A stretch of DNA of 64,000 nt from Ogataea parapolymorpha DL-1 (Eukaryota; Ascomycota; Pichiomycetes; Pichiales; Pichiaceae): assembly GCF_000187245.1 (NCBI RefSeq), contig NC_027866.1, positions 364,411 to 428,410 of the forward strand. The letters run 5' to 3'. The stretch's first letter is position 1; the number at the start of each line of letters is the position of its first letter. A model generated the notes under the pieces. That model did not search any database, was not told the origin of the DNA, and was given only the letters and a program-made list of their open reading frames with translations. Below, piece by piece: positions 1 through 64,000 of the stretch. The translations under genes were made by a program, and so were the position numbers.

Positions 1-1
1 C

Positions 2-538
2 AACTCGACTCTGCGAGTGATCAAGGAGTCGTCGAAATTGGCCGAATTTCTGGAGCTCTGCGAGGAGCCTGAGCCGGCGCGGCCACCGCTCACCAAACGG
101 CTCAGCGAGGCCAGTATTGACCTGCACCGCCTGGAGCATGGGCTGCACGACCAGGGAGACGAGTTCATTGACTCTGTCTTCGATGCCATCACGTCGACGA
201 ACGACATCAACCGCAGCATTTTTGAAGCACGCGAAAACGGCCCGCTCTCGCTCACCACCACCATCAACAAGATCGGCGAGTTCGACCTGTCTGCAGAGCC
301 AGACACCCCGGATGCACTCCGGTACCGGCAGATTCTGAGTCCGTTTAAATTGGACCTTTCCGACCATCAAAAGGACATTATCAAGCATCTCAACAAGCTC
401 CCATGGCGCAAATTTCCGATCTACATCACTAAGACAAACGCCACGCACGCGGCGGCCATTGTCCGACACGACGATCCTGCTTTTGAGGAGGGCAAGGTCG
501 TGGTGAAGCATTTTGTTGAGGAAGTGTTCCAGCACTAG
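2..538 (+). CDS. C-terminal part of a DUF676-type serine lipase/esterase (5' partial)
   Basis: The frame is open to the left edge, so the true start lies outside the window; about 178 codons are visible before TAG at 536-538. The end of the protein (LPWRKFPIYI, then THAAAIVRH, then VVKHFVEEVF) resembles the C-terminus of the fungal Rog1/Lpl1 group of lipid-droplet or phospholipid-acting lipases, where a His in a 'H-x-x-I-V-R' stretch completes the catalytic triad. That would be the His of THAAAIVRH. The nucleophile serine (GxSxG) would lie upstream and is not visible. It converges with KIC1, 64 bp away. Family assignment rests on motif memory only; an unrelated protein is possible. Confidence 0.5.
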   Translation, partial: NSTLRVIKESSKLAEFLELCEEPEPARPPLTKRLSEASIDLHRLEHGLHDQGDEFIDSVFDAITSTNDINRSIFEARENGPLSLTTTINKIGEFDLSAEPDTPDALRYRQILSPFKLDLSDHQKDIIKHLNKLPWRKFPIYITKTNATHAAAIVRHDDPAFEEGKVVVKHFVEEVFQH

Positions 539-602
539 ACGCATTCAGCATTTATAGAGAGTAAATCTATCAGCAACTCCTTGAATGAAAAATCTTCAAT
601 GC

Positions 603-2696
603 TCAATTCGCCTCGCTCAGCTCGGCAATGATGGCCTCCAACACACCGCCAAACTTGCCGACCAGCCCGACAAAACTGTCTACCAACACGTCTTTGTCGC
701 CCGACTCCAGCACACCAGGCGCCACTTCCAACGCAAGACCGTCCATCCTGCTCGCCAAACTCACTTTTTCGTGCTCCTCTGTGTCTCTGGCCCGCTCCTC
801 GAAATACCCCTGCGGCCGCGCAGATTCTGCCGCGTCTCTTTCCGGGGTGGCCCCCAGCTCCATGTTACCCTTCTCGGTGACCGGAGTCATCGCCAGCGGC
901 GCCGTCGAAGCGAGGTTGATATTCACACCAAACTGGTTCAGCGTGTCTGGCGACGCTGCCGCCGTCTTGTCGTCCATCAGCTGTGAGTGCAACATCGGCA
1001 CAGGCATCTGGAGCCGCATCTGCGAGCGCGCGCGCGACAGCGACGCCGGCTCGGGCTTCATCTCCTGGTACTCGTTGTTGCTCAGCGCGGGAGCTGTCTG
1101 AGGGCCAGGAGGAACAGTCTGCGACGGTATCTTACTGTTGATTGGCTGCAGCAGTGGCTGCTGCGACGCCGACGAGGGAAGCGGCTTCATATGTGGCAGC
1201 CGTTGCGGCGACGGCACCAGGCCAGCCTCCTTCAGCCGCTGTGGCGACGGCGTCCTGTTGCCCAGACTCGATAGTCCCGTGCTGGAAGCTCCTATGCGCC
1301 GAACGGCAGGCTCCTCAGCCTGCGCGGGGGTTGACGGCGACTCCTGACGCGACACGGTCGGCGCTCTCTGCCGCTTTTCCTGTGCAGCCGTCTCTGGAAG
1401 CGTGTCCAGACTAGGGATCTCTATAGGCACATTGGGGACCGCAGACACCTCTGCGGCCGGCGACGATGGTGTCTCGTCGGACTCGTCCTGCTCAAACAGC
1501 TTGAGCAGCGATTTTGGGGCGGTGGTGCTGGTCGCAGCGGCCGACTTTGCTGTGTTTCGCAGCGTTGTTGCCGCCGTCGACTGCGTCGCAACACGCATCG
1601 TCGTCTGCATTGTCGTTTGCATCGTTCCTAGTCGGAACGTCGGGTTGATCGTGTAGTCGTCTGTGTCCTGTGGCACGAACGAGTACGGCGACGGGGCCTC
1701 GACCGGCGGCACATTTTCCTCACTGATCTCGTTCTCTATCATGTACTCTGCGCTTTTTAACGAATTAAAGTCCCATTTGACTTCACTCTCCTCGCTGATG
1801 CTCTCAGCATCCTCGTAATAGACCGACTCGCGCGAGGGCCGAGAGTCGCGCCACAGTAGGTACCTGCTGATCACCTCCTTAAGCGACGCGGTCGGCACCG
1901 CCCTGTACGCCTTAACCAGCTTTGATTTCTGCAATTCCTCGGCCGATGGCCTCAGTTCCGGCTTTTCTTCCAAACAGATTGCCACCTGGTCCTTCAAATT
2001 CGCCGAGAACTGTCTTCCCTCGAGTCTCGGCGGCTCGTGCTGTGTCAGCAGTTGCATCGCACGCATCGCGTCCTTGTCGCTATATGGCGGGTTTCCCGTC
2101 GCCATTTCGTAGATCGTGATTCCCAAAGACCATATATCTGCCTTCTCGTTGTAGTCGGCACCCTCCATGATCACCTCCGGCGCCATCCAGTACGGCGTTC
2201 CGACCATAGTCGTTCTTTTCATCGCCGAGGTGGTTAGCTGGCCAGCGACTCCAAAGTCGCACAGCTGCACCTTACCATCCTTCTGGATCAAAATATTGGC
2301 CGCCTTGATGTCTCTGTGGATTACGCCGTGTTGATGGATGAACTGCAGCGCAAGCAACACTTCTCGCACAATGACACTGATATATCTCTCCTCCAGAGGC
2401 CCCGGACGAAGTAAAGTCCGCACCGATCCACCCGCACAGTAGTCCATAATGATCCACAGCTTGTGCCCGTGCAAATACGAGCCGTAGTATCGCGTCACAT
2501 TGGGCACAGACTTGAGCTGCGACAGGAACTGGATCTCTTGTTGCACATCCTTCACCTCCTCCTCAGGCGTGTCGAGATTGAGGATCTTGATTGCAACGAG
2601 CTCCTTGGTGTCGAGCCGTAAACCCTTGTAGACGGTGCCAAACTTGCCGCGCCCTATGACCTCTAGCTTCTTGAACTGCGAGGTGGTGTCGGACAT
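603..2696 (-). CDS. KIC1: Kic1-type Ste20/GCK-family protein kinase (RAM network)
   Basis: 697 residues from the ATG at 2696; the frame runs further upstream, but only to a TTG. The kinase domain is N-terminal (about 9-260) and complete: glycine loop GRGKFG at 15-20, Lys37 in VAIK, HRDIKAANI catalytic loop, DFG, and a GTPYWMAPEV activation segment. Behind it comes the KWDFNSL/EYMIEN patch also present in S. cerevisiae Kic1, then a long Ser/Thr/Pro-rich tail. In S. cerevisiae Kic1 works with Hym1 upstream of the NDR kinase Cbk1, controlling cell separation and polarised growth through Ace2; an ACE2-type gene lies 18 kb away in this window. Divergent from MRP51, with 117 bp between start codons. 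Confidence 0.9.
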   Translation of the reverse strand: MSDTTSQFKKLEVIGRGKFGTVYKGLRLDTKELVAIKILNLDTPEEEVKDVQQEIQFLSQLKSVPNVTRYYGSYLHGHKLWIIMDYCAGGSVRTLLRPGPLEERYISVIVREVLLALQFIHQHGVIHRDIKAANILIQKDGKVQLCDFGVAGQLTTSAMKRTTMVGTPYWMAPEVIMEGADYNEKADIWSLGITIYEMATGNPPYSDKDAMRAMQLLTQHEPPRLEGRQFSANLKDQVAICLEEKPELRPSAEELQKSKLVKAYRAVPTASLKEVISRYLLWRDSRPSRESVYYEDAESISEESEVKWDFNSLKSAEYMIENEISEENVPPVEAPSPYSFVPQDTDDYTINPTFRLGTMQTTMQTTMRVATQSTAATTLRNTAKSAAATSTTAPKSLLKLFEQDESDETPSSPAAEVSAVPNVPIEIPSLDTLPETAAQEKRQRAPTVSRQESPSTPAQAEEPAVRRIGASSTGLSSLGNRTPSPQRLKEAGLVPSPQRLPHMKPLPSSASQQPLLQPINSKIPSQTVPPGPQTAPALSNNEYQEMKPEPASLSRARSQMRLQMPVPMLHSQLMDDKTAAASPDTLNQFGVNINLASTAPLAMTPVTEKGNMELGATPERDAAESARPQGYFEERARDTEEHEKVSLASRMDGLALEVAPGVLESGDKDVLVDSFVGLVGKFGGVLEAIIAELSEAN

Positions 2697-2813
2697 TACA
2701 AACAAAATAGAATCAGATTTCCTTTTTAGACGCGTCGATGGGGGGACGCAGGGCAGGGCTTCAAACTCGTCTCGAAGACTCAAAATTGACGAAAAAATAA
2801 ATTAATTCACTTA

Positions 2814-3890
2814 ATGTCCGACCTAGCACGGCTTTTCCGCACAACCAGAATCGCACAGCTGCCCAGACAGCTGGGTGAGCTGGGTGCCGACAGATCGGCC
2901 ACGTTTCCGACGCACCAGGTGATTGAGTCTCCGCCGTCGTCGTTCGCCAGAAGAGATTTTGGTCTCAAGATGAGAATCCCAACGAAAATCAAGTCAAAGT
3001 ATATTGTCGTTAACAATCTCGACAACAAGTACGGCTTGCCAGACTTTGAACCGCTTGGGGGCTTTGCATTCAAAAAGAAGAAATTCCAAGAGTTCGGGAT
3101 CCCTATTTCTGTGAGAAACCCTACGATGACCACCAAAACCAGCTCCAACCCGCTCTTTCCAGGCCACGATCCGCGGGACGGCCACAACTCGGTCGCCGTG
3201 GCCTTGGGATTGAAGGTCCAGCGTCCATCTTCGCTTGAATTTGCAACCAACAAAAAGTACCTTAGAACGTTGAGAAGACCGTTCATGGAGTGGCTGGCCC
3301 TTAAGTATCCAGAGAAAATTGCCCAGGCCGATCTTTCGAACGAGATTGTGGAGTTTTTGGAGACCAGAAAAGTCGACGAGGCCAAGCTGAACAAGAAAAA
3401 ATACCAATTTCCGACTCTGTACCGCGAACAGCTCTCGGGAACTGCTGGACTCTCGTACAACCTGAAGGGCAGACTTTTCCAGACACCGAACGGTGTGCAG
3501 TCTGCAAGGGTGCTTCCTGGAAGATACATCAGCGCGCGGTCCACCGGCAGTCGGTTTGCATTAGGAGGATTCATTGGAAATTCCGTCACCTCTGGTCTCC
3601 ATGTGAAATATCTTAACAAGCTTGCCGATGTTCGCAGGCCGTTAGACGCAGAGGGCAGATACGCAAGAGAGTTTACTATTCCATTAATTCCAAAGGCCGC
3701 ACACTTGAATTTGGTGAAGAAAAGATTCGATTTCGAGGTCGAGCCGGTCAAGGACCAGGACACATCTAAAAAGGGCGGGTTCAGCACCGTCAAACGCTTC
3801 TCTCCAAGATCCCCGATTGGAGGACCCGACAAGAGTCAGCTGGTGCTGTCGTCGCTGCTGGGTCTTCTCGAAACCGTTGGAAAGAAGTAA
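2814..3890 (+). CDS. MRP51: Mitochondrial small ribosomal subunit protein Mrp51 (bS1m)
   Basis: 358 residues, close to the 344 of S. cerevisiae Mrp51. The N-terminus (basic, Ser/Thr-containing, followed by HQVIESPPSS, RRDFGLK and IKSKYIVVNNLD) matches the family pattern 'HQVIQSFPSA-RQDWGLK-PYIVVNELD'. Mrp51 belongs to the mitochondrial 37S subunit and is needed for translation of mitochondrial mRNAs through their 5' leaders. A mitochondrial location fits the arginine-rich first 25 residues. Convergent with MRM1, itself a mitochondrial rRNA methyltransferase, 35 bp downstream. Confidence 0.88.
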   Translation: MSDLARLFRTTRIAQLPRQLGELGADRSATFPTHQVIESPPSSFARRDFGLKMRIPTKIKSKYIVVNNLDNKYGLPDFEPLGGFAFKKKKFQEFGIPISVRNPTMTTKTSSNPLFPGHDPRDGHNSVAVALGLKVQRPSSLEFATNKKYLRTLRRPFMEWLALKYPEKIAQADLSNEIVEFLETRKVDEAKLNKKKYQFPTLYREQLSGTAGLSYNLKGRLFQTPNGVQSARVLPGRYISARSTGSRFALGGFIGNSVTSGLHVKYLNKLADVRRPLDAEGRYAREFTIPLIPKAAHLNLVKKRFDFEVEPVKDQDTSKKGGFSTVKRFSPRSPIGGPDKSQLVLSSLLGLLETVGKK

Positions 3891-3925
3891 CTGTATATAA
3901 TGCAATACTAAAACTATTTACATGA

Positions 3926-5062
3926 TTAAAATTTCGAGAGCAACAGTGCCGTGGCGACGCTGGCATTCAGCGAATCCACAGATTCGTCCAAATCTGCTCT
4001 GCCACTGTTCACAGACACCAGAAAATCGCTGCGTTGCAATAGCGACGTCCTGATACCCTGGCCTTCAGACCCGACAACCAGCATGCAAGGCCCGTTCTGT
4101 AGCTGTCCTTTCAAAGTGTCGGCGTCGATCTGTTTGCTGCCCATCCGGCCGGATTCGCTTGGTGCCACAGAGGAGATGATAGTCCACCCGTTGGAGCGCG
4201 ACTCCTCGAAAAATCGGAGCGGTTTTTGGGACGAGTAGATCGGCAGGAATTCAAGAGCTCCAGACGAGGTTTTCGACACCACAGGCGACAACGGAGCACA
4301 GTTGCGCTCCGAGACGACAATGCAGTCCACCCCCAGAAAATAGGCAGATCTGAGAATCGCGCCCATGTTGTGCGGGTCAGATATTTCGTCAATGTACAGT
4401 GCCAACGGGTATCGTTCGGCAGCAGTGGACGAAACGCTACTCTCGGTCGCTCCCACGTGTTCTTTGGTGACTGTGAATTTTCCAATTTCGCTGGCCGCCA
4501 AACAACGTAGCTGCTCCACTTCGATTGGCTTGGTTTCAACGACGATCCCGTTGTGGACGCCATTATTTGTCATGAGATTCAAATCATGCTTCCCGTACTC
4601 GCTTTTCACCGGAAGCTCCAGTTCGCGGGCCAGCGCCAAGATCTCTGCCAGCTTAGGAGTGGACTTGGGGTTGTGGAGATACAGAGTACCAAAACTCTCG
4701 CGCTGCTGCGCTTTAAGGGCGGCAAGAACAGGATTAGTGCCGTACAGGTACTCCACCAGCGGGTTCAGCTTCAGTTGCGAGATCGTCTTTCTGAGGGCCT
4801 GCGAACGCGTGAACTCGGGTTTTTCGTCCCTTTGGGGCTCGCGCTTTTTCTGCTTCGCGTGGTGATGGGCATGCTTGCGCTTGAACCACGATTCTTTGTC
4901 CTCTCTGTCTCTTTCCCACGCCTTCACCCTTCTGTGCACGGGGAAATTTCGATCAAATGTAACGGCCCCTTTGTTGTGGGCCTTATCAGACTTAAAAGGA
5001 GCAACAGGGCCGTTTAGCGACCTCAAACTCGCGCCAAATAATCGGACATTCGACACTCTCAT
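3926..5062 (-). CDS. MRM1: Mitochondrial 21S rRNA 2'-O-ribose methyltransferase (SpoU family)
   Basis: 378 residues. A basic N-terminal region of about 90 residues (probable presequence plus an RNA-binding stretch rich in K, R and H) precedes a SpoU/TrmH fold: substrate-binding part with LYGTNPVLAAL, then the knotted SAM domain with DPHNMGAILRSA (motif 1), VVGSEGQGI (motif 2) and SLNASVATALLL (motif 3). The Arg of ILRSA is the expected catalytic residue. In S. cerevisiae Mrm1/Pet56 methylates a conserved guanosine of the peptidyl-transferase loop of 21S rRNA. Start codons of MRM1 and BOR1 lie 85 bp apart around a T19 tract. Confidence 0.9.
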   Translation of the reverse strand: MRVSNVRLFGASLRSLNGPVAPFKSDKAHNKGAVTFDRNFPVHRRVKAWERDREDKESWFKRKHAHHHAKQKKREPQRDEKPEFTRSQALRKTISQLKLNPLVEYLYGTNPVLAALKAQQRESFGTLYLHNPKSTPKLAEILALARELELPVKSEYGKHDLNLMTNNGVHNGIVVETKPIEVEQLRCLAASEIGKFTVTKEHVGATESSVSSTAAERYPLALYIDEISDPHNMGAILRSAYFLGVDCIVVSERNCAPLSPVVSKTSSGALEFLPIYSSQKPLRFFEESRSNGWTIISSVAPSESGRMGSKQIDADTLKGQLQNGPCMLVVGSEGQGIRTSLLQRSDFLVSVNSGRADLDESVDSLNASVATALLLSKF

Positions 5063-5088
5063 TTAAAAAATTTAATTCACTTTTGTTA

Positions 5089-5107
5089 TTTTTTTTTTTT
5101 TTTTTTT
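5089..5107 (+). repeat. poly(dT) tract in the MRM1-BOR1 divergent promoter
   Basis: Nineteen consecutive T residues in the 85-bp spacer between the two divergent start codons. Long poly(dA:dT) tracts disfavour nucleosomes in yeasts, so it is a plausible shared promoter element; that role is inferred. Confidence 0.6.
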
Positions 5108-5142
5108 GTATTGTTTTAGGCTTATCAATTAGCTCCATATTT

Positions 5143-5151
5143 ATGCCATGA
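5143..5151 (+). promoter_or_regulatory. two-codon uORF (ATG CCA TGA) overlapping the BOR1 start codon
   Basis: An upstream ATG at 5143 reads Met-Pro-stop, and its TGA (5149-5151) overlaps the BOR1 ATG at 5148-5150. The upstream ATG has T at -3 (weak context); the BOR1 ATG has G at -3. Any transcript starting before 5143 carries it. A translational effect is inferred. Confidence 0.55.
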
Positions 5152-6710
5152 GCCAATTTGTGCCCGGTCGTGGCATATATACGGATATCAAAACACGACT
5201 TATTCCGTACTATGCCTCAGACATCACAGATGGCTTCACATACCGCGTCATACCGGCCGCAGTGTACATCTTTTTCACCAATCTTTTACCAGCCATGGCC
5301 TTCGCACAGGACATGTATGACCACGCAAATAGGTCGTACGGCACCAACGAGGTGCTGCTTTCCTCTGCAATGGCTGGCATAATTTTTGGCCTTTTTTCAG
5401 GCACTCCTCTGTGCATTGTTGGAGTGACTGGCCCGATATCCATCTTCAACTACACAGTCTACAACCTGATGGAGCCTCGAGGGACGCCTTATTTCCAATT
5501 CATGTGCTGGATCTGTCTGTGGAGCATGGTTTTGCATTTCATGGTGGCCATCACCAACAGTGTCAATTTCATGCGCTATGTCACCAAATACAGCTGTATC
5601 TCTTTCGGTCTGTTTATTAATATCGTCTATATCCAGAAAGGAATCCAGATCCTGACACACCAATTCGCAATCAGAGACGATTCGAGCGGTTTCGCGTCGA
5701 TAGTCGTGGCTCTCGTGATGGCCTTGTTTGGCCTTGCTGCACACTTTTTTGGCACTAAGTCGCACTACGTTCACCCGCTTTTCCGCAAGTTTGTGAAAGA
5801 CTACGGTACCCCACTCAGCGTAGTGTTTTTCACAGGATTTATCCATTTTGGAGGCCGTCTAAAATACGTCGATTTCGCCAGGCTGCCAATCACTCGCTCG
5901 TTTCGTCCTACGTCGCCAGACCGGCCTGAAAGTTGGTACATTCCCTTCTGGCAAGATATATCCGTTGGCGATGTGTTTCTGGCACTGCCTTTTGGCATTT
6001 TGCTTACCATATTGTTCTACTTCGATCATAATGTTTCTTCTTTGATGTGTCAATCAGACGAATTTCCATTGAAAAAACCAAGCTCATTCCACTACGACTT
6101 TATGTTGCTGGGGATCACCACAGGAATTTCTGGAATCTTAGGAATACCGGCCCCGAACGGCCTCATTCCTCAGGCTCCCTTGCACACAGAGGCGCTCTGT
6201 GTCCATGAGCACGATTATGCTACCGGTAAAGACAGGGTGGTTCGAGTGGTCGAACAACGGCTCAGCAATATAATACAGGGACTGCTGACACTGGTATTGA
6301 TGACTAGACCCTTTCTGGTGGTTTTAGGCCAGATCCCCCAGGCAGTTCTCGCCGGATTGTTCTTCATCATGGCGATTGGAGCCTTGAATGAGAATGAGGT
6401 TGTGCAAAAACTCCGGTTTCTTTTCACAGATCCTGCCTCAAGGGAAAACATGGGTTTTCCCCGCCACTACTTTCTGCTCCAGCGGAAATGGTTTCTCATT
6501 TTTCTGGCTTTGCAACTGGCAGCTTTTGGCTTCGAGTTCGGTATCACGTGCACAAAGGGCGCTATAGGGTTTCCTGGCGTCCTAATGTTCTTCATGATTC
6601 TGGCAATCTACTTTCCGACCTTTATTCCGCAGGACCAGCTGAGAATGCTTGATTCGCAGGCTGCGGACGACCTAATTTTGAAAAGCCTTAAATTCGAGAA
6701 AAATGAATAG
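5148..6710 (+). CDS. BOR1: Bor1-type borate efflux transporter (SLC4/anion exchanger family)
   Basis: 520 residues (S. cerevisiae Bor1: 576) with about 10-14 hydrophobic spans. Family landmarks are visible: the N-terminal YASDITDGFTYRVIPA, FTNLLPAMAFAQDM, the SGTPLCIVGVTGPISIFN half-helix region and the GIPAPNGLIPQAPLHTEAL loop. These are typical of plant and fungal Bor1 proteins, which export borate across the plasma membrane, and of the wider SLC4 fold. The ATG at 5148 is preceded by a two-codon uORF. PER1 follows on the same strand after only 27 bp, so its promoter must lie inside BOR1 or the two are co-transcribed. Confidence 0.9.
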   Translation: MSQFVPGRGIYTDIKTRLIPYYASDITDGFTYRVIPAAVYIFFTNLLPAMAFAQDMYDHANRSYGTNEVLLSSAMAGIIFGLFSGTPLCIVGVTGPISIFNYTVYNLMEPRGTPYFQFMCWICLWSMVLHFMVAITNSVNFMRYVTKYSCISFGLFINIVYIQKGIQILTHQFAIRDDSSGFASIVVALVMALFGLAAHFFGTKSHYVHPLFRKFVKDYGTPLSVVFFTGFIHFGGRLKYVDFARLPITRSFRPTSPDRPESWYIPFWQDISVGDVFLALPFGILLTILFYFDHNVSSLMCQSDEFPLKKPSSFHYDFMLLGITTGISGILGIPAPNGLIPQAPLHTEALCVHEHDYATGKDRVVRVVEQRLSNIIQGLLTLVLMTRPFLVVLGQIPQAVLAGLFFIMAIGALNENEVVQKLRFLFTDPASRENMGFPRHYFLLQRKWFLIFLALQLAAFGFEFGITCTKGAIGFPGVLMFFMILAIYFPTFIPQDQLRMLDSQAADDLILKSLKFEKNE

Positions 6711-6737
6711 ATTCGGTTTCTATTAATAATTTATTTC

Positions 6738-7808
6738 ATGATAATTCTCATATACCTATTATTATTGTCGCCGGTGAGGGCTTCCTTGGGCGATGACTTG
6801 CCTGAATTCCAAACGTGTGTGAAAAAGTGCGATATTTTGACCTGCAATGGCATCTCAAAATACTCTGATGTCTCAGAGAAAGAGCTTCTGCGTTGGAAGT
6901 CTCAACAGCAGAAATACCACATGTTCCAGGAACTGCCGCTCTCGTGGGACTTGCGACTCATCGGCTGGGACTGTTTTCCTAATTGCGACTACCAATGCCA
7001 GCGAATAGTCACCAAGGACCGTCAAAGCAAGAATCTCGAGGTCTACCAGTTTCATGGAAAATGGCCGTTTGTTCGTGTCTTCGGAATCCAGGAGTTTTTC
7101 AGCACCATATTCAGCATTGGGAACTGGTTTCCTCACTATTGGGGAGCAAAGATGATATGGAACCAATGTGGGAAGGAGATGAGAGCAGGAAACACGCATT
7201 TCGTCAAGCTATACACGGCATACATGGTCGTAGCTGTCGTGGCGATGTGCGCTTGGTTTTTTTCTACATTGTTCCATCTGAGAGACACATGGAACCGAGA
7301 GCGACTGGACTATTTTTTTGCCGGAGCCACCGTGCTGTCTGGCTTCTACGCGATCGTCGTTCGTGTGTTCAAACTCTATCTTCCAAAAAACGATCTCAAA
7401 CGCCAGGTTCTCGCAGCTGGCACGCTCCTTGCATACTTCCTCCATGTTGGTAGGCTTCTGAGTGACTGGTCGTACACTTACAACATGCAAGCTAACGTGG
7501 CCTGCGGACTACTTCAGAATGTGTTGTGGATTTACCATTCCATCAACTGTTTCAACAGATCCAGACGCTCTGTGTCGCTGAGAAGTGACCTCCTGAATAA
7601 AGAGATCAACTGGACGCTCACGCCGCTGGTTCTGGTTGTGAGCGTGAGTGCAGGCATGTCTTTTGAGCTCTTTGATTTTCCGCCTCTCTTCGATCTTCTC
7701 GATGCACATGCTCTGTGGCATTTCGCCACTATTTGGCCAGCCCTGTACTGGTACTCCTATATGATCAAGGATGTGGAAGAGGGTCTGAAAGACAGGAAGT
7801 ACGAATGA
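6738..7808 (+). CDS. PER1: Per1/PGAP3-type GPI-anchor lipid-remodelling protein of the ER
   Basis: 356 residues. A cleavable-looking signal peptide (first ~16 residues, MIILIYLLLLSPVRAS) precedes a cysteine-rich luminal region (CVKKCD, C-N-G, WDCFPNCDYQCQ) and seven hydrophobic spans, the standard Per1 layout. Landmarks such as QFHGKWPFVRVFG and FSIGNWFPHYWG are characteristic. Per1/PGAP3 acts on the sn-2 acyl chain of the GPI lipid during remodelling, which affects sorting of GPI proteins; the TOS1 product in this window is a predicted GPI protein. The start is the first ATG after the BOR1 stop. Confidence 0.92.
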   Translation: MIILIYLLLLSPVRASLGDDLPEFQTCVKKCDILTCNGISKYSDVSEKELLRWKSQQQKYHMFQELPLSWDLRLIGWDCFPNCDYQCQRIVTKDRQSKNLEVYQFHGKWPFVRVFGIQEFFSTIFSIGNWFPHYWGAKMIWNQCGKEMRAGNTHFVKLYTAYMVVAVVAMCAWFFSTLFHLRDTWNRERLDYFFAGATVLSGFYAIVVRVFKLYLPKNDLKRQVLAAGTLLAYFLHVGRLLSDWSYTYNMQANVACGLLQNVLWIYHSINCFNRSRRSVSLRSDLLNKEINWTLTPLVLVVSVSAGMSFELFDFPPLFDLLDAHALWHFATIWPALYWYSYMIKDVEEGLKDRKYE

Positions 7809-7911
7809 TGTAGACTACACCACTAAATTAAGACTTTTTAAGTGCGACTTAATTTTTTGTCGTAAATTATGTTATTCTTAATTAAATTCAATATATTTTA
7901 ATATTCCACCC

Positions 7912-8367
7912 ATGTCTTCGTTTAATCAGATCGACCCATCAGCACAATATTCTCTACGATGTCCGTTCTGCCGCTGTAAAATCATCTCTTTAACACCTGC
8001 GAAGCCCCGGTACGCTTCTATATCACCAATATCCACGGAATTCGCATTTGTCGACCTTTCTCCTTCATTAGAGATCAGCTCTCATAAACCTGACCACAAC
8101 GATATTTTCTTCCATGTGGGCTCAATGTGGGACTTTGATAACATCGGAGTGAGTAGACCGTCGTCGGAGATAGCCGTTGAAATGGAGAATCTGGAGAATA
8201 AGGACAGGATGGTGCTGCAAATAGCAAGATTTTTAACGTGTGCAGACTGCGATAAAGGACCACTCGGTTTTGCAGCACGGCACAGATCTGCACCACCAGA
8301 CAAACCAGAAAACGGAGAAAATCTGATCTACTTCCTTCGTGGAGGATCGTGTCTCTACGATAGTTAA
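7912..8367 (+). CDS. DSS4: Dss4/Mss4-type Rab guanine-nucleotide release factor
   Basis: 151 residues, near the 143 of S. cerevisiae Dss4. Two zinc-binding CxxC pairs are present: RCPFCRCKI near the N-terminus and TCADCDKGPLGF about residue 105-115. The CADC-x-GPLG stretch is the signature of the Mss4/Dss4 fold. In S. cerevisiae the protein binds nucleotide-free Sec4 and releases GDP, helping late secretory vesicle traffic. Preceded by a 103-bp AT-rich spacer after PER1. Convergent with ACO1. Confidence 0.85.
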   Translation: MSSFNQIDPSAQYSLRCPFCRCKIISLTPAKPRYASISPISTEFAFVDLSPSLEISSHKPDHNDIFFHVGSMWDFDNIGVSRPSSEIAVEMENLENKDRMVLQIARFLTCADCDKGPLGFAARHRSAPPDKPENGENLIYFLRGGSCLYDS

Positions 8368-8513
8368 TAATACGAGAATAAGTATTTTCACACAATCAAT
8401 ATAATGGATAGGTAATAAATAAACTTGTGAAACCAAACAGCTAGGCTCGCCGAAACTTACCACCCTTCTATTAAGTAAACGTCACCAGCTTCGACAGCAT
8501 CCGATTTCAGTCC

Positions 8514-10859
8514 TTATTTTCTGGAAGCACCCATTTTGTTCAGAGCAGAACCGTACTTGAACCACTCGATTTGCTCGTCATTATAAGTGTGGGACAATGG
8601 AGTAGACCAGGCCTCACCTTCCTTAGGGTGGACAACCATGGTCACGTGCTTACCTGGGGCCAACTCGGTCAGTCCAACAAGGTCAATCTCATCATCTGGG
8701 TTGATTCTGTCGTAAGCCTCTGGCTCCACAAAGTTCAATGGCAAAAGACCTTGCTTCTTCAAGTTGGTCTCGTGAATTCTAGCAAAGGACTTGGTGATGA
8801 TAGCAAATCCACCAAGGAATCTTGGCTCCAATGCAGCGTGCTCTCTGGAAGAACCCTCACCAAAGTTCTCGCCACCAATAACAACCCACTTGATACCATG
8901 GTCTCTGTAGTAGGCAGCGGTCTCTGGAACACCGTGGTACTCACCAGTGTAGTGGTTCTTAACAGAGTTGGCCTTACCGTTCTCAGCGTTGATAGCACCA
9001 ATCATGTAGTTTTGGGAAATGTTTTCCAAGTGTCCACGGTACTTCAACCAAGGACCTGCCATAGAGATGTGGTCAGTGGTGGTCTTACCGAGAGACTTGA
9101 TCAGAATTGGCATTCTGTAAGCATCCTTGCCATCCCATGGCTTGAATGGCTGCAGCTTTTGCAATCTGTCGGAAGTTGGGGAAATGTTGACTTCAACAGA
9201 AGATCTCTCCTCTGGTGGAGCCTGGTAGGTGTTTTCACCAGGGTCGTATCCCTTTGGTGGAAGACCAACACCAACAGGTGGCTTCAGCATGAACTCGTTT
9301 CCGTTAGCGTCCTTCAACTTATCAGTCAATGGGTTGAATCTCAAATCACCAGCAATGGCGTAGGCGACAACCATCTCTGGAGAAGCAACGAAAGCGTGGG
9401 TAGCTGGGTTACCATCGTTTCTGGAGGTGAAGTTTCTGTTGAAGGAAGACACAATGGTGTTCTTGTCACCCTTCTTGATGTCTTGTCTGTCCCATTGACC
9501 AATACATGGACCACAGGCGTTAGCCAACACCTTACCACCAAAGTCGTGGAAGACCTTCAATTGACCGTCTCTTGCAATGGTGGCTCTGACTTGCTCGGAA
9601 CCTGGAGTGACAGTGAAGATGGACTTGGCCTTGAGTCCGTGTGACTCGGCATCCTGGATGATGGAGGCAGCTCTAGACATGTCTTCGTAGGAGGAGTTGG
9701 TACAAGAACCGATCAGACCAACCTTGACCTCCAATGGCCAGTCGTTGGCAACGGCAACCTCCTTCATCTTCGACACTGGGGTAGCGAGATCTGGAGTAAA
9801 TGGACCGTTGACGTGTGGCTCCAGGGTGTTGAGATCGATCTCAATCACCTGGTCATACTCACAGCCCTTGTCAGCAGACAGGTAGTCCTTTTGGTAGATC
9901 TTGGCGAACTCAGCAATTTGAGATCTTCCGGTGGCATTCAAATAGTCAACCATAGACTTGTTGAATGGGAAAACGGAGGTGGTGGCACCGATCTCGGCAC
10001 CCATGTTACAAATGGTTGCCATACCGGTACAAGAGAACGTGTCAACACCGTCACCGTAGTACTCGACAATAGAACCAGTTCCACCTTTGACGGTAGTAAT
10101 ACCAGCCAATTTCAAGATGATATCCTTAGGAGAAGTCCATCCAGACATCTTACCGGTAAGCTTGACACCGATGATTTTTGGTGCCTTCAGCTCCCATGGC
10201 AAGCCGGCCATAACATCGACAGCGTCAGCACCACCAACACCAATGGCCAACTGACCCAGACCACCAGCGTTAGGGGTGTGTGAGTCGGTACCAATCAGCA
10301 ACTCACCTGGGAAGGCGTAGTTCTCAAGAACGATCTGGTGGATGATACCAGAACCTGGTTTCCAGAAACCAATGTTGTACTTGGCACATGCAGATGCAAG
10401 GAAATCGTACACTTCCTTGTTCAGGCTGATGGCTCTAGCCAAGTCAGCCGGACCCTCCTTCTGGGCCTGAATCAAGTGGTCACAGTGCACAGTGGTTGGG
10501 GTGGCAACCGATGGCATACCAGCAGACATGAATTGCAGGATGGCCATTTGGGCGGTGGCATCCTGACAAGCAACTCTGTCTGGTCTGAGTTTGAGGTATG
10601 AGACACCTCTTTGGATGTCCTGTCCGTGCGGGTCATCCAAGTGAGCGTAAAGCAATTTCTCAGCGTACGTCAAAGGTCTGTTGAGTCTGCTTTTGACAAT
10701 CTCCAGGACCTCCAATTGCTTCTTGTAGTTGATGTAGTTTCCCTTCTCCAACAAGTTCTGAGGCACCTTGGAGTCCTTGGTGATGTCAGAGACAGTAGCC
10801 ATGGAACGCGAAATGCGTTTTGTAGCCGATCTGGCTGTTCTCGATGAAACCGACAACAT
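8514..10859 (-). CDS. ACO1: Mitochondrial aconitate hydratase
   Basis: 781 residues (778 in S. cerevisiae). It isomerises citrate to isocitrate in the mitochondrial matrix. The first ~20 residues are rich in Arg and Ser and lack acids, as a presequence should. The three iron-sulphur cysteines are visible in [10 protein letters not shown] and ACGPCIGQW; substrate motifs include [23 protein letters not shown] and the C-terminal [14 protein letters not shown]. Codon use looks strongly biased to a few preferred codons, as in highly expressed yeast genes. Upstream there is a TATA element at 10893-10900 and G/C-rich palindromes at 10971-10996. KGD2 and LSC2 of the same cycle are also in the window. 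Confidence 0.98.
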
Positions 10860-10892
10860 GTTTGGTTAAAAACAAAAGTGGTGTCGATGGTG

Positions 10893-10900
10893 TATTTATA
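10893..10900 (-). promoter_or_regulatory. TATA box of ACO1
   Basis: The minus strand reads TATAAATA, a full match to TATAWAWR, ending 33 nt before the ACO1 ATG. The short distance is shared with other genes in this window. Confidence 0.55.
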
Positions 10901-10970
10901 AATTATGCGTGCAGGAGGAAAATAAAAATTGCCAGCCGGATGTCCACCAGGGAAAATCTGGGGGTTGCCC

Positions 10971-10996
10971 GGTGGTCCACCAGGCGGGCCTGGTGG
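10971..10996. repeat. overlapping G/C-rich palindromes upstream of ACO1
   Basis: GGTGG-T-CCACC at 10971-10981 overlaps CCACCAGG-CGGG-CCTGGTGG at 10977-10996, so the shared CCACC can pair with either side. A further half (TCCACCAGG) sits at 10942-10950, and ACGTCA, a CREB/ATF-like half-site, at 11002-11007. These look like transcription-factor sites for ACO1; the factors are unknown. Confidence 0.5.
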
Positions 10997-11501
10997 AAAG
11001 TACGTCACGCAGGCAGTTGTTCTGCATTGTAGTCATTAGAAAAGTCGGCCCCGGCACGACAAAAGCCGCATAGCTGCGTGCAGGGCTCCGTTAGTCCAGG
11101 TACGCCGAGCCAATGAGAGCCCGAGGATTTGTAAAATACAGGGTGAAAGGGTGGTTTGATAATGGTCGGAAAAAAGCAGTTCAAGTTGCTGGACATGGCT
11201 GTAGAAGGTGCTACAAACATCTACAAGACAGGATGAGCTTTTCGTGGTGGCAAGGGCGTTAATCCTGATCTGCAAAAAGGCAAAGCCGAGATCGGCTTTT
11301 GCACCGCCATGTTTTGCAATGATCACGGACGGCCATTTTTGAAAGTCCGAGTATGGAGAGGGAAAATTTTTTTTTTGCGAGGATCATAGATTTTGCCACC
11401 AGCTACTTCCATGCACCAGAAAAATCATATTAGATAAGCATCCTCAGACCAAGATATACACACCATACACCAGAGACCACCAATACACACCAGATATTAC
11501 T
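10997..11501. other. ACO1-HSP104 divergent intergenic region
   Basis: This is most of the 741-bp spacer between the two divergent start codons, the longest gene-free stretch in the window. No convincing ORF, RNA gene or repeat was found in it. It holds a CCAAT box at 11110-11114, about 250 bp from ACO1 (possible HAP-complex site), an A/T-rich stretch near 11364-11375 and HSP104-proximal sequence at the right end. Confidence 0.6.
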
Positions 11502-11511
11502 AGAACTTTCT
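11502..11511 (+). promoter_or_regulatory. heat-shock element upstream of HSP104
   Basis: AGAACTTTCT is a perfect nGAAnnTTCn pair; the preceding unit reads TAC instead of TTC, giving about two and a half units. It sits 90 bp before the HSP104 ATG. TATAAATT follows at 11563-11570, 30 nt before the ATG. Hsf1 control of HSP104 is established in S. cerevisiae; here it is inferred. Confidence 0.55.
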
Positions 11512-11600
11512 GTGCGGCTCTAGATCACCAGATGATCAGAAGAGTCTCATGTCTTAATGCTGTATAAATTGCTTTCCTTACAACTGCAATTTTGCTAATC

Positions 11601-14288
11601 ATGGATCAATCACAATTTACCGACAGAGCTTTAAACATTGTGACCACAGCTCAGAAGCTGTGTCAGCAAAACAACCATGCTCAAATAGTTCCTCTCCATT
11701 TCCTTGCTGCTATGACTCCTATGTCTACGGACGGGGAGGCCATATATCTGAAGACGTTAATAGAGAGAGGCCGTTTTGATTGGCAAGCTTTTGAGCGCAC
11801 AGTCAACAAGCACTTGGTGAGACTGCCAAGTGTTGAAGGTAGTAATACCGAGCCTTCGTTCTCGGCATCTGCTGCCAACATTATTACGAACGCTAATAAA
11901 ATTAAGGGCCAGCAAAAGGATTCCTACATTGGCCAGGACCACATTTTGCTGGCGTTGCTCGAGGATTCCACAATTAAGAGCATTTTGAAGGAGGTTAACA
12001 TCAAAGTTGATGCCCTTAAAGCACAGATTCAGGAATTAAGAGGAAACCAGAGAATTGATTCCAGACAGGCCGACTCGTCGCAACAGTTCGAATTTTTGTC
12101 CAAGTACGCCATTGACCTAACCGAGAGAGCGCTACAGGGTAAAATTGACCCGGTCATTGGCAGAGAAGAGGAGATCAGACGGACGATCCGGGTGTTGGCC
12201 AGAAGAGCCAAGTCGAACCCATGTCTGATTGGTGACCCTGGTGTTGGTAAGACGAGTATAGTTGAAGGAGTTGCGCAGAGAATAGTCGACAACGACGTTC
12301 CAACTGTTTTGCAGGGTTGCAAGCTGTACTCGCTTGACTTGGGTGCTTTGAAAGCCGGAGCAAAATACCAGGGTGAATTTGAAGAGAGACTCAAGGGAGT
12401 TCTGAGCGACATTGAAAAGTCCCAGGCCATGGTCATCCTGTTCATCGACGAGATCCACATGTTGATGGGCGACGGAAAGTCTGATGCTGCCAACCTGCTG
12501 AAGCCAGCTCTGGCCAGAGGCGACTTCCACTGTATTGGTGCCACGACTGTCACTGAGTACCGCAAATACATTGAGAAGGATGGTGCTTTCGAGAGACGGT
12601 TCCAAAGAATTGACGTGAGAGAGCCTACAATCCAAGAAACAGTCGCTATCTTGAGAGGTTTGCAGCCAAGATACGAAATCCACCATGGTGTGCGTATTTT
12701 GGACAGTGCTTTGGTGACCGCTGCTCAGCTCGCTTCCAGATACCTCACCTACAGAAAATTACCAGACTCTGCTGTCGACTTAATTGATGAGACGGCAGCC
12801 GGCGTTGCAGTTGCCAGAGACTCGAAGCCGGAGGAGCTGGATTCGAAAGAGAGACAGTTGGAGTTGATTGAGGTTGAAATCAGCGCTCTGGAGAGAGACC
12901 AGGATGCCGACAGCTCTACAAAGGAAAGACTGGAAGCTGCCAGACAGCGCAAGCAAAACCTCGAGGAGGAGCTTGCACCACTTAGAGAGAAGTACGACCA
13001 GGAGCGCGCGGGCCACGAGGAACTGACTGCTGCCAAGCGGAAGCTGGACGAGCTGGAGGTCAAGGCCCAGGACGCCGAGAGACGGCACGACTCGCAGACC
13101 ATTGCCGATCTGAGAATGTTTGCCATTCCAGACGTGAAGAGACGGATTGAGGAGCTCGAGGCCAAGGTGATGGAGGAAGAGGCCAAGAGCGAGGAGTTCC
13201 TGGTGAAGAACGTTGTTGGCTCCGAGCAGGTTGCCGAAACCGCTGCTCGGCTGACGGGCATTCCAGTCAGTAAGCTTACGCAGGCCGAGAACGCCAAGCT
13301 CATCACGATGGAGAAGGAACTCTCTTCTGCCGTGGTCGGCCAGGGCGAGGCCGTCAAGGCCGTGTCAAACGCTATCAGACTGTCACGGTCTGGTCTGGCC
13401 AACCCTCACCAGCCAGCCTCATTCCTGTTCCTTGGTCTTTCTGGATCGGGTAAGACCGAGCTGGCCAAGAAACTAGCAGGATTCCTATTTTCAGACGAAA
13501 GGGCCATGATCCGGATCGATTGCTCCGAGCTGATGGAGAAATACTCCGTTTCCAAGCTTATTGGTACCACTGCCGGATATATTGGCTACGAGGAGGGTGG
13601 TATGCTCACCAACCAGCTTCTGAGAAAACCATACTCGGTGGTGCTTTTCGATGAGGTTGAAAAGGCCGCTCCTGAGGTGCTGAACGTGCTTCTGCAGATG
13701 CTCGACGACGGCAGAATCACGGCTGCCAACGGCACTCTCGTCAACTGCTCGAACTGTATCGTGATCATGACGTCGAACCTTGGTGCTGAATATATCAACG
13801 CCTCGAAGGGAAGCAAGATTGACGAGGAGACCAAGAACCTGGTGATGTCTGCTGTGCGCGCTCACTTCAGACCAGAGTTCCTGAACAGAATCTCTGCCAC
13901 AGTGGTGTTCAACAGACTCTCGAGACACGCCATTGCCAAGATTGTCAAGCTGAGATTGAAGGAAATTGAGAACAGGTTCGAGCTTAACGGCAAGTCGCTG
14001 AGATTGGATGTGGACGACGGCGCCCTGGAGTACCTGTGCAAGAAGGGCTATTCGCCAGATCTGGGTGCTAGACCTCTGAACAGACTCATCCAGAACGAAA
14101 TTCTGAACCATCTCGCCATCATGGTGCTTAACGGACAGGTTCAGGACAAGGAGGTGGTGAAGATCACCACGAACGAGAAGGGCATTGTTGTGGTGCCTAA
14201 CCACGAGGTCCAGGACGCGATGGACATCGACGACTGGACGGACGACGCTGATGACGACTCTGGATACAGCACTCCAGATTTGGACTGA
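11601..14288 (+). CDS. HSP104: Hsp104 protein disaggregase (AAA+ ClpB family)
   Basis: 895 residues from the ATG at 11601 (an in-frame TTG lies three codons earlier). Order: N-domain (1-~160), AAA-1 with Walker A GDPGVGKTS at ~211-219 and Walker B ILFIDEIHML, a charged coiled-coil middle domain (~410-530), then AAA-2 with GLSGSGKTE at ~612-620 and VVLFDEVEKA. The acidic C-terminus ends in DLD, as in S. cerevisiae Hsp104, where it binds TPR co-chaperones. It extracts proteins from heat-induced aggregates and fragments prions in the cytosol. A heat-shock element lies 90 bp upstream. Confidence 0.98.
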   Translation: MDQSQFTDRALNIVTTAQKLCQQNNHAQIVPLHFLAAMTPMSTDGEAIYLKTLIERGRFDWQAFERTVNKHLVRLPSVEGSNTEPSFSASAANIITNANKIKGQQKDSYIGQDHILLALLEDSTIKSILKEVNIKVDALKAQIQELRGNQRIDSRQADSSQQFEFLSKYAIDLTERALQGKIDPVIGREEEIRRTIRVLARRAKSNPCLIGDPGVGKTSIVEGVAQRIVDNDVPTVLQGCKLYSLDLGALKAGAKYQGEFEERLKGVLSDIEKSQAMVILFIDEIHMLMGDGKSDAANLLKPALARGDFHCIGATTVTEYRKYIEKDGAFERRFQRIDVREPTIQETVAILRGLQPRYEIHHGVRILDSALVTAAQLASRYLTYRKLPDSAVDLIDETAAGVAVARDSKPEELDSKERQLELIEVEISALERDQDADSSTKERLEAARQRKQNLEEELAPLREKYDQERAGHEELTAAKRKLDELEVKAQDAERRHDSQTIADLRMFAIPDVKRRIEELEAKVMEEEAKSEEFLVKNVVGSEQVAETAARLTGIPVSKLTQAENAKLITMEKELSSAVVGQGEAVKAVSNAIRLSRSGLANPHQPASFLFLGLSGSGKTELAKKLAGFLFSDERAMIRIDCSELMEKYSVSKLIGTTAGYIGYEEGGMLTNQLLRKPYSVVLFDEVEKAAPEVLNVLLQMLDDGRITAANGTLVNCSNCIVIMTSNLGAEYINASKGSKIDEETKNLVMSAVRAHFRPEFLNRISATVVFNRLSRHAIAKIVKLRLKEIENRFELNGKSLRLDVDDGALEYLCKKGYSPDLGARPLNRLIQNEILNHLAIMVLNGQVQDKEVVKITTNEKGIVVVPNHEVQDAMDIDDWTDDADDDSGYSTPDLD

Positions 14289-14431
14289 ACGACGAACTAA
14301 TGTGACCGAAATGAGACCGATATGTAGACAGACTAATTAGATATGGATTATACGATTAGAAATTAACTAGTAGCTACCGATGCAGAGATGTACATGGCTA
14401 TTAATTTTTCAGAATTTTTTTAATCTTTTAA

Positions 14432-14440
14432 AAAAATTTT
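14432..14440 (+). promoter_or_regulatory. RRPE-like AAAAATTTT element before TIF6
   Basis: AAAAATTTT ends 4 bp before the TIF6 ATG. Similar A/T motifs precede two other ribosome-biogenesis genes here: minus-strand TTGAAAAATT at 35551-35560 (DBP7) and AAAAAATTT at 60001-60009 (UTP18). In a yeast with A/T-rich promoters, chance is a real alternative. Confidence 0.35.
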
Positions 14441-14444
14441 AAGA

Positions 14445-15182
14445 ATGGCGACTAGAACACAGTTTGAGAATTCCAACGAGGTCGGCGTGTTCGCTAAGCT
14501 CACCAACTCGTATTGTCTGGTGGCTGTCGGAGGCTCCGAGAACTTTTATTCTGCCTTTGAGGCCGAGCTGGGTGACGTGATCCCTATTGTGCACACAACC
14601 ATTGCAGGTACCAGAATCGTGGGCCGTATGACTGCAGGCAACAGAAGAGGCCTGCTCGTCCCTACACAGACAACAGATCAAGAACTGATGCATTTGAGAA
14701 ACAGTCTTCCGGACTCTGTGAAGATCCAGCGTGTTGAAGAGCGTCTTTCAGCCCTGGGAAACGTGATCTGTTGCAATGACTACGTCGCTCTTGTGCATCC
14801 AGATATTGAGAGAGAAACCGAGGAACTCATAGCTGACGTCCTCGGAGTGGAGGTGTTCAGACAGACCATTGCGGGAAACGTTCTTGTTGGATCTTATTGC
14901 GCTCTTTCGAACCAGGGCGGTCTGGTTCACCCTCAAACCCCGATCCAGGACCAAGAGGAGCTCTCGTCGCTGCTCCAGGTGCCCTTGGTTGCCGGTACGG
15001 TGAATCGCGGTTCCGCTGTTGTGGGAGCAGGCATGGTGGTCAACGACTGGCTGGCAGTCTCTGGACTCGACACTACGGCTCCAGAGCTCAGTGTGGTTGA
15101 GAGTATATTCAGATTGCAGGATGCACAACCAGACGCCATCTCTGGCAACCTCAGAGACACCTTGATTGAGACCTACACATAG
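14445..15182 (+). CDS. TIF6: Translation/60S biogenesis factor eIF6
   Basis: 245 residues, exactly the S. cerevisiae length and nearly identical throughout ([57 protein letters not shown]). eIF6 is a five-fold pentein. It binds the 60S subunit, helps its nuclear maturation and blocks premature joining to 40S until released by Efl1 and Sdo1. The invariant Leu104 in SALGN is a CTG codon, supporting standard decoding of CTG in this species. Confidence 0.98.
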
Positions 15183-15298
15183 ACAGACGCTAGTTCCTTC
15201 GAAATAAATGCTTATGTAATAATCACCAAAGAGCTACACCACCAGCATTTTTGTGTTTTTTTTCCAAGTCGCAAGTAAACTTAAATCATCGTTCATTG

Positions 15299-18200
15299 AT
15301 GTCTTTCTACGGGTATGACTTTTAATCGTTTTGCGACTAACAACAGTGTTTCAAAAGGCTCAATTAGAGCAAAAGCGCTGGAGAAGCTTGCCTCGCTCTC
15401 TGTGCGGGAGGTGGACGACACCAGCACGCTCGAACAGAGTGTCCCTGACACATTGAAGCGGCTGCTGGGGGCCACCAGGAGCCAGTCCGGCACGCAATTG
15501 GGCAGCAAAAATATCCGCCATTCGGAGTTTGAGGTCCTGCTGGCTCTCTGCAGAAGTTGCGAGCATATCAAGAGCAAGATTCAAGCGGAGATCCTGCTCT
15601 CTAGATTTGAGCTCTACTTAGCGGAATTGGGCACCGACAAATTCTCCTCCAAAAAAACACTTAAGACGTACTTCCCCACGCCCTGGACAAAGCTGTCGTA
15701 TGAATTGGTTGTTGCAATTTCGACTTTGGGCCTAACTTTGCCAACATTGAGGCCTAAGTGTCAGGATTTGATTTTCCAGTTTATTGACAGCTTGCAGTCG
15801 GACTCGGTCGACCTGAGGACTCTATTTTGCTACGTGGGGCTTCTGCAGGGGCTGACCAAGAACATTGCGTTTGTTGGCTCCGATCTTCTGCGGCGGGTGG
15901 TGAGTGTTTTCGACGATGCGTTTTTTCCCCAAGTCGAGTCCTGTATCGGCTCGATTGACGAGCACGTTTATGTGGAGATGGTGAACAACTTTGAGGACTA
16001 TGGCTTTGAGTTTTCATCGCTGTTTTTCATGTTTTTGGTGCAGAAGCTAGCGGTAGAGTTCCTCAAGTGCCAGCTGGGGTGCAAGTCTGAGAAGTCGCTG
16101 GTTTTCCACGTCTTGGCTAGCAACACCAAGGAGCTCCAGAAAAAGCTGGACACATCGCTGCTTAAGGAGCTTGCGCTGACGGCTATTGCCAACAACAAGT
16201 ACGTCAACAACGGCTCAGACAGGCTGGTGACGTCGACGTTTGGCCGCAGAAACGCAGGCTACTCCATCAAGGCGTCCACGATCGAGATACTGGCGTTGGG
16301 CTCGATGCTTTCCGTAGTGGACCTGAACTTTGCCACCGCGCTGATGGACGACTATCTGGAGCAGCTGTACAAGATAGACGGTAACTGCACGAGCGAGGTG
16401 GTGGAGATGATCAACTCTGAGCTGCTCACGAGCATTTTTGCGAGCGCAGCTCTCCTTTCAGCGAAAAAAAGCTTTATTGGTCTCCGTCTCAGCAAGTGTC
16501 TTCCTACGATTTTGTCGCTGCCGGTTCTTAACAGTGAGGCCGTCAGTGAGCTCGCGCAGTCGCTGTCGTTCTGTCTGAAAAACCTGACCGAGGACGACGT
16601 TGTCTCGTGCGTGTACAGTCTCACGAACATCCTGACCGATGCAACAAAGCCCAACAGCGGCACTGTGAGCGGCACGATGGAGCTCAGACCCTCGTTTTCG
16701 CTCTCGTCGACGACCGGGCAGCCTCCATCGACGCTGACCGAGGAAGGCTCGTACTCGCTCGAGGTGCTGCCGCTCGTGTACAGAAACGTGATTGCGGCAG
16801 TTTTGGAAATCGCCAAGGCGTTCAGAGACGAATCTATCAACATCCTGGCCGTGACAATCCTTTTCCAGAAAGTGCGCAGAACGCCAACCGAGCTGAACTG
16901 TCTGCTGCTGCGCGGGCTGACGGGCTTTGTAGACGTGATGGAGGAGCGGGAATTTCTGATTTTGGTGAGACACTTTTTCGACATCTCGACCATTTCCACC
17001 AAGGACAAAGCCTCGTTCTCCCGCATCAGCTCTGTGTGGATCGAGTTTTCCGAAATTATGGCCAAAAGAGCAAACACCAGCCTGTACACTGTATATTTGC
17101 ACGAGATGCTGTCGGCAATCATTTCCAAGGGCGATATTGACGACCTGGAGCACCACCGTTCGAACAACGAGGTGTCGATCTCTGCTTCTGAGATTTCTCT
17201 GTATTTGAAACCACTGGCTTATCTTCTGCCCCCCGTCGACCAGGAGCCACTCATTCCGACCGAAAAAGAGACTGTCGCGTTGTTCAAGGACATGTGGTTC
17301 AACCTGTGCATCCACGGCTACGCGCACAGTTCCGAGCTTCTGGCTGCCAACCACGACAGCCTCTTGCGTGTTGCGCACAACTCGCCGGCCCTGGCGTCGG
17401 AGTCATCGTGGAACCGCACAGAGACAACGATCGACATGAACACGGTGCTTCGCAGAGGCACCTCGAAACACACCGAGAAGCTGCACAAGGACGTGCTGAG
17501 CTCGATTATCACGTCGAAGTCGATCGACGCGAAAGTTTTCGAGACGCAGATCTCGCGGCCCAAGCTGATGTTCCTGGCCTCAAACCTGCTGCTCGAGAGT
17601 CTGCGTGCCGAGTGCGGCAACTGCTCCACGTCGCTGGAGTACCTGTCGGATCCAACCATCTCGATCTCGAATTTGCAGGACTTTTCCGGCTCTATCGCAT
17701 TCTACGTCACGTCGCAGTATTTCCGCCGCGTCCAGAGAGGCGGCTCCTCGTCGTTCACCCCAGCAAAGATCACACGCCAGCTCCAGCAATTGTTCATTTT
17801 CTGCTGCCACAGAGACTTTGCTCTCCAGAACGCAGCGCTGCAGTGCACTGAGCTGCTGATTGTGCGTGCTCCTGTGCTGCTCTGCTACGAGGTATCACTC
17901 TTTTCGCTGCTCGACATTTTGAGTCTGCTCTACGAGAGTGTCATCGACGCAGACACCAACGAGTACGAGCCGCGCATCGAGTTTACCGCGCCGGTGTCCG
18001 GCGTGAAACTGCTGCTCTCTGACTCGTACAAATGGAGACACAAGACGCTTGACCTGCTGACCAGCTCGGCCCGCAAATGGATCACGCTGTGTCTGCTCAA
18101 ATGTCCGCAGGATACCAAGTCGCTGCTGCAATCGTACGTCTCGAAAGTCGATGGCGCGTCCAGGAAAGGGGTCAACTACGGCGTCACGTTAGCCTTGGAA

Positions 18201-20921
18201 ATGGCGGGCAAGGTGATGCCTGCGGACCGCGAGCTGTCGGCCGTTGACGGGCTGTCTGGCCGCCACGTCAACACCACGTCAGCGTTCCTGTCGCAAATCC
18301 CCTGGAAAGCCGGTGGCTACGACTCGCTGCTACGCCTCACCGACCACGAGGCCGCTGGTTTGCGTGCTCTACACATGCACACATTCAAGAAAATGGCCGA
18401 TTTAAGAGCAGCTGTGTCTGCACACCTGCCCGTGGCTCCCAACTCGCTCAGACTCGCGCTCCAGGCGGCCGCGTCGCTGATCATCCGCTCCTCGGACGGC
18501 ATGGGCGACTTGCTGCGGGAGGTGGTGGCAATTCCGTTTGCTATTTTCGACACCGACTCAATCGAGCTCGGTGTCGGTGTGTGGCTAAGCATCATGAAGG
18601 TGCGGTCGGACCTGGCCCCGGTCGTGCTCTCTGAGATATGCCAGCGTCTGGAAGAGTCCATCAAGCTGCAGAAGGGTCTTTACAGCAAACAGTTTGATAT
18701 TCAGAACTCCAAGTACAACAAGATGGAGTATCTGCCAACAAGCAAGGAGCAGATAGACTACAACGGCCGCAGCGCATCAAAAAACATGAAACCACACCTG
18801 TTGCTATTTAGACTGCTAGCGTCGCATTTTGAGGCCACACGGTACCAGAGCAGCCATATTTTGAAGATGTTCACGCGGACGGTGTTAATTTCGCTACTGG
18901 GACTTTCTTTTGCCAGCACGCATCCGTTTGCTCGCACGGCGCGCTTCGAACTCATCAATTTTGCCCTGAGCGTGCTCAAGGTGCACCGTGGTCTCGGAAC
19001 CAGAGACGTGGCCGGGCTCACTTCTGCGATCCTAGACGGCGCGCTCTCGTGGTTTGCTACCAAACACCGTGCTCCTTATGGGAACAACAAAATGAAGATC
19101 CGTGGCGACTTTGGCATCCTTAACATGGCTGCTAAGCTATTCATGGATACGCGGTACCCGGAAAACCCAGTGTTTGAGCGCAAACGCGTGCTTTTGCTGC
19201 TTTTCCTTGACCACGAGATCAGTTTCTTGGCTACATGGCTACATCCGCTGCACCCAGTGGATACCACGGGCTCTTACAGCAGCGTGAAGGTCACGGATCG
19301 TGTTCTGGCGGACGCGTACGCTCTGGACGGCCGTCTGGCCCTGAATTTGGTCGAGCGGTACCGGACGCTCTCGCTGGAGAGACCAATCAGACATTTGATC
19401 CAGAACGACCCGCTCAAAGCTATCGACGATCCGACTGCGCTGCGGCTGTTGCTGGGCAGCGACAACGTCAAGGTGCCGTCGCTAATGGTGCTGTCGACGG
19501 CTGCGTCGCCGTCGGACTCGATCAACCTGTTTCTGCCGCCGTTCAATAGCGACCCGATCATTTTGCAGTATACGATGCGTTCTCTTGAAAGTTTTGATGC
19601 CCACTTGACGTTTTTCTACGTGCCACAGATCGTGCAAGCGCTGCGGTTCGACATGCGGCTGGGCTATGTGCGTCGGTTCATTTTGGAGACGGCCAAGGTG
19701 TCGCAGCTGTTTGCGCACCAGATCATCTGGAACATGGCAGCAAACTCGTACAAAGATGAGGAATCGACGGTGCCGGACGACATCAAGCCCGTGCTGGACG
19801 AGATCCGGTCCACGATGGTGGCCGAGTTCACGCCGCAAGACCGGACGTACTACGAAAAGGAGTTTAAATTTTTCGAGGAGGTGACTGGCATTTCTGGCAA
19901 ACTGAAGCCGTTCATCAAAAGCAGCAAGCCGGAGAAAAAAGCGCAGATCGACAAGCATATGGCGGCCATCAAGGTCGAGGAAGGCGTCTACCTGCCTAGC
20001 AACCCGCAGGGCGTGGTGGTGGACATCAACCGGCAGTCTGGAAAGCCGCTGCAGTCGCACGCCAAGGCCCCGTTCATGGCCACGTTCAAGATCCGCAAGG
20101 AGGTCAGCACCGTCGACGGCGAGAAGAAGCAGCACATCGAGGACCTCAGCGCCATTTTCAAGGTCGGCGACGACTGCAGACAGGACTTGCTTGCGCTGCA
20201 GCTGATGTCGCTGTTCCGGACGATCTGGATGGACGCCGGCCTGGACGTGTTTGTATTCCCGTATCGGGTGACCGCGACGGCGCCCGGCTGCGGCATCATC
20301 GACGTGCTGCCGAACTCGATCTCGCGTGACATGCTTGGCAGAGAGGCCGTCAACGGGCTGTATGAGTACTTTATCAGTCAGCACGGGCCAGAAACCTCGA
20401 TCGAGTTTCAGAAAGCTCGCAACAACTTTGTCAAATCGCTTGCCGCGTACTCCATCATCACGTATTTGCTGGAAATCAAAGACAGACACAACGGAAACAT
20501 CATGTACGACGACCAGGGCCACGTCTTGCACGTCGACTTTGGCTTCTGTTTCGACATCGTTCCCGGCGGCGTCAAGTTCGAACAGTCGCCGTTCAAGCTG
20601 ACGCGCGAGATGGTGCGTGTGATGGGCGGCTCCACAGACACACAGGCGTACAAGTGGTTCGAGGAGCTGTGTGTCAAGTCGTTCTTGGTTTGTCGGCCAT
20701 ACATGGACGCGATCGTCAACATGGTGGTGCCGATGCTGAGCTCGGGGCTGCCGTGCTTCAAGCCTGCTACCATCAAACATTTAACGGCACGGTTCGTGCC
20801 GAAAAAAAGCGACAAGGAAGCGGCCAAGTACATCCGCGGGCTGATCAGAAAATCGTTCGAGTCGCTGGCCACCAAAGGCTACGACGAGTTCCAAAGACTC
20901 ACGAACGGCATCCCGTACTGA
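15299..20921 (+). CDS. STT4: Phosphatidylinositol 4-kinase Stt4 (type III alpha), with a 14-nt first exon
   Basis: Exons 15299-15312 and 15347-20921, 1862 residues (1900 in S. cerevisiae). Splicing out the 34-nt intron gives an N-terminus MSFYG-VSKGSIRAKALEKL, resembling Sc Stt4 (MRFTRG...SLRAKAIGRL). The long helical N-terminal part contains LEHHRSNNEVS and NTVLRRGTS, both conserved. The C-terminal lipid kinase domain has TGISGKLKPFIK, GDDCRQD, the catalytic loop KDRHNGNIMYDD and HVDFGFCFD; the protein ends RLTNGIPY as in Stt4. It makes plasma-membrane PI4P. Retaining the intron would allow an alternative in-frame start at 15315 inside it. Confidence 0.95.
15313..15346 (+). other. STT4: 34-nt spliceosomal intron of STT4
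   Basis: Donor GTATGA at 15313, branch GACTAAC at 15335-15341 (branch A 15340), acceptor ACAACAG ending 15346, 6 nt after the branch A. Removing it joins a 14-nt first exon (ATG TCT TTC TAC GG) in frame to the main ORF. Unspliced, the upstream ATG reads into TAA after eight codons. Confidence 0.85.
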
Positions 20922-20951
20922 GTCGACGTCGCTTCTCATTATTAATACATA

Positions 20952-22367
20952 CTATACACCCCGGCCAAACTCGTAGTCGTCAACGTTGAAGGAGAACTCG
21001 GGCTCCAGGCTGCTTGCGAACTCGCCTGCCTCGTAGTAGAACGAGTCCTTGAACGGCTCCTTGAAGCTCACGTCCAGCGGTTGCCCCACGCCCATGTCCG
21101 GCGAGATCGACGGGCTTGTGTCCATGTACGGCTGGAACTGCGGCGTATCGAGGTCCTGTAGCAGCCTCTGTTCGGTCTTCTCGTCGACTTTGCGCGGACG
21201 GCCTCGTTTGGCGTCCGGCACAGCGCCTGCCACGGGCCGTTGTTTCTTCTTGAACACGCCCTTCTCGTCTGGCAGCGCGCCAATGCATATATTTCTGATC
21301 CGGTGACGCTTTAAAGCGTCCTGTCGTGGGAATTTCTTGCCGCACGGACAAACATGCTTGAATTCCTCGTGGCCCTTGTAGTGTCGTCTGAGATCGTGAT
21401 TTCGCACAAACGCCTTGCCGCACTTGTCGCACATGAACGGCCGGTCAGAGAGATGCGTCTGGATGTGTGCTCTAATGTTGGAAACTCTCGTGAACAGCTT
21501 GCCGCAGTCGTTGTATATGCATTTGAACATGTCGTTTTCGTCGGGCCCGACAAAATGCACGTCGAGCGCACCACGCTCGAGCGTCGAGGTGATGGTTGGT
21601 TTTTTCTTTTTCGTTGGAGACCTGCGCTGTTCCTGGATAATCTGTTCGGAAACGGAGTCTTTTTTAGTGATGAGCGTCGGTGTCCAGCTGAAATGCGCGG
21701 GCTGTTTCTGTGGCGTCGGTGTCTTAATGTCCACAAAGGTGTGTTTTACCTTGATCGGCGTAAACTGAGTATTTGCAGACTTGCTTTCCTTTGGATCTTG
21801 TAGCTGTCTCAGAGTCATGAGTTCTTGGGCAGAATAGCTGCTAGTGGCACGTAGCGGCGTGTACCCAGAGACAGAACCTGCCGTGTCCTGTGGTTTGATT
21901 GGGGTTTCCTGCCTGCTTTCCGGCTTTGGAGGGGGGAACTTGTAGCCGTCGTGCTGACCAGTCACAAAGTAATCTGGTGCAGGTTTGGGTGCTGTCTGCG
22001 AAGAAACGCTGTTTGTAATGTATGTGCTATCAATGTATCGTTCTATTGGCTGGTACAACGGTTTTTTATTCTTAATGTCCACCACGGGGAGCCCAGGGAT
22101 AGCCAGCTGTGTATCGTCGCCAGAGCCCACGTAGCCAAAAATGCCGGAGCCACTGGTCTGTCTCGAGTGTTTCTTCTCAAACTTGGTCTGCTGCTGGCTG
22201 TATCCTTCGGAAATGCCAAGGTCATATAGAATTGAGTCGAGGTCTTCATTTTCTCCGTACACTTCAGGATCGAAGCCAAAATTGTCATCTGGAAGAGGAA
22301 TCGTCTTGAAGTTGGCCGGCAACCCCTGCTGCGAGTCCACAAACGGGTTGTTCATCTGCCAGGCCAT
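20952..22367 (-). CDS. ACE2: Ace2/Swi5-type C2H2 zinc-finger transcription factor
   Basis: 471 residues from the first true ATG (22367); the frame runs further upstream only to a GTG. Three clustered zinc fingers lie in the C-terminal half: CIYNDCGKLFTRVSNIRAHIQTH, MCDKCGKAFVRNHDLRRHYKGH and VCPCGKKFPRQDALKRH-x-C, followed by an AT-hook-like KRGRPRK. That finger order and RGRPRK tail define Ace2/Swi5. In S. cerevisiae Ace2 enters daughter nuclei and switches on cell-separation genes under RAM-network control. Scattered S/T-P sites fit CDK control of localisation. A 21-codon uORF (22352-22417) overlaps the start. Confidence 0.85.
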   Translation of the reverse strand: MAWQMNNPFVDSQQGLPANFKTIPLPDDNFGFDPEVYGENEDLDSILYDLGISEGYSQQQTKFEKKHSRQTSGSGIFGYVGSGDDTQLAIPGLPVVDIKNKKPLYQPIERYIDSTYITNSVSSQTAPKPAPDYFVTGQHDGYKFPPPKPESRQETPIKPQDTAGSVSGYTPLRATSSYSAQELMTLRQLQDPKESKSANTQFTPIKVKHTFVDIKTPTPQKQPAHFSWTPTLITKKDSVSEQIIQEQRRSPTKKKKPTITSTLERGALDVHFVGPDENDMFKCIYNDCGKLFTRVSNIRAHIQTHLSDRPFMCDKCGKAFVRNHDLRRHYKGHEEFKHVCPCGKKFPRQDALKRHRIRNICIGALPDEKGVFKKKQRPVAGAVPDAKRGRPRKVDEKTEQRLLQDLDTPQFQPYMDTSPSISPDMGVGQPLDVSFKEPFKDSFYYEAGEFASSLEPEFSFNVDDYEFGRGV

Positions 22368-22417
22368 TGCTCTAGAATCACAGGTGAAAAGCAACTGATT
22401 AAACTTATCCGGGACAT
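22352..22417 (-). promoter_or_regulatory. uORF overlapping the ACE2 start codon
   Basis: An ATG at 22417 opens a 21-codon frame ending in TGA at 22352, beyond and out of frame with the ACE2 ATG at 22367. It could reduce ACE2 translation, if the transcript starts upstream of it; the leader length is unknown. Confidence 0.35.
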
Positions 22418-22497
22418 GAAATATTATCTTAATGAGTTTCCGCTTTAGGAATGAGGTAAACACCGGGTTGCAATTTTTTTAGGGCTGTGCTCCAGGA

Positions 22498-23442
22498 TCA
22501 GAGATCTTCCCACAGCTCGCCCTTGTCCAGCGAACAAACGAGTCGCGAACTTTCAAACTGCAGTTCCTGAAGCTCCTCGTGCGTCAGTTCCACCTTGACA
22601 TCGCTAATTAGATCCAGACCCAATCGATCGGGGAACGTTTTTAGCAGCTCCTTCTTAGGCTTGAGTAGCACGTTGTTCATATAGCTCAGCTCGTACATGC
22701 CAAAAGGAAAGTTGTTGGTCGGCGGCTGCTGTAATGCGTTCATCCCAAGGGACACGTGCAAACTGTCAAGTTTCCGCATTGGCGATCCGGGCAGCTCGCC
22801 GTTCACGTAGCCAATGTCGTCCTGGGAAAACCTAATGTCGCAGAATGTGTCGCAGATTGGCTCGATCAGCTTCACTGTGGGCTCGTCAAGCGAAAGCGCC
22901 AGAAAAAACCGCTGGTAGTCGATTCTGGTAAACATTTTCACCTTGCCGTCCAAGTTGATGGGCAGACAAGAGAATTTACCCGAGTCTCTGAGCTCTTTGC
23001 TTCTTCTTTGATATTCGCGTTTGTAGTGGATGATCGACGCGTCAGATTCGTACATCACAATCGGCGAGATCGAGACATGGACGTGGTATGTCGACAGGTC
23101 GCTGTACAGAAAGTCGTTGAAAAATAGATTCGGCCACTTAGTTTTGAGGTTCAGCATCTGGGGTTCTATAAGTCTGTTTCGCAGCACTTTTTCGTCTTGG
23201 CCTCTGACCAAGCCGCCGTACGGTAGTTCGTAGGGATATATTGGTTGCTGCTCAACATCAAACGGAATGGCGACGTCGTCAAAGTAGCCCTTTCGCAGAT
23301 CGCTGATCCGGGCTCGCAGGGCATTGTTGAGGTCCACTAGGTGTCTGTGCAGTATTACTCGTTGCCGCTCTAGCGGTTTCAAAGAAAGCAGAACGCTTGC
23401 ATAATGCTTGGCGTGTTTTATGGTGTCGCTAGCAACGAGCAT
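22498..23442 (-). CDS. USB1: Usb1-type U6 snRNA 3'-end phosphodiesterase (2H family)
   Basis: 314 residues from the ATG at 23442 (the frame extends two codons to a TTG). It carries two H-x-S motifs of 2H phosphodiesterases: HVHVSIS about residue 120 and LHVSLGMN about residue 240, spaced as in Usb1, with RIDYQRFFLALSLDEP between them matching the family's conserved 'R-x-F-x-A-L' core. Usb1 trims the oligo(U) tail of U6 snRNA and leaves a modified end that protects it. Overall similarity to S. cerevisiae Usb1 is low, so another 2H phosphodiesterase is possible. METTL16, also acting on U6, lies 7 kb away. Confidence 0.68.
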   Translation of the reverse strand: MLVASDTIKHAKHYASVLLSLKPLERQRVILHRHLVDLNNALRARISDLRKGYFDDVAIPFDVEQQPIYPYELPYGGLVRGQDEKVLRNRLIEPQMLNLKTKWPNLFFNDFLYSDLSTYHVHVSISPIVMYESDASIIHYKREYQRRSKELRDSGKFSCLPINLDGKVKMFTRIDYQRFFLALSLDEPTVKLIEPICDTFCDIRFSQDDIGYVNGELPGSPMRKLDSLHVSLGMNALQQPPTNNFPFGMYELSYMNNVLLKPKKELLKTFPDRLGLDLISDVKVELTHEELQELQFESSRLVCSLDKGELWEDL

Positions 23443-23557
23443 GAACAATGATATATTATATTTATTTTATTTTAATTTTTACAAAGGATAAACCATCTTT
23501 CAACAGTCAGTTGACACTTGAGCTGCAAGTGCGTAGAATAATTTAGTATTTATAAAC

Positions 23558-24892
23558 TCACACCAAGAGCATTTTTCTTGGGTCCTCGATCAACTCTTTC
23601 ACGGTCTTGAGGAAAGTGACAGCTTCTCTACCGTCCAACATACGGTGATCGTACGTCAGAGCAAGGTACATCATTGGACGAATCTCGACCTTGCCGTTGA
23701 CGGCAACAGGACGCTCCTTGATTCCGTGAAGACCCAGAACGGCGGTCTGTGGCATGTTGATGATAGGAGTACCGTACAGAGAGCCAAAGACACCTCCGTT
23801 GGAAATAGTGAACGTTCCACCTGCCATGTCCTCCAAAGTCAGCTTTCCGTCTCTGGCACGGACACCGAGGTTGGCAATGGCCTCCTCGATCTCCAAAACA
23901 GACAGACTCTCGGCATTTCTCACGATTGGAGTCACCAGACCCTTAGGAGTGGCAACAGCAATGGAAATATCAACGTAATCTCTAAAGACCATGGTGTCGT
24001 TGTTCTCAATAGCAGCGTTAACGGCTGGAATTGACTTCATGGCCAGAGTGCTGGCCTTCGAGAATGCTCCCATGAATCCAAATTTGATACCAGTCTTCTT
24101 GAGAATCTCGTCCTTGTACAATTTTCTCATTTCCATCAAAGCAGACATGTCGACCTCGTTGAATGTGGTCAACGAAGCGGCAGTGTTCTGCGACTCCTTC
24201 AGTCTTTCGGCAATTCTCAGTCTCATTCTATTCATCTTGACTCTCTCCTCGGTTCTGGAGAACTTGCCAACAGACTGAGTCTTTTCTGGGGCAGCGGCCT
24301 TAGGGGTCTCCTTCTTTGGCTCTTCCTTCTTTGGAGCCTCCTTTTTGACCTCCTTCTTAGATTCCTCCTTAGGTGCCTCCTTTTTTGACTCCTCTTTCTT
24401 TGGCTCTTCCTTCTTTGGCTCCTCTTTCTTTGGCTCTGCCTTCTCGGCGTCAGCTGGGACTTCACCAGGCTCTATTTTCAGCAAATCCTGGCCAACCTCG
24501 ACAGTGTCGTCAACATTCACCAGCAATTCGGTAACTTTTCCCGAGATAGGAGCGTTGACTTCCACATCGATCTTATCTGTCTCGATGGTTGCGATCAGCT
24601 CGTCTTGCTTGACATAATCTCCCACCTCCTTAGCAAATGAAGCCAAAGTACCTTCGGTGATACTCTCGGCCATTTCAGGGACTTTCACAACCTGGGAGTT
24701 GTGTCTCACAAAAAGCATCGACGTTCTCAAATTTTGAGATCTAAGTGTCAAATTAGGAGCAATAGGGGTTGGTCTAATGGTAGTTTTGAGTCCACGGGCA
24801 AAAGCTGCTGACAGACTGGACTTTCTTAACACAGCCTGGCTACATCTAGCCAAACAGAGAACATTGTTTGCACGTCTCGCAACTCCCAACAT
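23558..24892 (-). CDS. KGD2: Dihydrolipoyl succinyltransferase, E2 of 2-oxoglutarate dehydrogenase
   Basis: 444 residues from the ATG at 24892; an in-frame ATG at 24943 would add 17 residues, but the shorter form starts with a good presequence ([10 protein letters not shown]). Order: presequence (~1-50), lipoyl domain with lipoylated Lys in [10 protein letters not shown], a long Lys/Glu/Pro linker made of near-repeats ([10 protein letters not shown]), then the catalytic domain with [13 protein letters not shown] and the active-site [14 protein letters not shown]. No peripheral-subunit-binding domain is visible, as in eukaryotic Kgd2. It transfers succinyl to CoA in the matrix, feeding the succinyl-CoA used by LSC2. 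Confidence 0.97.
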
Positions 24893-24932
24893 GTTAAAAT
24901 ATCTAAGAAAAAACAAGGTGGGTATAAATTTC

Positions 24933-24940
24933 TTTATATA
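24933..24940 (-). promoter_or_regulatory. TATA box of KGD2
   Basis: The minus strand reads TATATAAA, ending 40 nt before the ATG at 24892. Confidence 0.5.
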
Positions 24941-24969
24941 CATGTAGCGGCATAAAACTCCGGGAAGAT

Positions 24970-24999
24970 GGGGAATTTAGAATTTCGACTAAATTCCCC
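24970..24999. repeat. perfect 11-bp inverted repeat upstream of KGD2
   Basis: GGGGAATTTAG (24970-24980), an 8-nt spacer, and CTAAATTCCCC (24989-24999), with no mismatch, 77 bp before the KGD2 ATG. It looks like a dimeric factor site. A second pair (GGGTGCC at 25063-25069, GGCACCC at 25118-25124) and a minus-strand CCAAT (25092-25096) lie further up. The rest of the spacer to the tRNA shows nothing recognisable. Confidence 0.55.
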
Positions 25000-25190
25000 G
25001 GAAAGCCAACAAAGCAGATCTTTAGCGGATGGCCACGTATAAGGGGGGTAGAGTGTTTGATCCCGGGTGCCTTACAAATTATAGGGTCCTCATTGGTTTG
25101 CGGAAATTCCGAGCCCGGCACCCTTAATCGTCGCGTCAATAGACGTCAAATAGAGACAGCATGAGACGGCCCCAACTTTGGGGTGAATTA

Positions 25191-25262
25191 GGTTGTATAG
25201 TGTAGTGGTTATCACTTTCGGTTTTGATCCGAACAACCCCGGTTCGAATCCGGGTACGACCT
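25191..25262 (+). tRNA. tRNA-Gln (anticodon UUG)
   Basis: 72 nt cloverleaf without an intron. The acceptor stem GGTTGTA pairs with TACGACC (one G-T pair), the anticodon stem TTCGG/CCGAA encloses loop TTTTGAT with anticodon TTG at 25224-25226, and the T-loop contains GGTTCGAATCC, which is also the B box; TAGTGTAGTGG is the A box. The 3' CCA is not encoded, as usual in eukaryotes. It is very close to the S. cerevisiae tRNA-Gln(UUG) sequence as I remember it. Confidence 0.97.
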
Positions 25263-25264
25263 CA

Positions 25265-25273
25265 TTTTTTTTT
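25265..25273 (+). terminator. RNA polymerase III terminator of the tRNA
   Basis: A run of nine T residues starts three bases after the mature tRNA end. Confidence 0.85.
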
Positions 25274-25507
25274 CTCTCCTCCCAGCCAAGATCTCTGTCC
25301 CTGCTAAAATTTATAAAAAGATTTTTTTTGATTGTGCTGCCAATTGTTCAACGTGGTTAAAATTAGGGACTTTTTAATGTCATATTTTTTTCTTGTTTTG
25401 TTTCTCTACTCATCACTACTTTGGTTGTATTCTGATAATTTTAATTCTATGCTTGGGCATCGTATTTCTCCTACGTCTCACCATACTAGACCTCATAGCA
25501 TATACCA

Positions 25508-27868
25508 ATGTGTGATAAAGAACTAGAGCTTGGGAACAAAGATTTTCCTCCCTCTGTGGAGAAGGACAAACGACATCAAGATGAAATAAAAAGCTCAAAC
25601 ATGGCCGGCCGTAAAGCAGCAAAGTCTCTCAGACTGTTTCGTGGGTCGGAATCGTCTGACAGTTTGCCAAAAATGCACAAAGAATCAAAGATTGCCTCCT
25701 CTCTTGACGGTGATCCCCATATAGATAGGAGTGAACCTCAAAGCTCCACTCGCCACAATTCATTCACCATCACATCAGTGGATCTGGAGCGACACAATTT
25801 GCATCCTTCCTTCTACCCTAGCATGCCTCCCTTGGAGCCCGTGTCGTCGGCAACTTATATTCCTCATACACCTGTGGATTCGCAATACAGGGCTGTTCCT
25901 GAACATCTTACTGCCGCCGCTGAATTTGACCATGAAGTGGACAACCCCGAAATACTTAGCGAAATCGAAGAAATAGAAGAGGCCATTGAGAAGGAAAGCC
26001 GCGATGTGCATAGTACGGACACCTCAAGATCAGCATCGCCATTTTCCGACTCGACAGACCACACACAGAATAAATATGAGCAACTCTCGGGGGGAAAGTT
26101 TCCATTGGCTGTGGAGTTGCAGCCTTTCAAGAATAAGGTGGGAGGCCATACGGCAATCTTCAAGTTCAGCCACAGAGCTGTTTGCAAGGCGCTGGTCAAC
26201 AGGGAAAATACCTGGTACGAGAACATCGAACTTGCACACCCTGAACTGTTGAAATTCATGCCTCGGTATATTGGGGTTTTGAATGTGCGATACAGCAGTT
26301 TGGCGGATGACGCTTATGAAACCGCATCTTACGATAACGATCATTCATTGGAAACCAGTCACAAGGCAGACGAACTTCCTCCTGAAGTGGTTCTAGACGA
26401 CAATAAACACATATTCCCGGAGTCGTTTTGGAACCATTACTCCACCAACTCGCCATTTCAGGACGATTCCAAACCCAACTCTTTGAGTGACTCTGGTAGC
26501 TTTTCGGCATCTCCACAAACTGGAGTCGGTAAAGGGACGCATGATGTCTGGGGAGCTACTAAAGTCAACACTAAACTACAGGAACTGGTTTTGACAGAGG
26601 TGTTTGCACCCATTAAAGAGTACACTAGAAGAGCACAAAGCAAAACAGCTCACGCAGGACACCACAAAAGCTGTAGCTTCACAGGGGCTCGTGCTACAAG
26701 ATCTCATAGACATTCTACCAGCGGGACAGGAAGTTCATTCAAAAAAGGGTTACCTGCGCCATTTGAGGAAGGTGTTTCCAGTGCTCAGACTTTCCCTCAG
26801 CTGACGGCTAGGAAGGACCATTTAGGTGGGCACTCAAATTCCTTACTTGACCTCAAAAAGCTAGCGCATGCTGATGGATGTAATTTCCCAGATAGAGAGA
26901 CTCTAATAAACAAGATCAAGACACTGCCGCACAAGGATGATGGAGGGGGGATATTTGATATGGAGAAAGACACGACAAGCGAGCATGCGATCATTGACGA
27001 TGAGGAAGAGAGTTTGTCTTCTCCACCGTTGCTGAACTCACCTTCTTTCTTTTCCAAACGCAAACATACCCGGCTCGAACGTTTCATTCTTCTCGAAGAT
27101 TTGACCTCTGGTATGAAACACCCATGCGTTTTGGATTTGAAGATGGGAACTCGTCAGTACGGTGTAGAGGCTACAGAAAAGAAGAGGTGCTCGCAGCGGA
27201 GAAAATGCCAACAGACAACTTCTCGTCGTCTTGGAACAAGAATTTGTGGAATGCAAGTTTGGGATCTAAAGCGGAATTGTTTCATTAACAGGGATAAATA
27301 CTTTGGACGCAAGCTCAACGTTGGGTATGAATTTGTGAGATCGCTTGCTAGGTTCCTTTATGATGGCCTTTCTATTTTCTCGGTGGTGAAGCATTTGCCG
27401 AATTTGATTGAGAATTTGAATGAGCTGCAAAAGATTTTCAAGGAGTTGCCTGGCTACAGGCTTTATGGTTCATCGATATTGTTGATGTATGATTCCGATG
27501 CTGACCACGCTAAATCACAGTCGACGTTGATTGTTCGTCTTATTGATTTCGCTCAATGTGTCATTGCAAACGAGCCTCTTCCTCCAAACACCACTTATCC
27601 TCCAGCGCATATTGACTCACCGGATCTGGGATATTTGAGAGGTCTCCAGTCTTTGATTTTCTACTTCAAACTAATGTTTCGGGAGTTTACGGGACTACAG
27701 TACACCAACTACGACGAGTCTCTTGTGGTAATGAAGAAACTCCAGTTCTCCGTTCTTTCTCGCGGTTGCGAATGGCTCGACAACTTCGAAAACGAGCAAC
27801 CATGTCCATTTGATTTTGGCCAAGTTCCGCAATACTCTGGTTCCATCTTTGACAATGCATCGGAATAG
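25508..27868 (+). CDS. KCS1: Inositol hexakisphosphate kinase Kcs1
   Basis: 786 residues (1050 in S. cerevisiae). A long, Ser-rich, probably disordered N-terminal part contains the conserved FPLAVELQPFKNKVGGHTAIF block near residue 200; the catalytic region follows with FILLEDLTSGMKHPCVLDLK, giving the inositol-kinase signature P-x-x-x-D-x-K-x-G at 539-547. Later come LYGSSILLMYD and the metal-binding IDFAQC. The enzyme makes 5-diphospho-inositol pentakisphosphate (IP7), which controls phosphate responses through SPX domains. No introns needed. Confidence 0.93.
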   Translation: MCDKELELGNKDFPPSVEKDKRHQDEIKSSNMAGRKAAKSLRLFRGSESSDSLPKMHKESKIASSLDGDPHIDRSEPQSSTRHNSFTITSVDLERHNLHPSFYPSMPPLEPVSSATYIPHTPVDSQYRAVPEHLTAAAEFDHEVDNPEILSEIEEIEEAIEKESRDVHSTDTSRSASPFSDSTDHTQNKYEQLSGGKFPLAVELQPFKNKVGGHTAIFKFSHRAVCKALVNRENTWYENIELAHPELLKFMPRYIGVLNVRYSSLADDAYETASYDNDHSLETSHKADELPPEVVLDDNKHIFPESFWNHYSTNSPFQDDSKPNSLSDSGSFSASPQTGVGKGTHDVWGATKVNTKLQELVLTEVFAPIKEYTRRAQSKTAHAGHHKSCSFTGARATRSHRHSTSGTGSSFKKGLPAPFEEGVSSAQTFPQLTARKDHLGGHSNSLLDLKKLAHADGCNFPDRETLINKIKTLPHKDDGGGIFDMEKDTTSEHAIIDDEEESLSSPPLLNSPSFFSKRKHTRLERFILLEDLTSGMKHPCVLDLKMGTRQYGVEATEKKRCSQRRKCQQTTSRRLGTRICGMQVWDLKRNCFINRDKYFGRKLNVGYEFVRSLARFLYDGLSIFSVVKHLPNLIENLNELQKIFKELPGYRLYGSSILLMYDSDADHAKSQSTLIVRLIDFAQCVIANEPLPPNTTYPPAHIDSPDLGYLRGLQSLIFYFKLMFREFTGLQYTNYDESLVVMKKLQFSVLSRGCEWLDNFENEQPCPFDFGQVPQYSGSIFDNASE

Positions 27869-28122
27869 GCCATTTGTATATTAATGTGTACTAATAATCA
27901 TTTAGCTAAGGCTCAATGTATGGACAGTTGTAGAGTCGAAAGGCCAATGGAAATGACGCACGACTGAACTTAAAATGTCCACCTTCGTTCTCCCAGTTCT
28001 ACTGAGACCAATTAGAAGTAGAGCTTCACAATGGTCAATGTTAGCTGGTTTAGCGTAAAGAAAAAATCCAGAAGAAAATATTAATTTATACCAAAAGGGT
28101 CGTGCCCGAAACAAATAAAACA

Positions 28123-29655
28123 CTAGGTGCTGGCGTTGGAAGCTGAAGAGTTCTCTGCCTTGGTTTCTCTCGAAACAGTCTTGGCAACAGGAAGCAATGG
28201 AGCCTTTTTACTTCTCAATTTCTTCCACGCAAAGACAAGAGCTCCCAAAATCAGGAAGACACCAATGGTGACTCCAGCTCCAATTCCTCCAGCTCCAGCG
28301 TTGGTCAGCTTATTAAGATGGTAGGAGCCGTCGGCAACTTTCTCCAGGTCAATGCCCTTATCCTCTGCCTCGGAAGCCTGTTCGTAGGTAGAAGAATATC
28401 TGGTGCACTGAGAGGAGGTGCTTGAGCATTTTCCACACCAGTCCTCGAGATTGGTAATAGAAACTGCTTCTGTTTTTGCAACGAAGTCGTCCCAGGAGAG
28501 CACAGTGGAGTTTAATCCGAAAAGCGGGTAAGCAACAAGCTCATCGTCGTCATCAGTACCGTTCTTGAAGGAAAATTGCACAAAGTAGTTGTCGGACGTG
28601 TCTTTCAACAGGTCCCACACCAAAGTAGCTCCGTAGCCAGGCATACCGGTGAAATTATCAGAGATCTGGTTCAGCTCCAAAAGACCGAAAATCTGGTACA
28701 TCGTGTTGAACGAGCCAGTAAAGTAGTTGATGTAAGGTGAACCTTTCTCCTTGGTGGCATTCAAATAAGTGAGAGATGCTCCCAGCAGTGATTGTCCTCC
28801 AATAGTGAAGTTATTCAGTTTGTTGGAAGCATCGTACGAAATACCCCATTGAGCAGCGTCTGCAAGAGTGGCGATTTGGTAACGAAGCGAAGAGTTCCAC
28901 TTGGTGGCCCAGTCCTCGTCGTGGATGCTTTCGACGAAAACGAAGTCGTTAATGTTCATTGCGTTACCGAAATTGAGCTTAGACTTAGGGAATTTGGTCG
29001 ATGGAAGAAGGTCAGCCAGTGACTGGTAGAAATCAAATGTGGACGAATTGAGCGCCTTGAACGCTTCTGTATCATACCAGGCGTCAATGGCAGCATCAGA
29101 AGAAGGACAATTTTCGTCTCCCTTAATCCAGAAATAATCGTCAGACGTTTCCGACTGCACGTCCATAAAGACGTACTGGTATCCACCCAAAGGAGCCTCA
29201 ACAGAGGTGCCGTTGCTCAATTCGGAGTCCTGGGTATCGGCAAGAGTCTCGTTCGTGTTGACGGCAGTGGAAGGAGGGTACAGGCCTTGCAAGAAGGACA
29301 TTTGGGAGTACTCGATGACTGTCGAAGCTGGACATTGAGCATAAGTGTCTCCGTAGACAAAGTAGCCCTGTGGGTCTAGCCCATTAATAACAAAGTCCGA
29401 ATTCACAGAATTCCCGTCTTCGTCCAAACCAAAGTATCTCTCTCTATAGAAAGTACCCGACTCGACCTGTTCAACGGCTCCCAGAGTGGTGAGGTAGTTT
29501 GCAGGTTTGGCGACTCTATCATTGTGGCGACCAAAGATGAAGGTGCCCACACACGAGTATTTTCCATCAAGGGACTGAGAGTCCACAGCCAGAGCGATTG
29601 GCAGCAACGAAAGAAGTAAAAACATTACAAAGTTGGGGATACTAAGGATCTGCAT
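28123..29655 (-). CDS. Histidine-acid-phosphatase-like type I membrane glycoprotein, probably catalytically degenerate
   Basis: 510 residues. Signal peptide (1-~23), a large luminal or extracellular domain with about nine N-x-S/T sites and a CGKCSSTSSQC cysteine cluster, one membrane span (~GAGVTIGVFLILGALVFAW) and a basic cytosolic tail of about 35 residues. The fold is suggested by FGRHNDRVAK near residue 40, then LTTLGAVEQVESGTFYRERY, then FLQGLYPP, an arrangement seen in branch-2 histidine phosphatases. The family's RHG is RHN here, and I cannot find the C-terminal HD acid pair (the region reads MPGYGATLVWDLL). Function unknown; I infer a non-enzymatic or altered role. Confidence 0.6.
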   Translation of the reverse strand: MQILSIPNFVMFLLLSLLPIALAVDSQSLDGKYSCVGTFIFGRHNDRVAKPANYLTTLGAVEQVESGTFYRERYFGLDEDGNSVNSDFVINGLDPQGYFVYGDTYAQCPASTVIEYSQMSFLQGLYPPSTAVNTNETLADTQDSELSNGTSVEAPLGGYQYVFMDVQSETSDDYFWIKGDENCPSSDAAIDAWYDTEAFKALNSSTFDFYQSLADLLPSTKFPKSKLNFGNAMNINDFVFVESIHDEDWATKWNSSLRYQIATLADAAQWGISYDASNKLNNFTIGGQSLLGASLTYLNATKEKGSPYINYFTGSFNTMYQIFGLLELNQISDNFTGMPGYGATLVWDLLKDTSDNYFVQFSFKNGTDDDDELVAYPLFGLNSTVLSWDDFVAKTEAVSITNLEDWCGKCSSTSSQCTRYSSTYEQASEAEDKGIDLEKVADGSYHLNKLTNAGAGGIGAGVTIGVFLILGALVFAWKKLRSKKAPLLPVAKTVSRETKAENSSASNAST

Positions 29656-29780
29656 GCAATTTATTTCGGCTTTTAAATTTTTTTTCTTAGATAAGAACGC
29701 GGCAGCGGATAATATTTTGCGCTTGGAGTCACAATGATTCTAACCTGTATTTGGAAATGACTAGATAGTAATACATGTTT

Positions 29781-30089
29781 TTACTGCTTTTGGGTACTTT
29801 GCACTTGTTTAACGGCACACTGTCTTAGGGACTCCAATTGGTCCAAGCATTTGGCTGAGTCTCCTCCGCGCAGACACGCTTCGTATTGGGATATCGCAGA
29901 AGAGCAATTCTGCTGAATTTTTTGAAAGGACGGCACGTCGTTCCTGACGCACTGTTGCAGCGCCAGTTGCATCGGAACGCAATCGATCGGCTTCTTATCT
30001 GGTGACTGGACACATTTGTGGTAGTTGACAAACTGTTCTGGACAGTACTTGGCAACGTCTTGGAGGATGATCTCGTCTAGAAAGGACAT
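29781..30089 (-). CDS. MIX14: Mix14/Mic14-type twin CX9C mitochondrial intermembrane-space protein
   Basis: 102 residues with four CX9C motifs (CPEQFVNYHKC, CVPMQLALQQC, CSSAISQYEAC, CLDQLESLRQC), which form two disulphide-bonded helical hairpins after import by Mia40. The N-terminus FLDEIILQDVAKYCP aligns with S. cerevisiae Mix14 (ILDEIVIEDVVANCP). Its exact role is unclear in the literature; loss affects respiration mildly. The ATG is only 20 bp from the divergent METTL16 ATG. Confidence 0.88.
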   Translation of the reverse strand: MSFLDEIILQDVAKYCPEQFVNYHKCVQSPDKKPIDCVPMQLALQQCVRNDVPSFQKIQQNCSSAISQYEACLRGGDSAKCLDQLESLRQCAVKQVQSTQKQ

Positions 30090-30109
30090 GAGGACAAAAG
30101 TGAAAAAAT

Positions 30110-31249
30110 ATGGAAAATAATATTATTTCGAGGAAATTGGATTTTGACACTCTGGTGGTGAAATACCCGCAATTGGGCCCGTATTTCAAGGGGACAAAGT
30201 ACGATTTCCGCAACAATGACGCGGTGATTGCGATCACCGAGGTTTTGTTGAGAGAATGGGGTTTGAAGGTACACATACACAGCGACAGATTATGTCCACG
30301 ATTATTCAATCGTCTCGACTACCTCGAATTCATGCGCAGATTGCTGGGTTCCTGGACAAACCATGTGGGGCTCGACGTTGGGACCGGCCATCTGGCGATC
30401 TATGCGCTGCTGGGAGCCAAACTGTTCGATCTGCAGTTTGTAGGCACAGATATCGACGAGGAGTCGTTGGAGCTGGCTCGGGCCATTGTTGAGCAGAATC
30501 ACTTGCAGGAGAAAATCCAGCTGGTGCTAACTAGACCGCAGGAGCCGCTGTTCAGCCGTTTCGTTGAGTTGCTGGGCTCTCGAAACGGGTTCGTCGTGTG
30601 CAACCCGCCTTTTTATTCTTCTTTTGACGAGATGGAAAGAAGAGCAGAAATAAAGTCCGGCCCCCGATTCCCCACAGCCGCAGCTAACGAGCTCGTTGTC
30701 GAGGGTGGGGAGGTAGCATTTGTGCATCGGATGATTATGGAGAGCGAGGCCGTGAAAAGTTCTTCTATTCGCTGGTTTTCCAGTCTCATTGGAAAATATG
30801 ACTCGCTCAAGCCCCTGATCTCGCTTCTGCGCGCCCGCAAAATCGACAATTATGGCGTGCATGAGTTCCGCAGCAGCCAGGCATTGGCGGGAACACGACG
30901 ATGGATTCTGTTCTGGTCTTTCCAGCCAGAGCGGCCTGATGCAGACCTGTTCAACAGTGTCGTGCATCAGAAAACGCGTCGCGAGCTCCAGTGCACTCCC
31001 GAGAAGCTGCTCGAGCGGATCGATGGGCTGGAAAATGTGGAGCAGACCAGAGAATCCGGCTCAGTCGTTTTAGAGCTGCCGGGCGATGTGTGGTCGCGAG
31101 CGTACCGGCGTCAAAAACGATTCCTGCCAGATCGGGCTCAGGTAGTGTTGCTGCTCGAAAACCCAATCAAGCTCATCTGGAAGAGCGGTCATAACTACCA
31201 GCTTTTCGAAAGCTTCTATAACTGGTGTAAGAAAATAGAGCAGTCCTAG
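30110..31249 (+). CDS. METTL16: METTL16-type RNA N6-adenosine methyltransferase (U6 snRNA)
   Basis: 379 residues. The N-terminal RNA-binding part has LDFDTLVVKYPQLGPYF and the Rossmann methyltransferase follows: GLDVGTGHLAIYALLG (SAM loop), VGTDIDEESL, and the catalytic N-P-P-F in FVVCNPPFYS. Downstream EGGEVAFVHRMI and RWFSSLIGK correspond to the conserved human METTL16 segments. METTL16 and its S. pombe orthologue put m6A in the U6 ACAGA box that pairs with 5' splice sites. S. cerevisiae has no orthologue. The C-terminal vertebrate-specific domain is absent. Its TAG stop shares the bases CTAG with the PSF1 stop. Confidence 0.88.
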   Translation: MENNIISRKLDFDTLVVKYPQLGPYFKGTKYDFRNNDAVIAITEVLLREWGLKVHIHSDRLCPRLFNRLDYLEFMRRLLGSWTNHVGLDVGTGHLAIYALLGAKLFDLQFVGTDIDEESLELARAIVEQNHLQEKIQLVLTRPQEPLFSRFVELLGSRNGFVVCNPPFYSSFDEMERRAEIKSGPRFPTAAANELVVEGGEVAFVHRMIMESEAVKSSSIRWFSSLIGKYDSLKPLISLLRARKIDNYGVHEFRSSQALAGTRRWILFWSFQPERPDADLFNSVVHQKTRRELQCTPEKLLERIDGLENVEQTRESGSVVLELPGDVWSRAYRRQKRFLPDRAQVVLLLENPIKLIWKSGHNYQLFESFYNWCKKIEQS

Positions 31250-31818
31250 AGTTTTTTGAGATACCCCTGCTGGATGAGTCTCTCGACGTCTGCCTGGCGA
31301 ACGAAAAATTGCGAGTCCTTAGTGAGGTTGAAAACTCCGTATTCAGTCTGGATCTCACCGGCGTCTTTCAACACTCTCACATCGATGAACACGTCTTCCG
31401 GTGGCTCCAGTGTCCCTCCAAGGTCGACTTTCTCCAAGGGCCCTTTGAACTCGCTCACCAGGTCGTTATATTTTTTCAGGTACTCCTGCTCTTGCGGCGA
31501 GAGGTTGTCCATCTGTTCCTTTGAAATCTCGTTATTGGCCCACACCAATTCATCCAGGCGCTCTGCTCGCAAGCGCTGGTATGCTAGAAGACACCGTTTG
31601 TTGCGCCGCATGCACAGATGGCAGACAAACAGCTGTGCTTGGTTGACGCGATCGTCGTCCTGGCTTGCGTGTTCTGTCAGCACGTCGGCCTCTTTCTGCA
31701 AATCCCGTATCTCCCGTACTATAGCTCTCACCAGGGTATCCTGGTAGAGCGGCAATTTATCCAGCGACTGAGTCCGTTTGGCCTCCAGTGCCAATTTATG
31801 TGCGAGATCTCCATACAT
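31246..31818 (-). CDS. PSF1: GINS complex subunit Psf1
   Basis: 190 residues (208 in S. cerevisiae), strongly conserved: MYGDLAHKLALEAKRT at the start, LCMRRNKRCLLAYQRLR in the helical A-domain, and FIDVRVLKDAGEIQTEYGVF plus FFVRQADVERLIQQGYL in the C-terminal B-domain. Psf1 with Sld5, Psf2 and Psf3 joins Mcm2-7 and Cdc45 to form the replicative helicase. Its stop overlaps the convergent METTL16 stop by four bases. Start codons of PSF1 and the RAD61-like gene are 42 bp apart. Confidence 0.97.
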   Translation of the reverse strand: MYGDLAHKLALEAKRTQSLDKLPLYQDTLVRAIVREIRDLQKEADVLTEHASQDDDRVNQAQLFVCHLCMRRNKRCLLAYQRLRAERLDELVWANNEISKEQMDNLSPQEQEYLKKYNDLVSEFKGPLEKVDLGGTLEPPEDVFIDVRVLKDAGEIQTEYGVFNLTKDSQFFVRQADVERLIQQGYLKKL

Positions 31819-31860
31819 GGGAAATTAATTTAAGAAAAATAATTTAGATCGGCATTTCAA

Positions 31861-33609
31861 ATGTACGGTAGAAGGAAAAAAGGGTTGTGTTCGCCCGCGC
31901 AACGCAGAATTCCGGAGTGTGACGATTTGGCAAAGACCACCTCATCTGCAACTTCTTCAGTGTTCGAATTCACCGAGAATCCTGTGGAATTACAGAAAAC
32001 TGTCAGATTTCCGCGAAAACGCTTGCTCCAGAACGCGTCGATCCCGAAGATTCGCAACTTCAACACGGAAGACTACTTCAGAGAGGCTCCAGAGGAGCAG
32101 CGACCGCGATGGATGCCAGAAAAACAGCCTGAACGCGTACAATCGCTGTCTCATACGCCTAAGAAACAAAAATCTGGAAGCACCAAGCTGGAACTAGGGG
32201 AGCTGTCCGAGGTAAAATACATGTCACCAAAAAAGACTTCAGTTCCCGACAATCTATCTGATCTGTTTGATGAACTCCCGCAGAGTCCGCGAAAATCCAC
32301 CTTAAACATCAGGACATTGACTAATATGACTTCGCAGGAGCCAGTGTCTCAGATCCCAAAATTTGCACTAGAGCTTCCTTCCATTCCAGCGGCGGAGACT
32401 GACCACCAGCCGGTTCCTATCTCTTCAAAATCACAAAATGCTCCCAGACACTACGGGATTTCACGAAGCTACCGTGCGGAGCACAATTCAGACAGCGAGA
32501 GCGATGGGCTCGACACAGAGCCCATCTGCTCGAACCTACAACCTACCCTTGATCTCAGGGTATCAGGATTGAACAGCAGATACGACCATGAGATTGAATT
32601 TATGGCGGAGACCGTCAGCTCTCCCAAATCTCCATTGTCAACGAAAAGAACTGCGCTTCTTGAGACGGCTTGCAAAAGCGCAAAGGATGCCAAAATGATG
32701 GATCGTCTTGCGCTCAGGGGCGTGGACGATTTAGCTCTTGGCATTGAAGCAGCTGGAAACGACTTCATCCTCGTTTCGACATGGATATACTTGGCCACAC
32801 CGATGAAAAAGGAGCCACCGTTGGATTTCACAAGAAAAGCACTCGAACTCCTCTTGCCTATCTCAGAGGAGTTGCGAGTATACCTTGAGAAACAAGCGAA
32901 ACTGCCCAAGATTGACCAGCTGGCTTTGGAAGATTTTCTTGAGCATGTTACAACAGCTTCTCCTAGAGAATTGGCATTTAATTATTTATTACACCGAGAC
33001 CACCATGTTTTGGTGGAACTATGCACACATAAACTACTGAGTTTGGTTATTCAAGCCGCCCAGCTGGATGATGGGAAAAGCATGTTGCTGGTTGAGATGC
33101 TCGTGGACGAATTGCGTCCGCTGGCAGGGTTTGACAAAATAGAGCATCTGGTGAAATCTGCGATCACTAAAAGGCCAGAATGTTTGCCGACTTGCTTGCG
33201 CCTGGCAATTGTTTTGACAACAGAGAGGGAAAGCACGCTAAATGACCCAGCTCTTGTAGTGCCACTGCTAGAATTAGTGCGCGGGTCGCACATTCTTTCC
33301 GGAGACATAGCTTTGAGCCAGGACCAAGAAAACGGACTTTTTGCTCTGGGATTGCTTTTCAACCTCCAGGAGCACGTCTCCTGGCCAGCAGATGCTAAAA
33401 CGCTCTTTAAAGAGCTGCTACAGTCGGTAGAAATCGAGAAAAATCCGCAAAATGCCATAAGAATTCATGCTATAGGTTATTTCTGCCTGCTAGTGGACAC
33501 AGCCACGGAAACGGTCAGGAGAGGTCTTGAAACATTCCGCGCTGCAGTGGCGGGCAGCAACCAGTCTATTAAAGCCAGGATCGAAGCCAAGCTCAGCCAA
33601 ATGTGTTGA
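31861..33609 (+). CDS. RAD61: Rad61/Wapl-like cohesin-release factor
   Basis: 582 residues. The N-terminus MYGRRKKG followed by a long disordered, S/P-rich half resembles the YG(K/R)RG start of fungal Wapl proteins. The C-terminal half (~235-582) is alpha-helical, beginning [15 protein letters not shown] and [14 protein letters not shown], consistent with the Wapl HEAT-like domain. Wapl opens the Smc3-Scc1 gate to release cohesin. Low sequence conservation makes the call tentative. It overlaps the DBP7 3' end by 17 bp. Confidence 0.5.
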
Positions 33610-35542
33610 ACTCGTCCGTTTGTGCCTGCAGGTGCATCTTGGCCATGCGCAGCATCTTGGACTTACCATCCTCCTTCTTCTTACGCTCTCCACCACTGGC
33701 AAGCTTCTTTGGCGTTTCTCTTAGCCCAAACGACTTGGCCAGATGCCCCAGATGGATCTTCTTCACATTGAAACACTCTCTTTCAGAGGCCAAGTGCGTG
33801 GCATACGCTTTGATGTGGCTGATGAAACCGTTGGCTGCTATTTCCTTGGCTCGCGGCTCTTCCAGCAGCCATCTTTCCAAATCCAAATGGAACGTGGTTG
33901 CTTGTGTGTCCCAACTGCCGCCCTTTTCGCCTGGTTTCTCGAATGCCTCCTTGAGCACCGATTCGTATTTTTTGAACTGAATGCCCGATGGATGCAATGG
34001 CTCAATTATTTTCAAATAATTTTCCTCGTCTCCTGGAAGCAGGAAAAGCACAGATTTTCCAAGAGAGCCGGCTCTCGCGGTTCTGCCAACTCTATGAAGA
34101 TGGTCGTCCAAAGCAAAAGGCGGGTCGAATTCGACGACGTTGTTGATATGCGGCAAATCGAGTCCTCTCGACGCGACATCTGTACAGAGCAGGATCGCAT
34201 TATTAGGACTGTCGGCAAACTGTTTGAGGGTGGAAGTTCTGGTCTGTTGCGAAAGCGAGCCGTGTAGCTTGAAAATGCTAGATCCAAATAGCGTGCCCGA
34301 TGTGTCTTCGGAGGCCGCTTTCCTGGTAAGCGCGATAAAGTGGAAATCGACAGATCCAGAGCACGAGAAAAAAACAATTGTTCTGGATGCCGTTTGGTCC
34401 TTGATCAGGTTTTTGAGAGTTCCGGCCAGCGTGACAAATCTCAGCTTCGGAGGAATCACCACCACCTGCTGTACCAGTTGATCGGGCACCTTTGTGATCT
34501 GCTCACTTGTGGTCACCAGTTCGGCTTTTTCCAGCGACAGCTCGCCTAATTTCTTCACAGTGGACTTAATGGTGGCCGAACAAAGAATGCTGATTCTTTT
34601 GGCCGGCAGAGAGGGATATTGGAGAGGTACAGCAGTCGAAGAAATGCTGTGTAGAATCTTTGTGATGCTCTCCTCGAATCCAAGCTCCATCAGCCGGTCA
34701 CCCTCGTCCAGCACAACGTATCGAATCTTTGATAGATCTAATTTTTGCGTGTGCTCGATATGGTCCACAAGTCTTCCCGGAGTGGCCACAAGGATGTTGA
34801 CACCCTTGCGGAGTCGGGCCTTTTCGGACTTTTTTTTCTCTCCACCAATAACGTTTCCGGCGACAATCTTGTGGTGGCAGCGACTAAGAGACTCAAAAAC
34901 AGAGTAAATCTGGGTTGCAAGCTCTCTTGTGGGAGCCAGAATCAGTGCGAAAAGACCAGAAGTCCTATCAATGTTCGGAATCTCCATTAGCTTTTGGAAA
35001 ATGGGCAGCGCAAAGGCCAAGGTCTTACCAGAACCTGTTTGAGCCTGTACAAAAAGATCATTATTTCCTGCGAGCAGACGAGGAATCACCTGTTGCTGAA
35101 TCTTTGTGGGGTTCTCTATACGCTGACCAAGAAGATGAGCGTTAATTCTATCGTTGAGTCCAAGTCCAGAAAAAGAAGAGGTATCAAGAGGAGCGTTCGA
35201 AGGAGAGAGAACATCTATCTCAGCGATAGGTCTGTCCTGGATCTCTGGGTTCGCTGTGAACAGTGACGAAACATATGTGTTATTTTTGCCGCCCTCTCCA
35301 CGCCGCTCAGGAAATGCGGTTTTATGCGGTCTTTCTTCACCCTCGGCCGGTGCAACATCCTTGGTTCTATCACCCAGTTTTGTCTGATTTACTCCCAATT
35401 TCTCTTTTTTCTCATTGCGGCCACGGCCTTCGCTCGCAAGCTGCGATTTCCGCCTGTCCTTCCATTTGCCACCGGTCACCTTCACCTTTTGCTTTTTTGC
35501 GGGCGGTTCGCTCGCAAAATTCAGTAATAAGTCATCCTCCAT
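33593..35542 (-). CDS. DBP7: DEAD-box RNA helicase Dbp7 (60S biogenesis)
   Basis: 649 residues from the ATG at 35542, which starts [11 protein letters not shown] as in Sc Dbp7 (MSDEDSMLLNFTT); the frame continues six codons further up. An N-terminal basic tail with [10 protein letters not shown] and [12 protein letters not shown] precedes the helicase core: [12 protein letters not shown] (Q-motif region), [14 protein letters not shown] (motif I), PTRELATQ (Ia), [14 protein letters not shown] (II, DEGD as in Dbp7), SAT (III), [10 protein letters not shown] (VI). It acts in the nucleolus on pre-60S rRNA and snoRNA release. Confidence 0.95.
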
Positions 35543-35615
35543 AGATAAATAATTTTTCAAAAAAATTCCAAAAAAAAAAAATCTGAATTTTTTTTGATTT
35601 TATTTTATTTTATTT

Positions 35616-36164
35616 ATGTCTGATCCCGTTATCAAGGAAATTCCTATCCGCATTAACGGGCCGCCTCTTCTGATGGTCCAACAACCAACAGTCAACAAAT
35701 ACAGCACAATATCACAAACACGACTCAAGCCAGCTAGTGGCGTCCTGGAAATGGATATACCAACTGACACCTCACGTTTCTACGACGAGAGCAAAGCTTC
35801 CAAATGGGGAGGCACTAACTACCAGACGCTAAAGGGAGTACTAGTGGACGGAAACGGATACTATGTGGGGCGTGTGTCTGAAGGAGAACTCCATCTCAGC
35901 CCTGTTACGAAGACATGCCAACTGAGACCCTCGTTCAAGTACATTGACGAAATGAAAGCTCGCAAACAGCAGAGAGAAAAAGAATTAAATAAACAATTGG
36001 ACGACCAAGTGATGTCTGAGGACAAGAAGAAAGCGCACGTGGTGCAGATGACAGCCAAGTCTACAAATGAAAATGCTCTCAGGCTCGGAGGAGCTTTGGT
36101 GAGCAAAAAGCTGGAAGACGAGGAAGATTGGGTGGTGTATGAGTATAAAAGAAGTGTACAGTAA
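35616..36164 (+). CDS. RPC37: RNA polymerase III subunit Rpc37 (C37)
   Basis: 182 residues, shorter than S. cerevisiae (282). The N-terminus SDPVIKEIPIRI, the central LEMDIPTDTSRFYDES and GRVSEGELHLSPVTKTCQLRPSFKYIDE match the Rpc37/RPC5 dimerisation domain, which pairs with Rpc53 and contributes to termination and reinitiation on short genes such as the tRNA gene in this window. The C-terminal half is short and charged. Divergent from DBP7 with 73 bp between starts, containing TTTTA repeats at 35597-35613. Confidence 0.82.
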   Translation: MSDPVIKEIPIRINGPPLLMVQQPTVNKYSTISQTRLKPASGVLEMDIPTDTSRFYDESKASKWGGTNYQTLKGVLVDGNGYYVGRVSEGELHLSPVTKTCQLRPSFKYIDEMKARKQQREKELNKQLDDQVMSEDKKKAHVVQMTAKSTNENALRLGGALVSKKLEDEEDWVVYEYKRSVQ

Positions 36165-36191
36165 TTTAAGAATCAATTCATAGCTAGCTGT

Positions 36192-37469
36192 TTATTTTCC
36201 CAACTCAACAACCTTCTCAGCGGCCTCGTCAAGGTCCTCGAACAAGTACAACTTCAAGCCGGACTCGCTGATAAGTTTCTTGGCGATGTCGAGGTTGGTA
36301 CCTTGCAATCTAACAACGACAGGAATGGTCAAAGACAGGTTCTTGGTGGCAGCAATCAGACCCTCGGCGACGTAGTCACATCTGACAATACCTCCGAAGA
36401 TGTTGACGAAGATGGCCTTGACACCCTTCTCGGAGATAATCAGCTTGAAAGCCTCCTCAATGGTCTCTGGAGTGGCAGTTCCACCAACATCGAGGAAGTT
36501 GGCTGGAGATCCACCGTACAACTGAACAACATCCATAGTAGCCATGGCCAATCCAGCACCATTGACCAAGCAGCCGATGTTGCCGTCCAACTTGATGAAG
36601 TTCAGGCCAAACTTGCTGGCATGGACCTCGTCTGGGTCCTCTTGGGTCAGATCTCTCCAAGAGAAGACCTCCTCTTGTCTGAAGGCAGCGTTGTCGTCAA
36701 ATCCGAACTTGGCATCCATGCACATCACCTCGTGGTCGACCGTTTCCGTCAATGGGTTGATCTCGATCTGGGTGGCATCTTTGTCCTTGAAAATCTGGTA
36801 CAGTTTTTTGATGGTTTCGGCAGCCTTTGGAACGGCCTCTGGAGAGAATTTAAGTCCAGAGGCAATTTGCTTGGCCAGCTCGTCGCTAATGCCTTGGTTG
36901 TAGTCCACAGGGTACTTCTTGATGGCGTCAGGGTTCTCCTTGGCAACACCCTCAATATCCACACCACCCTCCGACGAGGCCACCACCAAAGTGGACTGGT
37001 TTTTTCTGTCCATAATAATAGACAGGTAAGCCTCACGCTTGGCGTATTTTCTCTCCACAACGTAGACGGCAGTAACCTCCTTCCCGGCAGCACCAGTCTG
37101 TTTGGTGATCAGCTTGTGACCAATCATTTTGGAAGCGAGGTCCTTTGCCTCCTCTGGGGTCTCAATGAGTCTGACACCTGACTTCAAGCCATTGTCAAAG
37201 TGGCCCTTACCTCTGCCTCCCGTCAGAGCCTGGGCTTTGATGACCAGCTCTTTAGTGCCGAGCGACTTGGCGATCTCGTAGGCGCCCTCTGGAGTGGTAG
37301 CCGCATCTCCCTTAGGCACGGGCACACCGTATGATCTGAGCAACTGAGCAGATCTGTACTCATGGATGGACAAAAATCTTCTTTGCGACTGACGCGTTAG
37401 AATAACGATGTCTGACGTGGACACACTTACAGTCTTCAAAATGGACTTTCTCAATGCTCTGGTAAACAT
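36192..37469 (-). CDS. LSC2: Succinate-CoA ligase beta subunit, mitochondrial
   Basis: 425 residues from the ATG at 37469 (MFTRALRKS), giving a basic presequence; an upstream in-frame codon at 37499 is not needed. Order: ATP-grasp domain beginning FLSIHEYRSAQLLRSYGVPVPKG, nucleotide-binding VIKAQALTGGRGKGHF, EINPLTE for Mg2+, and the C-terminal CoA-ligase domain with NGAGLAMATMDVV, NFLDVGGTA and FVNIFGGIVRCD. It completes the step after KGD2, making succinate and ATP. Divergent from the NEJ1-like gene across 185 bp that hold an inverted repeat and an 18-bp palindrome. Confidence 0.97.
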   Translation of the reverse strand: MFTRALRKSILKTVSVSTSDIVILTRQSQRRFLSIHEYRSAQLLRSYGVPVPKGDAATTPEGAYEIAKSLGTKELVIKAQALTGGRGKGHFDNGLKSGVRLIETPEEAKDLASKMIGHKLITKQTGAAGKEVTAVYVVERKYAKREAYLSIIMDRKNQSTLVVASSEGGVDIEGVAKENPDAIKKYPVDYNQGISDELAKQIASGLKFSPEAVPKAAETIKKLYQIFKDKDATQIEINPLTETVDHEVMCMDAKFGFDDNAAFRQEEVFSWRDLTQEDPDEVHASKFGLNFIKLDGNIGCLVNGAGLAMATMDVVQLYGGSPANFLDVGGTATPETIEEAFKLIISEKGVKAIFVNIFGGIVRCDYVAEGLIAATKNLSLTIPVVVRLQGTNLDIAKKLISESGLKLYLFEDLDEAAEKVVELGK

Positions 37470-37539
37470 TTGGTCTAAGTAGTGAGTAAAAGAAAACAAC
37501 AGCGTTGGAAATTTGAGAAATGGACAACTCTTTTCCTTT

Positions 37540-37632
37540 GCACAGCCGAAGAAATGAGAGCAGGCCGAGACGGCGGCTGGATGGGGTGCGAATTTTTTAA
37601 ATAAAAAAAAAGCATGCTTTTTTCGGCTGTGC
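37540..37632. repeat. 11-bp inverted repeat in the LSC2/NEJ1-like divergent promoter
   Basis: GCACAGCCGAA at 37540-37550 and its exact complement TTCGGCTGTGC at 37622-37632 are separated by 71 bp. Additional CCGA/CGGC sequences lie between them (37564-37579). Probably paired transcription-factor sites. Confidence 0.55.
37606..37623. repeat. 18-bp perfect palindrome upstream of the NEJ1-like gene
   Basis: AAAAAAGCATGCTTTTTT, with GCATGC at its centre, 31 bp before the ATG at 37655. The A-run extends three bases further left. Confidence 0.6.
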
Positions 37633-37654
37633 GCACCGGGGCGAGGGAAAGGAG

Positions 37655-38458
37655 ATGGTTAAGATGTTTCCCAGCGTATTCGTTCCTGTTGCCAACGAGA
37701 CAGACAGTTTTGTAGGTGTCCATGCGGCGACGGCCCCGTTGAATCTGACCCTGTTGGTGACCGACGGCGATCAATTCGAAGCGTACGAGTGCACCAGCCG
37801 GATGGAGCTCGACAGGCTGTTTGCGCTGAACGACGCAGCAATTGGCGGTGAAAACGAAATTGACGGGTTTCTTGCCAAGCTCGCAGATCTACACGACGTT
37901 ATTTTGCGCAGAGAGTCCGGGTTCGTGACCCTTTGTAAGCCGGATCTCGAATTCCGGTTTCCGTTGACGCGTTTAGCAGACGATAAGCTATCGTCGGCTC
38001 GGAAACAGTTTCTTGCCCATGTGGGGCGGCTGGGCGCGCTCGAATCGAGTCTCGTGACCAGTCTCGCACACGAGCTCAACAAGAAAAACCAAATAATCCT
38101 GAAACTCGCCGCCTCCATCGCACAGGACTATCTGGGCAACACCCTGGAGCAGGACGAGGCTATTTTGCAGAGCGACGAGATCCAGCGTCTCTTTCTCCAG
38201 ACTGGCACATTACGAAACTCGCTCGGTACATCTTTTAAACAAATAAAGGACGAGACAGTGTCAAACTTCAAGCAGTCCACCCTGTCGTCTGCACAGGCCC
38301 TGAAAAATTTATTTCTAGCGCACGCAGAGCTGGAGCCTGTTAACCCGACCAAACGCCGCAAGCCGAACGTCCAGACGACCGTCCCCGATACGAGCCCGAG
38401 AAAACGGCTTAGAGACCACAGTTACAACTTCCCAATCAAACAGAGAAGAACCCGCTAA
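37655..38458 (+). CDS. NEJ1: XRCC4/XLF-superfamily end-joining factor, probably Nej1
   Basis: 267 residues. An N-terminal beta-rich head (~1-105, with LTLLVTDGDQFEAY and GFVTLCKPDLEFRFPL) runs into a helical stalk beginning LSSARKQFLAHVGRLGALES and KKNQIILKLAASIAQDYLG, and ends in basic clusters (KRRK, PRKRLRD, KQRRTR). This head-stalk-basic-tail layout is that of XLF/Nej1 and XRCC4/Lif1. The stalk's 'KK-N-x-I-I-x-K-L' resembles XLF-type proteins more, so I prefer NEJ1; LIF1 is the main alternative. It would act with Ku (YKU70 is 12 kb away) and DNA ligase IV in non-homologous end joining. Confidence 0.5.
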   Translation: MVKMFPSVFVPVANETDSFVGVHAATAPLNLTLLVTDGDQFEAYECTSRMELDRLFALNDAAIGGENEIDGFLAKLADLHDVILRRESGFVTLCKPDLEFRFPLTRLADDKLSSARKQFLAHVGRLGALESSLVTSLAHELNKKNQIILKLAASIAQDYLGNTLEQDEAILQSDEIQRLFLQTGTLRNSLGTSFKQIKDETVSNFKQSTLSSAQALKNLFLAHAELEPVNPTKRRKPNVQTTVPDTSPRKRLRDHSYNFPIKQRRTR

Positions 38459-38476
38459 TCTATTGTACTATATACA

Positions 38477-39448
38477 TCATGCCGTCTGTGCCGTTTTGCG
38501 CCACGCATCAATGACCATCTTTAATGCCCCCTTCTGCTCGCTACTGCGCTTCTTGTAGAGTCCCTCCAACACGATGATCCAGAATTCGACGAATTCGGAC
38601 AGCTGCTCGCGCGACTGGGGCTTGCTGGAATATTCTGCTATGCTATGCTTGTCTTTGAGTAACTTTAGCGGATTGATGCCGACGTTGCGGAAATAGTTCC
38701 CAAAGGTGGACACGCTGTAGTGTTTCAGTGTGTAGCAACAGTCACGCAATGAATGCTGTTTCGAAGGGTCGTAGTCTATCATGTCGAAATCGTCTCCAAA
38801 TTCTTCTCTTAGTACGTGCTCTATGGCTTCCACGGCGAGTGTGTGTACTTGCGAGTAGACATTGTCCGCGGCCACCTGTCTGTCGTCCCTCTCCACCTCG
38901 AGCTCCATCACATCGCCATTGACCCGCGAGAACTCTGCTACCAGATGGTCAATGATCATTTGCAAGGTCATGTCTTTACGGTAGGACACAGTGAGCACGC
39001 CATGGGCCAGAGCTTTGACACACAGGTTTTTGTCGTTGGAAAAAAGCACAACCATGTTTTCTGATCCAAAAAATAGACAGGCGTCCAGAATAGCGTCGTC
39101 CTGGACGGCTTCGCGGTCAATTCTCTCGTGTAGTCGCTGGACCCGCAAGATCTGGTCGTTGTTGTGCAGAAACCCGTAGATCCAGTCGATGGCCCTGCGC
39201 GCGGCCCCGGAGACGTGTGAGTCTGATGATTTGAGCCCGTCAAGCTCCCTAACGACCTGGTTGGGAATAATTAGCTGATGGGGCACTGGCACCTCACGAA
39301 GGCCGTCCACTATCGGAAGATGATCGAGCAGGAAATTAGTATCGAAGATTAGAACGAGGCTACTGGGAGGAGTCTGGCCCGGCCTCGCCATCTGGGACCC
39401 GACGCTGCTTCGTCGGTCCTCAATGTCCATCATATCGAAATCAGACAT
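38477..39448 (-). CDS. SWT1: Swt1-type PIN-domain RNA endoribonuclease
   Basis: 323 residues. The PIN domain (~30-170) shows the acidic residues expected: LVLIFDTNFLLDHL, VVRELDGLK, DDAILDACLFF and LFSNDKNLCVKAL. The C-terminal half is a helical domain with the GALKMVIDAWRK end seen in Swt1. In S. cerevisiae Swt1 (458 residues) cleaves unspliced or leaked pre-mRNA at nuclear pores. The N-terminal extension is short here. The 55-bp spacer to the aldolase-like gene is almost all A, T and TAAA repeats. Confidence 0.85.
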   Translation of the reverse strand: MSDFDMMDIEDRRSSVGSQMARPGQTPPSSLVLIFDTNFLLDHLPIVDGLREVPVPHQLIIPNQVVRELDGLKSSDSHVSGAARRAIDWIYGFLHNNDQILRVQRLHERIDREAVQDDAILDACLFFGSENMVVLFSNDKNLCVKALAHGVLTVSYRKDMTLQMIIDHLVAEFSRVNGDVMELEVERDDRQVAADNVYSQVHTLAVEAIEHVLREEFGDDFDMIDYDPSKQHSLRDCCYTLKHYSVSTFGNYFRNVGINPLKLLKDKHSIAEYSSKPQSREQLSEFVEFWIIVLEGLYKKRSSEQKGALKMVIDAWRKTAQTA

Positions 39449-39503
39449 AATAATAAATAAATAAATTAAATAAATTTAAAATAAATTAATTTTAAGCACT
39501 GGT

Positions 39504-40412
39504 TTATTTATTTGGCTTCGAAAAACTCAAGAAGTCGTCGTTCTGAGCAATCTCCCATTGGAGATCAGGCTGGAACTCCATGTAGAGGGTCTCTCTGTCA
39601 CTGTTCATGTGGTAAGTGTATGCTGCTTCCTCGTCACCAATGATCTGCTTCTTTCTGCCCTGGTTCTCTGCGGCATCGGCCAGAAGCTGACACTCGCAGC
39701 AGCGCTCCATCAACGAGAACATGTATGCAGCCTCGTCCACAGTGTAGCCAACAGTGATAAGTCCGTGGTTCTGCAAAATCGCTCCATGGCCGTCGCCAAT
39801 AGCAGCTGCGATCTCCTGGCCCTCCTTGGCCTCGATAGCAACACCACCGAAATTTGCGTATACAGCGTGCGACTTATAGAAATTGCAGGCGTCCTGGCTG
39901 ATCATCTCGAGTGGCTTGCCGAATGCAGAGTACGCCTTTCCGTAAACGGAGTGCATGTGACAGGCAGCGTTGACATCTGGTCTGGCCTTGTGCAGAGCAG
40001 AGTGGATAGCAAAGCCGGCAGCGTTAATGGCCACTCTGTTTCCGCCAATGATGTTTCCGTCCTCGTCGACCTGGACCATGTCCTTGGCCTTGAGTAGACC
40101 AAAGTGGATACCGAGCGGGTTGATCCAAAAAGTGTTTGGGTCCACAGGGTCTCTGACAGAAATGTGTCCCGAGCTTCCCTCAGTGTAGCCCTTGCGGGCG
40201 AAAACTCTGAAGGCGCCAGCCATGTGTTCTAGAAGCCATTCGCGCTTCTTGTATGGGTCGTCGAACTCAGGAATAGGGAAGGGAGGAGGAGCTCCCTTGG
40301 AGATGTTGTGCACGCCCCTCTCTGTAAGGGCATATCCACGAGAAGTGGCCGGTTTGATGGATTCCGGGATCTGGTCGGATTGCGTGGTGGTCTCGGTGAC
40401 TGCAGGACTCAT
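39504..40412 (-). CDS. Class II aldolase/adducin-family protein, cytosolic, unknown substrate
   Basis: 302 residues from the ATG at 40412 (two codons further up only a TTG). The class II aldolase fold is clear: GSSGHISVRDP near the start, zinc ligands in ACHMHSVYGKAYS and LQNHGLITVG, and YTVDEAAYMFSLMERCCECQLLA. No targeting signal is visible. Fungal members of this long form have no established substrate that I know; S. cerevisiae has no close copy. Codon use is strongly biased, suggesting high expression, and a TATATAAA element (40437-40444) lies 24 nt before the ATG. Confidence 0.8.
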   Translation of the reverse strand: MSPAVTETTTQSDQIPESIKPATSRGYALTERGVHNISKGAPPPFPIPEFDDPYKKREWLLEHMAGAFRVFARKGYTEGSSGHISVRDPVDPNTFWINPLGIHFGLLKAKDMVQVDEDGNIIGGNRVAINAAGFAIHSALHKARPDVNAACHMHSVYGKAYSAFGKPLEMISQDACNFYKSHAVYANFGGVAIEAKEGQEIAAAIGDGHGAILQNHGLITVGYTVDEAAYMFSLMERCCECQLLADAAENQGRKKQIIGDEEAAYTYHMNSDRETLYMEFQPDLQWEIAQNDDFLSFSKPNK

Positions 40413-40436
40413 TGGCAAGACGGAAAACGCTTATGC

Positions 40437-40444
40437 TTTATATA
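40437..40444 (-). promoter_or_regulatory. TATA box of the aldolase-like gene
   Basis: TATATAAA on the minus strand, 24 nt before the ATG at 40412. Confidence 0.5.
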
Positions 40445-40635
40445 TCCTCAAAGAGATTCCACAAACGGCAAAAGACGAAGATAAAAGAAAAAAATACATC
40501 TTTGCACGAGCGCGTTTTCCCTAAAACATACTTCCGATTCAACCAAGACCGGCAACTAATAGCTGATGAAATAACATGTCAGGAAGCTTCTAAACAATTT
40601 ATAGACACCAACAACGTGTGTACTGGCAATCTGGC

Positions 40636-41613
40636 TTATTGAATACTATTGCCCATGCTATCCAACTTGGTTCTCTCCTTAGGTCTGGCCAGACCAAAAG
40701 CGGGAGCAGGCTTGTCGTCGTCCTCTCCCAGACCGTCAAATAGCTTTCCGTACTTGCCTCCCTCGGCCCTCTGCCCTTCCAGCTGCTGTTGTAGCGTCAG
40801 TCCGGTCTCCTGGACCTTCTGTCCAAACTGTTCCATGGCCCTTTTGGCCTGCTGTGCGTAATCCTGTTCTGCAAGCTGTTTCACGCTGGGCTGGATCACC
40901 GTGTCGTTAACCTCCTTCACAGACTTGGCCACCGTCGTGCTGAACAGGCCCCAGCCCTTGGAAAACGTGCCCAACGGGTCTTTCTGCAGGGCGTCGAACG
41001 TGAAGCCAGACAGACTGGAACCGCGCTGTGCAGCCGGCGCAGGCGTCGATCCGAAACCCTGGTATTTGCCGCCCTTCGACGGAGGCAGGTCTGTTGGACG
41101 CGAGTCGTTGGCTTGGCCCAGCTTGGCAAAGTAGGCCTCGTTGTGCTCCTTGTTAGGCAATGCAGAGTTACTGGAATTGGAGGATGGGCCGTCTTTGGAA
41201 GGCAACGTCTCGCCGCTGTGGTCAGGCTCAACAAAATCCCTGCCCTCGATGATGCTCGTTAGTCTGCTCTTGTAATCTTCGGCCACATAGTTGTTATATT
41301 TCTGCTGCGCAGGCAGCGAGAGGTCCAGGCCGTGTGACTCGAAATACTGCGCGCACGCAGCGTTACCACCCTTCTCCATGCGGCTGAGCTCCTCTGGCTT
41401 GAACTGGTCCATCGTGATGGACCTCACAAACGAGATGTGCACCCCAAGACCACGGTGGACGCCTGCGCACTCCAGACAGATGAAGATGCCGAACTTGGGC
41501 GACGCCCACTGCGGGTTCGGAGCCTTGCAGTCGAAGCACTTCTTGTTGTCGCCCTGCTTCTGCAGGGCCAGCAGTTTGCGCCGGTTGTCGGGATCAACGC
41601 TCCAGTCAGACAT
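40636..41613 (-). CDS. GCS1: ArfGAP Gcs1 (ArfGAP1 type)
   Basis: 325 residues. The ArfGAP zinc finger is complete: CFDC, 16 residues, CLEC (residues ~26-49), followed by [20 protein letters not shown] with the catalytic arginine finger. The C-terminal half is Ser/Gly-rich and contains [21 protein letters not shown], an amphipathic, curvature-sensing ALPS-like helix. Gcs1 stimulates GTP hydrolysis on Arf1 at Golgi and endosomes, controlling coat release. Promoter spacer to the left gene is 223 bp on the other side of the stop. Confidence 0.94.
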
Positions 41614-41729
41614 AATGAAATTAAAAACAAGTTGCGATTGGAATTACGTAAGAAAATGGTGCAAATTGCAGCACCAGTGTATGTAGATCGCAAATTCTTT
41701 ATGCTCTAGTATCTATGTTCCATGCTTCT

Positions 41730-42959
41730 CTATAGTACACACATAAAAGCCAGCAGTCCCAGGGTCCACCAATTGTTCTCCAACGAGACTGCACCGTTCA
41801 CAGTGTTGGTCACCGAGGACAGCGTCATGGTGTGCTCCGACTCGGACTCTTCTGCTTTCGAGATCCAGCTGTTGAGGTTGGAGTTGCTGATGGTCTCGTC
41901 GAAACTGGTAGAGTTTGACAAAAACACCGTGGCAGTGCCATCGCTGCCAAAGACCACACCGCCCATCATGACCGCGTCGGGCGTGCGCTCCAGATAGCCT
42001 TCGTTGGCCAGCCCCGTTTGGATGTCGCCGGTGCCCTGGTAGTCGTGGATCGTCGAGTAGAAATGTAGGGCCTCGGTGGTGTTGAGGATCTCGAAAATGT
42101 CAAACTCGCCGCAGCCAGAGCTCCAGCACGAGCAGTTGGCGTTGGTCGGGTACTGAGCCGTGCGCGGGATATGCGCGTTCAGCAGCCAGATCGCCGGCAT
42201 ATTGTAAGACGCGGTGTCCTCGCTGACACTGTCTTCCTCAGGCGCGCGGAACTGGAACAAGAACATCTTGGTGGTTCCGTAGTAGCCGTGGTAGGCTGGG
42301 ATGCCGTCTCTATAAACACCGCAGTCCTTGCTGAACCCAGAATCGCCGCACGACACGTTAGACATGATGACGAGCTCCTCATTGGAATGCAGCGTCACGT
42401 TGCTCAGCACGGTGCTCTTGCTAGCGGCCGACACGCCGTCAGAGTCGACGTAGTCGAGTGCTTTTCCGAGGCACGTGACATTCTCACCCACGTTGCCAAG
42501 GAATGTCACATTCTCTGCGGTGAGATCGTCGGAGTTGTAGTATGCGAGCCGCGACCACGAGCCGTTGGTCTGGCCGTAGGTGTAGTCATCGGCGACATAG
42601 TAGCCGAATTTTTGCAAATTTATTGGGCCTCTGATGTGCACCGAGACCTCGTTGTTGAGCGGCGAGATCGCACCTTCGAAACTGACCGGCTTGGCTGTGT
42701 TGATCTCGCACGTGCACGAGTCGTTCGAGCTCGAGTCAATGCTCTTCACGTTGTAGAAATAGCCCTCGAACCCAAAGTTCTGGAATTGCAGCACTCCGTA
42801 CTCATCCGAGTAGACTCGCGACGAAGACACCGACGTCGACGCGGCCGCCGCAGACTGTTGCGTCTGCTGGGCGTTGTTGTTGTTGTTGTTGTTGTTATTG
42901 TTGTTGTTAGCGTTGTCGGCCAGAGCCGTGGCAAGCAGTGCTAACCATAGGAAATTCAT
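41730..42959 (-). CDS. TOS1: Tos1-type cell-wall glucanase-like protein, predicted GPI-anchored
   Basis: 409 residues from the ATG at 42959 (MNFLWLALLATALAD signal peptide). After a run of 12 Asn and a Gln/Ala/Ser stretch comes the DUF2403 region (YGVLQFQNFGFEGYFYNVK), then the DUF2401 catalytic-like domain with MPAIWLLNAHIPRTAQY and GCGEFDIFEIL, whose E-x-D-x-x-E resembles the GH16 active site. The C-terminus (GAVSLENNWWTLGLLAFMCVL) is a GPI-addition signal; many N-glycosylation sites are present. S. cerevisiae Tos1 is a cell-wall protein linked to beta-glucan. A TATAAAAA element at 42988-42995 lies 28 nt upstream. Confidence 0.88.
   Translation of the reverse strand: MNFLWLALLATALADNANNNNNNNNNNNNAQQTQQSAAAASTSVSSSRVYSDEYGVLQFQNFGFEGYFYNVKSIDSSSNDSCTCEINTAKPVSFEGAISPLNNEVSVHIRGPINLQKFGYYVADDYTYGQTNGSWSRLAYYNSDDLTAENVTFLGNVGENVTCLGKALDYVDSDGVSAASKSTVLSNVTLHSNEELVIMSNVSCGDSGFSKDCGVYRDGIPAYHGYYGTTKMFLFQFRAPEEDSVSEDTASYNMPAIWLLNAHIPRTAQYPTNANCSCWSSGCGEFDIFEILNTTEALHFYSTIHDYQGTGDIQTGLANEGYLERTPDAVMMGGVVFGSDGTATVFLSNSTSFDETISNSNLNSWISKAEESESEHTMTLSSVTNTVNGAVSLENNWWTLGLLAFMCVL
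42873..42908 (-). repeat. TOS1: AAC/AAT microsatellite encoding 12 Asn in TOS1
   Basis: Twelve uninterrupted Asn codons (11 AAC, one AAT) directly after the signal peptide region. Likely variable in length between strains. Confidence 0.8.
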
Positions 42960-42987
42960 TTTATTTAAAAGTCTCTCGAAAACGGCC

Positions 42988-42995
42988 TTTTTATA
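42988..42995 (-). promoter_or_regulatory. TATA box of TOS1
   Basis: TATAAAAA on the minus strand, 28 nt before the ATG. The remaining spacer to 43253 holds a TATATA at 43085-43090 for the neighbouring gene and a near-repeat of TTCCAAGC (43050-43057, 43071-43078). Confidence 0.5.
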
Positions 42996-43253
42996 CTCCG
43001 TTGCAAAAATCAAAAATGCAGATCCCAGATTTTAGCGTGATGTCGCCGACGTTTCCAAGCGTTTGGCCCCTTCCAAGCAAACATTATATACTCCTGATAG
43101 ATGCTTAGCCATGCAGCGCGCGACATGGCTGCTTCGCCACGATCGAGCCAAGGCTTAGCACACTGCAAGTAATTTATAGAAACTGCGGGCCGGCGCGTCG
43201 ATCGGCGCAGTCTTTTTGCGCAAATATTTCAGTCCATCACAGCTTCTCAGCAC

Positions 43254-43586
43254 ATGCGTTTGTTCCGAGCTACGTTCCGGCTCGTGCCCAATCCACGCTC
43301 GCAGAAAGACGCCTGGCACATATTTGACACAGTGCATGCGCTCGCGTTGAATCCGCGGCTGCAGCTTGCCCAGTTCACCGTCCCGCGGACCGCATACCAG
43401 GGCACACACCGCTGGATGAACAAATTGGAGCTGCTCTACAAGACTGTAGACCAGAAGGATGTGGACGTCCTCGAAGAGCTGGATAGGGGGCTGCGTGCGC
43501 TGCGCAGCGACCAATTCGACATGCGGCTCGAGCGGGTCGAAGAGGTGCCAGAACCTGTCCGGGGGCAGCCAACTCTGGAGAAGTGA
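43254..43586 (+). CDS. small protein of unknown function, possible mitochondrial
   Basis: 110 residues; I do not recognise it. The first 20 residues are basic and free of acids (MRLFRATFRLVPNPRSQ), consistent with mitochondrial import, and the rest is a soluble, probably helical region (DAWHIFDTVHALALNP, HRWMNKLELLYKTVDQKD, then an acidic end). No cysteines, no membrane span. It fills the gap between TOS1 and CIN1 and has its own TATA-like sequence 165 bp upstream. The opposite-strand frame of 152 codons here has no protein-like features, so I favour this strand. Confidence 0.55.
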   Translation: MRLFRATFRLVPNPRSQKDAWHIFDTVHALALNPRLQLAQFTVPRTAYQGTHRWMNKLELLYKTVDQKDVDVLEELDRGLRALRSDQFDMRLERVEEVPEPVRGQPTLEK

Positions 43587-43740
43587 AGCGTGCAAAGAGT
43601 CTTGTATTGCCATGCACTACCAATCGCTCCTAAAATCGCCTTTATCTTCCTCCTTCCCCCATTTTTACTGGGCCCTCTGTGTTTGTCCGATCAAGGCTGT
43701 GCACATAAATATTCATGTAAAATAAAAACATTGTAAATAC

Positions 43741-46641
43741 ATGGAAGACGTCCAGATCTCTAAGCTTGCGGACCAGCTCCTGCGGGAAATAGATTCGCGG
43801 CTTGACAGCACGCTTTGTGGGGGCCAGACTGCCGACCCACGTGCCATGAAGGCGCTGCTGGCTCTCATTGAACAGTTCCAGCCAAACCCCCAGCTTCTGG
43901 ACTCGCAGCTGCGTTCGTTTGTGGGCCGTCTGGTGAATGGGTACCGTCTCGTGCTGGAGGATGAGCTGACATGCGGAGAGCATATTGGCGTGATATTTTA
44001 CCATCTGGCCAAAATTAGAGGCATCAAGGTGGTCTCCAACTGTCTGACAAGCGATCTGTATCTGTTGACGGCAGTTCTTGACAGGGTGGACCACTTGGGC
44101 AATTCTGATAGCGCACAGTGGCAGGAGACATTTTTCTTGCTAGTGTGGCTGTCGATCCTGGTTCTGGTGCCTTTTCCGCTCGAGAAAATCAGACCTGGTC
44201 TTGCCAAGGCCATTTTTGATCTCTCTCGAAAATATCTCCAGTCTAGCGGCAAGGAGAGCGACGCGGCTGCGCTGCTGATGGCACGGCTACTCTCACGTGC
44301 TGACTGTGCGCCGTTATTGCAGAGTTTTGTCGCCGACAACTTCAACTCGCTTGCGTGGGAGCAAAAGAGCGTATTTGAACAGCTCGGCCTCCTCACAACG
44401 ACAAACCATCTGTTCAGGCTGTGTGCCCCACAGACGCTTGATCTGTTTGGACAGCGTCTGCTGGTGCTGATTGCAAACGAGCTGGACACCCCGAACGCCT
44501 CGTGTTTGCGGTTTTTCGTCAAAAACCTCGGCAAGCTGGGCGTCCATTTCGTGCGGACCAGCAACTACGACGCCGTCGAGGAAATCTTCAACTACCTACT
44601 TGATTTTGTCGGGCACGCCAGCACGGTGATCCGATACTCTGTGGCGAAGCAGCTGGCCAAAATCACTAGCCTGCTCCCGCAACAGCTACGTAACGACGTG
44701 GTGCGTGCGCTGGTTGCACAGCTCGAGCTTTCCGCCGACGGCCGCGTCGATGCCGAGTCGATCGACGTCGAGCTCTTCCACGGCGTGTTGCTGGCCATCG
44801 GCGAGCAGGCGCGCACCAGGCAGCTGGACACGGCGTTCTTGCCCGAGCTGGCCGCTCTGCTGCACCAGACGCTTTTCCTGGAGCAGTACCGCGTGACCCA
44901 TGCGGTCGGATCGAACGTGCGCGACGCGACGTGTTTCATCATCTGGTCGCTGGCCAAACGGTACAAAACAGATGAGGTGGGCCTTGAGCTGTGGCGGGCA
45001 TTTTTCCGCGACCTGGTGCTCTGCTGCTGTTTTGACAAGGAGCTAATTGTGCGGCGCGCGAGCGCGGCGTGTGTGCAGGAGGTAGTCGGCCGCCACGGCG
45101 AGATTTTCGACCGCAATGACAAGCACAGCCTCAAGGTGAAGCTGATCGAGACGCTGGACTACACGGTGCTCGGACAGCTTGACAGGGCATTTGCGTTGAG
45201 TTTGGACATTTGCGAGCTGGGAATTTTGCAGAAAGAGATACAGACGGCGCTGGAGCAAGCCGTTTTGCACAGAGATTATGACATTCGCACGCGGGCAGCA
45301 CACACGTTGAGAAAGCTCGGCGATAAACAGCTGATCCCAAGATATTTCCAGGAACAGTTTCAGCCAGGACGGTTCTATGTACTTGCGGAGCTGCTTCAGG
45401 ACGCAACAGAAGTGGATACCGACAAATACCACAGACTTTTCGTGGACTTCACCTTCGACTTCCATAGAGACCCGTTCCACAAAGGCGAGGAGTATTTGTA
45501 CCTATTGACGGTGCTGTGTCGCGAGGGATTTATTGCCAACGACCACGAGCTGGAAACCGTTTTCAACGTCATCAGAAATAGCAGCGAGCAGGTTTCGCAG
45601 CGGTTTTGCGAGCTCGCGGCGGTGCTCGTGCTACCAGAAAAATATATTACGAAATGGCTGTTCTATATCAAAAGCGGCAGTCTGGTGGCTGCGCGCGCTG
45701 TTGGACACGCAAACTGGCTGGAAACTAGAGTCGACGACGTGCTGGGGCTGGTGACGGGGCATGCTGATGCAGAGCTGCGCAGTTGTCTCATTCTGTCGCT
45801 CGCAGAGTATCTGCACCGCCACGATGTGGCTGACCACCAAAAACAGACTCTTATTGCCTGTCTCGACGACTACACGGTCACTAACCGCGGCGACGTCGGA
45901 AGTCTCGTGAGGTCGGCGACAATGAAGCTCATTGAGGCAAACAGAGACAAACTCGGCAATCACGCGCTCATTAACCATAAACTTCTGCGAATAGCAGGCG
46001 AAACCATGGAGCGGCTGCGTGTAGCGGCGCTGAAGCTCGTGGCAGACCTCAATGACTGGCCGTTCGTCCCGCCAGAGTCCGACGTGGACCATTTCCAGGC
46101 ACTCATGAGGATCTACTGTGCGCATGTCGTGCAAGACAGAGAGCTTTCTCGCGAGTTCTGGAAAGGCTACTGTTTTTCTGCCGGATCCCAGCAGTCTCTG
46201 GCACAAGCCACTAACGCGGCGCTGCTGGCATTCTTCCAAGCCTGGGAGCAGCTTGAGGACAGGAAAACCGTGCTGGGCGACATTTTGTCGATTTTGAAGC
46301 CGCTCGACACCGCACAGAGCCGCATAGAACGTGCTACCAAAACTCAGGACGCCTGCTTGCGCTTTCTGTGCAATGCACTGGAGTTGAACCTGCCGCTGCC
46401 AGCAGACATTGCTGTACGAAGCATCTTTGTGCGTGTGTACAACCTCACGCTGGGAAAAACCCACCCAGGACGGCTCGCGGTGGCTATTCGCGTCTTTGTC
46501 CAGCTCGCACTTGCAGACCCGGCAGACACGAAGAAAGACTGTGTGGCCCGGCTGACGTGGCTGAGCAAAAAACATCCCACCGCAAGCGTTCGGCTGGCTG
46601 CCCTGGAAGGTCTGCAGGAGATTGAGTGTGACTCAGTTTAG
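43741..46641 (+). CDS. CIN1: Tubulin-folding cofactor D (Cin1)
   Basis: 966 residues (1014 in S. cerevisiae), HEAT-like alpha-helical repeats throughout. The diagnostic block WQETFFLLVWLSILVLVPF (~135-155) and IRYSVAKQLAKITSLLP (~295) are typical of TBCD, as is RDATCFIIWSLAKRY. With cofactors C and E it assembles alpha/beta-tubulin dimers and acts with the Arl2-type GTPase Cin4. The 3' end overlaps that of NDUFAF5 by 9 bp on the other strand. Confidence 0.9.
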   Translation: MEDVQISKLADQLLREIDSRLDSTLCGGQTADPRAMKALLALIEQFQPNPQLLDSQLRSFVGRLVNGYRLVLEDELTCGEHIGVIFYHLAKIRGIKVVSNCLTSDLYLLTAVLDRVDHLGNSDSAQWQETFFLLVWLSILVLVPFPLEKIRPGLAKAIFDLSRKYLQSSGKESDAAALLMARLLSRADCAPLLQSFVADNFNSLAWEQKSVFEQLGLLTTTNHLFRLCAPQTLDLFGQRLLVLIANELDTPNASCLRFFVKNLGKLGVHFVRTSNYDAVEEIFNYLLDFVGHASTVIRYSVAKQLAKITSLLPQQLRNDVVRALVAQLELSADGRVDAESIDVELFHGVLLAIGEQARTRQLDTAFLPELAALLHQTLFLEQYRVTHAVGSNVRDATCFIIWSLAKRYKTDEVGLELWRAFFRDLVLCCCFDKELIVRRASAACVQEVVGRHGEIFDRNDKHSLKVKLIETLDYTVLGQLDRAFALSLDICELGILQKEIQTALEQAVLHRDYDIRTRAAHTLRKLGDKQLIPRYFQEQFQPGRFYVLAELLQDATEVDTDKYHRLFVDFTFDFHRDPFHKGEEYLYLLTVLCREGFIANDHELETVFNVIRNSSEQVSQRFCELAAVLVLPEKYITKWLFYIKSGSLVAARAVGHANWLETRVDDVLGLVTGHADAELRSCLILSLAEYLHRHDVADHQKQTLIACLDDYTVTNRGDVGSLVRSATMKLIEANRDKLGNHALINHKLLRIAGETMERLRVAALKLVADLNDWPFVPPESDVDHFQALMRIYCAHVVQDRELSREFWKGYCFSAGSQQSLAQATNAALLAFFQAWEQLEDRKTVLGDILSILKPLDTAQSRIERATKTQDACLRFLCNALELNLPLPADIAVRSIFVRVYNLTLGKTHPGRLAVAIRVFVQLALADPADTKKDCVARLTWLSKKHPTASVRLAALEGLQEIECDSV

Positions 46642-47646
46642 CACATCCTTCAAATTCACGTTTGCACTGCCGCGTGGTGCGGGCTGCGGGAAGTTTTCTC
46701 CGGGTTTCCAGCCGATCATGAACACGAACCGGAAAGTCGCCGGCAGGTTGCCCGTGCGCTGGTCGCCGTGCATGGCGTGGTAGATCGGCTGCAGCGCGAT
46801 CAATAGGTCCTTGCGCAGAGCAGGCGGCGTGCTCAGGATGGAGTTCGATTCGCCCATCAGCTGTAGGTCCTTCATGAGAGCCAGCACGTCCGGATACTCC
46901 ACGATGATCTCCTCGACGTCGATCGTGAGCATCTGGAAGCCGGCTTTTTGCATCAGGGTGCCGACGTCGGAGGACTCGACGAACGGCGACACACGCGGAG
47001 AAAGGCCGCCACAGCGCTCCATCTCGGCCAATTGCAGCGCCGTGCGCAGCTCGAACAGCGTGTCGCCAGCAAACATGGACCCGACGAAGCACCCATTCGG
47101 CTGCAGCGAGTTGTACAGCTTTTTAAAGACCGTCGGCAGGTCGTTAATCCAGTGCAGCGACAAGTTGGACACAATCACGTTGAACATGTCTTTTTTCATC
47201 AGCAGCGGGTGCGAGTACGCCTCCTCGTCCGTGTTGACGCGCTCGATGTTCAGCATTGAGTTGAACGGGGCATCTCTATATTTATCTAGCATATTCTGCG
47301 ACGAGTCCACCATGTAAATTTTCTCGATCTTGGATCGCACAAGATTTTTGTCGTCGCGCCATCGCTTGTCGTCGTCGGGGCGGACGTCGCACAGCTGGCG
47401 CTCGAAATTGCCTGCGTTGCAGCCAAAGTCCATGACTGTCGAGAACGGCGTTTTCAGGAACGCCAGCCGCTCAATTGTGCGTCTTGCAACCTCGTCCCTG
47501 ATATACTCCACCATCTGGCTTTCTTCGTCGCGGGCGGCCCGTTCGCGCTGTTTGAGCTTCATGTCGCGATTAAACACATTGATGGACGTCCAGCGTTTCA
47601 GAACCACGTTTGGGGGCTTTTTGAGCGGACATTTCGATGCAAACAT
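46633..47646 (-). CDS. NDUFAF5: NDUFAF5-type complex I assembly factor (SAM-dependent, mitochondrial)
   Basis: 337 residues from the ATG at 47646; seven codons further up lies only a TTG. Presequence MFASKCPLKKPPNVVLKRW, then INVFNRDMKLKQRERAA (the family's 'FDR-x-x-K-x-x-QR-x-R-A'), SAM loop VMDFGCNAGNFERQL, and NLSLHWINDLPTVFKKL. Human NDUFAF5 hydroxylates an arginine of NDUFS7 early in complex I assembly. S. cerevisiae lacks both complex I and this gene, so its presence implies that this yeast has a proton-pumping complex I. Confidence 0.88.
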   Translation of the reverse strand: MFASKCPLKKPPNVVLKRWTSINVFNRDMKLKQRERAARDEESQMVEYIRDEVARRTIERLAFLKTPFSTVMDFGCNAGNFERQLCDVRPDDDKRWRDDKNLVRSKIEKIYMVDSSQNMLDKYRDAPFNSMLNIERVNTDEEAYSHPLLMKKDMFNVIVSNLSLHWINDLPTVFKKLYNSLQPNGCFVGSMFAGDTLFELRTALQLAEMERCGGLSPRVSPFVESSDVGTLMQKAGFQMLTIDVEEIIVEYPDVLALMKDLQLMGESNSILSTPPALRKDLLIALQPIYHAMHGDQRTGNLPATFRFVFMIGWKPGENFPQPAPRGSANVNLKDVLN

Positions 47647-47712
47647 GACAGCTTGCAAATGGCACAAAAATGTGGAGAAATAAATAGTAAAAAATATTTA
47701 AATAAAAATTAT

Positions 47713-49089
47713 ATGTCGCTGCCCAGGGCCACCAAGAGACAGAAGACAGCACTGTTCAAAAAACTCGCCGAGCTCGGGCCCAAGGAATCGCTGCACAACA
47801 GACTCCCGCAAGTGTACGGAGTGCTGCAGCAGGCCCAGTACGCGGCAGCGGGGTTCTTGGATTTTACATTAAAAGTATTTTTGCGCAAAAATAATCCGTA
47901 CTACAACCATTTATTTTTCACATATGTCGAACAGAAGGCGCCCGACCTCGCGCGCGGATACAAGATCCGCGGGTTTCTGGAAAACGGCAGCTACGAGATG
48001 GCCGTCCTGGAGTTCCGCGGGGCCAAGTTCTTCGCAGACCCCCGGTATATGGAAAGATTGCATGCGATCACGCTGCTGATCGAGGCGAGCAACAGAAACG
48101 ACACCGAGACAATTCTGTTTATTTTGCGAAAACTGCCATCCACGATGCTGACGCCGCTCAACTACGCCAGTCTGGCGGCCACTGCGCTCAAAAATAACAA
48201 CTACGACGTCGTCGCGGCCGTGTATTCTGACATAGCAGATACAGAGTTTACGGGCGAGTTTTTGCTCGGGCTATGCCGGCTTTTCGTGGAAAACAACGAC
48301 CTTGAGCGAGCGTTCGACGTGGTTCTGAAGGTACGTGACCAGGAGACACAGGTTCCCGTGGCAACCACGGCGGCAGCCCTATTGGGACCCACATACAGCT
48401 GGAAATTCCTCGACGAGCTGGAAATTCCGATTTCGTACGACGAACTGGCGCCCAAAATGTTCCAAGACAGGCTGTTTGCGAGAAACAATTACGAGGAGAT
48501 AGAAGAGCATTTCAACGAGATTAGCGGGCTCAAGCCGCGGACTGTGCAGCTGGCCCTGTACGCTGCGCTGCGCTCGATATATTTCTGCGGCCATTTTGGT
48601 AGCATGATTTTTGTGCTTCGATATTTGGCAGGAAATAATTTGCAACATCTGCTCGAAAACCGCCATTTCCATGTCTTATTTGAGGGAGCAGCCAAACATG
48701 CTGCTAAACTGTGCAGTCTGAACATTTTAGAGCTGGCCACACGGCTCGATATCCCGCTGTCTGATAAAGACGTGCTGGCTCTTCTGCAGTGTCACGCGAG
48801 CGGCACAGAGCACGAGACGCTATATATTGCAATTGCAGAGATCAGAAAGCGACGGGTGCTACCAGACAACTGCGTCGAGTATCTCAGACACGTATCCGAG
48901 AGCACAAACGATCTGAAACTGAAGCTGGTTGCAGAAAGGCCAGATATGCAGATGATCGTGCCGCTCGAGCACATACAAAGCACGCTGGACAGCCACCAGC
49001 ATCGCACAGCTCTCGTCCACGAACGGCTGCCAGACCACCCGGAATACTTTTACGCGACGGACTACGGAAACTCGCAATGGGAGATATAA
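47713..49089 (+). CDS. helical-repeat (PPR/TPR-like) protein of unknown function
   Basis: 458 residues from the ATG at 47713; an in-frame ATG at 47659 would place the leader inside NDUFAF5. The N-terminus (MSLPRATKRQKTALFKKLAEL) is basic and amphipathic, suggesting mitochondrial import. The body is a series of about 35-residue helical hairpins, e.g. NYASLAATALKNNNYDVVAAVY and FLLGLCRLFVENNDLERAFDVV, in the style of yeast PPR proteins that govern single mitochondrial mRNAs. I cannot name an orthologue. The spacing of 66 bp to NDUFAF5 suggests a shared promoter. Confidence 0.6.
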   Translation: MSLPRATKRQKTALFKKLAELGPKESLHNRLPQVYGVLQQAQYAAAGFLDFTLKVFLRKNNPYYNHLFFTYVEQKAPDLARGYKIRGFLENGSYEMAVLEFRGAKFFADPRYMERLHAITLLIEASNRNDTETILFILRKLPSTMLTPLNYASLAATALKNNNYDVVAAVYSDIADTEFTGEFLLGLCRLFVENNDLERAFDVVLKVRDQETQVPVATTAAALLGPTYSWKFLDELEIPISYDELAPKMFQDRLFARNNYEEIEEHFNEISGLKPRTVQLALYAALRSIYFCGHFGSMIFVLRYLAGNNLQHLLENRHFHVLFEGAAKHAAKLCSLNILELATRLDIPLSDKDVLALLQCHASGTEHETLYIAIAEIRKRRVLPDNCVEYLRHVSESTNDLKLKLVAERPDMQMIVPLEHIQSTLDSHQHRTALVHERLPDHPEYFYATDYGNSQWEI

Positions 49090-49096
49090 TAGTCTG

Positions 49097-50464
49097 TTAG
49101 AAGGTTTTAAATAACAAAGTCACCACACACACTGCGATAAGAGCCAGAGACGCGTTGCATGCAAACTGCTCTCTCCACAATTTCTTGGCCACATCGGCGT
49201 CCTTGCGGATCTTAGTTTGGGCCAGCTCCGAGTACACGGTCTTGCGTGGCTCGAGGCCCTTTGGCAGATGGCTTGGGTTAGGGTTGAGCTCCTCGATAAA
49301 CTGTTCGAGCTCGCCGCATTTCATTCCGATCTCGAGATACAGCGGATCAGAAACCGGACACTTGTGATGAATCACCCTGAGGTATCTGGAAAACACGTTG
49401 AGCACGCCTTCGTAGGTTCTGCATTCGAGGATCAAGCTGCACGTTTCTCCTTTTCTGATCTTGACGTTTTTCTGGAACACGTACGGGTTCTGGAACACTA
49501 GGGCCAGCGTAGCAATAGCCATCACCTGCGGAATCGCACAGAAACAGTATGTGGAGTGGTCGTAGACCATCGAAAGGTATACCAGGACGTCTTTGACGTG
49601 GTCCAGAACGTTGAGCACGAGCTCAGAGCTACAGTTCAGGGCCTCCTGGAGATGCTCTGGCTGCGCAAAATTGGCGAGCTTGTCTGTGTGCTTGGCCCAG
49701 ATCTCCTTCGGCCAGAATGACCGTCCGTCATCCAGGTCCTCGCGGAAGTCTCTGATGATATTTGTTTTTTGCAGGAAAAGACCCATGGAGTCGCTAAGGT
49801 ACATTTTGTCGGCCAGATCAGGGTGTCCAAAGTCTGCTGCTGCAATCATCCGCGTGAGCCCTTCTCCCACCAGTCCTGCCACGTAGTGACAGTACAGGTC
49901 GTAGTCCTTCACGGTGGCCACGCCGTTGAAATTAAACTCCTCGTTCACCACGTAATCAGCCATGCCGTTACCCATCTTACGCGTAACGTCCTTGATGATG
50001 TCCTGGTATTTTGGCTGCAGCTTATGATACTCGGTCAGAATACTATCAAAGTTGACCAGAACGATACGATCTTTTTCATTCGGCCCGCTCCCGTGGAATG
50101 TCCAGTCCTTGAGATTCAGCTTCGAGTCGAAAGTTCTCAACATAGGAATTTTCAGCTCAGGGTCGAGCGTCATGTCGTCCTCGATCGTGTCGAGCGCCCG
50201 CAGAACCAGGTAGAAAAGCATGACGACATTGCGTAGCTCGGGATTTAATTCCATGATCACAGCGACAAAAGAACGCGAACAGTGAGCCAGCATCTTGTAA
50301 CACAGGGCCTCGGACGGAGTCTGCGACTTGGGATCCAGTGGGTTTTCGACGTGTCTGAAAAATTTGCTATACGGGTTAGTGGACAGATAGCAGGAAGTAT
50401 CTTACAATTGCACAACGGCCTTCAGCTCGGCTGGGTGGAGCACGAGATCTAAGAGTTTACCCAT
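49097..50464 (-). CDS. ERG9: Squalene synthase, with a 39-nt intron
   Basis: Exons 50406-50464 and 49097-50366 give 442 residues (444 in S. cerevisiae). Exon 1 supplies MGKLLDLVLHPAELKAVVQ, absent from the uninterrupted frame, and joins to FKFFRHVENP. Motifs: SRSFVAVI, FYLVLRALDTIEDDM (first Asp-rich motif), YCHYVAGLVGEGL, FLQKTNIIRDFREDLDDGRSFWP (second), and a C-terminal membrane anchor. The enzyme condenses two farnesyl diphosphates into squalene at the ER. A second in-frame acceptor 12 nt downstream would remove FKFF(R). Confidence 0.95.
50367..50405 (-). other. ERG9: 39-nt spliceosomal intron of ERG9
   Basis: Donor GTAAGA at 50405, branch CACTAAC (50381-50375, branch A 50376), acceptor TATAG ending 50367, 9 nt after the branch A. 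A second acceptor (TTTCAG, ending 50355) is also in frame. Unspliced, the frame meets TAA at the donor. Confidence 0.9.
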
Positions 50465-50533
50465 GATAACAAAGAATAATAATAAAATAAAAAAATTGCA
50501 GCAAAAAAATTATACGAGGGACCAGTTTCTGCC

Positions 50534-52321
50534 ATGAGCTCTGATTTCGACGAGAAGGATTTGCATCAGGGCATTATTTTTGCACTGCACCTGACGCCCA
50601 CGCTACGCGGCCATGTGCCTAGGATTATGTCCTGTGTGAGTGGCCTAATTAGAGACCTTGTCAAGACACAACCCAACACGGGGCTCGGGTGCTTTATCTT
50701 CAACTGCAGCAAAAAGGACGCGTCGGTCGACGGCGTGCTACCCGTCTTCGAGCTGCAGGACATTAGTATCGACCAATTGCAGACGGTAGAGCAGTTTGAT
50801 GAGGGCTCTGTGGAGGTGCTCGAGGAAAATCCGGAAATCAATTGTGGGGAGCAACTTGCCCGCATGCTGCAGGTCGCACGCGACAACTTTGTGGCCCCCC
50901 CACGCTTCACCAAACCGTACACCGTCCGTCGCATCTTTCTGTTCTCGGACTGCGACCGGCCCTTCAACGGCAACACTTCGCGCAAAATCACCCTCTGGAA
51001 CATTCTTAACGACCTCAGTCTGGAAAAAATCAATATCACCCCGTTTCTGCTTGCCAACAAGCCCGACTTCGATCTTTCTGAGTATCAGACTATATTTGAG
51101 ACTCTTGACCAGTTCCGGCCCGCTGTCGAGAAGCTGGATATCGATCAGGTGGAAGACAAAATTCTGCGGACCAAGGAACTCAGACGCACTTCCTTTAGAT
51201 GCACCATGGCGCTACGAGACATCAAGATATCTGTTCAAGGATGTCCGCTATTCAAAGAACCCCGGTTGCAGAGCCCTTATCGTTTCTTCGATGACAATGG
51301 CACGTACCGGTACGTGGAATCGCAGTCGGTGAGGCTGGACACCGCTACGGGCGCCAAGGTCGACAACGACCACGTTGTATCAACCATTGGCTTTGAAAAC
51401 CAGCATGTCACACTAAACAGGGACCTTATGGCCAAGCCGTTCGACAACGAGAACAAACCTGTGCTGCAGATTGTCGGGTTCCGCAAAATCGAGTACTATG
51501 TGCACCACTATTCGGTCGGAACGCCCGCGCTGGTCACTCCAAGCGACTTGGAACAGTACACACACTCACGCCGTTCTTTCTCAGCATTGTATCAGACACT
51601 CACAGCAAAACGCAAAATGGCTCTTGCGTGGGGGTCCACGCGCAAAAACCAGGCCCCCACATCCTACTACCTGGTCCCCACCGCTGCCTCTCTGGGGTAC
51701 ACCACCAGCATCGAGCCGTACCCTGAGGGCCTTGCGCTTATCCCACTCCCCTTCAAAGACGACATCCGCTGCCTACCCGGATATTTGTTGCAGATGGAGC
51801 CAAGTGCACCAATTTTCCCTAATCAAATTGAAGACCTGGTTACAGAAATTATAGATATATATAAGCCGCTACCAAACCCGCAGGTCGAGTGGTATTTTAA
51901 GGTATTAGAGGACCATCTTTTGCAGCGTGAGGTTGATTACGATCCGCAGGTACCACTGGAAATACAGAAACAGCAGATGATCAATAGCCAGGACCAGCTA
52001 AAGAAAAAATGCATGGAGCTGCGCAACCGGTTGGGAGACTCCAAGAAACTGAGCCTACTAGTGGCAGCGGTGCGCGCAGAGCTGAACAGAGTGGACAATT
52101 TCCAGCAGCTGAACGTGCAGCCTACCCGTGAGGACAAAAAGGCCATGTTATTGACCGACGACATCGTGCTCAAAGCCTACAAGCTGGGACAGCTGAATGA
52201 CTTTACTTCGGACCAGCTGAAGGTGTATGTGAACTCGAAGGCGAACCTTATTCCGAAGGCCAAGACCAAGAAGGAGATGCTGGAGAATATCACGGATTAT
52301 TTGGATCGGACGGTGGACTGA
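50534..52321 (+). CDS. YKU70: Ku70 subunit of the Ku DNA-end-binding complex
   Basis: 595 residues (602 in S. cerevisiae). N-terminal vWA-like domain with HQGIIFALHLTPTL and RRIFLFSDCDRPF, central Ku beta-barrel with VDNDHVVSTIGFENQHVTLNRDLMAKPF-type sequence and ALVTPSDLEQYTHSR, helical Ku C-terminal arm, and a final SAP domain (FTSDQLKVYVNSKANLIPKAKTKKEMLENI region), which marks Ku70 rather than Ku80. Ku binds broken ends for non-homologous joining and protects telomeres. Divergent from ERG9 with 69 bp between starts. Confidence 0.9.
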   Translation: MSSDFDEKDLHQGIIFALHLTPTLRGHVPRIMSCVSGLIRDLVKTQPNTGLGCFIFNCSKKDASVDGVLPVFELQDISIDQLQTVEQFDEGSVEVLEENPEINCGEQLARMLQVARDNFVAPPRFTKPYTVRRIFLFSDCDRPFNGNTSRKITLWNILNDLSLEKINITPFLLANKPDFDLSEYQTIFETLDQFRPAVEKLDIDQVEDKILRTKELRRTSFRCTMALRDIKISVQGCPLFKEPRLQSPYRFFDDNGTYRYVESQSVRLDTATGAKVDNDHVVSTIGFENQHVTLNRDLMAKPFDNENKPVLQIVGFRKIEYYVHHYSVGTPALVTPSDLEQYTHSRRSFSALYQTLTAKRKMALAWGSTRKNQAPTSYYLVPTAASLGYTTSIEPYPEGLALIPLPFKDDIRCLPGYLLQMEPSAPIFPNQIEDLVTEIIDIYKPLPNPQVEWYFKVLEDHLLQREVDYDPQVPLEIQKQQMINSQDQLKKKCMELRNRLGDSKKLSLLVAAVRAELNRVDNFQQLNVQPTREDKKAMLLTDDIVLKAYKLGQLNDFTSDQLKVYVNSKANLIPKAKTKKEMLENITDYLDRTVD

Positions 52322-52462
52322 GAACTGTGTAGACGGACGAGACAGCTCTGTAGGGGCGATGTATGTTGGTGCACCGTAGAAACCTACTCCCGCCGCAGAC
52401 CCCCTCCTAGCACCTCAAATTTGACGATCACAAAAATTTACTGGTTTGTGTTTTTGTGCACG

Positions 52463-53596
52463 ATGGAGTGGACGCGCGAGCAGACACTGTATCTTCTAAA
52501 TCTAATATGCTACCACAAACCGCTTGGCGAGGAGCGGGAGGCGAGCTATACAACGATTATTAAGCTTTTGGGCGAGAAGTTTCCCCAATTCAGTGTCACC
52601 AAGAGCGATGTGACGCGGCAGCTAAACAAGTACTATAATTTGAAGGGACTAGAGAAATTGGACGAGGACGAGACCGACGAGGAGGCGGGCGAGGAAGAAA
52701 AGCGCGAGGATTCGTTGGCGTCGCGGACAAGACGGAAGTCCAAGGACGAGTCGAGGGCGAAGGAGGTGCAGGTAAAGAGCGAGGAGCCTGAGAGCGGCAA
52801 GGAGACGCCCGAGACGCCGGCTACTCGTCGACGCACGCGACGCAACAAGGCGGAGACGGCGGCAGAGCCGGAGGAGGAGGCTGAGGCGAAGGAGGGCGTG
52901 AGAACGCGGCGTCGTGTGGCGATGGAGCCGGCCGAGGCGAGCGACGACGAAAAGGACAAGCAGAAGGAGGCCGAGCCCGAAAAGACGCCGAAAAGACGGG
53001 TTTCACGCAAGCCACGGACCGACGAGGAGAGTGAGAGCGAGGAGAAGGAGAAGGCGCCGCAGAGCGGGCGTAAGAAACGGGTGAAGCTAAAGGAGGAGGC
53101 GGCCGAGACAGAGGAGACAATGGGTGTACAGAGCAGCAGCGACGAGGAGGAGAAAAAGGGCACGCAAACGCGTCGCAAGAGCGTGCGAGAGGAGAAGAAG
53201 CCGCGCACACGCACGACGAGACGGAACCTAAAGAAGGAGATCGAGCAGGAGGCAGATAACGATGCAGAGGAGGACGAGAAGCCGGACGAAAACGAGGGGC
53301 CCGAGGTGCAGGACGACATTGACGACGAGGAGAGTGGCGAGGACGAGGAATTGGACGAAGAGGACGAGGAGAAGGACGAGACCGGCGGCGAGAAGGTGCC
53401 TGCGAAACGGGCTCTGCACGCGACGCCGGCGCCGCGCAAGCAGCGCAAGACGCCGGTTTCGAAGAGCGTGCCGCGCAACTTCAAACCCAAGGACACGCCA
53501 GTGAAGGCGACGCCGGGCGGGCGTGGCAGAGCCCGTGGCGGGGCGTCGTCGGTTCCTTCGACGCCGTCGGTGAGACGATCGGCGCGGAAAAAATAA
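52463..53596 (+). CDS. EAF7: Eaf7-like NuA4 subunit with a long charged tail
   Basis: 377 residues from the ATG at 52463; the frame extends 14 codons up to a TTG. The first ~75 residues (EWTREQTLYLLNLICYHKPLG, then SVTKSDVTRQLNKYYNLKGLEKLDE) fit the Eaf7/MRGBP (CT20) pattern of W-T, K-P-x-G, a 'D-x-x-x-x-L-x-x-x-Y-x-L' helix. The other 300 residues are low-complexity blocks alternating acidic (E/D) and basic (RTRRK) runs and a final RGRARGG/RRSARKK. Such tails bind DNA or histones. In NuA4, Eaf7 contacts Eaf3 and Eaf5. Assignment is tentative because the domain is short and divergent. Confidence 0.45.
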   Translation: MEWTREQTLYLLNLICYHKPLGEEREASYTTIIKLLGEKFPQFSVTKSDVTRQLNKYYNLKGLEKLDEDETDEEAGEEEKREDSLASRTRRKSKDESRAKEVQVKSEEPESGKETPETPATRRRTRRNKAETAAEPEEEAEAKEGVRTRRRVAMEPAEASDDEKDKQKEAEPEKTPKRRVSRKPRTDEESESEEKEKAPQSGRKKRVKLKEEAAETEETMGVQSSSDEEEKKGTQTRRKSVREEKKPRTRTTRRNLKKEIEQEADNDAEEDEKPDENEGPEVQDDIDDEESGEDEELDEEDEEKDETGGEKVPAKRALHATPAPRKQRKTPVSKSVPRNFKPKDTPVKATPGGRGRARGGASSVPSTPSVRRSARKK

Positions 53597-53647
53597 TCCA
53601 CGAAAATTTGTACATTAAACATAAATTTATATCGTTTGCCACTAGAC

Positions 53648-53977
53648 ATGTCAGAATTGAAAATTCAAACCATTGCTCCAGGAGACGGCAAGACATACCC
53701 TCAACCAGGTGATCTGGTGACGGTCCACTACACGGGCACTCTGGAGAACGGCAAAAAGTTCGACTCCTCGAGAGATAGAAACAAGCCTTTCCAGTTCAGA
53801 ATTGGCCAGGGTATGGTGATTGCTGGCTGGGAACAAGGGTTCTCCAAGCTGTCGCTGGGTGAGAAGGCCATTCTGACGATCCCAGGCCCATTGGCTTACG
53901 GTTCCAGAGGCTTCCCAGGCCTGATTCCTCCTAATGCCACTCTCATCTTTGATGTTGAGCTGTTGAAGATCAACTAG
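53648..53977 (+). CDS. FPR1: FKBP12-type peptidyl-prolyl isomerase
   Basis: 109 residues from the ATG at 53648, a single FKBP domain: [40 protein letters not shown] and [20 protein letters not shown]. The rapamycin/FK506-pocket residues (Tyr of HYTG, Asp of FDSS, Phe, Trp of AGWE, the Y of LAYG, final FDVELL) are all present, so this should be the rapamycin-binding Fpr1. Cytosolic proline isomerase. Codons are the preferred set. Convergent with the TRAPPC11-like gene 35 bp away. Confidence 0.97.
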
Positions 53978-54012
53978 GTACTTAATGGATTTGCGAGTCT
54001 ATTTTCCGTATA

Positions 54013-57000
54013 TTACTTGCGCACATACAGACCATCTGTGCGCGCCTGCAGCCGTTCACTCGTTGGTTGCGCGTTCAGGTAGATCTTGTAGTTCAGGTCG
54101 TAGATGCGGAACTCTGGTAGCTTGGTCCACTCCTCGCCGGCCAGCTGCTCGTACTCCAGCCGCACGACCTGTTTCATGAACGGCAGCACCGAGAAGTTGT
54201 GCTGGTTTCTGTAATTTCTGATTTTGAAGTTCTCGCTCGTCGACAGCGTCGTGCTGAACTGGAAAATCCGCGACGTAGGGTTTTCGATGACGTACGTCAC
54301 GTGAAGCGCGTCTTCGGCGTCGTCGACGCTGACCAGCGTTCGCGGGTCCATGTGTGGCAGCGTGCCCTTCCAAAGGAGTACTTTGTATTCGTTTGTCAAA
54401 CTTTGCGGCCGCCCAAGCAAAACGTACTCAAAAGACAGATACAGCTCGAGCGCCATCGACCGTTTGAACACTCCGTCCGCGCATCGGCACCGGAACTCGA
54501 ACCAGCCGTCGCCAGTGCTTTTTGCGCTCAGCTGCGACACAGGGATGTCGGTTAACGTCGTCTCCATGACAGTTTCCGGCGTCGTTTTGTTGATCTCCAC
54601 GGAAACGTTGGAAATGGCCACGTCCTCGGCAGAAACATTCTCGATACTCAGCTTCGAGCGCCAGCAGCGGTCATGTGACGGCACAGCAACGATATCTGCC
54701 GCACTCACGTCGAACAGTGACGGAATGTGCGACGCCAGCGACGGATAGATCTTGAAACTCGTCTTAAACAAGTCGACGACCGGGATCTGCAGAGGCTTGG
54801 TTTTGCGAACCACGGTGTTCTCGTTATTGTCGATGAGATAGTCGATCTGAAGGTCGATTTTCACCGTGTCACCGTTCGTTTCTGCTAGCGGAAGATACGC
54901 AAACAATTCGACGTCTGTGGAATCCTGTGGCCTCAGAGGTTCAGGAACACGGTAATTAGTGCTGTGAGCTGCTTCGTCGGCCCACGTGACCTTCAGAGAC
55001 GTCGTGGCAAGTTTTCCGGTGGCATGAAGTCGCAGACCAAAAGTATTTTCGTCCTGATTGCCGACGTGGACTGTAATTGGCACTTTTTCTCCCTTGTACG
55101 CGATGCTGGCGTGGCTGACGCGGAAATCGACCTCTGGCGGCTTCGGAATCACCTCGAACCCGTTCTGTGCTCCATTGACAATTTCGTACTCGAACGGCTT
55201 GTTAAATCTTGAGGAGGACGCCCTGTACCATTTTAGTCGGTCTCGCGACTCGCACACCGACACCAGCTGGTTCTCAAACGAAAGGGGGCCAGAACGCAAC
55301 ACTAGACGCACACCGTCTACCGTGAACTTGCCGATTTTGTCCGGGTGAAGCTCGAATTGCAACACTTTGGCCTGTTTGTCAGAGAAGTCCAGGTTTGCGC
55401 GGCCGTCCGCGACAATATTGAACGGCGTGTTCGGCCCAGCGTCGTTCTCGACGGCAATCTCGAACTCCTCTCCAGCAAAGGCGATATCCACGCGCTCCAC
55501 AATAAGCTCCGACATCAAACTGTTCACCAGCGGGCGCAGATACAGCTGGAAATGCACTTTTTCGTGGAGCGAGACCGACCGGTGTTTGAAAACCACCTGA
55601 CTCTCGAACAGCGGCTCCTTCAGCACAAGAGGCTCGTCGATCGGCACTTCCTGCGCAAGCTCGTCTCTGAACTGCGCCACAAACCGGTCTTCGAGCGTGC
55701 AAAGCTGCAGCCGGTGAACTTGTGCGTCCCTATAATTTTCCAGCTTCACACAGCATTGGAACAGCCTGAACAAAATAGCGGCTACGATCTTGTTCCATTT
55801 TTCATTCTTGAACACAGAAAGAGCCACCAGGAAGTTATTTGCGGCCATCGAGTAGTTGTCCATACCAAAATATTCCTCTCCCAGCTGGAAATACACGTAC
55901 GACTCGCTCCTGTTAAACTTCGTCTTTTTCGCTTTCGTGAACAGCTCCAGCGCGCGCGACAGCAGGCGGACGCGTGTCCCATGGTAATCAAACTGCTTTT
56001 CCTCGTCTGGACTCAAAGCCATGTACGTGTCGTAGACGTCGACGCCGCTGGCTGCCTGAATCTCGCGTCGGTGGACCAAAGAGCACGCCTGCAAATATAT
56101 GTATCCTCCGTGTGGCATGGGCAGTCCGTCGGCAGCATTGCCAAACCATTTGGACGACGAGTGCTGCTGAAAAGGCCGTTCAATAGGAACAATTGATTCT
56201 GGACACTTCTCGACCAGTTGCGCAAGCCAGGTCAACTGTAGAGCGATCCAGGAAATCACGGGATACGATTTCAAAGAGCGAGGCGGCAGCACAGATAGAA
56301 TGTTCTGCAGATGGATGTCAAACTTCTTGTACGCCATATTGGCATTCTCCAGCACAAGATACCCGCGTGTTATGTGTATGCCGGCAAAATCCAGCAACAA
56401 GCGACATTCCTGCCATCTTTCTGGCTGTGTCTCAAGACTTATGCTGCGTATCACGTCGATGAGCTTCTCGTAAGAGTATTCCATCAATTTCGTGCTCTGT
56501 TCGGTGACACCTTTCAACTCGCCTAGAACTGCACTTTTTAGCGCCTGTCTCGCAAGCCAGAATTTTTCGTTGTACGAGGTGTCCATGAGCTGCTGCTTCT
56601 TTACCTTTTTTTCCTGCGCAGCGTAATATTCTATGCACCACGGCCGGATCAGCGCCATTAGCACGCCAGCAAATGACTCCAGCTCCTTCTGGCTGCCTGC
56701 CGGGAGCACGAGAATGCCCGTTTTTGAGGGCAGACTCGTTGTTTTGCGCAGAGTGGCTACTCTTTCCTCCAGTTCCGGGGTGCTGGGAGACGAACAGAGC
56801 AGCAGACAAACAAACTTGATTCCGTGCTTGGCCAGCTTCTCACGGGTATCGTTGAGCTCCAACGCTAGTGTTTTATCGTTTTCGTCCGACTCGGCGTCCA
56901 ATTCGTGCACGGCAATAAATACAGACGGCAGCAGTTCTCTGTATTTCTGGATCCATTCCAGGGGCAGAATTGATCTGTAGCAAGGAGAGTCTGGGTTGAA

Positions 57001-57423
57001 TGGTGAGATGGGCGAAGTACTAGCAGACTCGTCGGACGCGGCACTGTGGTCGTCATCGGTCCGTTCGGCGTGGTTGGGCAACAGGAACGTTGATCCAGCA
57101 AATTTAAACTTAAAAGAGAGATGCTTTTTGTCATCGTTTTTGTACCAGTATTCTGACTCGAGAGAGTGATCTTTCAGCACATGCGCCAGTTCCAGCCCGG
57201 ACGCAACCTGCACCGTCGGCAATCTGCGCTCAATGGTGTCGGGATCTGACAACAGTCTGCTCAACGGATTATCTGGAGAGTTTGCATCGTGCAGCCGTAT
57301 CTGCTTGTCTTTGGGGAACTCTGGGGTGCTAGTCTGTTTGAACAAAAGTTTATCCTCCCCCAGACCCTGCACCACCACCAGTGGCGCCAGCATTGAGGTA
57401 ATTTCTGGAGGATATCGGAACAT
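54013..57423 (-). CDS. TRAPPC11: TRAPPC11-type (foie gras/gryzun) TRAPP complex subunit
   Basis: 1136 residues. Start MFRYPPEITSMLAPLVVVQGL is the fungal TRAPPC11 opening. The foie-gras domain occupies ~150-480, with LLPSVFIAVHELDAE, FVCLLLCSSP, LIRPWCIEYYAAQEKKVKKQQ, YNEKFWLARQALKSAVLGELKG and helical hairpins; the beta-rich gryzun part and a C-terminal FRIYDLNYKIYLNAQPTSE follow. TRAPPC11 joins the TRAPPIII complex of animals and many fungi, serving ER-Golgi and autophagic traffic; S. cerevisiae has no clear orthologue. TRS130 is the main alternative but fits the N-terminus less well. Confidence 0.72.
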   Translation of the reverse strand: MFRYPPEITSMLAPLVVVQGLGEDKLLFKQTSTPEFPKDKQIRLHDANSPDNPLSRLLSDPDTIERRLPTVQVASGLELAHVLKDHSLESEYWYKNDDKKHLSFKFKFAGSTFLLPNHAERTDDDHSAASDESASTSPISPFNPDSPCYRSILPLEWIQKYRELLPSVFIAVHELDAESDENDKTLALELNDTREKLAKHGIKFVCLLLCSSPSTPELEERVATLRKTTSLPSKTGILVLPAGSQKELESFAGVLMALIRPWCIEYYAAQEKKVKKQQLMDTSYNEKFWLARQALKSAVLGELKGVTEQSTKLMEYSYEKLIDVIRSISLETQPERWQECRLLLDFAGIHITRGYLVLENANMAYKKFDIHLQNILSVLPPRSLKSYPVISWIALQLTWLAQLVEKCPESIVPIERPFQQHSSSKWFGNAADGLPMPHGGYIYLQACSLVHRREIQAASGVDVYDTYMALSPDEEKQFDYHGTRVRLLSRALELFTKAKKTKFNRSESYVYFQLGEEYFGMDNYSMAANNFLVALSVFKNEKWNKIVAAILFRLFQCCVKLENYRDAQVHRLQLCTLEDRFVAQFRDELAQEVPIDEPLVLKEPLFESQVVFKHRSVSLHEKVHFQLYLRPLVNSLMSELIVERVDIAFAGEEFEIAVENDAGPNTPFNIVADGRANLDFSDKQAKVLQFELHPDKIGKFTVDGVRLVLRSGPLSFENQLVSVCESRDRLKWYRASSSRFNKPFEYEIVNGAQNGFEVIPKPPEVDFRVSHASIAYKGEKVPITVHVGNQDENTFGLRLHATGKLATTSLKVTWADEAAHSTNYRVPEPLRPQDSTDVELFAYLPLAETNGDTVKIDLQIDYLIDNNENTVVRKTKPLQIPVVDLFKTSFKIYPSLASHIPSLFDVSAADIVAVPSHDRCWRSKLSIENVSAEDVAISNVSVEINKTTPETVMETTLTDIPVSQLSAKSTGDGWFEFRCRCADGVFKRSMALELYLSFEYVLLGRPQSLTNEYKVLLWKGTLPHMDPRTLVSVDDAEDALHVTYVIENPTSRIFQFSTTLSTSENFKIRNYRNQHNFSVLPFMKQVVRLEYEQLAGEEWTKLPEFRIYDLNYKIYLNAQPTSERLQARTDGLYVRK

Positions 57424-57549
57424 TGATAATAATTACCAAATAATAAATTTTATTGTTTTATTTATTCGCTTGCTGCCCCAGACGTTGAGCAAGAGTTTGC
57501 TTGCTCTACAACCTTCTTTACCAATTATTATTTATCTCTTCTTTTCAAG

Positions 57550-58541
57550 ATGGCTACGAACGTGACTCAGGTACGTAATTGACTGTCTAGAAGCACTAAC
57601 ATCAGCAATTCACCAACTTCCAAGGCAGACTATCAGAAGGGGTTTCCTACAACCCGGATAACAACTCCCTAAGCTGGGTGGATATCATCGAGGGCAAAAT
57701 CCACAGAGCCTTCCTGGACAACCCAGACAAGGTGGAGGAGTACAAAGTGAGCGCCAGCGTGGGCGTCATTGCGTTTACTGAAGACCCAGACATCTACGTC
57801 TGTGGTGTAGAAGATGGCATTGGCCAGTATAACTTGAAGACCAAGCAATTCAAGTACATGGCCAAGTACCCGGAAAAGGAGCACTTCAAAAAAGCGGTGC
57901 CATTGCGCTCGAATGAGGGCGCCATTGACTCCGAGGGCAACTTCTGGATCGGCACGTTCTGCGACTTTGTCGCAGAAAAGCCAAACCAAGCTACCTTCTA
58001 CAAATTTTTGAAGGACGACTGGGAACATCCTAAAATCATCAAGGACAACGTCACGTGCCCGAACGGACTGAACTGGCATGACGATATCATGTATTGGACA
58101 GACACCGAAAAGGGCATCTACAAGTACAAATTTGACAAAAGCACCGGCCTGCCTGATCTGAGCACAGAAACTCTGTTTCTCCCTGTTTCCAAGATCAGAT
58201 CGCTGATCGGCATCATGGGCGAGCTCGGTCCCGACGGCTCGTGCATCGACGCCTCAGGAAATCTGTATGTTGCATTGTGGGGAGGTGCGAGCGTCATCAA
58301 GGTCAACCCCGAGGGAGACATCGTGCACAGATGGACTTTCCCTGCGCAGAGAGTCAGCTGTGTCACATTGGGCGGCCCGGACCTCAACGAGATGTTTGTC
58401 ACCACCGCAGACCTCAATCTTGACAATCCTGACAAGCTGAGATCTGTTCCTCTGGACGAGGGTGGTAAACTCTTCCACATCAAGCTGACCGGGGTCAAGG
58501 GTGTTCCTAAGAACAAATTCAAAGGCAAGCTGATTGTTTAA
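57550..58541 (+). CDS. SMP-30/regucalcin/gluconolactonase-family protein, with a 35-nt intron
   Basis: Exons 57550-57570 and 57606-58541 give 318 residues. The first exon encodes MATNVTQ; exon 2 starts FTNFQGRLSEGVSYNPDNN, restoring the first blade that the uninterrupted frame lacks. Six-bladed propeller markers: Glu in LSEGVSY, SWVDIIEGKIHR, Asn in GAIDSEGNFWIGTF, Asn in CPNGLNW, and Asp in DGSCIDASGNLYVALW, which together match the divalent-metal ligands. Probable sugar lactonase, substrate unknown. No targeting signal. Its stop abuts the HIT1 stop with no base between. Confidence 0.85.
57571..57605 (+). other. 35-nt spliceosomal intron of the SMP-30-like gene
   Basis: Donor GTACGT at 57571, branch CACTAAC at 57594-57600 (branch A 57599), acceptor ATCAG ending 57605, 6 nt after the branch A. 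Unspliced, TGA follows after three codons. Confidence 0.9.
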
Positions 58542-59004
58542 TTATAACACAGGGTTGTCATTCTCATTATCAAGCAAATTCAACACCAGGTTGCAGAACT
58601 CGTCGAATGCGGCGTTCTGTTCGAGCCCTTTATTGCGTAGATTGCTGATTTTGCGTGTAGCTATTTCTGTCCGTCCCTCTGTATTGTACTCCTGTGTTAT
58701 CGACACGTCGTTGAGAATCTCGTTGATTATTCGTATGTTGAGCTGTATCACGGGCTCTTTCAAGTACTGCACAAACTCTGGCGAGTCCAACAGCTTCTGG
58801 AGCTCCGGATCATCCACCTTGGGCAGATGCTTTAGAGGCTTCAGCTGGGGCGCTGTTGTTGTCTCTGGATCCTGGTGTTTTTCGGATTTGTAACATTTAA
58901 GCGAGCAGCTGTGTGTTAGCAAAAGATCTTTGCACTTACTATTTGAGTCCACAGCGGGGGCATTTGTATTTGAACGGGGCCTCGTTGCAGATCTGACAAG
59001 ACAT
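58542..59004 (-). CDS. HIT1: Hit1-type HIT zinc-finger protein (box C/D snoRNP assembly), with a 31-nt intron
   Basis: Exons 58940-59004 and 58542-58908 give 143 residues (164 in S. cerevisiae). Splicing rebuilds a full zf-HIT domain: exon 1 gives CQICNEAPFKYKCPRCGLKY and exon 2 CSLKCYKSEKHQD, so Cys 3, 6, 15, 18, 24 and 28 line up as in Hit1/ZNHIT3. The exon junction falls in the Tyr before CSLKC. C-terminal part is helical (LQKLLDSPEFVQYLKEP, FDEFCNLVLNLL), the Rsa1-binding region in Hit1. It works with Rsa1 and R2TP in snoRNP assembly. Confidence 0.9.
58909..58939 (-). other. HIT1: 31-nt spliceosomal intron of HIT1
   Basis: Donor GTAAGT at 58939, branch TGCTAAC, acceptor ACACAG ending 58909, 6 nt after the last C of the branch site. 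The donor itself makes an in-frame TAG if unspliced (AAA TAG). It is the shortest intron in the window. Confidence 0.9.
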
Positions 59005-59039
59005 TGTAGAAATATTTTTTTAGACTTTTTTCTTAATTT

Positions 59040-59588
59040 ATGGGGTTATTGAAGGGCTATGAATCAGACGAGGACGAGAGCGATCGGAACGAGGAAAAAG
59101 TAAGTGCAGGCCAAAAAGTGAACAAAGTGGACTCTGGACGAGTCCAGAAGCCGCTGGTGCACAAATCGTCGCTCGCCAAGCTGGATCTTGGCAAGGTGTT
59201 GGGTATCCAGCAGATCGCAAAGCTTGAGGTGGCGGAAAATCGCATCGATGTGGACCAATTGCGAGTTGCGGGGGAATTACAGGAAAGTAGTGAGGACGAA
59301 GGTGCACAGGAGATAGAGCCCAGGCCAGTTGACGGATCAGACTCGTCGAAGATGGTGGAGTTCGACATGGCCAAATTCTATGCCGAAAATCAAAAACTTA
59401 TCAGTTCCGGCAAGCTCGACCACAAGAATATCGTTCTACAGAACTCGCGTGCCACATATTACGGTGTCGGGAACAATAACCTGTCAAACGTGATCAGTTT
59501 TACGGAGAAAAACAGCGACAAGATTCAGCGCCAAATCGAGTCCGACAGGCGGAAAATGGCCGCAAAGGGCAGGCGTGGTGACAGATAG
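59040..59588 (+). CDS. PRCC-family (MAD2B-interacting domain) nuclear protein
   Basis: 182 residues. Start MGLLKGYESDEDES, an acidic/basic disordered middle, and a C-terminal block MVEFDMAKFYAENQKLISSGKL, then NNLSNVISFTEKNSDKIQRQIESDRRK, which is the arrangement of PRCC-type splicing-associated proteins ('F-x-x-x-x-F-Y-x-x-N', then 'H/N-x-L-x-x-L-I'). Human PRCC associates with the spliceosome. No S. cerevisiae counterpart is known to me. The start codon is 35 bp from that of HIT1. Confidence 0.5.
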   Translation: MGLLKGYESDEDESDRNEEKVSAGQKVNKVDSGRVQKPLVHKSSLAKLDLGKVLGIQQIAKLEVAENRIDVDQLRVAGELQESSEDEGAQEIEPRPVDGSDSSKMVEFDMAKFYAENQKLISSGKLDHKNIVLQNSRATYYGVGNNNLSNVISFTEKNSDKIQRQIESDRRKMAAKGRRGDR

Positions 59589-59645
59589 AGCGTACTTGAC
59601 GATTAAATAATATTTCTATGTACAGTTAAACGTTTCGCAATCATC

Positions 59646-59955
59646 CTATTTGTTGTGGGTGGCCTCATACTCCTTTTTCAGCTCTGCAAGTTGCTCGTCA
59701 CTGATTGGTGGAATAGGAATATCTTCAAAGTCGTCCTTCATCAGGAACGAGTATGTGTATAGGTAGACTCCGCCAGAGATGCCAGCAAGCACGCCGAACA
59801 GAGCCAGGTTTTTCCAGAAGTATGGCTGTCTGGCGCGCAGCATGGCAGGCGACATCTGGTATGTGTACTTATTGTAGTATGATGAGCCGCGACTGGATGT
59901 TAGCATGGATAAGGATCAGAAATACGTACTTGAATCTTGCCAAAGAAGAACGCAT
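59646..59955 (-). CDS. COA3: Coa3 cytochrome c oxidase assembly factor, with a 37-nt intron
   Basis: Exons 59930-59955 and 59646-59892 give 90 residues (85 in S. cerevisiae). Exon 1 encodes MRSSLARFN. Landmarks: [18 protein letters not shown], one membrane span ([19 protein letters not shown]), then [24 protein letters not shown], matching Coa3. It is an inner-membrane protein that with Cox14 holds newly made Cox1 and controls Mss51. The uninterrupted frame would start at an ATG lying within the branch site (MLTSSRG...). Confidence 0.92.
59893..59929 (-). other. COA3: 37-nt spliceosomal intron of COA3
   Basis: Donor GTACGT at 59929, branch TGCTAAC (branch A 59900), acceptor ATCCAG ending 59893, 7 nt after the branch A. 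The branch sequence reads ATGCTAAC, so it also contains an ATG in frame with exon 2. Confidence 0.85.
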
Positions 59956-60026
59956 GTTTAATTTAAAGAAAATGTTTGAATATGCACTACAAAAAATTAA
60001 AAAAAATTTAGAAAAATTATATTACC

Positions 60027-61682
60027 ATGTCTGTTGAAATACCTCCGCCCGACGAGGAAGAGCGGTACTTGGAGAAGCTTGTGTTTGGCGACAGCGAAGG
60101 ATTTGGTGAAAATCTGAAGCAGGTTGACAAACTGTTCGATTTTGAGCAACAGGAGGAGAAGGAGCTGTTCACCTATGACGATAGCAGTGAGGATGAGCAT
60201 CTGGACCAACTAAAAAATAGGGACCTCGTTTCTGAGTCCGAGGCCGAATCCGAGGCCGAGAGCGACAACCTGGAGACCATGGCAGACGAGGACCTCTACT
60301 TTGTCGACGAGAGCGACGAGGACAGAATGGACACAGACTCCGACAACGAGCCAGCTTCCGATTCCATGAGCGAGTACAGCGATGAGGAGGAGGCCGCATG
60401 GCAGGACAGCGACGACGAAAAGGTCAGTGTGTCTCTTCTGGGTGCCGACAAGTTGCGCAAGCTGCGCAAGACCGCTCAAGACGACAAAATCAGAGGTAAG
60501 CAGTATATCCACCGGCTGCGGGAGCAGTTCGAGAGAATCCATCCCCGTCCTGTTTGGGCCGACGAAATTGAAGGAGACTCTGAGGAGGAGCACGAAGAGG
60601 ATGTAGAGGCCGGCCACGCGTCCACAGATGTTCTGGTGTCGACGAATCCGCTGCTTGAGTTCCTGAAAAGCAACCAGACGCATAACATAAAAAGCCAGGA
60701 TACACGGTTCTTGCCGGCCGGCAAAATCGACATTTCGCGGCTGACAGACGCCAACATCAAGAAAATATCAAGGTCGGCCGTCCAGACGCTCAGTTTCCAC
60801 GAGTCACAGCCGCTTCTCATGACCGGAGGCTACGACCGTACGCTCAGAATCTACCACATCGACGGGAAAATCAACAACCTCGTGACGTCGTTGCATCTGC
60901 GCAACTCGCCTATCCAAACGGCGGCATTCAACGGCGACGACATTTTCGCCGCTGGAAGACGGCGATACATGCACAAATGGGACGTGCTTGGTGGCTCCAT
61001 CGAGAAAATCAGCAGAATGTACGGCCACGAAAAAACACAGCGATCTTTCGAACATTTCCGCATCAGCAAAAACGGCAAGTATCTCGGCCTCATGGGAAAC
61101 TCCGGCTGGATCAATATTATCTCCCCAAAGACCGGTGTCTGGCTCAAAGGATTCAAGATAGAAGGCACCTTAGTGGACTTTGATTTCTCGCAAAGCGCCA
61201 GCAAGGACGCACACACGACGCTTGCCGCAGTCAACAGGGCCGGCGAGGTGTGGGAGTTCGACGTCGACGCCGGAACGACGCTCGACAGATGGACAGACGA
61301 CTCCGGAACCGGCGTCACCAGAATTAAGTTTGGCGGCAACAACAGCAGATGGCTGGCCGTCGGCAACAACGTCGGCGTCGTCAACGTGTACGACCGCCTC
61401 AAGGACTCGCACAGGCCCGCCGGCACGGTCGAGAACCTTGTCACGACGATCTCGAGCATCGCCTTCACCAGCGACGGGCAGGTCATGTGTATCGCGTCAC
61501 GTGACAAGAGAGACGCACTGCGGCTGGTGCACCTGCCAACGTGCCGGGTGTTTTCGAACTGGCCGACGAGCGGCACGCCGCTGGGCCGTGTGACGAGTGT
61601 GTGTTTCAGCCCGAACAACGAGCTGCTCGCGACGGGAAACGAGGCCGGCAAGGTGCGGCTGTGGAGGCTGAACCATTACTAG
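60027..61682 (+). CDS. UTP18: SSU processome WD-repeat protein Utp18
   Basis: 551 residues (594 in S. cerevisiae). The N-terminal 200 residues are very acidic with short motifs (ERYLEKLVFGD; AWQDSDDE, followed by KLRKLRKT), which is the Utp18 arrangement. A WD40 propeller follows from ~225: QTLSFHESQPLLMTGGYDRTLRIY, SFEHFRISKNGKYLGLMGNSGW, SSIAFTSDGQVMCIASRDKRD and VCFSPNNELLATGNEAGKVRLW. Utp18 belongs to the UTP-B complex on the 5' ETS and carries an arch-interacting motif that recruits the exosome helicase Mtr4. Confidence 0.95.
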   Translation: MSVEIPPPDEEERYLEKLVFGDSEGFGENLKQVDKLFDFEQQEEKELFTYDDSSEDEHLDQLKNRDLVSESEAESEAESDNLETMADEDLYFVDESDEDRMDTDSDNEPASDSMSEYSDEEEAAWQDSDDEKVSVSLLGADKLRKLRKTAQDDKIRGKQYIHRLREQFERIHPRPVWADEIEGDSEEEHEEDVEAGHASTDVLVSTNPLLEFLKSNQTHNIKSQDTRFLPAGKIDISRLTDANIKKISRSAVQTLSFHESQPLLMTGGYDRTLRIYHIDGKINNLVTSLHLRNSPIQTAAFNGDDIFAAGRRRYMHKWDVLGGSIEKISRMYGHEKTQRSFEHFRISKNGKYLGLMGNSGWINIISPKTGVWLKGFKIEGTLVDFDFSQSASKDAHTTLAAVNRAGEVWEFDVDAGTTLDRWTDDSGTGVTRIKFGGNNSRWLAVGNNVGVVNVYDRLKDSHRPAGTVENLVTTISSIAFTSDGQVMCIASRDKRDALRLVHLPTCRVFSNWPTSGTPLGRVTSVCFSPNNELLATGNEAGKVRLWRLNHY

Positions 61683-61754
61683 CAGATAAGTGTAATAATG
61701 CATGTTTACAATGATATATAAAAGCTCGTGAACGATCGTACTGTTCGAAAGGTG

Positions 61755-63737
61755 CTATAGCTCTGGTCCTGTTTTCGAAGACCCATTGATTTTGCGGCGC
61801 TCGAGGATTTTGGAGTGTGTTAGTTTCAGGTCAAACGTGTTGCTCAGCGTCGCGTCGAACGCCGGCGACGGCTCGTTTTGCACGGTGTATTTCTTTGTCG
61901 GCATAGGCCGTTTATCCACGGGAGTGGTGTCGTCCATTGTAATGTTTTCCAGCCCTTCCTTGAGTTCGTCGCTTTGATCACTGAGCTCGACAAACTGCGT
62001 TGTCTGCGGAGTACGTGGATAAATTTTATGCGTTTCCGAAACGCTTTTCGTGATGGACGAGGACCGCGAGTCTCCTGCGTTGGCGATCGAAGAAGACGTC
62101 GATCCGCAGCTGCCTATTTTGCATGACTTGATCTGGAAACACACCGACGACTTGCGCTTGGTTCCCGTGTAGAAGTCTTCTATTTCAGACGTGAGAATCG
62201 ACGACTCCTCGTTCGCGGTCATGCTGGTTGTGTCTGTCGAGGTTCCTCCGGAACGCTCAGCTTCGAGTCCCGACAAAGGATCGTCCTTAAGCGGTGTTGT
62301 TCTGCGTTCTCTGTAGGACGGAGATTTCGAAAACTTGGCGTACGGCTTGGGCGTCAGGTCTGTTTCCTCGAATTCCGAGTCCTCGTCGAACTCGTCACTG
62401 ACTTGTGAGGAGTCCGAGTCTGGTCGTTTGCGGAACTCGAGGATCTCAATAGGCTCGTCCTCCTCGAGAACACCGAGATTTCCTGTTTTTGGAGCAGCCA
62501 GTTGCGGCGTAGCGTCTCTTTGCACACCGTTGGCGGTGTCGAAGACGAGTCGGATGGCTTCTGCGCGCGGAGCCAAAAGACCGTCGGCCAGATTATCTGC
62601 CGTGCGGTTCAGCTTCTTATACAGCGCCTCGTCGAACGTTGTTTGCGGAACAGTTTCGGTGCTAGGGTTGGTAGCAACTTTGTCCTCGTATCCGCTCACC
62701 ATCCACGGATCTCTGAGCAACTGGTCAATCGAGTACCTTGCGTCAGGATCCACAATCAGAAGATTGGCAATTAACCGTTTACAGTCATCCGAGACCTCGT
62801 CGAACCACGGACTCAAAAACTTGTAGTCACCTCTTGACACTTTGGTGCTGATATCCTTCGAATCCTGCGTAGCAGAGTAGAAAGGCGGGAAGCCAACTAC
62901 CAGAGTGTACAAAACACAACCAATGGCCCACATATCCACTTTTTTCGTGTATCCAAGGTTCATATGCTGTTCGGGAGAAGTGTATCCAACGGTTCCGCAA
63001 GGTGTCTTGGCCTGCATGTTTTCGTTGTACAGGACGGTAGAAAGCCCAAAGTCTGCGAGTTTGACGACTCCGATACCGGCAGAGCCGTATTCCGGGATGA
63101 ATTTGCCCTCGTCCAGTTTGTTGTTATCGTCCGAACGCCGTCTGGCCTTGTTCTGCTCCTGTTTGGAGCGAGGAAACATCTCAGTCGGGACAAATAGCAA
63201 GTTTTCGGGCTTGATGTCGCGATGCACAATTCCCTGCGAATGCAGATACTTGACAGCGCTGGCGACCTGTCTAATCACGTGCCTCGACAAGTCCTCGCTG
63301 AAATAAGTGTATTTGATAATCTGGTTGAAAATCTCTCCTCCGCTCACGTATTCCAGGAACAGAAAGCAATATCTGGAGTTGTATGAGTTTTGGTAGTTGT
63401 ACAGCTTGGTGATGTTCTTGTGGTCCAATTTGGACATGATGCTGATCTCTTTGAGCACAGAGTTGATTTGTTCGGGTTTCATGTTTGTTTTGTCGATGAT
63501 CTTGATGGCTACAAACTCCTGTGTTTCGGTGTCGAGCGCCTTTACCACCACGGAAAATGCTCCCTCGCCGATCTTTTCTAGCAAAGTGTATCTGGGCGAC
63601 AGTTCTGAGTAAAATTGGGCGAACTCCGGAGGGATCGCGGGAGGAGGGCCTGAGTCCGTGTTGTTTGGGTCCACGGGGCCCGTTTCGGGGCCTGTCGACC
63701 GGCTCTTCTTGACTATATTTTTGAACAGCCCAAGCAT
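61755..63737 (-). CDS. RCK2: Rck2/Srk1-type CaMK-family stress kinase
   Basis: 660 residues from the ATG at 63737 (the frame starts three codons earlier at a TTG). Kinase domain ~45-330: GEGAFSVVVKA, VAIKIIDK, VHRDIKPENLLF, an insert rich in K/R (RSKQEQNKARRRSDDNNKLDEG), then GIGVVKLADFGLS and TPCGTVGYTSPE. The insert followed by LDEGKF and GIGVVKLADFG is specific to Rck1/Rck2. The tail is Ser/Thr-rich with many S/T-P sites for MAP kinase. Rck2 is activated by Hog1 in osmotic stress and acts on translation. AGGGG (minus strand, 63954-63958) is a possible STRE. Confidence 0.87.
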   Translation of the reverse strand: MLGLFKNIVKKSRSTGPETGPVDPNNTDSGPPPAIPPEFAQFYSELSPRYTLLEKIGEGAFSVVVKALDTETQEFVAIKIIDKTNMKPEQINSVLKEISIMSKLDHKNITKLYNYQNSYNSRYCFLFLEYVSGGEIFNQIIKYTYFSEDLSRHVIRQVASAVKYLHSQGIVHRDIKPENLLFVPTEMFPRSKQEQNKARRRSDDNNKLDEGKFIPEYGSAGIGVVKLADFGLSTVLYNENMQAKTPCGTVGYTSPEQHMNLGYTKKVDMWAIGCVLYTLVVGFPPFYSATQDSKDISTKVSRGDYKFLSPWFDEVSDDCKRLIANLLIVDPDARYSIDQLLRDPWMVSGYEDKVATNPSTETVPQTTFDEALYKKLNRTADNLADGLLAPRAEAIRLVFDTANGVQRDATPQLAAPKTGNLGVLEEDEPIEILEFRKRPDSDSSQVSDEFDEDSEFEETDLTPKPYAKFSKSPSYRERRTTPLKDDPLSGLEAERSGGTSTDTTSMTANEESSILTSEIEDFYTGTKRKSSVCFQIKSCKIGSCGSTSSSIANAGDSRSSSITKSVSETHKIYPRTPQTTQFVELSDQSDELKEGLENITMDDTTPVDKRPMPTKKYTVQNEPSPAFDATLSNTFDLKLTHSKILERRKINGSSKTGPEL

Positions 63738-64000
63738 GGCTAGCAATGACTAAGCAAAGAACCTTGACAGGGTTCTTGGAACTTCACGGCGAAAGTGGCT
63801 CTGATAGCAGTAGAGAAGAAAACAGGCGAGTGAGAAATAATTAAAAAAAATTAGGAGCCCCGCAAAAATGCTCCGTGCTACAGTAGCAGCACAACTATTA
63901 ATAAATATTCTGGTCAAGGTTATAGATATATCCCCCAGTGGAGGCACACAGGCCCCCTGTCCCGACAAAAGCAAGCCTCGTGAGCACTTCATCGCGCTCG
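63738..64000. other. RCK2 upstream region to the window edge
   Basis: About 260 bp without a convincing gene; an 80-codon minus-strand frame has no protein-like features. It contains a stem-loop-capable pair AAGAACC/GGTTCTT at 63757-63777 just before the ATG and a possible STRE at 63954-63958. Confidence 0.5.

What the first reader, a model, noticed from the sequence alone, without database searches (positions are those of the whole stretch)
15313..59929. Five spliceosomal introns of only 31-39 nt with one shared architecture
Introns in STT4 (34 nt), ERG9 (39), the SMP-30-like gene (35), HIT1 (31) and COA3 (37) all have GTA(A/C/T)G donors, a branch site ending CTAAC (CACTAAC, GACTAAC or TGCTAAC) and an AG 6-9 nt after the branch A. 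All lie within the first 70 nt of coding sequence. Each restores a family-conserved N-terminus, and four create a stop codon within four codons of the donor if retained. S. cerevisiae introns are about 50 nt or more with a longer branch-to-acceptor distance, so this would sit near the lower limit for fungal spliceosomes.
Basis: partly seen in the sequence, partly recalled or inferred. Interest (0 to 1): 0.85.

Follow-up and report, generated by a model that had tools for sequence, protein, structure and literature searches.

The report
Very short introns standard in Ogataea
This stretch of yeast DNA carries unusually short introns, about 31 to 39 letters long, and they turn out to be the usual size for this yeast rather than oddities, which makes it a practical organism for asking how small an intron a cell can still splice.

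Summary
All five introns are at the stated places with the stated signals. Five of the six strict matches in the window join an early ATG to a long frame that breaks if the intron is kept; 4.2% of 2579 GT...YAG spans of that length do so. The sixth match, 42 nt, in a succinyl-CoA ligase beta gene, stays open if retained.

The window is chromosome 1 of Ogataea parapolymorpha DL-1.

The introns are not exceptional there. GTAAGT...CTAAC...YAG spans of 17-52 nt number 218 genome-wide against 33 for the reversed pattern; longer spans show no excess (20 against 31 at 48-83 nt, 17 against 32 at 79-114 nt). Among 99 listed matches the median length is 35 nt and the donor-to-branch distance 23-41 nt, median 27.

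HIT1's 31-nt intron is already in the deposited protein. For STT4 and COA3, database records start inside the intron; homologues favour splicing for STT4, and COA3 stays open.

These are ordinary U2-type introns at an unusual standard size. No RNA evidence was available.

The parts
15313..15346 (+). 34-nt intron of the STT4-like PI 4-kinase gene; start codon at 15299, exon 2 from 15347
   Evidence: Spliced start MSFYGVSKGSIRAKALEKL aligns without gap to MDFIGIPRGAIRGKALEKL of [Candida] arabinofermentans; the unspliced reading carries a 6-residue insert. Caveat: an ATG at 15315 inside the donor opens an 1868-aa unspliced frame, and the O. polymorpha and O. haglerorum protein records start with the matching unspliced reading (their DNA was not seen).
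37389..37430 (-). probable 42-nt intron (sixth, not in the finding) of a succinyl-CoA ligase beta gene; start codon at 37469
   Evidence: GTAAGT, CTAAC, CAG, but the length is a multiple of 3 and the frame stays open if retained (411 versus 425 aa). Gene by Pfam and PDB matches. The site lies before the part that aligns to solved chains, so homology cannot decide.
50367..50405 (-). 39-nt intron of ERG9 (squalene synthase); start codon at 50464
   Evidence: stop one codon after the donor if retained; next Met only at codon 44. PDB squalene synthase 7wgh aligns at query 5-87, across the junction near residue 20; exon 2 alone hits SQS_PSY.
57571..57605 (+). 35-nt intron of an SMP-30/gluconolactonase-like gene; start codon at 57550
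   Evidence: exon 2 has no in-frame Met until codon 92; stop after 3 codons if retained; the SGL domain begins at residue 16, in exon 2, after the junction at residue 7.
58909..58939 (-). 31-nt intron of HIT1 (zf-HIT); start codon at 59004
   Evidence: The junction lies inside the zinc finger, which scores over the Pfam cut-off and aligns to PDB 2n95 Protein HIT1 across it. Deposited HPODL_05089 equals the spliced prediction over 143 of 143 residues.
59893..59929 (-). 37-nt candidate intron of COA3; start codon at 59955
   Evidence: spliced 90 aa with the Coa3_cc domain, all of it in exon 2. Caveat: an ATG inside the intron opens an unspliced 86-aa frame, and database protein P0002 is that reading (its sources are not shown by the tool).

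Best explanation
These are genuine U2-type spliceosomal introns of Ogataea parapolymorpha. They are removed by a normal major spliceosome that uses a GTAAGT-like donor, a strict CTAAC branch element pairing with U2, and a YAG 5-10 nt beyond the branch A. In this yeast the usual short-class intron has shrunk to roughly 30-42 nt, so the donor and the branch site nearly abut (median 27 nt). Shown: the signals, the length distribution, frame rescue, one deposited spliced model, and matches for U2, U6, U2AF1, Slu7, Prp18 and a METTL16-like gene. Inferred: that all six are spliced in cells; that U2AF1 recognition goes with the short, fixed branch-to-AG spacing; and that the pre-catalytic complex tolerates a donor-to-branch span far below the roughly 50 nt minimum reported for human spliceosomes.
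For: Five of six window matches pass the frame test against 4.2% of spans. Genome-wide 218 versus 33 at 17-52 nt, no excess at 48-83 or 79-114 nt; GTAYGT donors 69 versus 36. Of 99 tabulated sequences (100 listed of 218), lengths 30-50, median 35, 91 of 99 within 30-42; 87 of 99 end 6-8 nt after the branch A. HIT1 deposited model equals the spliced prediction and its zinc finger spans the junction. ERG9 alignment crosses the junction. The STT4 N-terminus aligns ungapped to [Candida] arabinofermentans only when spliced. U2 match with GTAGTA, U6, U2AF1 at E 8e-51 to U2AF 23 kDa subunit, Slu7, Prp18.
Against: No RNA reads, cDNA or lariat data were available. COA3 and STT4 can be read unspliced from an ATG inside the intron, and database proteins do so. 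The 42-nt sixth match stays open if retained. About 15% of the genome-wide matches could be chance by the control (33 of 218), and 218 counts alternative acceptors of one site separately. The looser pattern was not enriched (406 versus 528 control), and in 264 kb the strict donor gave 8 matches against 6 for the best permuted branch motif and 7 for the best permuted donor. Of 12 further candidate rows in fetched loci 5 rescue a frame, 2 are open either way and 5 have no frame support.
Confidence: 0.92

Rival explanations
1. Some of the six are not introns: COA3 and perhaps STT4 are translated from the ATG inside the supposed intron, and the succinyl-CoA ligase stretch is coding.
For: P0002 for COA3 begins MLTSSRGSS at the ATG inside the intron. 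O. polymorpha and O. haglerorum STT4 records begin with the reading that starts at the ATG inside the donor. The ligase frame is open when retained.
Against: All three have the donor, CTAAC and YAG (the STT4 donor is GTATGA, the weakest). For STT4, [Candida] arabinofermentans and Brettanomyces nanus lack the extra residues. The intron-read residues differ more than the rest from O. haglerorum (5 of 10 versus 14 of 189, P 0.0009) but not significantly from O. polymorpha (2 of 10 versus 12 of 189, P 0.15). An upstream ATG would be met first and give an 8-aa (STT4) or 28-aa (COA3) product.
Confidence: 0.2
2. The shared architecture is chance matching of short motifs near gene starts.
For: The loose pattern GTANG..CTAAC..AG is not enriched over the reversed pattern (406 versus 528). 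In 264 kb the strict donor pattern gave 8 matches, barely above the best permuted branch motif (6) and the best permuted donor (7).
Against: Genome-wide strict counts 218 versus 33, confined to short spans, the frame test, and the junction-spanning homology of HIT1 and ERG9.
Confidence: 0.03
3. Retention of these introns is regulatory: retained transcripts are switched off by early stops, or give a second N-terminus where the intron contains an ATG.
For: Ravin 2013 reports 94 retained-intron events in this strain (PMC3866509, passages). Four of five introns give a stop within four codons, and STT4 and COA3 have internal ATGs in the exon 2 frame.
Against: No expression data here, and none of these genes was named in the passages seen (the supplement was not read). 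In-intron stops and ATGs also occur by chance.
Confidence: 0.15

Closest known systems
Introns of intron-poor budding yeasts with fixed branch-to-AG distance (Debaryomyces hansenii, Eremothecium gossypii; Irimia and Roy 2008)
   Same: ACTAAC-type branch element and branch-to-AG mostly 6-8 or 6-9 nt (PMC2483917, passages and section 10).
   Different: Here the donor-to-branch part is also compressed, giving a median total of 35 nt. [quoted passage not shown]
Annotated introns of Hansenula polymorpha DL1 (Ravin 2013)
   Same: Same strain and assembly; 457 intron-containing genes; HIT1's 31-nt intron is in the deposited protein.
   Different: Mean intron length is given as 65 nt. The passages and section seen do not state that a 30-42 nt class dominates; the supplements were not available.
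Introns of Pichia kudriavzevii, another yeast of the methylotroph clade
   Same: Budding-yeast U2-type introns, 205 of them, found with RNA-seq (PMC6053246, passages).
   Different: That paper reports an S. cerevisiae-like consensus and a branch-to-AG distance longer than in S. cerevisiae; here it is short and fixed.
Ultra-short introns of ciliates, Bigelowiella nucleomorph and Trichomonas
   Same: Introns of a few dozen nt or fewer (PMC12316389 and PMC5014332, passages).
   Different: Those reach 15-25 nt, shorter than here; this is a free-living yeast used as a laboratory and production host (abstract of PMC3866509).
Human short introns needing Smu1 and RED (Keiper 2019)
   Same: The limiting quantity is the donor-to-branch span (PMC6692369, discussion part 1 of 2 read).
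   Different: The human minimum is about 50-52 nt; here 99 tabulated spans are 23-41 nt. A RED_N search found nothing, but by the tool's own statement this does not show absence; Smu1 was not searched.

Membership tests
U2-type (major) spliceosomal intron | GT donor of the GTRNGT kind and YAG acceptor | tested here: met
   All six have GTANG and YAG; STT4 and ERG9 depart at donor position 6 (A).
U2-type (major) spliceosomal intron | Branch element complementary to the U2 snRNA of the same genome | tested here: met
   CTAAC in all six; one U2 match in the genome, with GTAGTA.
U2-type (major) spliceosomal intron | Removal restores a reading frame with homologous protein across the junction | tested here: met
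   HIT1, ERG9 and STT4 shown; SMP-30 partial; COA3 and the 42-nt case not decided.
U2-type (major) spliceosomal intron | Spliced RNA observed | not testable with these tools
   No reads held; only indirect support from the deposited HIT1 model.
U12-type (minor) intron | RTATCCTT donor and TTCCTTAAC branch element | tested here: not met
   None of the six sequences has either; motifs recalled, compared by eye.
Intron class with constrained branch-to-AG distance and U2AF1 retained | Narrow branch-to-AG distance | tested here: met
   87 of 99 tabulated sequences end 6-8 nt after the branch A; the search pattern itself limited this to 5-10.
Intron class with constrained branch-to-AG distance and U2AF1 retained | U2AF1 (U2AF35/23) gene present | tested here: met
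   L040:800-1399, 199 aa, E 8e-51 to a chain named U2AF 23 kDa subunit.

The most novel reading that the evidence does not exclude
In Ogataea the splicing system has been re-dimensioned. Donor-to-branch spans of 23-30 nt are the standard substrate (78 of 99 tabulated), although the extended U6-donor (17 nt) and U2-branch (14 nt) helices described for the human B complex would together use more intron than those spans hold. Its pre-catalytic spliceosome must therefore hold U2 and the tri-snRNP closer together or use shorter helices, and intron length itself has become a recognition feature, so that strict-signal spans of 48-114 nt show no excess over control.
Probability: 0.35. Interest if true: 0.7.

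Novelty: new variant of a known kind. Interest (0 to 1): 0.48.

Why it matters
A genetically workable yeast whose usual short-class intron is about 35 nt makes a structural question testable: how close can a 5' splice site and a branch site be before the spliceosome can no longer activate, and which parts set the limit. It also warns that protein databases hold N-termini of Ogataea genes read through short introns (STT4 of O. polymorpha and O. haglerorum; possibly COA3), which matters for expression work and comparative genomics.

Tried and rejected
Loose genome pattern GTANG..CTAAC..AG: not enriched over its reversed control (406 versus 528), so the strict donor was used instead. Motif permutation in 264 kb was too small to be decisive (8 real; best permuted branch 6, best permuted donor 7). 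The idea that the reference annotation misses all introns under 39 nt was rejected for HIT1. The idea that Slu7 or Prp18 might be lost because branch-to-AG is short was rejected: both have matches. A RED_N search found nothing, but the tool says this does not show absence. The match at 12104-12125 ends in GAG and lies in a ClpB-like frame, so taken as chance. A wider frame-tested scan of the window (donor to 500 nt) gave 11 rows: ERG9, SMP-30 and HIT1, and 8 CTGAY spans of 45-483 nt of uncertain meaning. STT4, COA3 and the ligase are absent from it because of its donor, 100-aa and retained-frame limits. A PDB search with the SMP-30 start found nothing, and Pfam found nothing in the STT4 start. 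Two papers wanted were not held: the yeast MATa1 minimum-distance paper and Bon 2003; Neuveglise 2011 is known to me only through citations. Among the titles and abstract starts listed I saw none about intron size in Ogataea other than Ravin 2013, but listings were capped and most subscription papers are not held, so this does not show that the size class is unpublished. One O. polymorpha paper looked into had no mention of introns.

Full report
What the window is. The contig that holds the window is 955,766 bases. That equals 297,310 + 7,737 + 650,519 plus 200, the three chromosome 1 contigs of Hansenula polymorpha DL1 in Ravin 2013 (PMC3866509, section 5 read). The HIT1 protein of the window is recorded as HPODL_05089 of Ogataea parapolymorpha DL-1. 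The organism is therefore O. parapolymorpha DL-1.

The observation. All five introns are present with the stated lengths, signals and places. A sixth strict match of 42 nt lies in a succinyl-CoA ligase beta gene at 37389-37430 (-), named by Pfam and PDB matches. Donor-to-branch-A distances are 27 (STT4), 29 (ERG9), 28 (SMP-30), 23 (HIT1), 29 (COA3) and 33 nt (ligase).

Chance. I asked how often a span joins an ATG within 70 nt to at least 80 codons while the retained form ends within 30 codons. All GT...YAG spans of 31-42 nt in the window pass in 108 of 2579 cases; 200,000 random sites pass in 8,258. Of the strict matches 5 of 6 pass, the ligase one failing. Across 29 permutations of the branch motif there were 27 sites and 3 passes. 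P for 5 or more of 6 is 7.5e-7. The thresholds were chosen after seeing the five introns, so that P is optimistic.

Homology, gene by gene. HIT1: the zf-HIT finger spans the junction (Pfam 44.6 bits against a 24.7 cut-off) and aligns through it to PDB 2n95, Protein HIT1. The deposited protein equals the spliced prediction over 143 of 143 residues. ERG9: a squalene synthase chain (7wgh) aligns from residue 5 to 87, across the junction near residue 20; the other nine PDB rows start after the junction. SMP-30: the domain starts at residue 16, in exon 2, and exon 2 has no Met before codon 92, so the intron supplies the start. A PDB search with its first 90 residues found nothing.

STT4 needs care. 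An ATG inside the donor (15315) opens an unspliced frame of 1868 aa. Protein records of O. polymorpha and O. haglerorum start with the matching reading; their DNA was not seen. Yet the spliced start MSFYGVSKGSIRAKALEKL aligns without gap to [Candida] arabinofermentans MDFIGIPRGAIRGKALEKL, and Brettanomyces nanus also lacks the six extra residues that only unspliced readings carry. The intron-read residues differ from O. haglerorum in 5 of 10 places against 14 of 189 downstream (P 0.0009); against O. polymorpha it is 2 of 10 against 12 of 189 (P 0.15, not significant). I take STT4 as spliced and the two records as probable misannotations.

COA3 is open. Database protein P0002 starts at an ATG inside the candidate intron; the tool does not show its sources, so it may be a mechanical prediction. 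Homologue N-termini vary too much to decide, although the spliced form has as many residues (21) before the conserved [18 protein letters not shown] stretch as the Pachysolen record P0005 (counted by eye). The ligase match is open when retained and lies before the aligned part of the protein, so it is probable only.

Genome scale. The strict pattern GTAAGT...CTAAC...YAG gives 218 matches at 17-52 nt against 33 for the reversed pattern. At 48-83 nt it gives 20 against 31 and at 79-114 nt 17 against 32. With GTAYGT donors it gives 69 against 36 at 17-52 nt. Alternative acceptors of one site are counted apart. So roughly 200 introns of this kind are shorter than about 50 nt, and strict-signal spans of 48-114 nt show no excess. 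Longer introns were not tested. Of the 100 places listed I tabulated 99: lengths 30-50 (median 35; 91 of 99 within 30-42), donor to branch A 23-41 (median 27; 78 of 99 at 30 or less), branch A to end 5-10, with 87 of 99 at 6-8. The pattern's spacing limits cut the last distribution. Ravin 2013 gives a mean intron length of 65 nt and 457 intron-containing genes, so longer introns must exist too. In 264 kb alone the strict donor pattern was not clearly above permuted motifs.

Other fetched loci. Outside the window, 12 candidate rows were examined. Five rescue a frame: a 30-nt one in a gene with a HIG_1_N domain, 31-, 33- and 35-nt ones in Smr, WD40 and Arf-like genes, and a 33-nt one not searched further. 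In these four the family domain lies in exon 2, so they support the frame, not the junction itself. Two rows are open either way, and five have no frame support (one of these is an alternative donor of a supported site).

Machinery. One U2 match with GTAGTA, U6, Slu7, Prp18 and a clear U2AF1 are present. A review links retained U2AF1 with short branch-to-AG distance (PMC5499181, passages), which fits. A gene of the METTL16 family (Pfam Methyltransf_10, which also rings in bacteria; the METTL16 label is recalled) lies in the window itself. METTL16 loss goes with +4 U donors in budding yeasts (PMC10581693, passages), and here +4 A exceeds +4 C and T together (+4 G not counted).

How it most likely works. 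The major spliceosome removes these introns by intron definition, with strong donor, branch and spacing signals compensating for minimal length. In the human B complex a 17-nt U6-donor helix, a 14-nt U2-branch helix and a gap worth about 21 nt call for roughly 52 nt between donor and branch (PMC6692369, discussion part 1 of 2 read). The Ogataea introns have about half of that. This comparison is inference from a human structure, but it makes a direct prediction: the Ogataea complex must differ in helix length or in the U2 to tri-snRNP distance.

Comparison with the known. Fixed branch-to-AG spacing in intron-poor yeasts is known (PMC2483917, section 10 read), while Pichia kudriavzevii, also of the methylotroph clade, has a longer one (PMC6053246, passages). 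Introns far shorter than these are known outside fungi. HIT1's intron is already annotated. What I did not find stated in the sources seen is that about 35 nt is the standard short size for this yeast; ten searches of a partial library cannot prove that it is unpublished.

Verdict. Observation confirmed, interpretation supported, with two of the five cases (STT4, COA3) less secure than claimed.

Noticed in passing
window 30110-31249 (+): METTL16-family RNA methyltransferase (PF05971, E 8e-43), the only genome match of that family. Its presence fits the +4 A donor preference seen genome-wide.
   Followed up: partly
window 15299-15315 and 59893-59955; protein records P0002, P0029, P0030: Unspliced N-termini starting inside short introns occur in protein records for STT4 in two other Ogataea species and in a COA3 database cluster, suggesting under-annotation of short introns with an internal ATG.
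   Followed up: partly
window 58909-59004: The HIT1 query (first 90 residues) found only the DL-1 record (1 of 1 candidates), so HIT1 may be missing, wrongly modelled or too different in other Ogataea annotations.
   Followed up: no
window 12104-12125 (+): Match to the loose intron pattern inside a ClpB-like chaperone frame, ending in GAG; taken as chance.
   Followed up: yes
L041, 563-592: 30-nt strict match whose length is a multiple of 3 and whose frame stays open when retained, so it may be coding and no intron.
   Followed up: partly
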